Position numbers and translations under genes: made by a program
Shown: positions 1-64,000 of the stretch, piece by piece
Position numbering within the stretch: the first letter of the stretch is position 1
Layout: every line of letters begins with the position of its first letter
Assembly (NCBI GenBank): GCA_030280995.1
Contig: JASXTE010000001.1
Location: forward strand, 3,552,501 to 3,616,500
From: Hemileia vastatrix
Lineage: Eukaryota; Basidiomycota; Pucciniomycetes; Pucciniales; Zaghouaniaceae
Direction of reading: 5' to 3'
DNA length: 64,000 nt
The notes under the pieces: model-generated
What the model was told of the DNA's origin: nothing
Database searches by the model: none
The model's input: only the letters and a program-made list of their open reading frames with translations

Positions 1-757
1 GATGCTGGTGGCTACATATAGCAGACAAATTTAAAGATCTTGGATTTTGTGCCAGTAAATATGGCACAAGCTTATATTTCCTTAAATATGGCTCATCATC
101 AGGTGTTTTATGGCTACATGAGGATGATGGTTTGGTAACTTGAAGTAATGATGAGGTATTAAGAAAGTTAGAAGTAGGTCTAAATGGGGGGCTGGAAGTA
201 AAATGGTCTGTTGGCTTGGATAGTATAGTTGGGATGAAGTTTAATAGGGTTTCTAAAGGTTTTGAGCTAGACAGTCATCAACTTATCAATCAAATTTTTG
301 TAGAACATAATCAAGGTGACACTACAAGCAAGACAACCTCTTCCTCTGAATACCAATCTAGAATTGGAAGAACCTGAAGATATAGGTATCAACTCTACAT
401 GTCATCTATCAATTATTAGTAGTTTGAACTATAAAGAAATTTCTATCTTCCCAGATTTGTCATTCTCTGTAAAATTTTCTAGCAATATTTTATTCAAACC
501 CCCTTGAAAAACCTTGGAATTCTCTGGACCATTTATTATGCTATGTACAAGATACAAGACACTTGAAGCTTTGACTCTATCCAAAATCAAATTCAAAGCC
601 AAATTTAACATTCTATTCAAATGCATTGTGGGGTGGTGAATGGGAAAGAACAACAAGTTGACATATTATTTATCTTAATGGCTGTCCTATTTTGTGGTCA
701 TTGAAAAGACAAACTAAAGTGGCTGACTCAACATGCTTTGTTAAATGTATTTTAATA
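1..757 (+). pseudogene. Decayed Ty1/Copia polyprotein, reverse transcriptase to start of RNase H
   Basis: This is the 5' part of a Copia pol relic. In one frame the first bases read FCASKYGTSLYFLKYG, then GVLWLHEDDGLVT, which fits the Copia reverse transcriptase around its YVDD box (the catalytic box itself is degraded), followed by EVLRKLEVGLNGGLEVKW and a GMKFNR stretch equal to the usual LGIEI/LSQ region. Near 680-757 the frame reads GCPILWSLKRQTKVADST, the start of the Copia RNase H domain. Several in-frame stops and frame changes are visible, so it is dead. The frame runs directly into the inserted transposon at 758 and resumes at 4473. The 5' end lies outside the window. Confidence 0.8.
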
Positions 758-1064
758 GGGGGTGTCAGTTCTGGCAAATCCGCACCTACAAATCCGCACT
801 TAAATTTGACCAAATCTGCACTTAAATAAGTGCAGATTTCCAAAACACACTAGCCTCAATACTGGTGGATTTCAAAATGAAATAAGTCACTTATTTCACT
901 CAAATCTGCACTTTATCAACCAAAAGTGCTGATTTCACCATCAAGTCCCATTTCACTGATTTGTCAGCATCATCCCATTCATACGCAGCACTCCGCAGCA
1001 TAACACTTCATAACTCAAAACATCGTACATCACTTAAATCTTCATATCATATCATATAAGAGTT

Positions 1065-1690
1065 ATGTCTTCCTCACTTTCCAATCGTGATAAATTACAT
1101 AAAGCAATGACTTTCATGGCTCTTGAACTTCTCTTGGACTCTGATTGCGATCCTGATTCTGATCTAGAAGAAGATTTTGTCTTTTTATCAAAAATGGCCA
1201 CAAAACGTTACCTTCTTCCCAGAAAGCCTCAAGTACTTCATACCCCCAAGTACACCGTCCAAACACTTCTTAAACTATTTACACCCAGTTTTAGACAGCT
1301 GTTCAGGAGTTCTCAGGAATGTTTCCTTAAATTGCTTGAGCTTATTCAGGATCATCCCATATTTCACAATAATTCTCAAAAAGAACAACAACATCCTTCA
1401 ATTCAATTGGCCATCACACTATGTCATTTGGGTTCAAATGGTAATGGAGCTGCTTTGAAACGTTTAGAAAATGTCTTTGATTTAGGGTATGGTTCAGTTA
1501 ACACTTATACCAAAAAATGTATCACTGCCATCAACTCCTTGTAATCTCAACTTCTCACCTGGCCAACAAAAGAAGAGTGACTTGAATCATCTCAGGTTAT
1601 GCAAGCAGAGGGCTTCCCAGGATGTATTGTTTTTGTTGATGGTACTGCTATTCCTTTGAGCCAGAAACCTGCTTAAGGTGGAAACAATTA
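1065..1690 (+). pseudogene. Truncated Harbinger-type DDE transposase
   Basis: An open frame of 159 aa starts at ATG 1065 and contains LCHLGSNGNGAALKRLENVF followed by YGSVNTYTKKCITAI. This is the helix-turn-helix and pre-catalytic region found in fungal HARBI1-like nucleases (DDE_Tnp_4 family). After a stop at 1542-1544 the homology continues as VMQAEGFPGCIVFVDGTAIP, which contains the first catalytic Asp (VDGT), then GNNYF near 1680. The remaining catalytic residues are missing; unrelated repeated sequence follows from about 1700. A full transposase should be roughly 350-400 aa, so this copy cannot be autonomous. Confidence 0.7.
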
Positions 1691-1764
1691 CTTTCACATT
1701 CTTGTCAAAAATTTTCACCAAAATATTTACAAGTCAAAAAAATTCTATATCTGTTTTAAAAAAT

Positions 1765-1905
1765 TGGCAATACTCTCCCCTGCATTTTATTAAAGCAAGG
1801 GGTGGATATCACCAAAAATTTTCTAAGTCATCAATTTCACATGTCAGATTTGAAAATTTGGCAATACCCCCCCTCCATTTTATTGATGTAAGTGGTGGAA
1901 GTCAT
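1765..1905. repeat. Two-unit diverged tandem repeat inside the 758-4470 element
   Basis: Two copies of a unit of about 95 bp are visible. Each contains TTGGCAATAC, a pyrimidine run, CATTTTATT and a GTGG-rich end (compare 1766-1825 with 1858-1905). They occupy the place where the rest of the transposase would be expected. No coding meaning is seen. Confidence 0.5.
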
Positions 1906-2904
1906 CTAAATTTAATATAATTACGTAAATTATTAAATAAATATCTAATATATATCACTTTCCCTAGTTTAAAGTAATGACAATCCCTCCAGCCAAAATG
2001 CAGACCAAGTCTAGAAACAAAAGTTTGGGACTTTCCACAGGTATAGGCTAGAGGAACCCCATGAAACAAATAAATTTTATCATGATTACCATGTATAAAA
2101 CACAAGGTCGTGGGCCCATTACTTTAGTTGAGGAAATTGATACATAAAAAATATTTATTAAAAATTTATGAAGAAATATAAAATTTTTGATGAAAACTCT
2201 AATCCCCATACTTTTTGGATCTAAATACAGTTTTTTTAAATCGATTAACTTTACCTTCTTTCACTACCTTATTGATTCTTTGAATCAACTTATGACTGAT
2301 TTGAAATGAGCAACCAAAATGTGTTAAATCTTGACAGGATTCCAAACCAGGAGGAGCTTTGGTCGTTTGATGATTATCCTTAGAAGAATTCCAAATAGTT
2401 TTGATGATACCATTTCCAAAACCAAAATCAATGATGCACCAGTGGTCTGGAAAATATAAACCATGTCATTTGATTTTAGCTGGAGATGGTATTGGTTGGC
2501 CAGTAATCGGTTTGATATATGAGAATATATCAAAAGTAAGAAAATTGGTGTCCTTGGTATCGGTGTGAATTTTATTGTGAAATCCAGAATGAGTGATAAT
2601 AACATTAGAAAATAAAAGATATTTGTGGCTGATAACTTCCCATTCGGAGTCACACCAATTTGGTATTCCAACTTTATTTGCAAGTTCATGATTTTTTTCA
2701 AATGCTTTATTACAGTGCTTTTTGAGTCAAAGAGCAAGAAAAGAGTTAAAGGAAGGTAGAGTGTCCCATAAGCAAAATCTTCATCTTTTTGAGCTTTAGT
2801 GATATTCTTGAGCAACGAATATATGCCTAGATAATAATCATATAAGAGTTTCAGAATCCTTATCCTCTAAATATGCAATATAAAAATGTGAAATAAGACA
2901 AGTG

Positions 2905-3235
2905 AAATTTGGAAAAAAGGCTTAACTTCAAAGGTCAAAATCTCAGCAACCACTGAACCTAATTCAAACCTGTTTGAGGGAAATGAAAGATATGCTTTAG
3001 TAGAGTCTTCAGTTAAAGGACATGTGATTTAAATAAACCTAACCCTAATTTTTTACATAAAAAAATGAAATAAAAATTTAAATTGGGAAAAAAAAGGCTC
3101 AAATTTAACGGTCAATATCTCAGCAACCACTGAGTCAAATTCAAATCTGTTTGTGGGAAATGAAAGGTAGCCTTCAGGAGAATCTTCAGTAAAAGAAAAT
3201 AAGATTTGAATAAACCTAACCCTAATTTTGAGTCT
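2905..3235. repeat. Two-unit tandem repeat, unit about 175 bp
   Basis: Two diverged copies share the order GGTCAA-ATCTCAGCAACCACTGA, CAAATTCAAA, GGGAAATGAAAG, TCTTCAGT and AAACCTAACCCTAA (copy 1 about 2933-3050, copy 2 about 3110-3228). They lie inside the 758-4470 transposon, downstream of its broken transposase. Confidence 0.65.
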
Positions 3236-4019
3236 GATTTTCAAAATTTTACAAAAACTTGAAAAGTGGTAATGAAGATGAGATCAAAAGGAGTTTTATA
3301 AGTTCACTGTTATCCAGATAAGAGTCATACATATATTTAAGTATGAACTTTTCATAAAAGGAATGGGATATCATATAGGCATGAAAAAAAGGAGATAAAA
3401 CTTACCTTGATTGAAAAGTAGGAAAAATAAAGTGAGAAATATTGATGTTGGAATTGTGGGGAAATTGAATATGGAGTAAGTGAAATGCATAAAGAATGTG
3501 CAATGTATGTGTTTCAATGAAATGGAGCCAAAAAAAGTGAAATAAGGGAAAGGGGGGATAATGACCATGCCAAGGAGGGATGAAGAGTAGGGTGATGGAG
3601 CTAAAAAAGAAAGTAATTAGGGAGAGAAAAAAAAGGTTAATTATACCATTGAAATCCAAAATAAAATTTAGATAAAAAAAATAAAATAAACAGAAAAAAA
3701 CAAAAAAAATTATAATTAGTAATCAAAAAATCAAAAAAAAAGAATAAAGTGACTTACCTGGAGAGATGAGATGACAAAATGAATGAAACCAAATTGTTTG
3801 AGGGATGTTGGAGGAGAATAGGAAAAGGATATGAGGGATGAATGAAAAAAAAAATCACTGACAAAATATGTGATTTCAGAAAATATGCAATTTCATGTTG
3901 AGCTGGTGAAAGAAAACCAATGAGCCATCCAAAAAAAAAATTTCACCGTAAATTCCAAAAAAACATGAATATGCAACAAACCAAAATACCAACCCAAGTG
4001 AATGAAGTACACAAAGAGG

Positions 4020-4395
4020 ACATTTGGAGAGTACAAAATGGTATGGGGAAGAAAGGGATGATGTGGCCAACATGTGGTTTTGAAAAAAAAAATCAAGAAA
4101 AAAGTGCTGATTTGAGGTCAGAACTGACACCCATAGAAAAAAGATTAAGAAGTAGAAGAAATAAGTAAAAAAGAATGTAAACATGCCTGGTCAAAATATT
4201 GAAAATTTCAGGAAGGGGTGTGTGCCGAGGATTGATGGGTAGGTAGCGAGGAAGGCCAGTGTGTCACATGTGACAGGGATGGGGTAAGAAAGGAAGGGAT
4301 GTTTTGTGGCCAAAATGTGGTTGTGAAAAAAAACAGGAAAAAAGTGCTGATTTGAGGTCATAACTGACACCCTTTTTTGAAATAAGTGACTTTTT
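4020..4395. repeat. Duplicated right subterminal block of the 758-4470 element
   Basis: The stretch GTGCTGATTTGAGGTCA followed by AACTGACACCC occurs twice (about 4102-4132 and 4343-4372), each time preceded by a GGGATG/TGTGGCC/ATGTGG block. AACTGACACCC is also the outermost part of the terminal inverted repeat, so the right end of the element seems to have been duplicated internally. Confidence 0.6.
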
Positions 4396-4470
4396 TGCAA
4401 AATTTAAGTGCTGATTTGGTTTGAAATCCGCACTTAAGTTAAGTGCGGATTTGCCAGAACTGACACCCCC

Positions 4471-4740
4471 TAATGTGTTTAGAAACAAAAGATATTATTT
4501 GGCTTTGTAATTTATTGTCTTATATATTTGGACCCATAGATAGTGCAGTATTAAGATGTGAAAATAAGAGTTCTATGGCTTCAGAAAAAAATGACCCTTC
4601 TAATAAACATACAAGGCACTCTGATTGATATTTCTTTCTTGTCAGTGAACAATTATATGAGAAAAATGTGATATTAGAATGGGTTCCTGGTAATGAAAAA
4701 TAAACAGATTTAGTAACAAAAAAATGTAGGACCTAATTTA
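4471..4740 (+). pseudogene. Copia RNase H domain, continuation after the inserted transposon
   Basis: Translation gives CLETKDIIWLCNLLS, then DSAVLRCENKSSMAS, then SNKHTRHSD and VILEWVPGNEK, which matches the C-terminal half of the Copia RNase H domain (the usual order is EAIWL, a D-N-x-A motif, RTKHID and a final DxLTK motif, here TDLVTKKM). With the 758-4470 element and one TA removed, codons run without a shift from ...CILI to MCLETKD. Internal stops show that the copy is inactive. Confidence 0.8.
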
Positions 4741-5029
4741 ACTGTGGAAAAGAGACATCATTTATGTGTTACATGACAATTTCTATCCATTCTATTACTA
4801 CAATTAATTAGGTGTTCTTTTCTTTTCTTTCACTATGGTAGCCAAGTGGGGGGCTTTTATGTACAGTAGCCACCAACAAGTGTTTTCCACCCCATGAGTT
4901 TTTTTTCAACCCTCATTTCTCTCAAATTACCACTTAGTTTTTATTGAAAATATGTATCACAGCTAAACAGCATATCTAGATTCTAAATATCTAATAATTA
5001 TATCAATAAAAACTCTTGTCCTATTTAAC
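4741..5029. other. Copia 3' untranslated region and possible start of its 3' LTR
   Basis: After the Copia pol relic there is a short AT-rich spacer, then AAGTGGGGGGC near 4844-4855, a plausible polypurine tract. It is followed by TGTACAGTAGCCACC near 4858, which could be the start of an LTR. The matching LTR at the other end lies outside the window, so LTR limits cannot be set. No gene is seen. Confidence 0.35.
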
Positions 5030-5730
5030 AATGAGTAGGAAACCCAGAGGCTTCTACTACTTCCTGCATCCTTTATAGTATAGACTTAATCAAATTGTTT
5101 AACATGTTGGCTGAAGGGTCCTCCCAAGCTAAATGCAAGGCTTTTTTGATTTCTTTTTTCATTTTTTGGGTTATAAAAACTGATAGATATATGTCATCAT
5201 TACTTTCCACAGATTCTTGATGGGATTCAAATCAGGCAATTGGGTGGGCCATTTCATTTTCTTCAGGTTCGCTAGATTGCAAAATGTTTGAGTTTTTTTT
5301 AAATGTGTGAATAGAAGCATTGTTCTCCATAAGGAGAAGCTCACAGTGAGGGTTGTTTTCTTCCAAAAAGGGTATGAGGGACCTGTGGTGCACTTCTATC
5401 ATTGTGTTTAATGTTTGATGTTGCAAAGAGATGACCAAAAAAAGGGATTTTGGTAGTGTTGGCAAAGCCCCCCCCCACCAAAAAAAAAAAAAAAAAAAAA
5501 AAACCATGATAAATGACCAGCCACTTTGAAAGATCTGCAGTCTTGATGGTACTTTGGGCTGAATATCTTTCAAGGACTGAGAAAACTGTGGAGAATGTGG
5601 GAGGGAGAGATATTAGGAAATAAGAGACTTGTTGCTGCCCCCAATCCACATTCCAATGATGATACCTTTCATTTCCTCAGTTAGTTGTTTCTTTGTAGTA
5701 CTCAAAGTGGACATTGTGAAATGAAAATGA
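5030..5730 (-). pseudogene. Decayed Tc1/mariner transposase, internally deleted
   Basis: Read on the minus strand, the right end resembles a Tc1 N-terminus (EEMKGIIIGMWIGG, then PHSTVFSVLERY, a helix-turn-helix). The left end resembles the Tc1 catalytic C-terminus: LLLMENNASIHTFKK, equivalent to the usual DNAPIHT box, then NEMAHPIA*FESHQESVES, equivalent to the SPDLNPIEN box, and a final RMQEVVEASGF-type tail. The middle is missing and replaced by a run of about 25 A and C residues (5470-5502). Stops and frame changes are frequent. Terminal inverted repeats were not found. Confidence 0.7.
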
Positions 5731-6400
5731 TGATTTAATTGAGTGTGTGTTACAAGAACAACTTGAGATGGTAATGGTATTGTGGAAAGAAAAATGGCAG
5801 TGGGAAAAAAAAATTAGCTGGTGGTGAAAACTTGTTGCTGGTGTGGCATTCCAAATAAGGGTAGGCCTTATAGTGTCAATTTTTATGGATTATGTTATTT
5901 CCTGGATTTTCAATTATTTTGGGTTTATGTGGTCTATTTAGATGTTTTCATCAAGAAGAAAGGGTTATTTTTTTAAAAAAAATCAATATGGATTTATTTA
6001 TTATTGGAAAATGTGGTCACTTTTTGAAGTATTTCTGATTTTAATGGAGGAATAAGGTTTTTATGGATTTGAAAATGGTCTTATTGGATTTTTTGGGGTG
6101 ATTCTCTATCTTTTGGGTATTTTTTGAGGGGCTTTCTTGGGTTTCTTTTTGGAGGATTAGTAGCTATTTTCTAAATTATCAGACTGGATATTGAGAATTT
6201 TGGAAGGTGATTATTATCATTGGATAGCCCAGATTTTTCTCTATCTTTTATGTCTTGATGATTTTTTTTTATCATATTTTACTGTTTTCTTAGTGTTTTA
6301 GTTGATTTAGTGTTCTTTAGTATTATTGGTGGATGTGGTGTGTTCATGAAATGGCCACAGAGCTCCGGTGCACCCTGGTGATTTTCCAGTGCAAAAGCAG
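5731..6400. other. T- and G-rich noncoding stretch
   Basis: Biased composition (long T and GGTTTT runs) with many stops in every frame. I see no recognisable gene, terminal repeat or domain here. Confidence 0.4.
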
Positions 6401-6404
6401 AAGT

Positions 6405-6575
6405 GTAGTGGAAAAATTCTGTCACTGGGGCAAAATTTGGTCATGGTGGTAAAATTATCTCACTATAGCAAAATTAGCTCAACTTGGCAAAATTAGCTCA
6501 ACCTGGCAAAATTAGCTCATTGTGGCAAAATTTGCTCACATTCGGAAATTTGGTCACTGTGGCAAAATTTGGTTA
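6405..6575. repeat. Minisatellite of a 19-bp unit, about eight copies
   Basis: The unit is close to CTCAACTTGGCAAAATTAG and recurs in register with small changes (for example CTCACTATAGCAAAATTAG, CTCAACCTGGCAAAATTAG, CTCATTGTGGCAAAATTTG). Outer copies are more diverged. It is noncoding. Confidence 0.8.
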
Positions 6576-6648
6576 TTAAATTGATTATGCTACTAGATCA
6601 CTGAATTATTGTAGAATATATGCATGTAGGGTATTGTTAGGAAGGTCA

Positions 6649-6845
6649 CACTACAGCACATGTTTGTTTCACTATGGGGCGCAACAATTACACAACGGTC
6701 GTCGTGCAACAGTTATGAAACAATTGTTTTTTGCACTTAAGACCCACCTAAGACCATTAAGTGCCAAAAATAATTGTTACTTAACTGTTGCGTAATTGTT
6801 GCACCATTGTTGCGCCCCAAGATGAAACAAACATTTATTGTAGTG
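6649..6845. mobile_element. 197-bp palindromic CACTA-type MITE
   Basis: The element begins CACTACAGCACATGTTTG and ends with TTTATTGTAGTG; the two halves are near-perfect reverse complements over almost the whole length, with GGGGCGCAACAATT boxes inside both arms. TCA precedes (6646-6648) and follows (6846-6848), a 3-bp target duplication. CACTA ends plus a 3-bp duplication are the signature of the CACTA/EnSpm (CMC) superfamily, so this is probably a non-autonomous derivative of such an element. It encodes nothing. Confidence 0.8.
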
Positions 6846-7208
6846 TCAGGAGGAGGAGAATCATAGGAAAAGGAGAATGGCTTAGTCCTTTACTTATTTT
6901 TGACATATTCATTTCAAGTATAAGGGTCTTTGTTATAATTTAACATAACTCAACATTACCTTATACAAATACCAACATATAGGGTACCATTGGATTAGCT
7001 CTCATCCTGGGTAACTCAAATTTATCACTTTCTTTATAAAAAATCATAAAATATAAAAACATTAACTCACTCTCTTTTAAAGATTCTATTTCTGGTGTAA
7101 CTTTTTTATTTTTTATTTTTTTGTTGCATTTCAGTTTTATATAATTTTTAACAGGTCTTTATCATCCCAAATTCAACAAATCTAAATTAGTCAACAAGTC
7201 TTTCTCAT

Positions 7209-7525
7209 ATCAAGTAGATGTTTAAGCTTAGTTGATTGTGAACTCTTTATTTATGTAAAGGGACAGGGTTTTCTTAGACTTATCTAACTCCGTTGGATTC
7301 TGCTTACAGCAAGGCAACTAACTGTAAGAGTCTTTCTACACTGGCCACTGCATGTAGACAAAAAATACTTAGCTACCATAGTAAACTTGTATATAAACTG
7401 CTGGATGCGTGTCTCAATAACTCCGATTCTTCTAGGAGTTTGTTACTGACGCACATCCAACAGGTAAAGTAATAAAATACTGATTCTTCTCGGAGTTTGC
7501 TACTGACGCACATCCAACATCTAGT
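7209..7525 (-). mobile_element. Candidate solo LTR, Copia-like
   Basis: Read on the minus strand the segment starts TGTTGGATGTGCGTCAG and ends AAGCTTAAACA. It contains a TATA-like stretch (GTTTATATACAAG) and an AATAAA-type signal before the end, the organisation of an LTR. The first part is duplicated in tandem (7473-7525 against 7419-7471), and the inner copy forms a hairpin with TGGATGCGTGTC at 7404. A 5-bp target duplication was not found, so the limits are provisional. Confidence 0.45.
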
Positions 7526-7766
7526 CTTCCCTACCTAAATTTGCCCACTCTCTCTTTACTTGAAACATAATAAATCTTCATTTACATTATTGAATAATCA
7601 ATCATTATAATTATAGATACATAGCCAGATGGTTTATACTTTGAGTTAATTAAAACCATGTATGTGGTCCATCAATTCATAATACTATATGTCATTCACT
7701 TGGTGGGGTTTAATCAAAAGTGTATGTGGACTAAAAGATCTTGCCAGCCAAACTCAAGAGGAAAGT

Positions 7767-10700
7767 TCAAACAATTAACCGATCGAGTATTTTTTTAAGC
7801 GCTTCAACCTTATCTTTGGCAAGCTTTAAGCACATTGCTCTTTGATTGACACAATGAAAGTGCGCCAGGAAAGTAAAAAAGAGAGAAAGGGAAGAAAAAA
7901 TATTAGTATTATTTTTGGAAAACAAAACGCTTTCCGCATAATTAATGAACAAAACACAAACGCCAAAACAATAAAAAATAAATAAATAATAATAATAATA
8001 AATAAGAATCTACTCAACTCGCTAGCCAACTTTTCCTGGATAGCCCGGATTTGACTTTCGCCCAATCTTAAATTCTTACTTGTAATTGAACATGAACTTA
8101 ATGCCCTCGCTAAATATTCTTCCTCATCTTCACTTTGTTCATTCTCTATACGGGTCCTTAGAGGAGATTTGATCCCATTCGATTGGCGGGCTTCAGATAA
8201 CTGATTTCTTTTAGCAGTTTTCTTAATATCAATGAATTGTTTGTTCAACTAATATCATCAATGTCCAAGTAGGGAAAAAATAAAGAAAAGAATTCAGTTT
8301 TGAGCAGACAACATACTTCCTTTTATCTGAACATAGATAAAAAACGCTTACTCTTTTCAGTTGCGAAATTAAATCGTCGACATCTTCATTCATATCGGAG
8401 CCAAAAATTTCATCCTTCATTCTTTTTAGCTCAGCAAACCATTTGCTCTCCTGAGGACTTAGAGTACCAGAATTTTGCTCATCAAAAACGCGTTGCAAAA
8501 TTACATCTGCTCTTTCAAGTATTTCGATTTGTGCCTTTTGAATGTTTTGGAATCTTACTTCATTGAGTAATCGGGCCTTTTCTTGAGCATCACATGCATC
8601 GCCAATTTTTTGATTGAAGACAGATGTCAACGTGGCCGGAGCATCCACTATATCCCCAAGTTGTCGCTTGAATTCAGAGAGCTGGAGCTTCAAGCGATTC
8701 TGAGCTTGATTGGCACCTTCAATCACTTTTCGAATATATACATCCAACTGACTAGCCATATCATTGACAGATTTCACAGAATGAAGGTCATAGGTGAAAG
8801 CTCCATTGTATGTTGCATGTTTGGAAGGATGATGTGTTTGAATTTTGATTGACTGACTCAAACACGGAGACGGAGACCATTGCTCTTTCAGAATGGAAAT
8901 TCTACTGGAGTGAGAATCGTCAGGTGCAGTTTTTTTGCTTGAAGAATCAGTCAGAAGTTTTCGTATTCTGTGTTGTGCGTTGGACAACTCTAAATTCACT
9001 GGTGGCTTTGCAGATATCATGCGCTCTGTGTGTAGAGGGCGATAAGCTATTTCCTGGACCACTAGTCGGAATGAATTACTTATCGCCAACAAATTATAAC
9101 CTAGATAAGGTTCTTCAATGATACAAAATCCTTGAATTTTTCGATTTATGTCAAATAATCCAGCATCATCGGATGTTGAGACAACCCATCCTACTTCGCT
9201 TCCCTCGAGTTGTCTAGCAACTTCCTTCAGCTCAGAGTAGTCACCCGAAGAATCGCATGCGTTCAGTGCAGCCAGAATAGGCTCAACCCAATCAGTCATT
9301 ATGATAACTTGGATGCCATAAGGGTGATGAGCATATACTGTGTCACTATACTTTGGATCTCGTGCGAGCTGTATCGGGTAATGCTCATTCGCTAGGGTAG
9401 TAGGCGGAGAGGTGTTCTTGCTCGTAGTTGATGTCCGGAAAACTCCTAAATCAATGCTTTCACTGGTGAGTATTATGGGTAAATAATCGCCAGCAGACAA
9501 AGAAATATCTTGATCTTCGTAACAAAACCACCGAGGTTCAACTTTTTCAACTTCAATAAAAACATCGATTTTTCTATGATAAGAAATCAAAAAAACTCCC
9601 AAGCCAATTTGTTCTGCTTGGGCGGAGGACTTGAAATTTTTTGAAGAATTTCCTCCTTGACAAGAATGATGAATGTATATCAAATCGGTTGCTGGTTCTT
9701 CATCATCACTTAATTCTCTTGGAGCAGGCTGCATCAAAAATGGTCCTTGTAGGACAGGTTGTAAGGAGTCCTGAATATAGCACTGCACACCCCGCTCAGC
9801 AATAGATGGGGAATTATCAACGTCAGGAACACAATTAAGTAAAGAATTGAGATATTCGAGAGACTGATTTAAAGATGTTTGAATGGAAGAGTCTGCCTTG
9901 TCGGCTTTCATTTGGGGTGTTGACAGCGAGTCAATTTTTGCACTTATAAAGAAAAGTAGAGAATGAACGTAGGGAGTGGGAACAGCTCTATATAAAAAAA
10001 TAAAAAAATTTAAATTTTTAAAAAAAGCGACGTTTCAGTGGTTCTGACATTGATTTAATATTGACTCATACCAGCACGAATTTTCTAATACTGCCATAGG
10101 AAAGACAGAGATACTGACGCATTCTTTGGAAGGTAAGGACAAATAGCATAAAGATCACCATTTTTCATCAACCCATAGAGGATCAAAGGGCCCCAGTCAC
10201 CTTTTCCATCACCCAAACACATTGAGACTGCGGTGTGCCGACTTCCACCATCGGGAGAAATTCCTGAGAGGTAAGGTTTTTGAGTAGATGGCTGAGCAGG
10301 ATTCTGGAAGCCGTTGTGACGAGTTGAGGATGGAGAGAGAGGTAAATGTGAAGAAAAATCCAGAATACGAACAGGATGAGTAGCATCCGTTGAGACATCG
10401 AATTCATTGACTTTGGCATCAGAAGTCAAGACCAACAAGGTATTCCCTCCAAGACCCCAAGGATGCCAGACTATTTTAGCGATTCTAGCAGAGGGAGTTT
10501 GGGCCAAATAGTCCAGGCCATGGATACGTCCGACAGGGACAACATTGCAGTCCAGGAACTGCGCAGACTGATGTGAGAGATCAGACCGCGGGAGTGCGAC
10601 GACAGAGAGCTGGAATTCCGAGGCCACAGCCAGGAAGGTTGAGTTTGGATTGGGAACGAGTTGAGTGAAGGGATGATTGGGAAGGGAATCCTGGACGGTA

Positions 10701-10921
10701 GGTTTGATGATGTGATATGAAGAACTTTGAGGATCCGACTTGAAGTGGGAGAGCGAAATAAATCTGAGTTCCTGCCCAACAGCCACCACCAGGGCAGTCT
10801 GGGCAACAAGAGCCAACAACTGCGCCTGACCAGATCGAGAAGACGGCTGGCTAACTGGCGTGGCCGGTGGACTGAAGATCGGATGTGATGGAAAGCGGGA
10901 AAGCCAGGCCGAAGTTTCCAT
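7767..10921 (-). CDS. NUP82: Nucleoporin Nup82/Nup88 homologue
   Basis: This is the only clear host gene in the window. Nup82/Nup88 is a cytoplasmic-side nuclear pore subunit that anchors mRNA-export factors. Four exons can be joined: 10119-10921, 8352-9987, about 8019-8248 and 7767-7839, giving about 913 aa. The first donor is GTCAGT, which is unusual. The last donor/acceptor pair has two in-frame solutions (8014/7837 is the other). The N-terminal part has the family's propeller blocks: ALVVAVGQELRFISL, a KIVWHPWG block and LILYGLMKNGDLYAICPYLP. The C-terminal third is a long coiled coil rich in Q, E, K and L (about residues 640-900), as in Nup88. Start ATG at 10921. No transposon interrupts it. 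Identification rests on motif recall, not on an alignment. Confidence 0.8.
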
Positions 10922-11991
10922 GTCGGCGGCCAGGAAGTCTGATGGAGATTAAACCAAGGTTAGATACTGAAGAAAGGTTTTGATAAAATGTGTTGGTAAA
11001 AGCAGTTGGTCACTTACAAGTGAAATCACCTCTTTATATATTATTTCCTTTAAACTATTTCCATTTCTTTGCTTATAAATCCCTTTGTTCTTCTCTTCAT
11101 TCTATCTGTAACCCTTGATCCTATATATCTTCCTTCCTTCTTATTCTATTTCGTATAACTGTCTCAATTCTATTTGTGGCTGGGTTATTCCTATATTTGG
11201 TCTTTGATTTGCTTTGACCCAGTCACTATTCTCCCTTTATTCCTTTCTTATCTTTGATCTCTAATGTATTAATAGCTGTGCATGTATTGGTATCTTATAG
11301 TTATCCCTTTCTTCTCTACTGGTCAGGTGTTCTATATCTGCAGCTGACAGGTGGCGCGTATGTTTTTACGGCTGGCGTGTCTTTGGATGCACAGGAGGCA
11401 ATCAATCAATCAGAAACTAAATTCGTGATTCTTCCATCCTGCCACATTTGCAAAAATCTCGAATGCTGGACAAAGTATTGTTAGTAACATTATCCATGCA
11501 CACAGTTTTGCTTGATAAAGAAAACAATATTGTGAGTTTAGAAAAACTCTTAAAATGAAAATTGGTTTTGGAAATAAATAATTAAATTAAATCAAATCAA
11601 ATCAAAAGAGTATTCAGGGAATAAACAAGTCATGTTTTTTATTTATTTACAATCTTCTTTCTCCCAGAAAGTGAGATTAGTAGATTTGATGTAGAAACCA
11701 CAACACATTTAATTGAGAAAAGAAAATATCTTAATGGGTTAAGAAAATAAAATAAATGGTAATCTTATTAATATTATAAAAAACGAAACTTTAATCAAAA
11801 TTTCAATAGTAACAAGATGGAAAACGATGGTCAGAGACTTCATCTGTCTCACCGTCATCAACTGTGGTAGAGCGCCACTAGCAAAACTTTCACAGCTAAA
11901 AAAAAGTAGTTTGCCCGCAGACATACCGGTTACATTTTTTCCCTATGCATAAAATTGTATTCAACTTTGAGTTTCATCACGATTTAACACT
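10922..11991. other. Region upstream of the nucleoporin gene, possible LTR relic
   Basis: The stretch from TGTTGGTAAAAGCAG (10991) into pyrimidine-rich sequence to about 11,370 resembles a Copia LTR, but no second end, target duplication or partner was found. The rest is AT-rich with short ATCAA repeats near 11590. The promoter of the nucleoporin gene must lie next to 10921; I see no distinct element in it. Confidence 0.3.
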
Positions 11992-12040
11992 CACTACAAT
12001 AAATATTCGTTTCGTCTTGGGCGCAACAGCTAAGAGCATG
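11992..12040 (+). mobile_element. Truncated end of the 6649-type CACTA MITE
   Basis: CACTACAATAAAT followed by a TTCGTTTCGTCTTGG block and GCGCAACA matches the terminal sequence of the MITE at 6649-6845. Only one end is present. It stops where the Tc1 element begins at 12043, so it is probably a relic broken by that insertion. Confidence 0.6.
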
Positions 12041-12042
12041 TA

Positions 12043-13617
12043 CAATGCCCGGACAAATATAAGTGGTAATTTTATGCATAATTTTTTTTTCTTTTTATTT
12101 TCAACCACCTCTTTCTCGACCATCATCTCTTCTTTCCCTCCAAATTTATGTGCAAAGGTTCTCAACCTACTGCTTTATAATACTGTAAGTTCATTTTATA
12201 AAATGGATTGATTTTTTTATGTTTTTCTTGCTGACAAAAAATTTACTCTTTTTTAAGCCATTTGCTCTAACTATGCCATCACCTCACTCCCAGAAACCCC
12301 AATTAACACACGAATAAAGGGCAGATATAGTTGGCCTAGCAGCTAGGTTCAATAATATATCCCATGTTGCCAAGCATTTGCAGCTTCCTTACTCCACAGT
12401 GCACAAAATTGTGCAAAAGTATTGAAAAACTGGTTCAGTACAAAATGCACCAAAATCAGGATGCCCTCATAAATCTTCAGCCCAGGACCTCCGTGAATTG
12501 GATCGATACTTCAAAGGGCATTGGAAGGCAACTCTTAGTGAAATTTCCTCTTGCCTCACAACCCCTATTTCAGCTCGTACTGTCCATAGAAGAGCTCACA
12601 AATTAGGATATTTCAACCAGGTGGCTGCAAAAAAGCCTTTTATCAACATAAACTAACAGAAAAAACAACTCACCTTTGCAAAAAAGTATTGCCACTGGAC
12701 AGTTAAAGACTGGAAGACTATCATCTGGTCTGATGAGTCTTCTTTTGAGCTAGGAAAGGTTTCTTCTCAAGTTAAGGGTTTGGAGGCAAAATAATGAAAA
12801 ATTCTTGAAAACATGCCTTCAACCTACTTTCCAAAGCGGATGTTCTTCTGTAATGATTTGGGGGGCCTTCTTCAATTGAATCAAAGTTCCTGTTGTGTTC
12901 CTATCACCAAAACAACGCTCAGCATCAAGTTTTATTCAAAATGTTTATGTCTCCAACCTCATTCCTTGGCTCAAAAATGTGGATCCTGAAAACACACTGA
13001 CTTTGATGGAGGACAATGCACCTATGCACACTTCCAAGGTTTCTTGGGAGTATTGAAAGACAGTTGGGTTGCAAAAAATCAGTGATTGGCCTCCTCAATC
13101 ACCTGATTTGAATCCAATTGAAAATTTGTGGGCTCAAGTCAAGTGCAACATATCTCAAAATTATCAGCCCCAAACAGTTTCAGAACTTCACAAAGCCACT
13201 CTGAAAGCTTGGGAAGACATCCCTCAAGATTTTTTAGAAGTTTTGGTGGCTTCAATGCCTGAAAGAATGGAGGAAGTCATCAAAAAAGAAGGTGGATTCT
13301 GCCATTGGTGAAAAATGGAAAAAAATATTTAAAAAAAAATTTTCTTCAATTTTTTTTTTGCAAGACCCAATTATGAAGAGGAGCTAAATAACTGGTAAAA
13401 GTGTTGAATTTTTCATCTCATTGGTTGGGGGACATCAAAAATTTTCTGTTTTTAAAAAAATCATTAAAAATAGTATGTCTTAAAAAAATTGATTTATTGT
13501 TACCAAAACAAAATTAAGAAGCTGGAGATTCTGAATATTAAGTTTGAGATGTATCTGATTAATATTGAGAGAGTAATTTGAATTTGAAGACTAACACTTA
13601 CATTTGTCCAGACACTG
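12043..13617 (+). mobile_element. Tc1/mariner element A, 1575 bp, inactive
   Basis: The left end CAATGCCCGGACAAATATAA and the reverse complement of the right end, CAGTGTCTGGACAAATGTAA, form terminal inverted repeats of about 27 bp. TA lies before (12041-12042) and after (13618-13619), the Tc1/mariner target duplication. It contains a decayed transposase. Confidence 0.8.
12340..13311 (+). pseudogene. Tc1 transposase of element A, frameshifted
   Basis: Pieces in different frames give a Tc1 transposase in order: HVAKHLQLPYSTVHKIVQ and KTGSVQNAPKSGCPHKSS (helix-turn-helix and linker), ISARTVHRRAHKLGYF, TVKDWKTIIWSDESSFELG (first catalytic Asp region), a LTLMEDNAPMHTSK-like box, then an intact C-terminal open frame from 13069 with SDWPPQSPDLNPIENLWAQV (third acidic residue region) and a final SMPERMEEVIKKEGGF. 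Several frameshifts and stops separate the pieces. Length and order fit a normal Tc1 protein of roughly 340 aa, so decay is by point changes and small indels. Confidence 0.8.
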
Positions 13618-13619
13618 TA

Positions 13620-14281
13620 CAGTACCCTGCAAGAAGTCCTTGCAATTTCATTTGCATATGCTCTTCCGCCAGCCACCACGCCCGACCTCTCACTACCTCA
13701 CAATCACCTCTAGCACCCTTCTTTGCAATGAGTAAGTTTTTTTTATTTTCTCACTTAGCGTTAATGTTTCAGCTTCTTATAAAGAAACTCTAGTTTTTTT
13801 TTGTTCTTTTTACTGTAATAATGGCTACATCTAGAGCTGGAACAAAACAATTGACAAATGAAACTAAAAGTGAAATTGTTGGCATGGCCAGCAGATATTT
13901 CCAAAGTTCTTGAAATCCCAGACTCAACTGTCCATTCTGTATTGGCAAGAATATCTGAGAGGGGCTCTGTTGACAATGCCACCTGCCCTGGCTGTCCACT
14001 CAAAACTAATGATAGAGACCTGCACCAGCTTGACTGAATCCTTTGAAGTAATAGAACAGCCTTGTTAGCATTTGAATGTGCAATGTCTAGATTGGAGACT
14101 TCAACAGTGTTATTGTTTAAAAATCAATAGTATAAACAGTGAATCAATTTCTAGTTGACCTATGTGAGCATCAATAAAAATTTGAGAGTGATTGTGATTA
14201 TGAGGTAGTGAGAATTTGGGTGTGGTGGCTGGCAGAAGAGTGTATGCAAAAGAAATTTCGAGGACTTCTTGCAGGGTACTG
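13620..14281 (+). mobile_element. Tc1/mariner element B, 662 bp, non-autonomous
   Basis: The left end CAGTACCCTGCAAGAAGTCC is repeated as reverse complement at the right end (GGACTTCTTGCAGGGTACTG), and similarity continues for about 70 bp. TA lies on both sides (13618-13619 and 14282-14283), the first shared with element A. Inside, from ATG 13821, a frame gives MATSRAGTKQLTNETKSEIV and, after a frame change, ILARISERGSVDNAT-like sequence: the N-terminal helix-turn-helix of a Tc1 transposase. The catalytic domain is absent. Confidence 0.8.
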
Positions 14282-14498
14282 TACAATTGTGCACAAAAAA
14301 TTAAATTAGCAAATGTTGTGTGACAATAAAAAATTAGGCTAATTGGCCTGTTTTTGCAATTGTTCAAAATAGTATTCAATATGAATTCACTAATGTTTGC
14401 TAAAGCTGAAGTTCTACAATCATGCATCATTAAATTCTTACATCCCTTCCTCTCCATGCATCATTGAATCCTTACGTCCCCCCTTCTCTCTACCTACC

Positions 14499-15214
14499 AT
14501 GCCACCCATCAATTGGAGAAATGTTTTGAGAAACCAAATGGTTGCAACTCTTCTCAAAAATGTGCAAACATTTAATGAGTTATATCCTCTAGGAGATGAT
14601 CAGACTACTTTTACTCATAGGAGAATACATTGTGAATGAGCTCAAGGAAATGATCAACTCATCTCAGATTATCTTGGAGATAACCCAAAGTACCCAGAGT
14701 CCTGTTTCAACCACCGCTTCTGAGTAAATAAAAAATATTTTTGAGATTAGCCAATGGCTTTCAGGCTCATAATATCTATTGGTTTCAACAACAGGACTGT
14801 TGTGGAACCTGGGGATTATCAACAAACTAAAAAATTTCAGTGGCCCTCCAACAAATGGCATATGGTGTATCAGCTGACATCACAGATGAATACATTCAAA
14901 TTGGTTCTAGCACTGCAATTGAATGTTTGAAATTTTTTTTTAAAGATGTGACAGAAATATATGGTTCTGAATTTCTTCAACCTCCAAACCCTGAACAGCT
15001 AAGAAGGATTTTAAAGGAAAACAAGAATTGAGGCTTCCATGGCTGTAAAGGAAGCTTGGATGGAGCACACCGGAAATGGAAAAACTTTCCTTCTGCCTTG
15101 GCTGGCCAGTATCAGGGTAAGGAAGGTACAACAGCAATGGTTCTGGAAGCTGTGGCATTAAAAAATTTATGGATTTGGCATGCGTTTTTTGGAACACCTG
15201 GTGCACTCAATGAT
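14499..15214 (+). pseudogene. Harbinger transposase, N-terminal half, cut by the giant element
   Basis: From ATG 14499 (MPPINWRNVLRNQMVATLL) a HARBI1-like transposase can be followed through several stops and frame changes. A clear block at 14840-15031 reads MAYGVSADITDEYIQIGSST then CLKFFFKDV. Then come GFHGCKGSLDGAHRKWKNFP (first catalytic Asp, SLDG), TTAMVLEAVALKNLWIWHAF and FFGTPGALND (second catalytic Asp region). The frame breaks at Asp-Ile of GALNDI where CACCACAG of the giant transposon starts, and resumes at 42188 as IIVLNCSTLF. The gene was already decayed, or has decayed since. Confidence 0.85.
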
Positions 15215-15217
15215 ATT

Positions 15218-15258
15218 CACCACAGAAAATTTGGGGGGGTATTGCTAGCAATACCCCT
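15218..15258 (+). repeat. Left terminal inverted repeat of the giant element
   Basis: Starts CACCACAGAAAATTT, then GGGGGGG and a 22-bp perfect palindrome whose half-site is GGGGTATTGCT (centre CTAG). It matches the reverse complement of 42144-42184 at 39 of 41 positions. Confidence 0.92.
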
Positions 15259-16112
15259 CATTTAAAAATGTTGGGAAGTGGTTTGAAAGCTGTTGGAAGG
15301 CTGTTGGGAGTTCATTGTGAAACCAGATTTAAATTAATTGGACAAAGATTTGGTAATCAGTTAGACCTAGGTTCAACCAAACTCAATCACAGGTTTCTTG
15401 GAGCTTGGTGATTACTTTGATTTTGAGCTGAGCACAGATTGAGCAAAGCTTGAACATATCACTTAACATATCATAATATTCACTTTCCCATCTTGTGGAA
15501 AGCAAAATTTGATATTCGTTCTAAGAATATCTACATATATTTTCTTGCCAAGTTGGTAACAGAAGGTTAAACTGTAGTATCTCAATTATTACACTAGACT
15601 ACATAGATATTTGATAAAACATACAATTCAAATCAATTTTAATATTATTGAGATCACCATAAGTGTCTTTCCAAAGACTTACAAAAAGTATGTTAGTATC
15701 AAGATATCGTTCTAGGTAGTAGTTTCAATTTGGATTTTGAACTGACATCTAAAGCATTTTACTATTAGACAGAAACATAAATAAGTGTAATAAGAGTGAA
15801 ATTATTCTATTTTGTGATTATAATGTAACAATAATGCACATTTTTATTGAGAAAATTTTTCTTCCTCCACAAACCAAAATTTACTCTATAGGCTCAAGAT
15901 TTATTTTTAAGACATATTATTCATTTCAGTTATCATTGATTTACTTCCAATATTTATTAAAAAGATAATAATAATACATGTGAAAGAATTATGAGCTTAG
16001 CATAGCATATGCTAAAAAGTTATTTTGTCGTTTTATTCAAAACTGATTCTTCATTTTTTGCTTCAATTCATCTTTTAACAACCACTATCTTCAGATACTA
16101 TTCTTACTTAAT
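15259..16112. other. Left subterminal region of the giant element
   Basis: No gene. The first 200 bp are richer in G and carry repeated TTGGGA/GCTGTTGG words, TGAGC words and CACAGATTGAGC shared with the right subterminal region. The remainder is AT-rich and must contain the promoter of the SNF2 gene. Confidence 0.5.
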
Positions 16113-18541
16113 ATGTCAAGTCTCAGATGTGTTGGACAGTTCTCAATAACAATCGATCAAATTTATATGAATGTAATTTCAAGATTTCAAAACTCACCGA
16201 CCCCCACAATTTTACAGCGAGGCCATTCGAATGTTCATATTTTTGGACTATTTGAAGAAAGAAAACCAACCCTTGTTGGTAATCTTTCTCAAGTGCAGAG
16301 TCAGCACATTGGACCACTATTGGGTGACATTGGCTCTGGATCTCACCATTTAAACCAAAGAAGTGCCTTGAATCCTATGAAGCCTTTCTATTTTCATGCT
16401 TACTTGGTTCCAGTTTTTGGTAATCAGTATCAACTTTGGGGATGCCTCTTTTCTTCAAGTACACTAATCAGTCTTGCTAAAGAAGCATTTTCTTCTGCAC
16501 AAATCGATTTATGTCCAATCCTGAACTACGACTCCACTATCTTTTTTAATATCCCGCATGTAATTTTTGAAGGCTCTTTCCAAATATCTCAGAGTACTCA
16601 AGATTGGAAAGCTGATCAACTTATCCGAGGAATCAAAACAGTTCTCAAAACACATCAACTTCAAGCAATAAATTTTATGATTGACAATGAACGAATGTTA
16701 AAGGAAAAGTTGGATATCATGTGGAGGCACCAGGACAACCATTGGCTTAGAACTGGATTCGATGACTATAAAGATCAGTTTCCTAACAATCAATTGCCGC
16801 CTGAAGGAAACGGGTCAATACTTGCTGATGATATGGGTTTGGGAAAGACACTTTCAACTCTTTCTCTTATAAGTGCAACTCAAGGTGAAGCAAGACAATT
16901 CCAGGTATCAGAAAATCAAGAAGGTATTAATCGGAGTTCAGCCACACTGATTATATGCCCCCTGGCAACACTATCGAATTGGATCAATGAAATAAGTGTG
17001 CACTTTGAAGATAATGCACTTCCTTTCAAGGTTCTTTATGGGAAGGATTGTCAAAATACTAATGTCAATGAGCTACAGGACACTGCTATTGTTTTAACGA
17101 CCTATGAAATAGCTAGCCCAACGATGTCAAAAAATCAAAGCCAAAAAAAGATACCGGTGACTCAAATGCTCTTTTGGTATAGAGTTGTTTTAGATGAAGC
17201 TCAGTTAGTGCCCATTTCTATATCTAAAACTTAAAACTTAATTTTTATTATCAATTTTTATAAATATTCTTTTAGTTACATTAAAAATCCTTACTCGCAG
17301 AGGGCTCAAACAATATTTGACTTGGAATCCCAACACCGACTATGCTTGACTGGAACTCCACTTCAGAACAGGCCCACTGACCTTCAAAGTCTCATATTTT
17401 TTCTTAGAATCGAAAAGTGGCAAGAAGACTGGTTATGGAAGAATTTCCTTTTTCCAGGTTTGCAAAAAGGAAAGGCTAATTCTATTAAATCAATCAATCA
17501 CTTAATGAAAGTCATAAGCCTACGTAGAACAAAGGATGCAATTTTGTCTCTTCCAAAAAAGATTCAAAGGGGGATATCGGTTCAATTAGCAGATCCATGG
17601 AGGTCTAAACTTGATGTGCTTCAAGAAGGATTCACTGAGCGATATGGGCCCTCCAGAAGCACTGACTTCCCTTGGGACTCATCTGAGTTTCTAAGAGAGC
17701 TGATGATTTTAAGAAAATTCTGCAACCATCCAATCTACGAAAATCTGGATGAAACTCCAACTTTTGATTTCACCTGGCAGCATTCCGCAAAGATTTGTCA
17801 TCTTATAGGCCACTTAAAAAACTTTTTGTCTGGTGAAAGGGATATAAATTTTCCAAAAGCTGTTATATTCTCCAACTTTGCAGACTTTTTGCAGATGTAA
17901 GTGATTCTATAATGAATTGTTTTACAAAATTGTGTTGGCTTATTAAAAACAATTTTCTAATATTTCAAAATAGAATAAAAATGGCTTTAGATGACCACAA
18001 TATTAGGTATACCCAGCTTACGGGTGAACTCAGCCGGACAAAGCGAGACAAAAATATGCATGAATTCCATTTTAATAAAAATTGCCAAGTTTTGGTTGGA
18101 ACGATTCAGGCTGCAGGAGTGGGTATAGATCTCAGGTGTGCTCAAAATGTATATATAATGGTGAGCTCAATGTCTTTTATTTCATATTAAGAACAAAAAT
18201 ATTAAATTTTTTATATGTTCAATGTTGAAATAGGAGCCAAATTGGAATCCAGCAGTTGAGCAACAGGCTGTTGATCGGCTGTATAGAATGGGGCAGCAAA
18301 ATGAAGTAAATGTTTTGAATTATTTTGTACAAGGAAGTATAGAATTCAGCATGTATAAGATTCAAAGGAAAAAAATGGAGCTAACAATGTAAGCCAAATT
18401 TCATTTCTATAAATTTTAATGATAATAGTAATCATTAAAATTATGTTTTTGTTTTCAAGGCTAAGTGTCCCAAACAGTGGAAATGAGGAGTATGAGTGTG
18501 CAAACCTATTATTAAGGGAGTTTGTCAATCACTCACATTAG
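16113..18541 (+). CDS. SNF2-family (Rad5/Rad16-like) ATPase carried by the transposon
   Basis: Five exons (16113-17203, 17276-17896, 17974-18160, 18234-18388, 18460-18541) join to 2136 bases, 711 aa, with all introns GT-AG and 72-77 bp long. Helicase motifs are complete: I SILADDMGLGKT (about residue 235), Ia LIICPLATLSNW, II DEAH (about 361), III LTGTPLQNR (about 388), SLRRTKD, a CNHP block, IV VIFSNF, V VLVGTIQAAGVGIDL (about 610) and VI QQAVDRLYRMGQQNEV (about 642). The pre-motif HQLQAINFMIDNE resembles the Rad5/Rad16/HLTF group, but no RING or HIRAN domain is seen. The family couples ATP hydrolysis to DNA translocation and nucleosome or protein displacement. It is the leftmost gene of the giant element and ends tail-to-tail with its minus-strand neighbour, overlapping by 17 bp. 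Its role in transposition is inferred. Confidence 0.9.
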
Positions 18542-19646
18542 AGGAACAAAGAATTTCAAGGAGAGCAGGTAAATTTATGGGATTTTGAGGATTTAAAAGT
18601 CTGAGTTGTTGAGGATTTAGAGATGCAAGATATAAGGGAGAATAACAGTCATTCGGCAAACCCCGGGGGACATGAGAAGGATTAAGGTTAGGGGATAATG
18701 TTGAAACCAAACTGATTCTTTTGTACAAGGCCAAGTCCTTTAGCACACTGCCAGAGTAGGTTGAATTATCTCGAATATCAAAGTGTTGTTGGTCAAGATA
18801 TTGTGCAACTTTAGAAAAATCTTCAGACCTCCATTGCATTAAGATACGTCTTAACGATCCATCATTATCAATTTCGGTGTCTGAACAACATTTGATGTTT
18901 GTGAAAAGGTTGTGATAAGTTTCACAATGTGGAAGTTGTTTAAGAAGTTTAGTTCGGTTAACTGAATTCTAAGAATCTTTGTTATTTGAAATAAAGGTCA
19001 TAAATAAAAACGGTTGAAAAAAAAGGGATTTTCATACTTTTTTTTTTATTCTATATTTATGCTTTCTCACTTTGATTATTTCTTGAGAGCTATGAGAATC
19101 CTTCCCAAGTCTTAATCTATCAGCATGACCTAAAAACCAACGGTGAAGAACTCCTATTTGATTTGAGAAGCTAATTTGAGTTGAGTCAATTGGATATGCA
19201 ATCAAATTATTGGTTTTTAAGGCATTGTCCCAGTGTTTAATGAGAATATTTGCCAAGACCTGGTTCCATTTGTCAAACCAATCTAGGTTCCAAGCGAAAG
19301 TTGATCCTGGGAAACCACACATGCGAAGGTGCTCAATAAAAGATTCACGGAAAATTGGTGGAAACTTTTCTGAAACCACTGAATTTGATTCTGGATGAGG
19401 TAGTTCAAAGGCAATGTTGCAAGAATTCATGTCGAATGATGAAAATCTGTCTAATTGCTCTTCAGTAGGGTTTTGTTTCCATCCATTTGATTCTGGTGAC
19501 ATATCCAAAAGTGAACGACAAAAATTGTGTATAGATCTACAAAAGTGAGAATTGAATGGAGGCAAAGTCTCATTAAAAATTCTATTAAGTGTTCTTGTGT
19601 TTGTGGGCAGGTTTCCATGAGGAAAGTAAGAGCTACTAGGGTTCAT
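18525..19646 (-). CDS. Transposon accessory protein 1, fungal family of unknown function
   Basis: Two exons (19038-19646 and 18525-18968) around a 69-bp intron with GTATGA donor give 350 aa from ATG 19646; an upstream exon is possible because the frame is open further. No enzyme motif is recognised. Visible blocks: SFIEHLRMCGFPGSTFAWNL, WNQVLANILIKHW, then a LLKQLPHCETYHNL and KCCSDTEID stretch, and a C-terminal RGLPNDCYSPLYLASLNPQQ. The same order of blocks occurs in the protein at 24527-26204 of this element, so the two are paralogues. It faces the transposase gene across a shared 1-kb upstream region and overlaps the end of the SNF2 gene. Similar multicopy proteins are, as far as I recall, common in basidiomycetes, but I cannot name the family. 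Confidence 0.75.
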
Positions 19647-20721
19647 AAATAATAAGATTAAGAAAGTGTTCAATTAAATTAAACAAAGAGGAAGGATAAA
19701 TTGTTGAGCTCCAAAACTTTATGATCAAAGTTGATTTAAGGAGAAATATCACAAAAATTAAGAATAAGAAATATTTCGACTTTATGGAATTATAATATGC
19801 ATAAATTATATTTTTATATGCAACTTGAACTCAAAAGGAATGGTATAAAATAAAGAGAATGATTATGTGATAAAAGCAGACTCATTTAAGAAACGGATTT
19901 TTTTTTCTTTTCAAAAAATTCTTCCACAAAAATAATTTGTTAAATGTGAGGCTATGTTCATTTTTTGATTACCAAAAAATTATTTTTGGTCCAATATGAT
20001 AGTAATACATATTCTTTTGAGTAATTTTTTTCAACCTGAATAAATAGACTAGAGTGTCACTTCATCGCATTTATGTATGAAAAGTTATACAAGGTTTCAG
20101 CTTTTATGTAATTCTTTAAGGTTTACACTTTTGTAGCATCTATTATTTGAGTATTTTTGATTTTTTCTTTATAGAAAATTCTACCTAGTACAGACCAATT
20201 TTCAAGTTGAAAGAAATATGTTTGTGATTGTTTTTTACAAAATATTAAACTTATTTTTGGGTTTAACTTTGATTTTTGGGGTAATTTTTTAAATAATTAT
20301 GTTAAAAATATGGATTACTTTTCTTATAGTCCATAACTAAGAATTTTTATCAAAATCAAATAATTATAGGGTAGTTAGATATAACTCAGAAGGCATTTGA
20401 TAGAAAAATAATTAAGATGCTTGTGCGTACAACAGAATTTTTTCTATGATAGAAAATATTCTGATAAACATGCATGCATTGTTGTACAAATGCAGAGAGT
20501 ATACAGAATACAAATAAAGTAGACTGCATAACTTTAAATTAATATATAATTTATCCGATTAAAAATTAAACATTTAAACTTAAATAATTTCAACACATAT
20601 TCCATCATATTCTTTTGATAAAAAAATGTAGCTTATATTAGCTAGTGCCTTTCAAAAAAAGGAATACCTTCAATCGGTAACTTCGAATAGCTAACTTATT
20701 CCTACAATTATCACAATTACA
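19647..20721. promoter_or_regulatory. Divergent intergenic region between accessory protein 1 and the transposase
   Basis: About 1.07 kb without coding sequence separate two divergently transcribed genes, so it probably contains both promoters. The sequence is about 75% AT with TTTTTGG and AAATTATTT runs. I see no convincing repeated operator-like site. Confidence 0.4.
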
Positions 20722-23700
20722 ATGCCTCCATTTTTTCATGTATGTCAATGTCAAGATCTTGGATGTGTCAATAGAAAGTATCAAACTTCTTCTGGGTCCT
20801 TTGAAGTTGGTATGGCTTTCAAAAGCTCTAATTCTTATGCAAAACATAAAGAGGAAAGAAATAGGAAGGCCCAGATGGTTATTTCTTCCAACAATCCACT
20901 TAACATTGGAAGTTCCCGCTCCACAGAAACAGTAAGCTGTATATCTATAGTTCAATGTGAGAATTAAAGTCTTTATGATGTTTCAATGATTTATTACATA
21001 GGGGCAGTTGCTATTGGGGGCAGAAGTATCTTCAACAGTCTCTAGAAACTCAAATCTCGGGGAACGGTATAGCCAAATAATTATGTGGCAGGCAGCAAAG
21101 CTTTCTCTGATTCATCATTTGAGCAAAGAAGGTTGTACTCAATTTTTGGATGAAGAAATTAAGAAGCTCAAACTTCTAGGTGATAGTGGAATACTGGATT
21201 CTGATAGCATTGTCCGCCTGGTCCCACGCTCGATAGATACAGTTTTTAGTCGATTAAAGCTCAATCAATCATTTTTCACTAAAACATGCTGTCCTAAATG
21301 CTTTGCTCTTTATGAGTATAACTCTGAATCTCAACCATCTATACTATGTTGCAATCAACCGTTTCTTTCATCATCAAAGCGCTATTTAAAAATGTTTGGA
21401 GCAGGACAAATTGCAGTTAAATGTGATGAAAGGCTGTATTTGATGGAGGAACATCAAGAACATGTAAAATACTTATCTCTTAAAACATTTCATCACCATT
21501 CTTTTATCGACTGGCTTAAGGAAAAGATCAAACTGTTCAAATTTGAGCTTCTGATTGAGAAGAAAACCCCTGTGGCAGAACGTGTAGAGTGTGATTTGAT
21601 GAAGGATGTTTGTGATGGTTCAATTTGGAAAAACTTTCCCATAACCACTCCAGCTCTGGATAGCAATGATGATGAATATATGATAACTTCAGGCAACTTA
21701 ATGTTTACTTTATATGTCGGCTGGTTTAGGCCTGGTGGCAATAGGATTGGAGGTCATCAGAAGTCTGTAGGCAATATTATGATGGTGTGTATGAACCTAC
21801 CTCAAGAAGATAGATACAAAATGGAAAATCTTTTTTTGTATTCTATTATACCCGGACCAACAGAACCCACAAGTGAACAGCTTAATCACCTTCTAAAACC
21901 ACTGGTTAATGATCTACAAACTCTATGGGATGGTATATTGATTGAAAAGACACATCTTTATCCACGAGGCCGGAAATTAAGAGTTGCATTGTTCTCTTTG
22001 ATAGGTGACATTCCTGCAATACGAAAATTGGCTGGCTTTTCGAGTCACTCTGCAAAAATGTTCTGCTCTTTCTGTAATATCTCTAAAGATGAAATTAGTG
22101 AAAAGAATGTGGGAAATTTTTCATTACGGAATCATGAGGATCATATGTGCTGGGCAACAAAGTGGAAAAATTCTAAGTCACATTGGGAGCGTGTATCAAT
22201 TGTTCAAAATCATGGGGTACGATGGAGTGAGCTGAATAACCTTGAATATTGGCGTCCAACTGAATATTGCTCAATTGATGTTATGCATTCACATATGCTT
22301 GGCAACCTAAAAGATCACAGTCTAAGCTATTTTCAAATCCAAAATGCAGCAAAAGATCTAGAAAGAAAGCTGGAAAAGGATAAAAATTGGCATGTAAGAG
22401 AAGAAGATGATGATTTCTTTTCTGATACTTCACTGCACAAACATTCGAAAAAACGTAGAAGTAGCTTAAGCACCACGAATAATGATGATGATGATACAGG
22501 ACACACGAGACAGCACAAGCGGCAAAGACGTACGAGTTCAAGACAGTCATCAAGTCATCATGGACTAGATAATGAAGGATTGGGAACAAATCGATCAAGA
22601 AGCCAGAGTAGGTCATCCAGCTCCAAATTTATTCCTCCATATAGCGATGTGGCCTCAGTACAGTCTCAAAGCAGTGACAGTAGGAATTCATTGTATAACT
22701 TAAGGCAAAGAAGCATTAGCATATCACAGAGTGAAGGATCTCACTCATCAAATGAGACAGCTAGAGATGAAGAAAATAAAAGGAAAGGTAAGGAGAAAGA
22801 AAATGAAGGTAGTAGTAATCCACGAATCACAGCAGCAGAGCTACAGGTTGTATGGAAGATGATTGATCAAGTAAGAAGACCTTCCTGGCTAACACGAGTT
22901 CCAAAATCAGTAGGATCTAAAAAGGCAGGATCCCTCAAGGCAGCAGAATGGCACATGCTGTATACTCTCTACTTCCCTTTGTCACTTATACCCCTTTGGT
23001 TTGAAAAATTTAAAGAATCTGAATCTTCAGCTTCCTCAGCTGATAAACCAAGAGAATATTATCTTCTCAAGTCACTTGTAACATTATGCTCGATCACCAA
23101 TTTTTTGACATTAAAAAATATACAGACTAATGAGCTTAAAGATCTAGATCAATTTCTGTTAGAGTATCGTGAGTGCCTTGAAGAGGGTTGGAAGAATATT
23201 AATGCAAAGCCAAATCTGCATATCACTCAACATTATCCTGAAATGATAAAGCGTCTTGGTCCACCATCAGGTACAGCTACTTGGTCTGGAGAGCGGGTGA
23301 ATCATATATTATCTGAAATTCCAAACAATCACCATCCACGTATGTAATGTTTGTAAGAAATGATTTAAAAACTCAGCTGTGCTAATTTAATAATATTTAC
23401 CACAGGAGAGATACCGCTAACAATGCTCAAACATTGGTATCGGAAGTCTAGGGTATTAGATCTTGGTGAAGCTGAAGATAATGATCAATGTGAGACTAAA
23501 AAAATCCATATTGATCTCGATAAACAAAACAAATGGATCCATCTAAGTATGGCATTATTTACTAAATGGGTAAGGGCACGAATGGGAAAAGAAACTTCAA
23601 GACGGGCTTTGACACCATCGGAGAAAAGTGGGGATCGGGTAGTTGAAAATGTAGCAAGCATATTGATACATGGAAAGAGGTTTACTAGTTACCATCGACA

Positions 23701-24100
23701 CATTGCTAATTCAACAATTGAATTCTACTATGGAAAAGATAGCCAGTTTGGGCAAATTGATGATCTTTTCAGATCAAAGGAAGAGATTGATCAAATATAT
23801 TTAATAGTAAGTCCTTTCAAAGAGCTCCGTCCAGAAGAAACATCAAAGGATCCCTATGAGCTTTTCCCACAAGTGCATTGTCGGTTAGTAAGAGTAGCCA
23901 AAGCAACTCAAATTGTGATTAAGAAAGATGCAATAATTGGACATGCAGCTACTGTCGAGCACAAAAAAGGAATGTTTGGAATCAAAGACGAGGTTGTCAC
24001 TGCCATTGGACTGCAGACAGTAGTGAGTGAAAAAATTAATCAAATTTATTTTCTGTTGACTAACATCTTTGTGTTAATTTGGGATTCGGGAAATTTGTAG
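20722..24100 (+). CDS. Tnp2-family CACTA transposase
   Basis: Three exons (20722-20931, 21002-23339, 23406-24100) join to 3243 bases, 1080 aa, with GT-AG introns of 70 and 66 bp. The family excises and reinserts CACTA elements. Motifs in order: N-terminal CQCQDLGC; a zinc-type cluster CCPKCFALYEY...CC near residue 170; GNLMFTLYVGWFRPGGNRIG (about 300); IIPGPTEPTSEQLNHLL (about 355); LRVALFSLIGDIPAIRKLAG then MFCSFCNIS (about 425), the Tnp2 hallmark; and YCSIDVMHSHMLGNL (about 490). A low-complexity insert rich in acidic residues, Ser and Arg (about 530-675, including SRSQSRSSSS) looks disordered and may carry nuclear localisation signals. The RNase H-fold core resumes with AAEWHMLYTLYFPLSLIPLW and ends with GLQTVVSEKINQIYFLLTNI. 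No frameshift or stop, so it may be functional. This gene assigns the 27-kb element to CACTA/CMC. Confidence 0.9.
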
Positions 24101-24526
24101 GATTGGTGATATTTGTAAATGGTGAAAGAAATAATTCAATGCTCGATTAAAAAATGCAATGCATCCAACTTACCTTATCATAAACCAGTGAACAATTACT
24201 TTGGTTGCTTTTATTGCGAGAGAACCCATGCTTTCAATGAGTCATTTTTATCTTAAATGTAAGAATGAAAGAAATAAAATCATGATAATGAGAAATATGA
24301 TAAAATTTTTACTTAATGAATGATCTTCTTGCTCATTCATCTACTATAAATAGTTTGACCTTCCAACTTTAGCTGATAGCTATATATTATTCACTTTATT
24401 TTTCGACAAGAGAACATACACGTTTACAAGACTATATACATAGTATCTTTTTTTACTTTAGCTTTGATAGGTATAAATTTTAACAACTGATTATTTTTAT
24501 TTTATTTTATTTTATTACAGTTCATT
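24101..24526. other. Transposase 3' end to accessory gene 2 upstream region
   Basis: Noncoding, AT-rich. Just before the next ATG there is TTTTATTTTATTTTATTACAG, which could be the acceptor of an untranslated 5' intron or only a pyrimidine-rich leader. Confidence 0.4.
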
Positions 24527-26204
24527 ATGGATGATAATTTTGAAGGGATGTCTGTTGACCCAACCGATTCTGATTGTTTTCCGCCTCAACATACTAATAC
24601 TGGAAATACTCCTCCACCACCCTCTGCTGATCCACCTCCAGATGCATCTCAATCTGTACCACCTAATCCTAACCCACCACCTAATCCCAATCCAGGCCAA
24701 GAGTCTCATTCAGAACCGAGAAATTTTAATCCCAATCATCCTTCTGCTTCTGAAAGTGCTGATCAGCAAGCTGATCAGCTAGGAAGAGATTGGGCTAGTG
24801 AAGTATTGAGGGAATTTTTCGGAGACCAATCATCATCTGCTCAGCCTAACCAAGGAGCAAGCACAAGTGGAGCAGGTAAGTAAAATTTGTAGTGTATTCT
24901 TTTATTGAAAAATAACCAATTTAATTAACTTATTTGAATTGTTAGTGAATCCCTCAATCATTATGGGTATCAGTGATTACCACAGACTCAATTCAGCAGA
25001 GTCTCATGAGCGAGAACGGGGGTTAAGGGCTGTAAGAGGCTTAGTTAGAAGGAATGATGTTCCCAGGAGCTCGGACAGTCTAAATAGAAATATTTACCAC
25101 TTTCTGAAGTATTGTCTTGGGGGACCAACACAAATATCAAAATATCCTGCGAGCCCAACACCTTTGGAGATTGAAAATTGGAAAGATTGGAGCCAATTCA
25201 AACTAAAAACCATTCAAACTGTCCTAACCCAAGTCCAATCTTCTAACCGTGCCAATTCTGCAGCTGATCGACAATTTCTGATAACCAATTCTATAGCCTT
25301 CTTGCGATCCAAAATTCGACTACCCGAATTTTTTCCAGCACCTGAGCCTCGAGGACTAAAAGGAGGAGCACCGATCCCACTTTCTGTCAAAAGAAACTTA
25401 GAGCGTGAATTGCAAGAAAAAGGTTTTCGGAAATTCACGTTTGATTGGACTTGCCGTGATTTTTCAGAATCAACTTGGAATCAAGTCATGGGAAGCATAG
25501 TATGCGACCACTGTACCAGATGGCTCACCACCTTGAATACAATCGATCAGTCAAAGCTTCAGTTCACTCAATGTGTTATTGAGAAATGGGTAGTTAATAA
25601 GGGGAAGGAGATGATAAGGTTGTTTGGGCAAGAAGAGGAAAGGGTAGCAAGAGAAAAGATTGAAAAGAGGGCAAGGGCACAAGTAAAACGTTATCGGACC
25701 AAGGTAAGTTTTTAATTTTACTTTGCTTTTTGTTATTATGAAGCTGATTTAGTTGGAATTCAGATTGCTAGTGCACGCTACAAGTTAGCAAGAGATCTCT
25801 GCAGTGATGTGCCAGGTTTTGTTGTGCTTTTTCATGATACTAGGTGCATCTCTGATATCGAGGAAGGCCCAGCACCAGCCCCAACTGCACCTATCCGAGC
25901 TATTCCTGGATGGCGAAATCCTGAACTCAATGATTTGTTTAAAAAAATGGATAAGATGACAAAGGACTTAGCCCATACACCAGCTCAAAAAAAATCAACA
26001 TTAAAAACATATTCACGGTCATCAGAAAGGACAGTTGCACAAAATGGTATATTCAATGTTCCCAAATACCTCCCCAAGAATTGCTATTCAGCAACATTTT
26101 TGCAAGGATTATCTGTGAATGAACGTGAGTCACTTGGGGTTGGAGCTGATATTGATCTGGTAAAGATTCGGGAATCAATTAATAGAGCATCAACATCATC
26201 ATAA
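24527..26204 (+). CDS. Transposon accessory protein 2, paralogue of accessory protein 1
   Basis: Three exons (24527-24875, 24946-25703, 25764-26204) give 1548 bases, 515 aa, introns 70 and 60 bp. The first 115 residues are Pro/Asn/Ser-rich and probably disordered. The rest shares block order with the minus-strand protein at 18525-19646: NLERELQEKGFRKFTFDWTC, WNQVMGSIVCDHCTRWL, an IPGWRNPELNDLFKK block and C-terminal KYLPKNCYSATFLQGLS, followed by an acidic IDL. A basic ERVAREKIEKRARAQVKRYR stretch (about residues 350-370) could bind nucleic acid. CACTA elements commonly encode a second protein besides the transposase (TnpA in plants, which binds subterminal repeats). Whether these proteins do the same is inference. 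Confidence 0.8.
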
Positions 26205-26400
26205 CTTAGGTATAACGGTGATCTTCTGTGTAATATAGCTATCTTATATTGAATTTTATGTATTCTGTTTTTTTTCAAAGCAGCTTGGTAAATGTTATAA
26301 AGTGATATTGAGAGAGAGTAACATTTTATTTAAGAAAAACAAATAATGTATGAGATATAAAAATGTATTTTCAACAAATTGATGGTCCATACCTCTTTAT
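26205..26400. other. Spacer between accessory gene 2 and the palindrome satellite
   Basis: AT-rich 3' flank of accessory gene 2. No gene or repeat seen. Confidence 0.4.
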
Positions 26401-28380
26401 GTCACATTTATGTATCCATATTAATTTCAATCGAATTTAATGTTGACCAATACATAGTGAATACACGCTATGCCACTTATACTTGCCAGGCATTGCTACC
26501 ATTAAATATGCCAGTATCAAAAATTAATTTCGATCGAAATTAATGAGCATGATAATCATGAATTTCTGGAGTCAACTGCTTATTTTTATGCATGGTGCCT
26601 TGCCAACATTAATTTCGATCGAAATTACTTTTGATACTGGCATATTGCATGGTGTCTATTCCTGGAAAGTGTAAGTGGCATAGTGTGTATTCATTACATA
26701 TTGGTCAACATTAATTTCAATAGAATTTAATATTGACATTTTCATATTGAACCCAAACCAGCAAACGACCCAAAAAATTCTTCATAAAACTGCTCATTAA
26801 TTTCGATCGAAATTAGTGAGCACCATATACATATTGAATGGTAGTTATATCTGGTGTGTGTAAGTTGTAAAGCTTGTGTTCAATGTTTATTGGTCAACAT
26901 TAATTTTGATTGAAATTAATATTAATGTGTAAATGATATTTACATGCTCAATATGCATTGTAATGTGTTTACTTAACAATAGAGTGCCCTACTTTTCATC
27001 TTACATAAAAATGCTTGGTAGCATGTCAAATTCAATTTTTATTAAAATTAATGTTGACATGTTACCATGCATAACAGTAAGCAACTGACTGAATAAATTG
27101 ATGATAATCATGAACCTTAATTTCGATCGAAATTAATGTTGCCAAGTGCAGATTGAAAAAAAGCTATGCCACTTACACTAGCCAGGCATATTTACTATTT
27201 ATTATGTATTGGTCAACATTAATTTTTATAGAAATTAATATGGATATGTAAATTTTATATTTACCCTCAACATGTATAGTAAATTTCAATACTTAAAAAT
27301 ACTTGCCGTCCTTTACATGTCATGCAAAAAAGCATTATATCATTTCAACATTAATTTTGATCAAAATTAATGTTGGAATGCCATTATGCATTGAAACAAC
27401 TAACTGACTGAAAAAGTTCATGATCAAAATGCTCATTAATTTTGATCAAAATTAATGTTGACCAATAAACATTGAACACAAGCTTTACAACTTACACACA
27501 CCAGATATAACTACCATTCAATATGTATATGGTGCTCACTAATTTCGATCGAAATTAATGAGCAGTTTTATGAAGAATTTTTTGGGTCGTTTGCTGGTTT
27601 GGGTTCAATATGAAAATGTCAATATTAAATTCTATTGAAATTAATGTTGACCAATACATAATGAATACACACTATGCCACTTACACTTTCCAGGCATATA
27701 TACATGCAATATGCCAGTATCAAAAGTAATTTCGATCGAAATTAATGTTGGCAAGGCACCATGCATAAAAATAAGCAGTTGACTCCAGAAATTCATGATT
27801 ATCATGCTCATTAATTTCGATCGAAATTAATTTTTGATACTGGCATATTTAATGGTAGCTATGCCTGGAAAGTGTAAGTGGCATAGCATGTATTCATTAT
27901 GTATTAGTCAACATTAATTTCGATCGAAATTAATATGGACATGGACTATGCATAAAATTCCTATAAGTATAGGTAAGCTAAGCAGTTAGATAAACTGGTT
28001 TGATCAAGTACACCATATAAAAATTGATGTTTTAATGCCTTGGTTAATTTCGATCAAAATTAATATTAAGCCATGCATGTTGAATTTTATCTATGTCTGT
28101 GTAGTCCATGTGAAATGGCTTGTATTCAATATGCAGGGGTCTATATTAATTTTGATCGAAATTATGAGGTTCATTGCCTCATAAATTTGATGGTTTCTGT
28201 CAGTGTTTCATGCATGGTGCCATCTGATACTTGTTGATTCCTATCAAAATTAATTTCAACACCAATATATTGAATACAAACCATGGCACTTACAGTACTT
28301 GGTCATAGCTAAAATTCAATATGCTAGTCTCAAAATTAATTTCGATAGAAATTAATCAGGATCCATGAAGTTTATCAATA
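26401..28380. repeat. Palindromic CpG-containing satellite inside the giant element
   Basis: About twenty copies of a palindrome of the form ATTAATTT-CGATCG-AAATTAAT are spaced roughly 60-110 bp apart, embedded in longer recurring blocks (CACTTACACTTTCCAGGCAT, CAATATGCCAGTATCAAA, ACCATGCATAAAAATAAGCA). Eight keep the intact core TTTCGATCGAAA (starting at 26528, 26613, 26801, 27121, 27543, 27730, 27815, 27918). Most others differ by C-to-T or G-to-A at the two CpG sites (for example TTTTGATCAAAA near 27353 and 27440; TTTCGATCAAAA near 28047; TTTTGATCGAAA near 28149). No coding potential. Confidence 0.9.
26412..27940. repeat. Large inverted repeat within the satellite (arms about 500 bp)
   Basis: The left arm (about 26412-26920) is nearly the exact reverse complement of the right arm (about 27432-27940). 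Both contain, in mirrored order, the blocks GTTGACCAATACATA, GCCACTTACACTT, the CAACTGCTTATTTTTATGCA block and AACCCAAACCAGCAAACGAC. The spacer of about 510 bp has further copies of the palindromes. As single-stranded DNA or RNA the whole region could fold into a long hairpin. Confidence 0.85.
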
Positions 28381-29391
28381 GTGTATGAGTTAAGTTTCAA
28401 GTCATATGTTTCATCATTTTCTTGCACCCATTTCTAGGTTATCTCAACAATTTTTTTCAAGTTTTATTATATTAATCAAAACTGTGGTAAGTTGTGAAAA
28501 ATTAGCTAATCCAAATCTCAAATTGAATATTAATATTTTAATAATTTTGAATGTTGCTTAAGGTATTTCATTGGGTGATTCATAATAATATTTTATCAAC
28601 TTAGTAGTCCTATAACTTTTGAAAAGTAACAATTTTGGTATAGTTAGGGACAACAATGCAATATCTTGTGCAGACTAAGATATATTGCAAAATAAAACTA
28701 TTCAATTTTTTTTTTTCCCTTAGTTGTATCCAAGTTTATCAAAGGTTTGGTCACGGTGCCCACACCCTAGCCTGACACTCCTCCTGTCACTTAAAAAACA
28801 AATTCTTATCTTAAATTCTAATGTTACCAATTTTATATTTATAATTCATTTCTTGTTTGATGAGGCATATCAGTATATATGTGAATCTCGCATTGTCATC
28901 TGAAATTAAATTTAACAAATATTCATAAAGGATTATCCTTTTTTTTCATATAATATACTAATTAAGTGTATCTCCATTGTTTAGGAGTAAATTCTAATTT
29001 AAAAAATTTTGTATTTACCCGTGGCAATTTGAATATGGGATATAAATTTGTTATTATTTGTTTTTCACACTAAAAGTCCCCAAAGAATTACTAGTATTTT
29101 CTGTTAGCTACATCAAATTTTGCTTCAATATAAACAGATTGTGATTTAGCATGTTACTCAGTTTACCCCACTATGAATAATACATGTTAAAAAAAGCTCA
29201 AATAATATAAAATCCCCCTCTTTATGTTTTCTGTTTCTTTCATCCTCACTTTAATTTTAATCTTATTCAATTTTTTATCCTATTAAAATATCAACTTCAA
29301 TTTTCTAGAATAGAGTTTCTTATAATTATTCATCATATTACATCATAATTTTTTGATATCAAATACTTTTTTTTAATATTCATTAATCAAT
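28381..29391. other. AT-rich spacer upstream of the 693-aa gene
   Basis: About 1 kb with long T runs, no gene and no clear repeat. It must include the promoter of the gene starting at 29392. Confidence 0.4.
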
Positions 29392-31824
29392 ATGTCTAGT
29401 ATACAAAATCCTACACCTCCACTTTGTATGTATATCATGTTCCTCTCTCTTAATTTATATATTTCACTTATGTTCTATATCTTTTTTTTTTCAAAAATTT
29501 GATTTTCCAGCACCCAAATGTGTTTCATCCCACTCTCTGATTGATACTCGCTTTGAAGCTTTTGAGCTTGCACCATGTCTGCCACATGGCATGGCACCTA
29601 ACCCTCCTGTACTTAGCAATGAGAGGCAGGAAATAACGAGAGTTCAGTATCGCAATTTACTTGAATTGGCTAGAGATAAAACAGAAGAGCTTGTCAAGAT
29701 CCTTAACAATAATCCTTCTCCTTCATATTTATCTAACCCTTGTAATGAATTACTCCAATATGTGAAAAGCCTTGAAAAATGTATGTTCATCACCTTTTTT
29801 GTCTCCTTTTAAATTAGTAGATAAGATTATTAATATTTTTTTTTCTTCATATATATTTGTAGCTTATGAGGAGGGTATGATTCCTGCTGATGAAGTCATT
29901 GTCATTAGGGATGATGATGAGACAGATGAACCATCAGCTTCAACTCATGCTTCAACTTCTAAGGAAAATCTTGAAACACCTGTTATCCGCTCCAAGAAAA
30001 AGAGATTATCCCAAGGCTCCTCTTTTGTTCGACGTATTAAACCGGCTTCTGCTAATGAATTTTCTGATGTATCAAATAATAAATCTCAAAAAAAAAGCAA
30101 AGGTTTTGATAATGAGTATATTCTTGTTTCCTTTTTTTTTTATTGTTATTCTTTTATCTTTAAAATTCAATCATATATCTCTTTTATTGCTTACATATTG
30201 TACTTTTTATCTTTCTTTTGATATTTTGTACCAGAAACTCACCTGCTGTAGATTGTTCCATCCATAAACGCCCTCTCCCTGATGAAGATGATGAAAAGAG
30301 CAATGAAAATAGCGATGATCAACTATCAGAATATGAAGCTATGCTTGTTCATCAAAAAAAGCAAAGTTTAAAATCTTCTTCAAGACATGTTGATATGTTT
30401 GATAAAGATGATGATTCAAACAGCTCATCACCGAATTCCTTCATTTCTAAGAAGCAATACCCATCACCTCCTAAATTACCTACTTTGACCTCTTTGAAAG
30501 CTTCTCTACCAATGAAATCAACTCCAATCAAGATATCAAAAAAACCTCTAACTTATTCACCCTCAGTTCTAAAAGAATCTGATTTGCAGGAGGAATTCTG
30601 TAAAATTCATAATTTTTATAAAGGTAGAATCAGCACGGCAAAGGTCCTAAGGTCGTGGTTGGAAATTGTTACTCTCCTCGAATTACGCTCTTCTACTTAT
30701 TCCCAAGAACCCATGTCAAATATTCCAATGTTTACTTTTCATTGGGAAAAATCTTGTGGAGAAGATTGGCTTTCAAAACTTACTGAGTTATGTAAGTTAC
30801 CATAATTTTTAGTCTTGACTTTTGTTCTTTTACTTATTTTTTTTTTCCTTTTGTAGCAAATATTTTTTTAGAGATTGATAGCTCACAGCTATGGGTACTT
30901 GATAATATTGATTTCAAAAAAATGGAAGATTTATGTGATCCTGATGGTTTAAATACTGAAATTCTTTCCTCAACAAAGAAAACGGATCACCCTGAATCCA
31001 ATCTTATCCGAATGCTCATGAGATTAATGATCCCAAGTGACCACTGCCGTTCTTCATGGGTATCTCTTATATCATCTTCACTTTATCTGACCGCACATGA
31101 ATTCAGCCAGCTTCCATCACATCAAAACATTAACTCAGATTGTCCAATTGAACGTGGTCTTCAGCTTCTAGCTCACCTTTCAAATCTGAAGAGTCCGATT
31201 TCTGATGGCTTAGAAGTTGGTCCCACTGCACTTCAAACCCGTGATATATCAATGTCAACTCTTCTTCAAATCAGCAATATTATCATTGATATAATTATGT
31301 CAATTATCATTCTTAAATCAAAATATTGTGCTGCAACAATATCAAGTGGCAAGACTAGTGAAGCTCAACAATCAAGTGAGAAAAACGAAAATACTGAACT
31401 GACTATAAGGAGAGAGAAACAAAAGGCTGCACTAAACAAAATAAATTCTGAATACTCCCACCACCGATATCAATCTTTCACATTCTATATAATTGATGGT
31501 GTCCGTGGTTTATTTCTGAGCTCTCAAGATCATAGATTGGCTTCAGCAGCTGATTGCTTGGAGGTAATATCAGAAGTTAAGTTTCTTAATTTACATGAAA
31601 AAAAAAATCATTTGATGGAAGAAATAATTTGGAAAAATTTAAATAACTATATTTTAACATTAATAAAACCTTTTATAGGCAAGTGTGATCCATTTCCTTT
31701 AAAATTTGATACCCCAAGTCCTCCGGGAATTGCTAGGGCTATTTCTGCAGATTTTCTTAATCACTGGAGCTCCATTCAGCCAGTATCACCTTTTTTTGCT
31801 AAACATAGCCTTTCAATAAATTAA
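29392..31824 (+). CDS. Unrecognised 693-aa protein of the giant transposon
   Basis: Five exons (29392-29425, 29511-29780, 29863-30115, 30235-30791, 30857-31824) join in frame to 2082 bases, with GT-AG introns of 85, 82, 119 and 65 bp. I do not recognise a domain. Residues about 1-100 are moderately conserved-looking (FEAFELAPCLPHGMAPNPPV, then a RNLLELARDKTEELVKILNN helix). About 100-270 is acidic, Ser- and Lys-rich and likely disordered, with basic clusters RSKKKR and QKKSKG that could be nuclear signals. The C-terminal half looks globular, with hydrophobic helices (LLQISNIIIDIIMSIIIL) and a YIIDGVRGLFLSSQDHRLAS block. The helix could be a membrane segment but more likely belongs to a folded core. 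It lies between the palindrome satellite and the Tet-like gene and is convergent with the latter. DNA binding or a partner role is only a guess. Confidence 0.75.
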
Positions 31825-32623
31825 TATTCCAACATGTAAATAGATAAAGTTCTTTCTATATGATATATCTTGTATAATTCAAGTTATTTTCCTTCAAATA
31901 CGTCAAAAATGTGACCATCTTTGAAATTTATTAAGTAACCTTTGACATGATTTTCTAAATTAATTATTAAAAAAAATTATTGTAAGTCCAGCAATAACAA
32001 AGATTTTAAAATCTACTTATATGATTTCAAATACTTGTATTAAATTCTTAAATATTTTATTGTTTATATAAAAATATGATAACTGCTCTAGTTTTGTTAC
32101 TTTACCTTTAATATTATATAATCTATTATTTATTACAAATATTTTCGTTGATTGTAACATTTTTAATCAGAAGTAGAACAATTTAAATAATTAAATGAGT
32201 ACATTCTTAAAAAAATACAATTTAATCTATCATTGATTCAAAATTCTTTCTTCAACTCTTTATTATTACCTTTTTTATTAATAAGCCTGTTTGACCTAAA
32301 ATACTATACAGTTAATTTGGTAGCATTAAAAGCACATTTTTATGGCTAATATATTTCAAATTCTTTATTATAGTTTTTTTTATTTTAGAACCTTTGCTAC
32401 CAATTTAATAAAAATGACATTTAAAGATTTCACAACTTATATATTTCCTCAAAAGTAAATCAAATTTTCTTATAATATTATGAAAAAAAATTATTTTATT
32501 TCACAAATAAAAGAAATAGATAATACTATAATTATCAAAACTGAAAATGTTACAGCTACTCCCAGTATTTATCATGTTTAAATTTGCATTAAGTTGTGTA
32601 TATATAATATAAATTTTTAATAT
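31825..32623. other. AT-rich convergent intergenic region
   Basis: About 800 bp between the ends of two convergent genes. Very AT-rich, no gene, no strong repeat. Confidence 0.4.
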
Positions 32624-33834
32624 TTATATATCTAGATTTTTTAGATTTGTCTTAAAATTAGATAAATAATACTTTGCTGATTCTATTTCTTCCTCTATTA
32701 AGTCATCTCTTTTCAAAAAAACTCTCAAAGCACTAATCAAATATTCTAACCTAAATTTTTCTGTTTTAATTTCTAAGTATTCTGAAATATCAATATCAAA
32801 AACATTAAGCTTTTCTATAGCATGAAAAAGTCTAGTGCTGATTTGAATAGAAGAACCTATCCTAGTGAAGCCAGGAATTTCATGACATCTTGAGGTAAAA
32901 TGCCTTAGTTGATTGGCAGGCCATAATGTCACTGTTATTCCATTAGTTGCTTCAAAGTTGATTTTACTTCGAATTTCGGGAAACATAAGTTCTCCACCTA
33001 TTTGTTGTGGTTGGGTCTTATCATACTTCATATGAATGGTGTTTTTTTCTGTATCTTTAGGAAAAAATATTCCTAAAGTATACTCACTTGCATCCTTATC
33101 GAGATGAACCTCATTAGAGAACCCATTACCATTCCCTCCAGATGTCCAAGTTAAATTACTAGCAAACGGTACACCGTCTTCTTCACTAGAAACTTTTGAA
33201 AATCCAGGAATACCAAGTTTTGCGCAAAGATTAGTTGCCTCATTGTACTTTACATATGATATTTTTTTAAAAAAATATTCAAAGTACATTGCAATCCTCT
33301 TCATTCGTTTTTTATATTCATCCGTTTTTACAATATCATCAGTGTATTCATCTGCAAGGAAAAGCATTCAAAAATTCAGTATTTAAATTAAAAAAAGTGA
33401 TACTTACGAATATGTAAAGATTTCTTTCTATCTAAAATAAAGCCACCACCAAACATTTTTCCAAAACCACCAGCTCTTTGATGATAACCATTATTTTTAA
33501 TTTCATGTTCGCAGTAAGAAAGATCCTTAATGAATCGCACCGTAGCTTCTAACATATCTAGTTCTTTGAGCTCATGAATTTCAAAAGTCTGCACAAGAAC
33601 ATTAGGTATTAAGACACCTTTTGGTTTATAAATACTACATCCAGGAAAAAAATTGTAATAATTATTGCAATCTGTCATATTATTTGCATAAGATCGTGCA
33701 TAGAAATGTGGCTTCTTCCCGTTTGTATCCATTCCAAGAGCGTTTACAAGTTTCATTCCAGTAGCAATGTCTTTCGCCCACCTATTGTTAGAGTTCTTCC
33801 CTGGCCGTTTTTTTTTTTTCAAATCGTTACTCAT
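32624..33834 (-). CDS. Tet-like 2OG-Fe(II) dioxygenase carried by the transposon
   Basis: Two exons (33408-33834 and 32624-33351) around a 56-bp intron with GTAAGT donor join to 384 aa. ATG 33834 is the first in frame; an acceptor-like CTCTTAG just upstream suggests a possible further exon. The protein has the signature of the fungal Tet-like oxygenase family: FASNLTWTSGG, then NEVHLDKDASEYTLGIFF with the iron-binding His-x-Asp (about residues 224-226), IGGELMFPE, a distal His in NQLRHFTSR (about 291) and RIGSSIQIS (about 304), whose Arg would bind 2-oxoglutarate. All expected cofactor ligands appear present. TET/JBP enzymes oxidise methylated pyrimidines in DNA; related fungal genes are known to travel with KDZ transposons. 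Here it sits in a CACTA element, opposite in direction to its neighbour. Activity on 5-methylcytosine is inferred from the family. Confidence 0.87.
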
Positions 33835-34084
33835 TGATGGTTCAATCCTAAGAGAATTCAATTTTGATTTAAAATAGAAAAAAATCAAAAATTAGAAAAT
33901 AGTAACATAATTTCAATTATCAGTCAATGATACCTTTAACTTTATCATATCTTCAATATTAGAAATACAAAAGTTAGCATATCTACATATTAGTAAATTT
34001 ATATACTTTTTCTTTATTTCAAATATTAAGAAAGCGTTTCAAAGGTATACTTTATTAAATTATACATATAAAGAGTATAGCTTT
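33835..34084. promoter_or_regulatory. Immediate upstream region of the Tet-like gene
   Basis: AT-rich sequence between the Tet-like start codon and the first conserved stem-loop. Its position suggests a promoter or 5' untranslated region; no specific site is recognised. Confidence 0.35.
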
Positions 34085-34427
34085 ATCCTGTATGCATTCA
34101 GCAAGTACGAGATTTGGCTCTACACTTAATATTAATAATATAATGAAAGTATAACTCCAATACACTAGTAATATTAAAAAATTTACGGAATTATGATATC
34201 CACATATATAAAATGAAAAATCTTGCTCTGATCAATATATTGACTTAGAAAGTTATACTTCAATAAATTATTAATTTTTAAATTGTAGCATTGTCCTGTA
34301 TGCTTTCAGCAAGTACGAGACTTTGAAACAACTTAAAAATCAATAAATTAAAGGTAAAGTACAAACAATCTAATTATTATTATGAAAAGCAAAACATTAT
34401 CCTGTATGCTTTCAGCAAGTACGAGAT
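34085..34427. other. Three copies of a conserved stem-loop with compensatory base pairs
   Basis: A 29-bp core recurs at 34085-34113, 34293-34321 and 34399-34427. The shared part reads TCCTGTATGC, a five-base loop (TTTCA, or ATTCA in copy 1) and GCAAGTACGAGA. It can fold with GTA pairing TAC and TGC pairing GCA around the loop, with an AG bulge. Outside a CT/GA internal loop the closing pairs covary: ATC with GAT in copies 1 and 3, GTC with GAC in copy 2. Flanking stems differ in sequence but still pair, best in copy 3 (AAAAGCAAAACAT with ATGTTTTACTTTT). This suggests selection on a structure, in RNA or single-stranded DNA. It lies 250-600 bp upstream of the Tet-like gene. Confidence 0.7.
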
Positions 34428-35580
34428 GATGTTTTACTTTTCATATTAATAATATAATGGTTGAGAAAGTATTAAAGAAATATAGAAAAATGATAAGCAA
34501 AACATGAACTTACATGTGTATAAAATCTTCTTCCATTTGTAGCTGATTGATCAAAATTAATTATAAAGTTTATTTTATAATCACTGTTTTAAAAAATAAA
34601 TGGTTAGATAAATAAATTGAACATTTTTGATAAGGAATAAAGAAAAGTAAATTGACAAACAAATAAAAAAACTTTAAGTTAACTGAAAAAGAATTTTTTT
34701 ATAATGAATCGAAAGGGTACAGTAAAAGATACCATAAAAATAAATTCAGAATTAGAATCATTAGATTAACTTGTCAAAAGTGTAAAAAAGTGTAACAAAC
34801 CAAAATGATATGAAATGCAATAGCAAGAAAAATTTGCTTACCGGTAATCAGATAAGGTCAAGAAAATAGTACCAATAATTCAAAATGATAAAGCAAAAAT
34901 ATGATTGATAATTTTTGAAAAAGGTAAGTGAGAAAGAGAAAGGAAAAATAAATTGGGTGGCAAACAGATGTATATATCATGAATTTTCACTGATCACATT
35001 TTCAAAAAAATGCAGCTCTCCAAGTCATATGATAAACTTCATCTAAATTCCAAGAATGATGTTGCCAAGGCACTTTACACAGCATGATCATTTTTTCCTA
35101 TGCATATACTAATTCCAGCTAGAATTTACTTGGCTGCATGTTGTACAGATGCACATTTGTGGAACACTGAATTTCACATCTAAAAAAAATTGACGCCACA
35201 TAATTCTAGCTACCATGTTTCACGTAGCTAAAAAACATACACTCATCACATTTAAATTTACATTGCGCCAAAATTAATTCATTTTTGAATTTTTTTAAAG
35301 GAAACTATAATGTGCACCACCTATTTCTAAAATATGAACCTCCGCACCATATTAAATTGGGAGACTTTTAATTATGCAATTTTTTTGCCGTAACCTTTTT
35401 CCTGATCTTACTTGGTTCAAAATATTGAAACATGGCCAATGTTGATGAAAGAAACATTTGATTTTGTTTCTATGTGTAACAATGGAAGGCTGTTTCTTAC
35501 TGGCGAAAGAGTGTTGTATATTTTATTTGAACAAATTTTTATTTTTTTATGTATTTTATTTAAAAAATTTACTTTTTATT
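34428..35580. other. AT-rich spacer between stem-loops and hairpin array
   Basis: No gene is recognised. Composition changes near 35,000-35,300, where it becomes less AT-extreme. Confidence 0.4.
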
Positions 35581-36303
35581 GCAGCCAGATTTATACTGGC
35601 TGCTTTTTAGAAACCTTAATTTATGACCCAAGCCTTTGAAATTGGCTTGGGTCCCTTACATTGCAATTTAGTACTTCCAGCCAGGTTTCCCCTGGCTGGA
35701 AGTGTCTCTTTCAAGCAATCGAAGTCGCTAAAAGCGACTTCGATTGCTTGCTGTAATGTTTGCCACCCTCCCAGCTAATTTACTAGGCTGGGAGGTGGCC
35801 AAAGCAGTGTGCAACGCGCGTTGCTGCTGCAAGTAACGCGCGTTGCACAATCGCTACCATATTTCATGCAGCTGATATCAAGTCAGCTGCATGAGATATG
35901 CGCAGCATGTGCAATGCGCGCTGCATGCAGCAGAAACGCGCGTTGCATGCAATGCGCATTACTTGCAGCAGCAATGCGTGTTGCATGTGCTGCATGCAGT
36001 GCATTGCACAGCCAGTTTTTTTCTGGCTGTGCAATGCACACAGAGAAACCAAAGTCCCTGCAAGGGACTTTGGTCTCTAAAATGGAAGCGACTTTCCCTA
36101 CCAGGTGCAATCTGGTGGGAAAGTGAGAGAAACGTTAGACCGAAGTTGTTTGAAAGCAACTTCGGTCTTAAAAACATTAAAAATCATAAAAAAAAAAATG
36201 AGAAATGTAGAAAAAAAAAAAAATTAAAAATTAAAATGTGAGTAAAAGAAAAAAAATAAGTTCTAGTGATACCAAAAATCCAAGCCAATTTCATTTGGCT
36301 TGG
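35581..36303. repeat. Tandem array of about thirteen different hairpins
   Basis: A GC-rich island in AT-rich DNA consists of back-to-back inverted repeats of unrelated sequence. Examples with their stem lengths: 35581-35603 (8 bp), 35625-35653 (10), 35673-35703 (13), 35712-35750 (18 bp, loop AAA, perfect), 35762-35799 (12, one bulge), 35809-35848 (14), 35865-35893 (11), a complex CG-rich set at about 35900-35998, 35999-36039 (17, perfect), 36042-36078 (16, two-base bulge), 36091-36124 (13, one bulge), 36137-36168 (12) and 36280-36303 (9). The outer stems (CCAAGCC...GGCTTGG at 35625 and 36280) are related, so the array is bracketed by similar hairpins. No coding meaning is likely. Confidence 0.9.
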
Positions 36304-38457
36304 TTATTTAATAATTAATTTTTAATACATTAAATTTAAAATTCAAACACCATAAAATATATGAATTTTTTTTATATGAATATTATAAATTTAATCTACC
36401 TCTTTCTCATAATTATATTTATAATTTTGTTTTTTTAATTTTTGACATTTAAGTTTATTTTTTGGAAATACAAAATTAAATTTTCAGCTAAATTTTTTAG
36501 TAAGGTAAAATAAATTATAAATTTGACATTTTGTAATTGAATAATGAAAAAAATTTTAAATTTATTTAAAAAATATTTTTGTTAGAAGAATACAAATATT
36601 TTAAGGGTAGAAATATGGTGCAAATTGTAAGTAAAAAAAATTATATTTTTTTTTGTGAGGGGTTATTTCTATTTTTAAAAATATTTTTCAAAAACATTCA
36701 TTAAATACTGAATTAAATTACTTTGAAACTCAAATTTTTTGTAAAATAATTAAAAATGAAATAATAATATTGTTGTATTTGATATAAAATTTGAATTGGT
36801 AATATTAATGTCTCTTTAAGTAAATTTGAAAATCATTTAAAAAGACCATGTTGATAAGTACTTCATTTTTGATATACAATGGTTATATATATATCTTATA
36901 TATATTTCTTGAGTGTTATTTTTATATACATTCAATAAAATTTGTAATATAAAATGCCATTTAATAATTAATTAATGTTCAACTTAGTTATAACAACTTC
37001 ATATTTAATACCAGCCACTAGTATTTACTTTTTAATTTAAAACTCCAATATAATATGAGAGTATCCTTATTTTGTCTGTATGTAATGAACAACAATAACA
37101 GACCATAAATGAGTGGGTAGTTAATTACAATAAGTAGTTGAAGAATAACCTATAAGAAATGATAAGTTTATCAAAAAGAGTACATTAAAAAAATATACTT
37201 TTGAATTTTTTTTGATATAATTTGGGTAGTTAAATGAAAATTTAAATTATCAGACATCAAAATGGATAAAATCTAAAAGTAGTGTTTATATAATAAGCCT
37301 CATAAAAAAAAAGGATAAAAAATCTACTATGTAACTAAATTATTAAATATTAAGGTATTATTAAAATTATTGAAAAACTTATTTTACAGTTATAATGAAA
37401 TCTAAATGTGAAAATAATGGTGGGATAATAGTAAGACTATGTGGAAACACTTTAATTTATACATACTTTCAACTATGTTCAGATAAAAAAATTGTTAAAA
37501 TTGTATAATAACATCTATTTAATAGTGATGCAATTTTATTTAGATCAAGAATAAATTTTTCTGAGGAAAAACTAATTAAATTGAGATATGGCCATCTCCT
37601 TTCAAGAGATAGAATAATAATAAAAATTTAAAAAATTATAATAAGTATTCTTAATCACCATTTTTGAAAAGTCTCTAGTAAAATTCATTATAATATATCA
37701 TTCATTGATTACATTATATGGAGTTTCATCTTGAAGTAGTGATGTGCAGCTTTGAACTTATGTTATGAAAAACAAAAAAGTTAAAAAATATATAGTTATA
37801 CTAATGAAAAAGCCAAAAATAAAAATACTATTATAAATTAAAAAAATAAAATTACATAAATTTTATTCTGCTCTAATGATGGAAGGGTACTATGTATGAA
37901 TTTCCACATGTTAAATCCAAACCTGCTTTAAGGCTAGTTTACAGGTAGAGCTATTAAGTTTCCTTAAATTCTAAAAATAACTTATGCATTTTACTAATTA
38001 TTTTTTTCTTGTTTCTTTCCAAAGTTGTTAGAGTTGCTTAATTAATACTGTTATCTTGATTGTAAGATATATAATTTTTTTTGAATACATGATTTATTGT
38101 TTCAAAAATTATATTATAAATTTAAATCATTTATTTCATTTTCTAAAGCTTCATTGTCAAAGACACAACTCCATTTTCTATTACTTAACAAATATATAAA
38201 ATGTGATAGTAAAATTTAAGGAATTTTCTTTTTTAGAGGGTCAAACTATATTGTGAAGATTTTTATCTAGAAATTCTTGTACTCTAAAACCAAATAATTT
38301 TCTCCCTTAAGTAAGCCATTTCAAAAATATGAGAATATAAACAAGAATATTAACTTATCTTATTTTTATTTTCTTTACTGAAAGTTTTAGTTCAATCCCT
38401 TTTTTTATATGACATTAGTATAAAAACATGGTTAAATGCTACTATATAATTAATTTT

Positions 38458-38500
<43 letters not shown>

Positions 38501-40208
38501 TTAGAACGTCATCCTTTTTTATTTACTTGAATAAATGGCTCAATTATAATACCCAACACTTATTAATGTTTCCCAAACTCAATAACAAATTTCTCATATG
38601 AAATATTAGCTTCTAATATAAGAAGTTTATCTATAGATGATATTCAACATGTGATTTTACTTTTTAGATTCAGCTAAAATTAAACAAAAGGAGAAATCAT
38701 GCATATGTGTATAAATGGTAACCATATGTTACTTAGAGGATTGTGAAATTCACTCATCAGAATGGTTTAAGTATTAAAATAAATTGAGGTCATTATTTTC
38801 TAGTATTTGAAACTAATTAGGAAATTATTCTAAAAATATATTTTAATGTGTATCATGTTTAAAAAGTTGGAAATATGATTTTTGAAAATTGTGAGTTTCT
38901 TATGAGATACCAAGCTTTAGTTTACATTGTTTCAAGTAGAATAGAATTTTAGTATTAGAAATTGAAAGCAATGTACCATTATCAGATTTTAACTGTGTTC
39001 TACTTATAGAATGATTACATAACATTAAACATTATTTAAATCAAAAAGGTTTAAAAGATATTTAGAGTTTTACCAAATTTCACCATTTATTAATCTTTGA
39101 TTTGAAAACAAACTATGATGTACACTCACTAGAAATAAGCAATCCCAATTTTAACATAATTTATCAATCCAAAAATAATGAGTCAATTAACATGAAAATA
39201 TATATTATTTCAAAACCAATTCTCTAGATTTAAAATATGATGCTTTAATGAAAAATTATTACAAAACTTTAATGCAATGAAGTCTCTTAAAAAATTCAAA
39301 AATAGAATATCAAAACAAGTAATTTCTGCAAAAAAAACTACTAACTATTGTAGATAAAGCATAAAAATAAGTCATATTTTTTAAAAAAATGATCTAACAA
39401 TATTTATTTTTGTTAAAAAAATCAAAACATTGTTAAGTTTGCTTGTTATAATAATGTTAAAATCCACTAAACATTATCTAAAGGTGGTAAAATATGTTAA
39501 AAATAAGTTGAATTTTATGAGATAAAAATCAACAATTTTGTATCATTTCCTGTTGTGCTATGACTTTATTCCACCCTTTTTATCTGATTCTTCCAGTATT
39601 ACTTTGCTATGATCACTAGTTTTCAAGTTAAAATTTACAAATGTTCATTATACTTGATAATATGAAAAATAACTCAAACTTTTATAACTACAAAATAAGA
39701 TTTTGTAACTCCTTCTTTCAATCAATATTTGAAGAAATTTTAGTTTATTTGAGTAATGATTTTAAGAATAACAAAAAAATTGAAATTCACAAGGAATTAT
39801 TTCCAGAGACTATAATTATTTACTTGTGTAATGCATGAGCTACTTATCAATGATGTAAAACATCAGAAAAGTAAGTTATAGTTATAAATCTACAGATTAT
39901 ACTGTTTCTGGTATATATATCTTCAATAAATCTTTTAAACTTATCTTAGCCTACATACCACACAATAGAAAATCATTATATTAAAAAAGGAAAAAATTCT
40001 ATGATAATATCATAAAGAATGATAACCATGGATTAATATTCCATAAAAATGGTTAATAATATTTTAAGAGAACCTAAATCAGTATTCTTTCATCAAAATA
40101 TATCCTTTTTGTCTTTGTAATTTATTCCAAACAAATTTTTTGAAAGTTGAATCTATATATCTAATGCCAAAACCACTATTAAGTTCCCTCTTAGACTTTT
40201 TAAGAAAT

Positions 40209-40239
<31 letters not shown>

Positions 40240-42143
40240 TATTTATCAAAAATTGAAATAAAGAATAAAAACATAATTTTATTTACCTTTAATTATTTAA
40301 ATATAGAGTATTTTCAGAATGCATTGTGGTTACTTGTGAAGGTTAGAAGATTTGAAGTTGGATTTATGAGTTTTTAGAAGGGCAAATATTGTAAAATTCT
40401 TTCATAAATATTTATTTCATAGTTTCAAATGTTGAAATCTACAAACTAATGGGATTTAAAATTATATTGAGATTTAAAATCTGTTTTCTACTCAAGTAAA
40501 ATAAAATAAAATGATGATATCAAAATTGAAATTAAGTTTAAACTTTTGATATGCTCTATCTTCAATTTTATTGATAGTGCATCAAAAATTTAATAATATT
40601 TTTTTCCTTCATCACTTTTTACATAAAAGATAGTTTTATCATTTTATGAATTAAAGATTGCTTATATAAATTTAACATCTATGTCAACTGTTTATGACTA
40701 TTAATCTATATAATAAATTTTTTAGAAGAAAAAATAACATCAGTATATACTGACTTTGAAATTATTCAATTTAAAATAGTTTACAGGTAGATAATGAAGG
40801 GTGATTTCATTTTTGAATATGAACTATAGAAGTCTTATTTTATCAATTTTAATTCTTTTTGAGCTCAAATGTATCCACCGCAACTTAAGTAAGAATAAAA
40901 ATTATTTTTATTGAAATTTACATGAGAAAGTATGCCTATTATTCAAAATCAAACTTGCTCTAATGGTGTTTTTCAATCATTATTTCCATTCATAACAATA
41001 AAAAACATTTCAATTTGCTGATGTTTTAGTTTTTGATATCCCCAAGTTTATATCTCAGGTGTACTATTCACAAAATTATTAAAAATATAATTTTCGAAAT
41101 ACATGATAAACTTGAAAGTGAGGGGGCATTAAATTTTTAAAAATGAATTCTAAATTCAGGATGGATAGTATTTTTTCTATTTTCACAAATGAACAATTTT
41201 TCGTTTCAATTAATCCAGAAAGAAAATTTTGTTGTAAGCATATTATATTATATTTATTATGATTTTAAATACTATATTTTCAAGATTTGTGTTTAATATT
41301 TCCTGTGAAAGTTAATGTTAATGTGAATTTAAAGTAAGCTTGAAGAAATTTAATCAATAGGCATATTGGATATTTAAAATAATATTTTGCTCCAATCTTG
41401 AATCATCCTGGGCTAAAAAATATCCCAAATAAGGTTTTTGTGGGTCAATTTGGATTTAAGTAGGATTAAGTGAGGTTTAATAAAGGACAGATAAAAGGCT
41501 AAATTCATTACTAGTGACTTTTTTCTCAAAATAGTTATAAAATATTTATCATTCTGGACTCAAGCTTCAATAAAGTTGAATTGAAACAGAGATAATTTCT
41601 AGCAGCACAACACCATATTTACAAAGGTGTAAAATACCTCAAATATTACTCATAATATAGGAAGGCAAGGAATCTACAAAATTCACATTTCAAACGAGGA
41701 TTTATATTTTGAATTTGAAATTGAGAAATGGAATATTATTTTCCAATTTAAATATCTATTAGTCATTTTAACAAAAGTTTTCAGTAATCAGATTGAATTT
41801 TGATGGTATTTTGTTGTAGATTAATCATTTTGATGAGACATTTACTCAAAATTACTGGTTTCGTTTCTAATATTCCATGTGAAATTCATTATGAATCTTT
41901 TTGAAAGTGAATAGTTGACATATTGGATATGCAAAAGCTTATGTTAGATCAAAGTGAGATCAAAGGGAGCTTAACTGATGATCAAATTAGGATTTTACAA
42001 GATCAAACGGTGATCAATGTAGGTTCATCTTGAGCTCAATCTGTGACAAATCTCTGACTAAATGTAAGGCCAAACAATTTCCTACATGGTGATGATGTGT
42101 GCATAATTCAAGCATAGATTTGTGGCTCAACGGGGCTCAAGCA
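36304..42143. other. AT-rich, gene-free right part of the giant element
   Basis: Nearly 6 kb of about 80% AT with no frame above 65 codons and no recognisable domain. It contains TA microsatellites (38460-38493 and 40209-40240). Near the right end the words GATCAAA and TGAGATC recur (41950-42020), probably subterminal repeats. A diverged related stretch is seen around 41400-41500. Confidence 0.6.
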
Positions 42144-42184
42144 AGGGGTATTGCTAGCAATACCCCCCCATTTTTTCTGTGGTG
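42144..42184 (-). repeat. Right terminal inverted repeat of the giant element
   Basis: Read on the minus strand it starts CACCACAGAAAAAAT, followed by seven G and the same 22-bp palindrome. Next to both ends, a subterminal word CACAGATTGAGC recurs (left 15433-15444; right on the minus strand near 42035-42046), as expected for CACTA subterminal transposase-binding repeats. Confidence 0.92.
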
Positions 42185-42187
42185 ATT

Positions 42188-42770
42188 ATTGTGTTGAATT
42201 GTAGTACTTTATTTTATGACTTTATATCTGGTGTGTAATTTAATGTAGAGAAATATTATAAAAGATTTTCTCATGATTGAATCTATAGGAAAAGAAAATG
42301 AAGTTCATTTTAATATAAATTGTCATCAGTACACTCATGCATACTATCTTGTTGATGGGATTTATCCAACTTGGCCTGTGTTTGTTAAGTTACTTCAACA
42401 TCCTCAAGATGATGCTGATAGGCATTATCAGACCCTCCAGACTTCTTTCAGAAAAGATATTGAATGTGCTTTTGGTGCTCTCAAAGCACGGTGGGGTATG
42501 ATCGCTTATCCATGCTGCTTGTGGCACATAGCAAAAATTTGTGATGTTATGACCTGTGCCATCATTCTTCACAACATGATTGTACAGGAGAATAATAATG
42601 ACAACTGGTTTCAACTAAGCAATGAAGACAGCACTGAAAATTTGGCTCATATTGTTCCAGAAAATCATGATCCAGAGATCTTTTTCACACAATCAAGATA
42701 TCAAGCAATAAGTTGTACATTATGGGATACTGCACTTCATCTCCAACTCATGGAGGATTCAAAAATTTAA
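42188..42770 (+). pseudogene. Harbinger transposase, C-terminal half
   Basis: After the right end of the giant element and the ATT duplication, the sequence reads IIVLNCSTLFYDFISG, the expected continuation of GALND. A clean frame of 165 aa from 42273 contains HAYYLVDGIYPTWPVFVK, FRKDIECAFGALKARWGMIA (the third catalytic acidic residue region) and VMTCAIILHNMIVQEN, hallmarks of plant-type Harbinger transposases. Together with 14499-15214 it makes one full-length transposase gene. The outer ends of this Harbinger element could not be found. Confidence 0.85.
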
Positions 42771-42905
42771 AACTGGTTGAAATCAGGCTTGAAATCCTAA
42801 GACAAATTTGAAAGAAAAATTTAATATTATTTTTTATTTTCTTTTCAGTTTCTAAAATTATTACTTTTACTTTTCTTACTTATCTTATTTTTTTACATCC
42901 TAGGG

Positions 42906-43186
42906 TGGAAAACTGCTAGCACTAACACTAGCCTAAGATGGGACTGGTTATGTTGATACAGCAGTGAGAATAACTAAGACTGACTATGTTGGGGCTACAA
43001 ACATTGAGGGTTACAACCATGAGGGACTAAGAAGTAACTGGATTATTCTATAAGTTGTACAATGAGGAGCACCCCACAGTGCTTTCCCCATTAAATCCCC
43101 TTATGAAATTTCAATTTCTTCTGCCTATTACAATGCATAGTGCCAAAATCACTCCTCCTCCTCACCTCTCAACCCAAATGTTAAAA
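42906..43186 (-). repeat. 3' LTR of the outer Gypsy element
   Basis: Matches 57128-57414 along its length. On the minus strand it is preceded by a purine-rich tract (reverse complement of 43190-43215: GGGGGAAGGAGGGGC), the expected polypurine tract. Its TAGGG flank does not clearly match the GTGGG flank of the other LTR, so the target duplication is not confirmed. Confidence 0.75.
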
Positions 43187-43289
43187 TTACCTTCTTTTTG
43201 CCCCTCCTTCCCCCTGCGCTCCTTCTCAAAGTCCCTAACCTTTCCATTAGCTTTATCTAAGTTCTCTACTGGCTACCAAGACCTATCTC

Positions 43290-44357
43290 CTTCTCCGTAA
43301 CCTTTCCAGTGCACAAGACACTGAACCTTTGGCTAGTGCATGTTCTTAGCAATAACCTTTTCTACTTCAAACTCCTCTTCATTTCCATCATTGACTGGTG
43401 CCACTGGTTCTTCTGGGTGCCCTGGTATTGTGTCTTCTTGATGCTTTGTGAGAAAGGAGATATTGAACACTGGGGGCACTTGTTTCATTGAAATTGGTAG
43501 TTCCAACTCATATTCTGAGTCAGATGTCTCACACTTGATCTTTAACAGGCCCATTTTCTTGTGATCTAGCCTGGTGCTTGGGCATAATGTAGAAAGGAAC
43601 TGTGAGCTTAGACAAAACTTGTCACCTGCCTGTAGCACCAAATGTTAAGCCTTCCTTGATCATGATGGTACTTCATTGACTGCTGGGATAGCTTGAGTGC
43701 TGCTTTTAATTCCTGCCATATACTCAGTATTTTCTTAATCTGTTCTTCAGCTACTGGAACTTGAAAAATTTATGGGGTTCCAATTGAGAATGTTTGGTGG
43801 TATCCATAGTTGGAATAGAAAGGTGGCATTCTGTTTCTGCATGTGTCCATTTGTTGTATGAGAATTCAGCCAATGGTAGAAGCTGCACCCAATCATCTTG
43901 CTGATAGTTAATGAAATGGTGCAGGTATTTTTCAATTGAATTTTTCACTATCTACAATTTCCCATCAGTCTGCAGATTCTACACTGTTGACAAAATGGGC
44001 TTAATTTTTAGTTGCTCATACATTTCCTTCAACAACTTAGAGTTGAAAGTACTTACCCTGTCTGATACTATACTGTCAGGTAATCCATGTAGCTTCCATA
44101 AATACACCACCATTAAGTCTGCAATAACCTCTGATGTAACCTTTGTAGTATTGGGGTAAAAGTGCTCCATATTAGTGCATAATTCAATGACTTTTAGAAT
44201 AGCATTCTTTCCTTGTGACTTGAGAAGCTCCACTATCAGGTCATAAGAGAGTTCCTTCCATTTCTGCTTGGGTATGCATAATGGGGTTAGAGGTGTGGCT
44301 TTTGGCTGACCTTTTTCCTCTGGAAAGAGTCACATGCCACTACATAGCTCTGGATAT
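43290..44357 (-). pseudogene. Integrase C-terminal part and chromodomain-like end of the outer Gypsy
   Basis: Minus-strand pieces: VTSEVIADLMVVYLWKLHGL with PDSIVSDRVSTF (second catalytic Asp region, 43979-44233), then YQQDDWVQLLPLAEFSYNKW (third acidic residue region, 43751-43948), LQAGDKFCLSSQFLSTLCPS (integrase C-terminal GPY-like region) and VPPVFNISFLTKHQED (43333-43641). The first part of this integrase is at 51997-52069 on the other side of the inner Gypsy insertion. Confidence 0.8.
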
Positions 44358-44362
44358 ATGCC

Positions 44363-45171
44363 TGTCACCGGACAACATATGCACAAGGTTGAGGGTGTTT
44401 CTGGAAGTGAGATGGAGGGAGGAGTTGAGAGACTTCTTTGAATTACAGAGGAAATATTCGAGGAAGTGATTTGAAGATGAGTCAAAGGAAGAGCTACTGC
44501 TTCGAGATATGTTTGATAAGAATTCTAATATAATTTAAAGGTAATATTAATATTCTTAGGATCTCACAAAGGGTTGGAAACTCAATAATCAAAGATTTAA
44601 GTTTTTAGAAATGATTACTGAGAAAATAAGGAAACGTACAATAATAATGATTTAACCTGAAGCTTTACCACTATTAACTATATATACATTTTATAATTTA
44701 ATTCTAAAGAAATATCGAACCAAAATCCAACCCCTTTTATATCCATTACTCCTCCTCACATTGACATCATACCCATGCATCATTCCGCACACCACAGACC
44801 TCCAAAAATACACCTGTCACACCTGGACCCTCCTCACTAACATCCTTTAACCCTTTAATCCTCCACTAACCATCTGGTCCATGCTCACTACCCCTGTTAA
44901 TAACCCACAGATACTTAATAAATCTTTTAGCGGAATATTGCATTAACTATTGCGCTGTGCATCTCTTAGCAAAGAAAAGACTATACACACTATTGAGAGA
45001 TTGACTAATTTAGATTTAAAGTTTAGATTAGCGCGGTTGAATAGTGAGTACACAAAGGAAAGTCGCAGTTGCTATGTAGAATTGTTTTCTGCGCTTTGAG
45101 TATGGATTTAGACCTCTGTATTATTGATTTAATGAGCTGCTTTTGCTTCAAGTGTCATGTGGCGCGTGACA
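44363..45171 (-). repeat. 3' LTR of the inner Gypsy
   Basis: 809-bp direct repeat of 51184-51991; plus-strand start TGTCACCGGACAAC, end GGCGCGTGACA. Bordered by the ATGCC target duplication at 44358-44362. Confidence 0.9.
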
Positions 45172-45172
45172 G

Positions 45173-46235
45173 ATGCCTGGGTATAAAACACAAGCTCCAT
45201 TGAGCATGAGACACATTCTTCCCACACTACTTTCTCTGACTCCTTCTTTTATTAATTATTATTTTTTTTCTTGTATTATGTTGAAATGCCCTACTCCAAC
45301 TCCCACACCTCCACACCCCAAAGCGGATGGTGGAATCATTACACGACAATATTTCCAAGCATGCACGGCCTGCAAATCTATGGAGTGTTTTTGCTTTGAA
45401 AGCACGGCCACACAAGGTCCTTGCCAGAAATGCAAGTTTTGCTGCTGGAGACAGGTGATGTGTGATGCTATATCAAAAAATGAGGACATTGAGCAAAGAT
45501 TTACCAAGACTAAGTACTGGGTAATCCCAAAGACCAAAGAGGTGGTGATGACATTTGGAATGTGTCGGTCGGGGACAATCATTTGGTAGAAGAAGTTGAG
45601 AAAGAGGTTGAGGATACCATGGCAACTTGGGTAACCCAGGCCACAGGTAAAAAATGAGTGGTAGAAGAGGAGGTGGATGAACTGGTCAAAGAGGATGAGG
45701 ATGAAGTTCCCATCTCAAACCGGACTCCAAAGAAGTAGCGGATAATCATCAAAGATGATGAAGAGGAGAAGGAAGTGACAGTAGTGGTCACCCCAAGGCT
45801 ATTTTTAGAGCCTGACCCGTTTTTTGAAGTAAGTCTGCCTTTTCTTGTTTCAAAATTTTGTTACTGATGACTGTATGTTTTTAGAATTTGGATGTCATTG
45901 CGGAAGCTCCAATTGTGGAGGCTGCGCCATTGCTGCCAGTTGAGGCAAGTCAACCGGCGGTTGATTCAAGGGAGGATAACGAGGAAACCCTTGACCAGGT
46001 ATGGTCAAAGAAACCTTGGCAGGGTCAACAAGCTCAATTCATCAAAAATTTAAGTGATGAGATTGACAAGATTGTTGATGCAGCCTCCTTCGATGTGGCA
46101 GAAGAATTACTGGAGATTGGAGAGGTGGTACTGGTAGGAGAGGAGGAGGTATTTGAAAAATGCAGGAAGGAAATAAGGGTGGTATTGGAAAAAATGAAGA
46201 AATTGGTTTGGGAGAAAATACAGGAGAAAATTTGA
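45173..46235 (+). pseudogene. Antisense accessory ORF of the inner Gypsy with a Cys cluster
   Basis: A second coding region runs opposite to gag-pol, starting at ATG 45173 two bases inside the 3' LTR. The first 138 aa carry a cysteine cluster, CTACKSMECFCFES followed by CQKCKFCCWRQVMCD, zinc-binding in appearance. After a frameshift near 45560-45590 an acidic coiled stretch continues (EEVEKEVEDT, KEDEDEVPISN), with two stops, then an intron with GTAAGT donor (45830-45884) and an exon encoding NLDVIAEAPIVEAAPLLPVE and a helical C-terminus (to 46235). Similar small antisense ORFs with Cys clusters occur, to my memory, in some basidiomycete Gypsy elements. Function unknown. Confidence 0.6.
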
Positions 46236-46239
46236 AATG

Positions 46240-47150
46240 GAAAGAGAAAAAAGAAAGAAAGAGGGAAGGAAAAGGGTAGAAAGCAATTTGTGTATTTATT
46301 TATTTATTTTATTTTGTTATTTTAATTGAAATTTTAATATATATTTTATAAGATTTTTAAAAAGAAAAAAGAAAAAGAAAAAGAAAGAAAAAAAATATTT
46401 AACTGAGAAAATTTTAGTTTTAAATTTTGAAAAGAAAGAAAAAATTTAAGTAAGAAGAAAAAAAATAGTTGATTGAAACAATTTTGTTTGAAATGAAAAT
46501 TTGATGAGAGAAAAATTTGTTATTTGTGAAAGTTTATTTATTAATTTTTTATTTTTATTTTTTGGGGGAATTTTGGTTATTTGAAAAGAAAGAAAAAATA
46601 GTTTTGAAAAAAGAATTTGAAAGAAAGAAGTAATTTGTTCAAAGAATTTTAAAAGAGAGATTTAAAGGTTGAAGTGAAGTTTTAGAAAGATTGTCATATT
46701 GAGTTTGTGAAATATTTTGATAGTTTGAAGAAAAAGAATTAAGGGAAAAGAAGAAAAAAAATATATTTTTTGAAAAAAAAGAAAAAAGTTTGAAAGGAGA
46801 AAAAGAAAGAAAGAAAAAAAAAATTAAAGGAATTATTAATTTTTTTTTAAGATTTTATTTTGATGAATTTGAAGACTCTATTTTTATTATTTTATTTTAT
46901 TTTATTTTTAATTTAACTTTTTAATTTAATTTATTTTTAATTTAGTTTATTCTATTTTATTTTATTTATTTAGTTTATTTATTTATTTTTAAAGAAGGTT
47001 GAAAAAGCTTTTGAAAAGAAGAAAGAAGGAAAGAGAAAACAAAGTAAGGATTTTTTAGAAGTAAAGAAGTTTTAGAATTTTAAGAAAATAAAGAAAAGAG
47101 AATGAAAAGAAAAAAAGAGAAGAGAAGAGAAAAATAAAAGAGAGCTCTAA
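46240..47150. other. Purine-strand low-complexity region of the inner Gypsy
   Basis: About 900 bp of GAAAGAAAAA and TTTATTTTATTT low-complexity sequence between the antisense accessory ORF and the end of pol. No coding sequence is seen. It could be the long 3' untranslated region of gag-pol. Confidence 0.6.
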
Positions 47151-47159
47151 GGTTTTGGT

Positions 47160-47837
47160 TTTAAAGGGTATTTAAGATGAAAAGATTTTAGGAGTTCAGG
47201 GGCGTTAGAAACATTGATGGCTGGTTCCCAGGATGTTTTGTCTGAGTCATTAAGGAAGCCTTCCCATTCCACAAGGTATTGAAGTTTCCCCTTGCGCATT
47301 CTTGAATCAAGGATACGGCTTACTTTCCACTCTAGATGGTCTTCTACTTTGAACAGTTCTGGAGGAGGTTGGTTCCTGCCCAGGCATGTTTCTCGAGCCA
47401 GTTCCAGGAGAGATATGTGAAAAACAGGGTGAATAGCCTGCCATTTAGGAGGTAGCTTGAGTCAAAATGCAGTTTTAGAGACTTTGGAGTCAATTTTGAA
47501 TGGTCCCAAGCGTTTTTCGGCCACTTTCTTTGATGGTCAACTTATGTTGACTGTTGAAAATACATAATTTTATTTCATTGTTGTTGGGTATGACTACACT
47601 ACCTTCAAAAACTAATAGACCTGATTCAATACTAAATCTTTTGGCCCCTTGCTTTGAGAGTATTTTGTCTTTTATCCCTAAACAATATTTGTCCTTCAAC
47701 TGAGCTTCAAGGATGTTCAATAGTGGATTTTGAAAAGATTGAATTGTGATTGAATTAAGTTGATGAGTCGTTAACATTGATTTGTTGAAGATTGATTTCA
47801 CATTTTCTGGGTTCTTGTCAGCAAATGCGTCCCCCAC
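47160..47837 (-). pseudogene. Integrase remnant with intact-looking chromodomain
   Basis: The N-terminal integrase linker ends ELKLCIFNSQH-like near 47530. The next sequence is EKRLGPFKI with KWQAIHPVFHISLLELARET, the C-terminal GPY/F region. The whole DDE catalytic core, about 200 residues, is missing, an internal deletion. A chromodomain follows: EWKVSRILDSRMRKGKLQYL with VEWEGFLNDSDKTSWEP and a final LKSFHLKYP. Its aromatic and acidic residues fit chromovirus integrases that target heterochromatin. Confidence 0.8.
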
Positions 47838-49850
47838 TGTGGGTAAACGTCGTCCCGACGTGACAAGATATCTGGGACAATACAGTTCTTACCTGGCCAA
47901 TAGGAAATATAAAAAGGAAATTCAGACAGAAATTCAGCCCACCTGGCTTGACACCTGGTTAAAACTTTGGAAGACATAAAGTATTTCAAAGCATTATGGC
48001 CAGTCAGGATTTGAAAAGAACTATCTAGGCTGAGAAGAAAAGAGTGCCATTTTGTAAGACAATGAATTGTAGCTAAAAGCTCTTTGTCATTAATTTCATA
48101 ATTTAATTCTGCCACAATGAGTTTGCGTGACTCAAAAGCAACAGGATGAAACAATTTTTTTTCAGGATTGAATTGAGAAATGACCCCTGAAATAGCATAA
48201 TTGCTAGCGTCTGTCTCGACAATTGTCAAAGCAGAAGGAACAAAAAGTGTCAAAGGATTGGAGCTGTGGTGAACGCAGTCTTCAATGCTTCAGATTCCTT
48301 TTGTGCTGTAGAAGTAAAAACAAAAGGAATATCTTTTCTAAGAAGAGAAGTAAGATTGGAAATAGTTTTAGAGTAATCTTTTATAAATCTTCTATAGAAA
48401 TTGGCAAAACCCAAAAATCCTTGGAGGGATTTAACGGTTTTGGGCTCAGGCCATTTCAGGACTTTTTGGACCTTTTTGTCGTCCATGACTAAACCATCAG
48501 TGGACAACGTAAACCCCATAAATAAATATATTTGAGATGGAATTCACATTTATTGTGCTTGGCGTAGAGACCGTGATCTTGAAGGAGATTTAAAACCTGT
48601 CGAACATGATAATATGCTCATCCAGTGTCTTCGAGAAAATTAAAATATCATCTAAATAGACAACAACAAATTGTTTGACAACATCTTGAAAGATGTCATT
48701 GACAAAGGTTTGAAAAGTTGATGGTGCATTACACAATCCAAAAGGCATAACTATATATTCAAAACTACCAAATCTAGTGTGCATTTCGGTCAGTGGTTCA
48801 TGACCTTCCGCAATGCAAATAAGATTATAAGCGCCTCTAAGATCAATTTTAGAAAAGAAATTAGCACCATTAAAAAGGGTAAGAAGCAATGACATAGGAG
48901 GAACAGGATATGCATTCTTCTTTGTGACTGTGTTGATCTTTCTATAGTTAACACAAAACCTAAGGCTACCATCTTTTTTCTTTACAAAAAGAACAGGGGA
49001 GCTGGTTGGAGATTTACTGGCTCTGATGAAACCTTTGGCTACATTCTCTGCAATGTAGTCTCAAAGAACTTGAGATTTTTCCTTCAACAAAGAATATAGA
49101 CAGGACCTATTAACTCTATTTGATGGACGTAGGGTCAATGAGGTGGTAACTTATTGGCCTTGTGGATTGAGAAAACATCAAGGAAATCAAAATAGATTCC
49201 TGGTAGAGTTGATTTAATGGCTTCAACAATGATTTGGTCGTCCTCATCATCTTCGAGAGAATCTGTCAAGGGAAGACCAAAATTAAGAGAGCATAATTTG
49301 ACTACTTCGAGGAAATTTAAATCCTCTTTGAGTGAAGTGATCAAGCTAGAAGGGTTAGCCAATTGCTCATTTAGAGAAAGATCAGATGCTTGAAAGTCAT
49401 CTGTCAGAGATTTGTCCTCTAGCAGGACGTTGTCAGACGGGTTGTTTAACTCCCTATTGACCTGCATTGAAGAATCAGAAGTATACTTAGCGCATGGGGT
49501 GATCAATCCCCGTGACCAATCAATTTCAGGATTCCAATGCGTTAAAAAGTCATGGCCAAGAATGGTATCGTCTATTCTTGGGGCGTCCAAGACTGATAAT
49601 TCCCACTCAAAGGGGGGAAAATTCGGAAAGTTGAAAACCCATAAAACTTTCTTACTTACCCAATATATGGGTTCCGCTGATTCAACCAAATAAATTGGAG
49701 TTTGATTGATATCTGTGAATATCAGCTTTAACTTCTCGGAAAAAGATAAACTGACAAAAGAAATTGAAGCTCCAGAGTCTATAAGACAACTGAAGGGGGT
49801 ATCCTCCTTAAAGAGAATGAATCTCAAGCGGTCTAAGGTAACTCCAGTCC
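47800..49850 (-). pseudogene. Protease, reverse transcriptase and RNase H of the inner Gypsy
   Basis: Minus-strand pieces: protease FSCLIDSGASISFVSLSF and DTILGHDFLTHWNPEIDW (49135-49827); reverse transcriptase [33 protein letters not shown] and the catalytic [14 protein letters not shown] (48590-48895); thumb VLKWPEPKTVKSLQGFLG (48250-48519); RNase H TIVETDASNYAISGVISQ, LNYEINDKELLATI and WPGKNCIVPDILSR (47798-48253). The YLDD catalytic box is intact, but a frame shift or stop separates each block. Confidence 0.88.
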
Positions 49851-49919
49851 TTAAGACATGGAGGTTCTGTGCACTGGGAGAGATAAGATAGTTTTCTTTG
49901 CACCCAAGTAATCTATCTA

Positions 49920-51107
49920 CTAGTTTTTTGACCTTGAACTAGTACCTTCTCTTTCCTTCAACTTTACACAATCTTCTAGCTTGTGCTTACCCCCACAATA
50001 CATACATAACCCATTATCTGCTCGTCTCTTCCTCTCAGCTTCTTTAAGTTCCCCTTTTGGATCCAGTACCTTACTGATATTTCCTGGGGTCAAGCTTTTT
50101 GGTTGAGGTTTGTCCTTTCCCTTATTGGGTTTGGATTGAGTCAAGGAGGATTGAGTTGTCCATGGGTGTGAAGAAGGTCCCAATTTAAAATTTAGGTATT
50201 GAGATTTGTTGGCTTATTGACAATGTTGTAGTTGTCCTTGGTAAACGCCGACGAGATCAAGGGTTCAATCCATTAAATCCATTAAAGTAGTCATCTTCTG
50301 ATCATAAAAATTTAATTGATCCAGAATCCTCGAAGGAAGTCCCTTTTTGAAATGATACTTGAGGGCAGCATCATTCCAACCTAATTGAGTTTGAAGTTCT
50401 CTGAAGTTTGAAATATATTCAGAGGCTTTACCATTATCACTCATGCGGAGGAAATCAAGTTCAATTTCTGCATTGTCAGTTTCATTAGGGTCACCGAACA
50501 ACATAAAAAGTTGGTCTTCAAACTTTTCCCAGTTATTAATGAGTAAGTGGGTTTTTGTCAAAGGGAGCATGATAAGATAAGGTTCAAACCACCTTGCTGC
50601 TTTTCTGGCTAGGAATAAAGAAGTGTAAACAACCTTCAATCGATTGTTATTGAAGATTCGAGGGTCATTATGGAACAGGAGCTTGCAGGTTTGCAAGAAG
50701 GGGCGCAATCTGTCTGGATGTTCTCCATTGAATTTATCAGGAGATTTCATGGAAGGAGTTTTGAATTTTTATCCCTCCAAAGACGTTGGATTTGAAAGGG
50801 TTTTCATGAAAAGTCTCATGAAGTCTTCTAGAGAGTTAGATGGTCCAGGTTCCGAAGGTTGACCAGAAGGGTGAGTAGCAGGGGCGGATGGTGCCTCATG
50901 CATCGTATCCTCTCCTTCTTCTTCCTTGCTAGAATAATCAAAATCCTGGGGGATGTCTTCTACAGATTGGACTGAGTGTCCCCATTCCCTAAGGTCAAGA
51001 GGTTCCAGGGAGTGAGTGTGGGAAACATGCCGTGTGGCTGTTGGCCTGCCTCTGGCGCAAGCCCTAGTAGTAGCGCCCACAGGAGGAGGGCTTTGAACAG
51101 GTGCCAT
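49920..51107 (-). pseudogene. Gag of the inner Gypsy
   Basis: From ATG 51107 (MAPVQSPPPVGATTRACARG) the N-terminal part is acidic and Pro/Ser-rich. After a stop near 50769 the capsid-like core follows (50265-50750): KFNGEHPDRLRPFLQTCKLL, KAARWFEPYL, EYISNFRELQTQLGW and FKKGLPSRILDQL. Then a zinc knuckle CMYCGGKHKLEDC appears at 49920-50183. Order and motifs are those of a retrotransposon gag (Ty3/Gypsy type). Confidence 0.85.
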
Positions 51108-51183
51108 TTTTAAAGAATTTAAAACACCTGAAAAAGGACATAGTAGTTCCAAAGAATGAGAACTATGGAGAATTAAATTATAC

Positions 51184-51991
51184 TGTCACCGGACGACCTA
51201 CGCACAAGTTCAAGGGTGTTCCTGGACGTGAGATGGAGGGAGGAGTTGAGAGACTTCTTTGAAGTACAGAGGAAATATTCAAGGAAGTGATTCAAAGATG
51301 AGTCAAAGGAAGAGCTACTGCTTCAAGATATTTTCGATAAGAATTCTAATATAATTTAAAGGTAATATTAATATTCTTAGGATCTCACAAAGGGTTGGAA
51401 ACTCAATAATCAAAGATTTAAGTTTTTAGAAATGATTACTGAGAAAATAAGGAAACGTACAATAATAATGATTTAACCTGAAGCTTTACCACTATTAACT
51501 ATATATACATTTTATAATTAAATTCTAAAGAAATATTGAACCAAAATCCAACCCCTTTTATATCCATTACTCCTCCTCGCATTGACATCATACCCATGCA
51601 TCATTCCGCACACCACAGACCTCCAAAAATACACCTGTTACACCTGGACCTTCCTCACTAACATCTGTTAACCCTTTAATCCTCCACTAACCATCCTGTC
51701 CATGCTCACTACCCCTGTTAATAACCCACAGATACTTAATAAACCCTTTAGCGGAATATTGCATTAACTATTGCACTTTGCGTCGCTTAGCAAAGAAAAG
51801 ACTAAACACACTATTGAGAGATTGACTAATTTAGATTTAAAGTTTAGATTAGCACGGTTGAATAGTGAGTACACAAAGGAAAGTCGCAGGTTCTATGTAG
51901 AATCGTTTCTGCGCTTTAAGTATAGATTTAGACCTCTGTATTATTGATTTAATGAGCTGTTTTTGCCTCGAGTGTCATGTGGCGTGTGTCA
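51184..51991 (-). repeat. 5' LTR of the inner Gypsy
   Basis: Direct repeat of 44363-45171; plus-strand start TGTCACCGGACGAC, end GGCGTGTGTCA, followed by the ATGCC target duplication at 51992-51996. Adjacent internal sequence on the minus strand begins TATAATTTAATTCTCC; it is not an obvious tRNA primer site. Confidence 0.9.
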
Positions 51992-51996
51992 ATGCC

Positions 51997-52069
51997 TTCA
52001 TGGACTTCAAGTAAAAGTTGTGATTCACCAGCTCCACTGTCTTCAGTGGTCCTGGGTGTCCTGCTATTA
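51997..52069 (-). pseudogene. Outer Gypsy integrase, fragment between the MITE and the inner Gypsy
   Basis: Minus-strand translation AGHPGPLKTVELVNHNFYL continues the HNYQI of the preceding RNase H/integrase frame once the MITE is removed. It ends at the ATGCC duplication of the inner Gypsy element. Confidence 0.75.
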
Positions 52070-52267
52070 GGGGGTATCAAAGTTAGAAATTTTTAAATAT
52101 TTAAAAGGCATTTCACAACACAAAAAGATAGTCACAAACTTGACATTAACTCTCAATAAAAAGGTGTTTTTGGGGCACAATATGTCATATTTTAAAAAAT
52201 AGTCATGGTTTATTTGGTGGAAAAAAGAGGTATTTTGAAATGGAAGATTTCTAACTTTGATACCCCC
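52070..52267. mobile_element. 198-bp MITE in the outer Gypsy integrase, TA duplication
   Basis: Ends GGGGGTATCAAAGTTAGAAA and its reverse complement TTTCTAACTTTGATACCCCC form perfect terminal repeats. TA lies on both sides (52068-52069, 52268-52269). Removing the MITE and one TA joins the host codons as SRHNYQIAGHPGPLKTVEL, an undisturbed Gypsy integrase zinc-binding region. The terminal GGGGGT-TCA pattern and the TA duplication match the larger element at 758-4470. Confidence 0.9.
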
Positions 52268-52269
52268 TA

Positions 52270-54990
52270 TTTGGTAATTGTGCCTAGACTTGACCACCTG
52301 CCTCTTGAGCTCTTCATCATTTGGCACCACAATCCTCCTATTCCAATACAGCCCTTCTCCTAACAAGTGATACTCCTCCAATCCTTTCATTATTAATACC
52401 TTCTTAGATAACAGCGCCTTCACCAACTCCTGCACCTTCATTACCCATTCTATCAAATATTCATCCAAAAACTCTACCTCAGTTAGGGTCACCCCCTCTT
52501 CAAGGTCCCCCTTCAACAAGGTTGCACCAAAAGTATGCAGCTGGTTTGGTGCTAGGTGCAAGTCAGGGCATTTTGATAGTGCATCAGGCTTGCCACTTTT
52601 ATTTTCTGGCCAAAATTTCACAACAAAATTAATTCTGCTTAGCAGTTCTACCCAGCTTTCTTGTTGGAGAGTCAACTTATTGGTGGTCAAAAAGGTTTTC
52701 AAATTTTTATGATCTGTGTAGATAATAATGTTTAAATGGTACGGTCCCCCTTCCAAGTAGTGGTGCAATGTTTTTAAAGATTCTACTAGTGCCAATATTT
52801 CCTTTTCATATACTTTATAGTTCACTTTGGCTCCTAGAAGTGTACATGAGAAATATGCTACTGGGTGTGAGAAAGTTTCAGCATTATATTGGGATAATAC
52901 TGCACCTAGAGCAAAGTCTGAGCAGTCGCATTCCAGAACAAATGGAATTAGTAATTCTGAGATGGAAAGAATAGGGGCTTTCACAAATTTCTTTTTCAGG
53001 TAATCAAAAGAATCTTGTTGGCTACCTATCCAATTGAATTTGGCTTACTTCTTTGTGAGGTTATGAAGTGGGCAGCAGATGTGAGAATATTTTTCAATAA
53101 AGCTGCAGTAAAAATTTTTAAAACCTAAGAATGACTTGAGCTCCTTTACTGATTTTGGAGTTGGCCACTCTATTACTGCCTTTACCTTCTCTTTGTCCAT
53201 CTGCACACTATCCTTTGAAATGATCATACCTTGATATGGGATTTCACTTACTGAGAAGACACATTTTTCTTTTTTTAACCATATTTGTGCCTCTCTCAAG
53301 TGCTTAAAACAATCCTTCACATATATCTGGTGTTCCTCCATTGATCTGGATTATATCAAGATTTAATCCAGTCTTACTGCTATATATCACCAGAAAATAA
53401 ACATGGGCACCTGATAGCAGGTGCCAATCCCTATCTTCGACTTAACTCAATTTCAACTCAGCTTTAATTCTTCTAGAAAGACTGCACACTGAAAAATGAG
53501 CACACTAGCTTGCATAACATCAAATCACATTTACTCTTAAATCAAAACTGAATTTAGGGAGAGGAACCTTCTAGCAGGTTACACTTGATTTTTTGCAGTG
53601 TCTATTCTTATTCTATCCCTGAAGATGCTATTGGTGAGGTTTTGGAATGTTGAAGGCACATTAAATGGACCAAAAGGCATTACCAACCATTCAAAATGAA
53701 AAAATTTAGTGCAGAATGCCAGTATATGTTCATCTTCTTCTTTCACATGTATGTTGTGGTAACCTGACCTAAGATCTACAGATGTGAAGATATCTGGACC
53801 ATGAAGACTATCAAATAGCTCACTAGTAAAAGAGAGGGGATATCTTATCTTTAACTTTAGCACATTTAACCTTCTGGAGTCCATGCAAGGTCTCAACAAC
53901 CTTTCCTTTTTTCCAGAAAAGATCACAAGGGCAGCCTAGGGAGATTTCAATTCTCTGATGAGTCCATTTTTTAAATTTTAATAAATCATCTCTTTTAGTG
54001 CTGTTGACTCCAAAGTTGAAAATGGGATTATACGGCTAAATTGAGGAGCTATGCCTTGCATCAGATCAATGGAAAAGTTTTACAGTTGGTGAGGTGGTAG
54101 AGTCTTGACTCCTTCATCTTTAAACAGAAGTAAGAATTCCCAATAAGCTTCAGGGACTATTTCCTTGAGACTTTTTGTTGGCTTTGAGGACTGGAAATTG
54201 GCTGAAATCTTGATGGATATGTTCCATACTGTTGTGTTGCAATCCATCTCCTCCTCTCCCACAAGCTCCCACTCCAAGGTCTGAAACTTAGCATCAAGAG
54301 AAAATTTCATTTCTTGCAGCAAGTCTACTGATGATAATAAAACACCAGTAGAATTTCTGGGAGGTGCCAAGGAGAAAATTCTTTCTCTGTGCTATCCACT
54401 TTTCCATTTTCTGCCTTCCCCCATCTCAATTGCACTTTCTCCTTCTCTTGGCATGCTTCATTCCCATTTGTGACCCACGCTCAGCCTGCTGCTTAGAATC
54501 AAGAGGAAGCATCAGTTATAGTGGCAAGTCAACTGATGATAACAAAAAATCAGAAAACTTGCCAGGATGGGCCTCTGACCCCTGAAGGGGCCAGGGGGCC
54601 AATACTTTAGCACCGGTGTTCCATTTCCTTCCCAGTTGAACTATCTTTTCTTTCCAGTCAGTGTGCGGGCTGTACTGGTCCAGCCATGTCATCCTCAGTA
54701 CAATTCAAGTTCATCATTTATGCCTTGCACTTAGCTTCCCTTCCATTCCACCAGAATCTGCAACAAAACTTTTATTTTAATTCTCCTCCCCCACCTGGTG
54801 ATTCATCAAACATAATTAGATGCCTGGGGTGGTCCAATTTTCATTTTTCATTTTTATTCCTCTGTAAAAAACTATTTGAAATAAAACAGTCTGTGGCCCC
54901 ACAGTCCAGCAGGGCTTGCACATTTGTTGTGCCCTCAAGGGTCATTAAAGGAAAGTTTAGTATAATTCAATTATCATTTACTTCAATTGG
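52270..54990 (-). pseudogene. Protease, reverse transcriptase and RNase H of the outer Gypsy
   Basis: Minus-strand pieces in order: protease LLDCGATDCFISNSFL (about 54875-54925); a linker (54080-54370); reverse transcriptase CMDSRRLNVLKLKIRYPL, FTSVDLRSGYHNIHVKEED and WLVMPFGPFNVPSTFQNL (53579-53926); then, after a 213-bp inserted MITE, a damaged YLDD box read as RLD*ILI and MEEHQIYVKDCFKHLREA, VEWPTPKSVKELKSFLGF-type thumb sequence (53045-53341); and RNase H ECDCSDFALGAVLSQY, with YTDHKNLKTFL (52067-52984). Domain order protease-RT-RNase H-integrase is that of Gypsy elements. Stops and insertions make it inactive. Confidence 0.85.
53388..53600. mobile_element. Candidate 213-bp CACTA-type MITE in the reverse transcriptase
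   Basis: Reading inward, the left end is CACCAGAAAATAAACATGGG and the right end (minus strand) CACTGCAAAAAATCAAGTGT. Each is followed at the same distance by a palindromic box (CACCTG-ATAG-CAGGTG and AACCTGCTAGAAGGTT). This layout, CAC end plus A-rich spacer plus CTAG-like palindrome, resembles the ends of the giant element. Flanks TAT and TCT allow a 3-bp duplication with one change. It interrupts the sequence just before the YLDD box. Confidence 0.5.
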
Positions 54991-55150
54991 CTGACATGCT
55001 GATAATTCTTCTACTAAGTCCCCTTTATCCTTTCCCTCTAATCTGCTCACAGAGGGCACAACCTTCACCCCCAAGCACTATCCATCACTTCACTAACCCT
55101 TATTTTTCTTCTAAACTCCCGCATTCGAGGCCCAGCCCTCTACTCATATG

Positions 55151-56173
55151 TGTTGTAGACAATCCTATAGTGCTAGCTATAGGCCTTGACTAAGGGAGTT
55201 GGAGTAAAACCAGAAAGAATAACCCCTGTCCCTTTAGAAAAATAGAGTGAGATTTACTTGCTAAAGTAAGTTGGTTCCTGTTTTGCTAAAGCTCCTTTTC
55301 AACACACTTGACTGCTTGATGAGCCAAGAAAGTAGTCCCCAGATAGACTACCAGACCAAAGAACTGAAATGTAGAACAAAGTCCACACCAGAGACAGCAA
55401 AGATACTTGATGTAGGCTGAAAATCCACACCAGAGACAGCAATAATACTTGCTATAGCTTGCAAGACTATAACAGAGAAAACAGTTGCCAAAGTTAAGTT
55501 AAATGAAGAACTCACTTGCAACAAACACAGCCAATTGTGGCCAGAAAACAGTGAAAACTGAGTGAGGAACAATGAGATCACCTCCGGATGGTTGTATGAT
55601 GATTAAGGTTGCCCCAAACTGTCTTATTCACTATGTACACACAGACCACTAACTAAGAGCCCATGCACACCCACCAATCTGGTGCCTGTACCCGCCAAAT
55701 TGCATAAAAAACCCTCCTGAAGCGCTCCCCAACCTCCTAAAACAGAGGCGGGCGGGCCGCCCGACGTCGGAGATGCCGCCTGAAGCGGCCCGGCCTCCCT
55801 GAAGCCAGAAAACCCACAAAAACCACTAATCTACTTAAAAAAATTAGCTACAACTACTAAAACCTTTAAAACATGGAATTTCACTATAACAACATTGAGA
55901 CATGAAATATAGAGAAAAATTAGCTCTATCCAATGGTGCTAAGCACTTAACCCTAAGACTTAATGTTAGCCCGTAAAACACGAAAAACAAAATTAAACAG
56001 CAATCTTTTATAAATGAAAAATGAGGAAATGACCCCTTAAAACTCAGAATATGAAAAATGTCTTCAAGACATAAAATATAGATAAAAACCAGGGCTATCC
56101 AATGATAGTACCCACATACCCGCAGACCCAATATCCACGGAATAAAACCAGAAAAATACCCAATTCCTTAACA
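55151..56173 (-). mobile_element. Candidate solo LTR between gag and protease of the outer Gypsy
   Basis: On the minus strand the segment starts TGTTAAGGAATTGGG and ends CTACAACA, TG...CA ends typical of LTRs. It separates gag from protease coding sequence. It holds a duplicated CCACACCAGAGACAGCAA block (55381 and 55428) and a CpG-rich patch at 55744-55800. Flanking 5-bp sequences do not match cleanly, so the limits are uncertain. Confidence 0.45.
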
Positions 56174-56209
56174 GATGTCAATTAAGACATGCACAAACAG
56201 CGCCAAATC

Positions 56210-57095
56210 ACACAACAAAGGCCCCTGCCAATGTTGGAAGACCACAGCGTCTGGTATTCCTCATAAGATAGCCTTTTTTTAAAATAGCACTACGTGAATT
56301 TACTGCATCAATTTCTATGGCGTTTGGGTCCCTGGAACTGGCCCCACTGATAGACACCACTCCAACCATCCATCCACTGAGCGTAAACTTGTTATCGATT
56401 TGGATGGCCAGCTTCATGAGTACTTGGAGGGAGGTTGGAAAAGGGTGACTGATTAGGGTGTTCCTGTTTTTTTTTGAGAGCCCATTTCTGAAGTGAAACA
56501 TGAGTGCTCATTCTCCCCATGTTGTAACATAGCTGGCATAGCCCCATAATTCTGACACATACTTGGTGACAGAGTGTTTCTATCATAACTGGTTGAGAGT
56601 GTTCTCCAAGGTTTTGGCCACATTGGGGTCACCAAAGGCCAGTTCAAAAGCCTCCATGAACTGTCTGAAAGTTATTTCCAACTCAGCATTTCCAAGGAGT
56701 TCCTTTGTATATGGCCTTTTCTGGTGTGCCACCTCATCTGTGAGGTAAGATATTGCAAATCCAATTTTTGATCACTTGTCTGGGAACTGATAGCCATTGA
56801 GCAAGACATAGAGGTTTACATGAAATACATACTGATCTTCTCAGGGGTCTTTCTTTCAATCAAAAAGTTCTGGGACTGCCATCTTTGGGCCTTTTGTGGG
56901 CAGGGCCTGTGCTTTGGCTTTGTCAGTGTCCAACTCTGACTCTGTGGGGCTGCAATATGAGGGGTTATCCTCTGCTTGATGTTCCATAAGTCTGGCATTC
57001 TGTTCTTGAAATAATGCCATCTTCTCTTCCATTGCAGTGAGGAGCACTGCATCAGATTGACCTGAGAGGTTCATGATTCTTTTGTAGTGCACTGG
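56210..57095 (-). pseudogene. Gag region of the outer Gypsy
   Basis: The frame from about 57092 reads LTAMEEKMALFQEQNARLME (coiled coil), then KGPKMAVPELFD. After stops it continues FRQFMEAFELAFGDPNVAKT and MFHFRNGLSKKNRNTLISHP, the usual retrotransposon gag core. The end where a zinc knuckle is expected (RRCGLPTLAGAFVV) is degraded and runs into the candidate solo LTR. Many frame changes. Confidence 0.7.
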
Positions 57096-57127
57096 TTATT
57101 GATTGGACAAAATATTAGGACCTAAGA

Positions 57128-57414
57128 AGGAAAATTACTACTAATACTAAAACAAGCCTAAGATGGATCTGACTATTCTGATACAGCAGTGAGACTAACT
57201 AAGAAAGACTATTTTGGGGTTACCAACAGTAAGGGTTACAGCTATGAGGGACTAAGAAGTAACTGGATCATTATATAATTTGTCCAATGAAGAATACCCC
57301 ACAGCACTTTCCCCATAAAACCCCCTTCTGAAATATCCCTTGCTTTCACCTATTACAATTCTTAGCACCCATAGTGCTCCTCCTCCTCCTCACCTCTCAA
57401 CTCAAAACCTAACA
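57128..57414 (-). repeat. 5' LTR of the outer Gypsy element
   Basis: Minus-strand LTR beginning TGTTAGGTTTTGAG and containing a GAGGAGGAGG stretch. Direct-repeat partner of 42906-43186. Confidence 0.75.
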
Positions 57415-57754
57415 GTGGGTGAATTATAATCATATTCAAAATAAAAAAAATGAAATGATTGAAAAATATATCTTTTTTGGTAAAAATAAAAGACATGTTG
57501 TAGAGTTTTTTTCCTTTTCCTTTTCATTTTCCTTTTTTATTTTTATTTTTTCTTTGACCAAAAAAATAAATATTTTTCAATCATTTCTTTTTTCTTTTTC
57601 TTTTAATTTTTTTTTGAATATGGCTATATTTCATCTTCTCTTTCCAATTGACTTACCTAGCCTCATGTTGCTAAAACCATTAGTTTTTAACCTGCAATTT
57701 TAAAATTTCTACAAAAATTACTAGCATAAAAAAATACCAACCATTTGTTTTCAT
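57415..57754. other. Spacer between the outer Gypsy and the LINE
   Basis: AT-rich, with a TTTTCCTTTTTTC run that is self-complementary to an upstream AAAAAATAAA region. No gene is seen. Confidence 0.4.
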
Positions 57755-57784
57755 GTTTTGTTTTATTTTATTTATTTATTTCAT

Positions 57785-60700
57785 ACAATCTCACCCGACT
57801 AAGGGCATGAAGGATCAGGGGGCGAAATCTAGGTACAAAATGGGTAGGGAACTAAGTAGGGGAAAAAAAACCAGCAATCAAAGGTAGACAAGTAGGGGCT
57901 ACTGCAAGAGGGGAACATTATTGGGGAATCTGTTTGTGGAAATGAGAAATGAAGCGACCTGAAATGTGATGGGGGAAGGGGACAAAAGGGAAGAGTAATC
58001 AAATGTAATATTATGTTTTTTGGCAAAATCAAAGAGTGCCTTGCACTCAATAAAATGTGCAGGGCAAAAGAGTAGGACATGTTTCAGGGTTTCCGGAGCA
58101 TTGAGGTGACATAAGGAGCAAAGAGGTGAGGGGGCAGCTTTGAAGCAAAAGAAGTAGTGTTTTAAGGGAGAGTGACCAGAGTGGAATTGGACAAAAGCAG
58201 TAGCATGTGCTTGTGGAAGATCCGTCAACACCTTAAAACAGAAGTGAGGGTTAAATCTACCCCTAAGTTTTCTAAGAGTGTCCCTGTTGGGGGGAGAGTG
58301 GAGAAGGAGGTTTGAGTGTTTCTTAATGTATGATTAAAGTGAGGAAATAGAGGGAGGGGGGCATCAAATGAAAGGAGAGACTTAGAAAGGGAAGCCAGAT
58401 CATGGGAGCCATTGGCAAACATGTCCACCACCTTGTTACCTAGTATCCCCCAGTGACCTGGACACCAGTGGAGAGAAACAGAAATTCTCAGGGTTGGAAG
58501 GCAGGATGGAAAAGACAGAGGAGGCAATTGAATGGAGCAGGGAGGAATTGTATTTTGGGTTTGAGGGGTAGGAAAGGGCCTTGATTGCTGACTGACTGTT
58601 GGTGTAAATGGTGAGGAAATTATAAAGTGAGTGAAAGGGGTTGTTGATGAAAAGACGCAAACCAAGAAGGATCCCAAACATCTCTTACTAGAGACAGAGT
58701 AGAGGTGTTGGTCACCTAGGCATTCCAAAAATGGGAAGTTCTGTCCCAGGTCAAAAGAAGCAGCAAATGTCCCTGATTCAGACTTAGACACATCAGTGTA
58801 GATAAGGTAATATGAGTGGGGTCTGGATGACATGATGTTGAGGGTCTCTGCACATGCCAGGTCCTTGGAGTCACTGATGTTAGCCGAAAAGAGGGGGGAA
58901 TCAGGGTGGAAATGGGGATGGGTGATGGGAGTCTAAGTTCAAGAGGGGGATTGAAGGAGGGAAAAGGTTGGATTTGGATAGAATATGGAGCTGGTGTTGA
59001 TGAGCTTTAGGGGAAGGGGAGGAGAGGAGGCATTTAGCCAGGCGGGACATGGGGTTTGAGGATGGGATAGTGAGGAGCCTTGTCCACGCCTTATTGACAG
59101 CTAAATCCAGAAGGTGTTTTCAAGGGAGGGAGGATGAGTTGTGCAATAAAAGTTTGACTGGAGTGGAGAGGAAAACACCAAGGGTCCTCCTCAGAGCTCT
59201 GTTGTCTACCACCTGCAGGAGTCTTATGGTACAAGAGTTCATCTTTAGATTGTGCCACGCAATGGCAGCATAATCTGTTATGGAATGAACTAAAGAGGTG
59301 ATCAGTGTACAATATTGCTTCAAAAGAATACCCCAACCTGATGATACCAGGCGGTGTATGGAGGCTGCCGCTTGAAGACCAGCTGCCACTAACTTGTTTC
59401 TGTTTGGGATGAATGACAGGGGGGGATTGAGAAGAAACACAAGCCATTTCATGGTGGAGGAGGGAGAAAGTTTTCTACCATTATAGGTGAGAGATGGGGG
59501 AGAGATTAAAATTTGTTAACGTTTAGTGAAAAGCATCCACTAGTTTTTGGAGAAATCAAAAACTGCGTCATGCTTGGAGCCCCAGGCAACCGCTTCTGAT
59601 CCCAATTTAGTGAGAGTAACTACCACTGCTTCCGGGTCCTTTCTGGCAGACACGAAAACTACATCATCAAGGTAGCTGAGGGCAAGTGAAGATTGAGAGA
59701 GGGATGGAAGGAGTAAAAGGTCAGAGTTATAGATTATGTATAAGAGAGGAGACAAAGGAGACCCTGGGGGAAGTCCTTTGTGGGAGAAGGAGACATGGGA
59801 ATTTGAAGGAGGAGAAGGCAATATTTGTCTTTCTTCCATACAGAGAATCAATGATGAGTGTAATTAGGCTATGAGGGAGGGGAATTGAGAAGAGAATTTG
59901 AGAGAGCCTTGTTTTTTTTACTGAAGGGAAGGCCCCTTTGACATCAAGTGAGAGAGCACTGACTGCATTACCATTCCTCCACTGGTCTTTGGTTCATGTG
60001 ACTAGATGAAGGAGGGAATTGGAGGTGCATCTGAAAGGGCAGCCGCCATAGTGAGTGTTGGGGAGAAGGTGTTCTGATTCTATTAGGTAAGAGAGGCATT
60101 TACTAAGGAGGGCTTCAAGAAGTTTTCCCATAGTGTTGAGGAGAGTGATGGGGAAATAGGCACCTGGAATGGAGTAGTCAGGGCAACTTGGTTTGGGGAT
60201 AATTACTGTCCTAGAAATCTTCCATGGAGTGGGGTAGTGTCCCGTGTCAAGACACTTCTGGAAGAGGGGGAGAAGAAGAGCAGCAACTGTGAGGGGGTTA
60301 CAATGAAGAAGAGAATTTGGGATAACATCAGGTCCGGGGGCCCTTCCTTTCTTCCTTTTAAGAAGGGCGGCAGAGATCTCCTGAACTGTGAAGGGGGGAG
60401 AGGGAGGAACTGAGGGGGGAGAGGGGTATTGATGTCCAAAAGATTTCAGGGGATAGACACCACTGAAGTGCCTTCTAAAAGAAGTCTGGCTTTCAGTAGG
60501 TTGTCAGTCACCAGAGAACCATCAGAATCAAGGAGAGGAGGGCTGGAACAAGGGGTAGATATGTGAGGGGATGAATTAGCTGGTTTAAACAAGGTGTTAG
60601 GTTTCAGGGAGGATAAATATATTTGCCAGTGTTGTTTGCAAAGATACTTGATTTTTGCATGGAAGACCTTTCTTGATTACAGAAACTCAGACTTGAAATG

Positions 60701-61705
60701 TGGAGCTGGGGAGAGCCTCGATTGACAAAGGGCTCTATAGCAGTTTTTCTTGAGGGGATCCAAGATACCACAATTCCAACATGTGGATACAATGAGCTAG
60801 GATGCTGTAGTGTGACAAAGGTTTCCATTAGTTCGATAAATAGGGAAGTGACTTGTTTGGAAGCCAAGTCAATAGAAGAGGGGGAGGAGAGAGGGGAAAT
60901 GGGGGGCACAATGGAGAGAGGACTCATCAAATGATTTACAATTCCTAAAGGGTTTCCTTTGAGGGGGAGGGAAGGGGAGTGGAAGGATTTTAGTGATGAT
61001 AGATCTTTGGTCAGAGAGATGAGAGGAGGAACTATCTCTGTCAGTGGTGCAACCTATAACCCAATCAGCAGCCTTCTCATTTGCAAATACCAGGTCAATC
61101 ACAGATGTGAAGCACTGGGAGTTTCAAAAGGTCAGCACTCCAGGTTGGGAGACAAGAGACATAGCAAGGTCAGAGAGGGAGTCAATGAAAAAGGACAAAT
61201 CTGGATAGTTTGAATGATGCTTGTATGGGTCTGCCCAAAGGTCATGATGCAAATTAGAGTCAGAAAAAAGGAAAATGGGGATATGATAGAATGGATGAAG
61301 AGAGGGGAAGATAAATTGGGAAGTGGCGAAGGAGGCAGGGGGTTGTAGAGGTTAGCGCAGATTATTGGGGTTGGGGAGAGGTTGATTTTGACAAGAGTGA
61401 ATTCAAGTGAGGGGCTAGGGATTGAAGTAAAGAGATGGAGGGGGAGTCTTTTGTTGATGTAAAAGCATCAGCAAATGGGGGAAGAGGGGGGGGAGAGATC
61501 AGGTGACATCCCCTGGCCGGAGCAGGAGAGAAGTGGTCAGGGAAGAGGAACAGCTCCTGAAATTCAAGAATGTCAAAATGGTTAGTTCTGGGGTCATTAA
61601 ACAGTGAGTGGAAAACATAGAATGATCTGTGACAATTGAGTTGGAAGAATTTGAAAAATGGGGAAGAGGTTGGGGATTTTTCAGTGTGGTCTCTATTCAT
61701 GAGTG
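57785..61705 (-). pseudogene. LINE ORF2: endonuclease, reverse transcriptase, RNase H
   Basis: Minus-strand blocks in order: endonuclease start FKFFQLNCHRSFYVFHSL and DILEFQEL (61362-61700), endonuclease end IDLVFANEKAADWVIG and SSHLSDQRS (60869-61102); RT finger region GRAPGPD-like near 60330, then AYFPITLLNTMGKLLEALL and LSLDVKGAFPSV (about 59930-60180); RT catalytic core HKGLPPGSPLSPLLYIIYNS and LSYLDDVVFVSARKD (59540-59851), with the F/YxDD box present as YLDD; thumb region (59120-59452). Then RNase H: YLIYTDVSKSESG, LTIYTNSQSAIKAL and LHWCPGHWGILGNKVVD (58225-58833). The C-terminus has CSLCHLNAPETLKHVLLFC, a CCHC-type motif (57899-58231). Several frameshifts; inactive. Confidence 0.85.
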
Positions 61706-61826
61706 ATTATGGGGGCAGGATGGAAGGTGGGGGAGGTGGAAGATAGGGGGAGAATTCAGAGGATTTTTGAGAAGGAGGGGGAGAGTTGTGAGGGAATTCT
61801 TGAGAGGGTGATCATGGGGGAGAGAG

Positions 61827-62475
61827 TCAACACGGTGAAAGCAGACTGGTGATGACAGCTTTGGTGCTGTGGCAACCAGCGCAGTTGGAGCATTTTGGGG
61901 GGAGAGAACAGTGAATTGGCAGGTGGCCCCTTCCCCAGCACTGGAAACAGGTGCTTCTTTCATGGTTTACAGCCTCAGTGCGACAAATCTGCCCTTCAAC
62001 AACAAGGGGGGAAGGGGGAAAGGGGGAAGCAAGGAGGTCAGCATCTGATTTGTCATGAAGATGCAGGACTACAGATGAGTGATTCTTCTGGGCCCTGGCT
62101 TCAGGGCACCTTAACCAGGAAATCCTGTACAGGGATTTGAGGGAATCTGGATTATCTTCAATCAAGGAATTAACACATGACTGGTCATTGAGGTCAAAAT
62201 AAGTTTGAATTCTGTGAGCAACAACAGGGAATGTGGGGGGTTTGTAGATTAATCCTTGAGGGAGGCATTCTTGCCAAGAACTGGTGAGGATGGTTTGGTT
62301 GTTCATTGAGTTCATGATAATTTTCAAGTTTTTTGACCTGTGGCGCATCACACCCTTAACGCAGATAGCAACATTGGAGGAGGGGTTAACAATTTTTTTG
62401 GAGGCTATCCGGTTGTTGATGAACAAGAGCAACTTGGGATTTGGCAGGTCTTTCAAAACAGGTGATTCCGGGTTG
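61827..62475 (-). pseudogene. LINE ORF1, C-terminal part with zinc knuckles
   Basis: The minus-strand frame reads KDLPNPKLLLFINNRIASKK, TSSWQECLPQGLIYKPPTFP, and then CFQCWGRGHLPIHCSLPPKC with CSNCAGCHST, CCHC zinc knuckles typical of Tad1-type ORF1 nucleic-acid-binding proteins. The N-terminal part is at 63658-64000 beyond the solo LTR. Confidence 0.8.
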
Positions 62476-62480
62476 GATTA

Positions 62481-63657
62481 TGTCAGTATAGTCTAGTATA
62501 TAAGTATGATATAATAGTGTTTATTTATGGTCCTAATACTTATTGATAAATGATTTAGTGATTAAACCTCAGGGGAAGACTAATAAAATAGTTATACTCA
62601 AATAAAACTCACAATACTTGGATTTTAATGCGTGCTAGTGGTGGAAAATAGATGTATAAAATATAGTTATAGCTTATATAAAGATAATATCAATTTATAA
62701 TGGCTTTATAATATATTTCTAAATGTTAATAATTTTATAGTAGTGTTTGTTTGAATTGTAGTAATTGAATGATGATAAATAACCGTCAAAATTCCTCCTT
62801 ACTTATACCCAAATCCACTGGAGTGCACAGACCTTCAATCCAGATGATGTCACTGCTATCCCTGGCAATTACAGCACTGTGAGGGCCCATCACCTCCCCA
62901 TAGCGTCCACTTCAAGCAGTTTCAACACCCAGACCTCCAGTAAGGACCCTCCATCACTATTAATAATAACACAGATCCATACCATAAATAGAAAATCCAG
63001 ATAAAAGCGGATACCATATAGAAACAGGTAAAATAAACAATCAAAAAGAGATTTAATGAAACCAAAAGCATATAAAGGAAACAAATAAAATGTCCAAGCC
63101 CCAAATAACATCCCCAAGCATCCACATTAACCCAGAAATGTCCTTCCAACCCATAAATCCGTGAATAACCATCCAAGGAAGTAAATTAAGTTGTCCAAAC
63201 TGGGTGTATGCGCCTGATATAGGTGTCTATGCTTCTGTAGGTGTTGTAAGTCCACTGATTTCGTCCATATGACCTAAAATAAGCAGAAAAACAAAGGTTA
63301 TAGGCTATTAAGGGGCTAAAACCCACTTATATACCTAAATATACATAATATACTGCATATTTCACTGAATATGAGATTTATGTATACATATAAGCTTATT
63401 TATGTCAATAATTACTTCATATAACTTAAGATAAGTATATTATGACTCCATTAACACCTTAATAAGTCTTATTAGGCCATGTATAAGCTATTTAAACTAC
63501 TATAAGTTATATAATAGAATAATAATTATATATATATATAATAAAATAATATATATTATTATTTTAACCTTATTTTTAAGATATAAGCTTAATTTACTTA
63601 AGTTTATCTTATTTTAAGCATAAGAAATACTCAGTCCTAAGGATATTTAGGCTGACA
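62481..63657. mobile_element. 1177-bp solo LTR inserted in the LINE ORF1
   Basis: The segment starts TGTCAGTATAGTC and ends TTTAGGCTGACA, with inverted TGTCAG/CTGACA tips. GATTA occurs immediately before (62476-62480) and after (63658-63662), a 5-bp target duplication. It contains no coding sequence; an internal element was presumably lost by LTR recombination. The insert is much more AT-rich than the LINE around it. Confidence 0.9.
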
Positions 63658-64000
63658 GATTATTTGACTGTAAAGAATGGGGGGCCAGAGCAAGGGAGGG
63701 GGGCAGAAGAAGGGCAGGAAGGGGAGGATACCTGAGGCGGAAGCTTGAGCAAAAGTTGGTTTTGAAGGGTGGGGGGGGGAGGGGCCTGAGGGGGAAGAGA
63801 CAGGACCAATAGGAGATAGACACGCCAAAATGGCATCAATATTTTGGTCTACAGATTTGAGAGATGGTTCTTTGAGGGGGGCAGCTGAATCTACAGGTGA
63901 CAAAGCTTGATGAAACATAGCCTGGTTTGCAAGGGGGGACAGAGCGGCGGCCAAAGCTTTGATATCTGACAAAGTGGTGGTATGAATATTGGTGCAGGAG
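63658..64000 (-). pseudogene. LINE ORF1, N-terminal part, partial
   Basis: Minus-strand frame with SDIKALAAALSPLANQ and a Ser/Pro-rich stretch ending SKPTFAQASASGILPFLPFF, the usual Pro-rich ORF1 linker. It continues beyond the window edge. The frame is separated from the rest of ORF1 by the solo LTR and a small shift. Confidence 0.7.

What the first reader, a model, noticed from the sequence alone, without database searches (positions are those of the whole stretch)
15218..42184. A 27-kb CACTA-like transposon with base-exact limits
Seen directly: 41-bp terminal inverted repeats with two mismatches, an ATT duplication, and exact in-frame rejoining of the interrupted Harbinger transposase (LNDIIVLN) when the element and one ATT are removed. 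A Tnp2 transposase lies inside. Typical CACTA elements are a few to about 20 kb, and six intact genes plus nearly identical ends point to recent activity. The gene set is unusual for the superfamily.
Basis: partly seen in the sequence, partly recalled or inferred. Interest (0 to 1): 0.95.

Follow-up and report, generated by a model that had tools for sequence, protein, structure and literature searches.

The report
Thousand-copy giant transposon carrying a demethylase-like gene
A 27,000-letter jumping gene with six genes, one of them related to enzymes that remove DNA silencing marks, sits here with exact ends and has recently multiplied to about a thousand copies in this large fungal genome.

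Summary
15218-42184 is one 26,967-bp insertion: 39/41 terminal repeats, ATT duplicated, and 19 of 19 fetched paralogous Harbinger sites empty with a single ATT at the same base. The whole genome (747.6 Mb) holds 1,042 left and 994 right ends; 70 of 100 listed left ends have a right end within 60 kb, 45 of them at 26.8-27.6 kb. It is an EnSpm/CACTA-like element (Tnp2, CACCA..TGGTG, 3-bp duplication) carrying a TET-like dioxygenase, a Rad5-like SNF2 ATPase, two diverged paralogues (B, D), an orphan (E) and an 18-site palindrome array. Short TET and SNF2 stretches occur 1,036 and 1,133 times. TET-bearing EnSpm elements of rusts were published in 2025 (PMC12730594); the SNF2 partner, the array and the ~1,000-copy burst appear new. 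This copy lacks the first catalytic residue of the transposase; four other places share its stretch there, which suggests movement in trans. Copies show CpG C-to-T decay, so the TET-like gene does not fully shield them. The anti-silencing function is inferred, not shown.

The parts
15215..15217 (.). Target-site duplication ATT, left copy
   Evidence: single ATT at 19 of 19 fetched paralogous empty sites
15218..15258 (+). Left terminal inverted repeat, 41 bp, with a perfect 22-bp palindrome at 15236-15257
   Evidence: 1,042 left ends in the genome
16113..18541 (+). Gene A: SNF2 ATPase nearest RAD5 among solved structures, no RING or HIRAN hit in Pfam, 5 exons, 711 aa
   Evidence: 40-base stretch 1,133 times in the genome
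18525..19646 (-). Gene B: unknown protein, 2 exons, 350 aa, diverged paralogue of D
20722..24109 (+). Gene C: Tnp2/EnSpm-type transposase, 4 exons, 1,057 aa; first catalytic acidic residue missing in this copy
24527..26204 (+). Gene D: unknown protein, 3 exons, 515 aa, paralogue of B
26421..28355 (.). Array of 18 palindromic sites (TTAATTTCGATCGAAATTAA, up to 3 mismatches), partly an inverted duplication 26415-26920 / 27435-27939 (490 of 506 columns)
   Evidence: 17, 19 and 18 sites in 3 of 3 other copies fetched
29392..31824 (+). Gene E: unknown protein, 5 exons, 693 aa, no Pfam hit above cut-off
32624..33834 (-). Gene F: TET-like 2OG-Fe(II) dioxygenase (PF20515), 2 exons, 384 aa; H225-x-D227 and H293 present
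   Evidence: 42-base stretch 1,036 times in the genome
42144..42184 (-). Right terminal inverted repeat with the same 22-bp palindrome at 42145-42166
   Evidence: 994 right ends in the genome
42185..42187 (.). Target-site duplication ATT, right copy
   Evidence: ATT beyond the right end in 12 of 12 paired copies

Best explanation
A giant, high-copy, TET-bearing EnSpm/CACTA-like DNA transposon of a large-genome (probably rust) fungus. It moves by a Tnp2-type transposase acting on CACCA..TGGTG ends that each hold a 22-bp palindrome, duplicating 3 bp (shown: ends, duplication, empty sites, copies; inferred: transposase action). Copies whose own transposase has lost a catalytic residue, such as this one, are moved in trans by others (inferred). 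The most likely role of the other genes is anti-silencing: the TET-like enzyme oxidises 5-methylcytosine on the element, the Rad5-like SNF2 ATPase remodels its chromatin, and an element-coded DNA-binding protein (B, D or E) aims them at the palindrome array and perhaps the end palindromes (all inferred). This does not protect completely: inserted copies still decay by CpG C-to-T change (shown).
For: Single insertion and exact ends. Copies: 1,042 left and 994 right ends, reversed-pattern control 0; of 20 left ends followed up (of 39 others scored), 12 had the right end in the 7 kb looked at, 26,789-29,748 bp away, with ATT beyond it in 12 of 12; 70 of 100 listed left ends pair, 61 of them at 26-31 kb against 0.23 expected. 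Genes travel with the ends: TET stretch 1,036, SNF2 stretch 1,133. TET: PF20515 E 5.9e-24 over profile 8-208 of 211. SNF2: PF00176 E 1.2e-57 and Helicase_C E 2.6e-17, RAD5 the best solved relative, E 6.6e-48; Walker-A, DEAH and C-terminal motifs present. Array: 18 sites in 2 kb, none elsewhere in the window, 0.01 by chance; kept in 3 of 3 other copies while its sequence varies (94.0, 97.7, 99.9% identity), as VANC target arrays do (PMC5735166, passages). Rusts methylate young TEs at CG (PMC8444563, PMC12774611, passages). In trans: 5 places on 5 contigs, this one included, share this copy's 40-base stretch around the lost residue.
Against: No expression, methylation or enzyme data. Copies carry C-to-T singletons at CpG (21 for 88 sites) far more than at other C (23 for 1,649 sites; p 4e-17), so any protection is partial. 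Between copies the TET, transposase and SNF2 stretches change at about the neutral ratio (TET singletons 21 replacement or stop: 5 silent for 919: 230 sites), so no ongoing selection is visible; 2 of 8 TET copies have a stop and 4 of 8 have gaps in the coding sequence. DNA binding by B, D or E is not shown; models had pLDDT 37 and 43.
Confidence: 0.5

Rival explanations
1. The element is a real high-copy EnSpm, but TET, SNF2, B, D and E are passengers with no role in its spread; abundance came from an efficient transposase and a permissive genome.
For: Near-neutral replacement-to-silent ratio between copies, stops and gaps in TET copies; CpG decay of copies.
Against: The copies sampled are too young for selection on single copies to show. 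TET and SNF2 stretches are as frequent as the ends, and short derivatives with both ends are rare among the listed exact ends: for 1 of 70 paired left ends the nearest right end is under 15 kb (5.0 kb); 30 of 100 stayed unpaired. TET genes were captured repeatedly by rust transposons (PMC12730594).
Confidence: 0.35
2. The ends belong to two separate insertions, or the 27 kb is an assembly join.
For: Large base-composition shift inside the element (about 33% to about 22% G+C near 32 kb).
Against: Base-exact paralogous empty sites, 19 of 19; 12 of 20 followed copies with both ends at nearly the same distance and ATT beyond the right end.
Confidence: 0.01
3. It belongs to Plavaka or KDZ rather than EnSpm.
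For: The transposase pattern recalls Plavaka (recall); PMC12730594 reports that TET-bearing EnSpm transposases of P. striiformis resemble Plavaka.
Against: Termini CACCA..TGGTG with 3 bp duplicated fit CAC..GTG EnSpm; PlavakaB has CATCA..TGATG, PlavakaA TGT..ACA, KDZ 7-8 bp duplications (PMC12730594).
Confidence: 0.12
4. The palindrome array is a nested satellite or foldback insertion unrelated to the element's function.
For: 97% inverted duplication of 506 columns; 13 of 17 spacings are 85-86 or 101-103 bp.
Against: Present in 3 of 3 other copies fetched with 17-19 sites; no flanking duplication noticed by eye.
Confidence: 0.3

Closest known systems
TET+ EnSpm of Pucciniales (Kojima 2025, PMC12730594; main text parts 1-5 of 7 read, supplement not available)
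   Same: CAC..GTG termini, 3-bp duplication, Plavaka/EnSpm-like transposase, TET/JBP gene on board, host genomes with several TET+ lineages
   Different: The main text holds no 'SNF2' (term count 0), and in the parts read I saw no cis array and no copy numbers; sizes are in a table I could not see
Large CACTA elements: soybean 20.5 kb (PMC2613891, search listing only); Chondrus En/Spm 16-20 kb with 4-5 ORFs (PMC6431247, one passage)
   Same: Enlarged Tnp2-type elements
   Different: 27 kb, six genes, TET and SNF2, about a thousand copies
VANDAL/VANC anti-silencing elements of Arabidopsis (PMC5735166, passages)
   Same: Dense family-specific motif array in non-coding DNA that changes fast; what it may work like
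   Different: A MuDR family (so called in PMC12730594), with a known binding protein and no TET gene mentioned in the passages seen; here the binding protein is not identified and the sites are palindromes
AG-type TET + Kyakuja of Coprinopsis (46 genes; quoted in PMC12730594)
   Same: TET genes multiplied with a transposon
   Different: Other transposon, other TET type, far fewer genes

Membership tests
CACTA/EnSpm | 3-bp target-site duplication | tested here: met
CACTA/EnSpm | Termini CAC..GTG (fungal EnSpm in PMC12730594); strict CACTA | tested here: inconclusive
   CACCA..TGGTG: CAC..GTG met, strict CACTA not met
CACTA/EnSpm | Tnp2 (Transposase_21, PF02992) transposase | tested here: met
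   E 4.6e-14
CACTA/EnSpm | D-D-E triad with C(2)C and H(3-4)H | tested here: inconclusive
   In this copy the first acidic residue is missing; 8 of 8 other copies have it. Second D (GDIPA), CSFC and AEWH present. Positions assigned from recalled motifs; H(3-4)H not settled.
CACTA/EnSpm | Many subterminal repeats | tested here: inconclusive
   Exact 9-mers in about 840 bp inside each end: a few shared, the longest run about 12 bp and inverted, no dense array; the repeat array lies in the middle
Plavaka A/B | TGT..ACA or CATCA..TGATG termini | tested here: not met
   against PMC12730594
TET/JBP dioxygenase, PU type | Tet-like 2OG-Fe(II) domain with HxD..H | tested here: met
   PF20515 E 5.9e-24; H225, D227, H293, aligned with the relic at 2265-2684. 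PU type by inference only
TET/JBP dioxygenase | 5mC oxidation | not testable with these tools
   -
SNF2, Rad5/HLTF clade | Two-lobed SNF2 core nearest RAD5 | tested here: met
   nearest solved structure only, no tree
SNF2, Rad5/HLTF clade | RING and HIRAN domains | tested here: not met
   No hit in the spliced protein up to E 1, so only 'Rad5-like core' is claimed

The most novel reading that the evidence does not exclude
A self-contained anti-silencing transposon: B/D/E proteins read an array of palindromes whose intact core holds TCG on both strands, and bring a TET-like dioxygenase and a Rad5-like SNF2 ATPase to the element, so that it counters the host's own CG methylation (in basidiomycetes kept in part by DNMT5, itself a fusion with an SNF2 domain related to fungal Rad8; PMC13297926, passages). 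This let a 27-kb DNA transposon reach about a thousand copies, giving one genome about a thousand TET-like genes.
Probability: 0.25. Interest if true: 0.92.

Novelty: new variant of a known kind. Interest (0 to 1): 0.77.

Why it matters
Giant DNA transposons with several genes are usually few in a genome (recall); here about a thousand copies would make up some 3.8% of it (1,042 x 27 kb of 747.6 Mb, an estimate that takes every left end as full length). It gives a natural experiment on whether transposon-borne TET genes counter methylation: a thousand near-identical copies, in a host group where CG methylation marks young TEs, with CpG decay already measurable. It also pairs TET with an SNF2 motor, a pairing otherwise recalled from kinetoplastid JBP2.

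Tried and rejected
Two-element and assembly-join readings: rejected. TIR identity as a clock: rejected in principle. TCG content of the element as evidence of protection: the element's excess (209 TCG against 301 other NCG) came from coding sequence and the array; non-coding element TCG 39 of 1,248 against VCG 91 of 2,108 gives no sign of protection. B-D homology held against shuffles (194 against at most 75 in 100); D-E is borderline (77 against at most 74 in 60) and B-E nothing (53 against at most 80 in 60). Structure models of the TET core (pLDDT 37) and the D/B core (pLDDT 43) were useless, so no fold search was made. The solved-structure search found no TET relative of the TET core. Viral contigs and prokaryote contigs gave no relatives. 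No Rfam family at gathering score and no tRNA in the window. In print: searches listed no SNF2-bearing CACTA and no thousand-copy TET element; the library lacks most subscription papers, and the Kojima supplement could not be opened.
Full report
What is there. The 41-bp inverted repeats at 15218-15258 and 42144-42184 differ at two adjacent positions; ATT stands on both sides. About 1e-10 such pairs are expected in the window from base frequencies. Each repeat holds a perfect 22-bp palindrome, found nowhere else in the window. The flanks are two parts of one Harbinger transposase gene: profile positions 23-85 on the left, 99-202 on the right, with an intron-like frame change on the right and an in-frame stop at 15029 on the left. 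A genome search with the right flank scored 40 of 66 candidates; 20 loci were fetched, one of them the window; the other 19 of 19 run through with a single ATT at the same base.

Copies. The window lies in an unnamed 747.6-Mb genome of 791 contigs. The left end (46 bases, at most 2 mismatches) occurs 547+495 = 1,042 times, the right end 468+526 = 994 times; the reversed-pattern control is 0 for both. The tool lists only the first 100 places, all exact matches. Of the 100 left ends listed, 70 have a listed right end in the proper orientation 15-60 kb away: 45 at 26.8-27.6 kb, 16 at 28.1-30.7 kb, 9 longer; 30 have none. I entered 92 of the 100 listed right ends; the other 8 lie beyond the last left end listed. 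0.23 pairs at 26-31 kb are expected by chance. For 1 of the 70 a nearer right end lies at 5.0 kb, and one right end serves two left ends. In a separate check, 20 of the 39 other left ends scored were followed: 12 had the right end in the 7 kb looked at, with ATT beyond it in 12 of 12; 8 had none there. The left ends were found with ATT in the query, so ATT on the left is no independent evidence; on the right it is. One locus (L008) has another triplet on the left, and one (L007) sits inside another copy of the family (seen).

Genes. Spliced models with GT-AG introns of 56-119 bp and no internal stop: A (711 aa), B (350), C (1,057), D (515), E (693), F (384). A is an SNF2 ATPase nearest RAD5 among solved structures, without RING or HIRAN hit. 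C is a Tnp2 transposase. F is a TET-like 2OG-Fe(II) oxygenase with HxD and the distal His. B and D are paralogues (raw score 194 against at most 75 in 100 shuffles). E is an orphan. A 40-base SNF2 stretch occurs 582+551 = 1,133 times and a 42-base TET stretch 542+494 = 1,036 times at up to 2 mismatches, control 0. So these two cargo genes go with the ends nearly one to one; B, C, D, E were not counted.

This copy's transposase. At the first catalytic position (assigned from recalled Tnp2/Plavaka motifs) 8 of 8 other copies have the acidic residue and this one does not. The exact 40-base stretch of this copy occurs at 5 places on 5 contigs, this one included. If these are separate insertions, copies with a probably dead transposase have been moved in trans; their flanks were not checked.

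Age and decay. Identity to this copy is 98.6-99.96% in four regions; for the left region 6 of 7 other loci were used, L005 being left out because it departs from the element near the end of that region. 157 singletons fall into 52 C>A, 44 C>T, 32 A>T, 21 A>G, 4 A>C, 4 C>G. C>T falls 21 times on 88 CpG sites and 23 times on 1,649 other C sites (p 4e-17), TCG most (13 for 36 sites; against other CpG p 0.04); sites were counted in this copy. This fits the TCG hypermutation reported for Pucciniomycotina (quoted in PMC12730594) and shows that copies with a TET gene on board still decay that way. Replacement and silent singletons stand near the neutral ratio in the TET gene and in parts of the transposase and SNF2 genes, as expected of copies that drift after insertion; of 8 TET copies 2 have a stop, 4 have gaps, 3 have neither.

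The array. 18 sites of a 20-bp palindrome between D and E, none elsewhere in the window, 0.01 expected; 8 of the 18 have the intact 12-base core, which holds TCG on both strands; 13 of 17 spacings are 85-86 or 101-103 bp, and part of it is a 97% inverted duplication. Three of 3 other copies fetched keep 17, 19 and 18 sites, while the region is 97.7, 94.0 and 99.9% identical. This resembles the fast-changing VANC target arrays (PMC5735166, passages). It is the best candidate for an element-specific address; no binding protein is shown.

What it works like and what it is. As a family it is an EnSpm of the TET+ kind that Kojima described in Puccinia striiformis (CAC..GTG, 3 bp, PMC12730594). What is added here is the SNF2 gene, the B/D pair, E, the array, and above all about a thousand copies, most of the paired ones near 27 kb. 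Anti-silencing by TET with SNF2 is the best-supported function by analogy and gene content; passenger genes are the main rival.

Noticed in passing
757-4471: A second, decayed TET-bearing element: 33-nt inverted ends (97%), TA on both sides, Harbinger-like ORF at 1065-1541 (by eye; no Pfam hit above cut-off) and TET relic pieces 2514-2684 and 2265-2447 (-) each matching PF20515 below its cut-off (E 3.5e-5 and 2.6e-4) with a stop between. Fits the published PHISTA kind.
   Followed up: partly
loci L001-L044, four aligned regions: C>A is the commonest singleton (52 of 157), 36 of 52 before A; unexplained, perhaps a mutational habit of this genome.
   Followed up: partly
L011, L021 and pairs: A length class at 28.5-28.7 kb (10 of 70 pairs), so perhaps a subfamily with about 1.6 kb extra; content not read.
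   Followed up: no
L007 (G000:C103:20333814-20336899): A copy inserted in another copy of the same family at ATT (seen).
   Followed up: no
35810-35985: G+C-rich short inverted units (such as TGCAACGCGCGTTGC) in the AT-rich right part of the element; maybe a nested small element.
   Followed up: no
44362-53044: Reverse transcriptase and RNase H pieces and a pair of 300-nt direct repeats 95% alike at 44362 and 51183: retroelement remains.
   Followed up: no
8229-10948 (-): Possible host gene with a weak Nup88 match (E 0.019, below cut-off).
   Followed up: no
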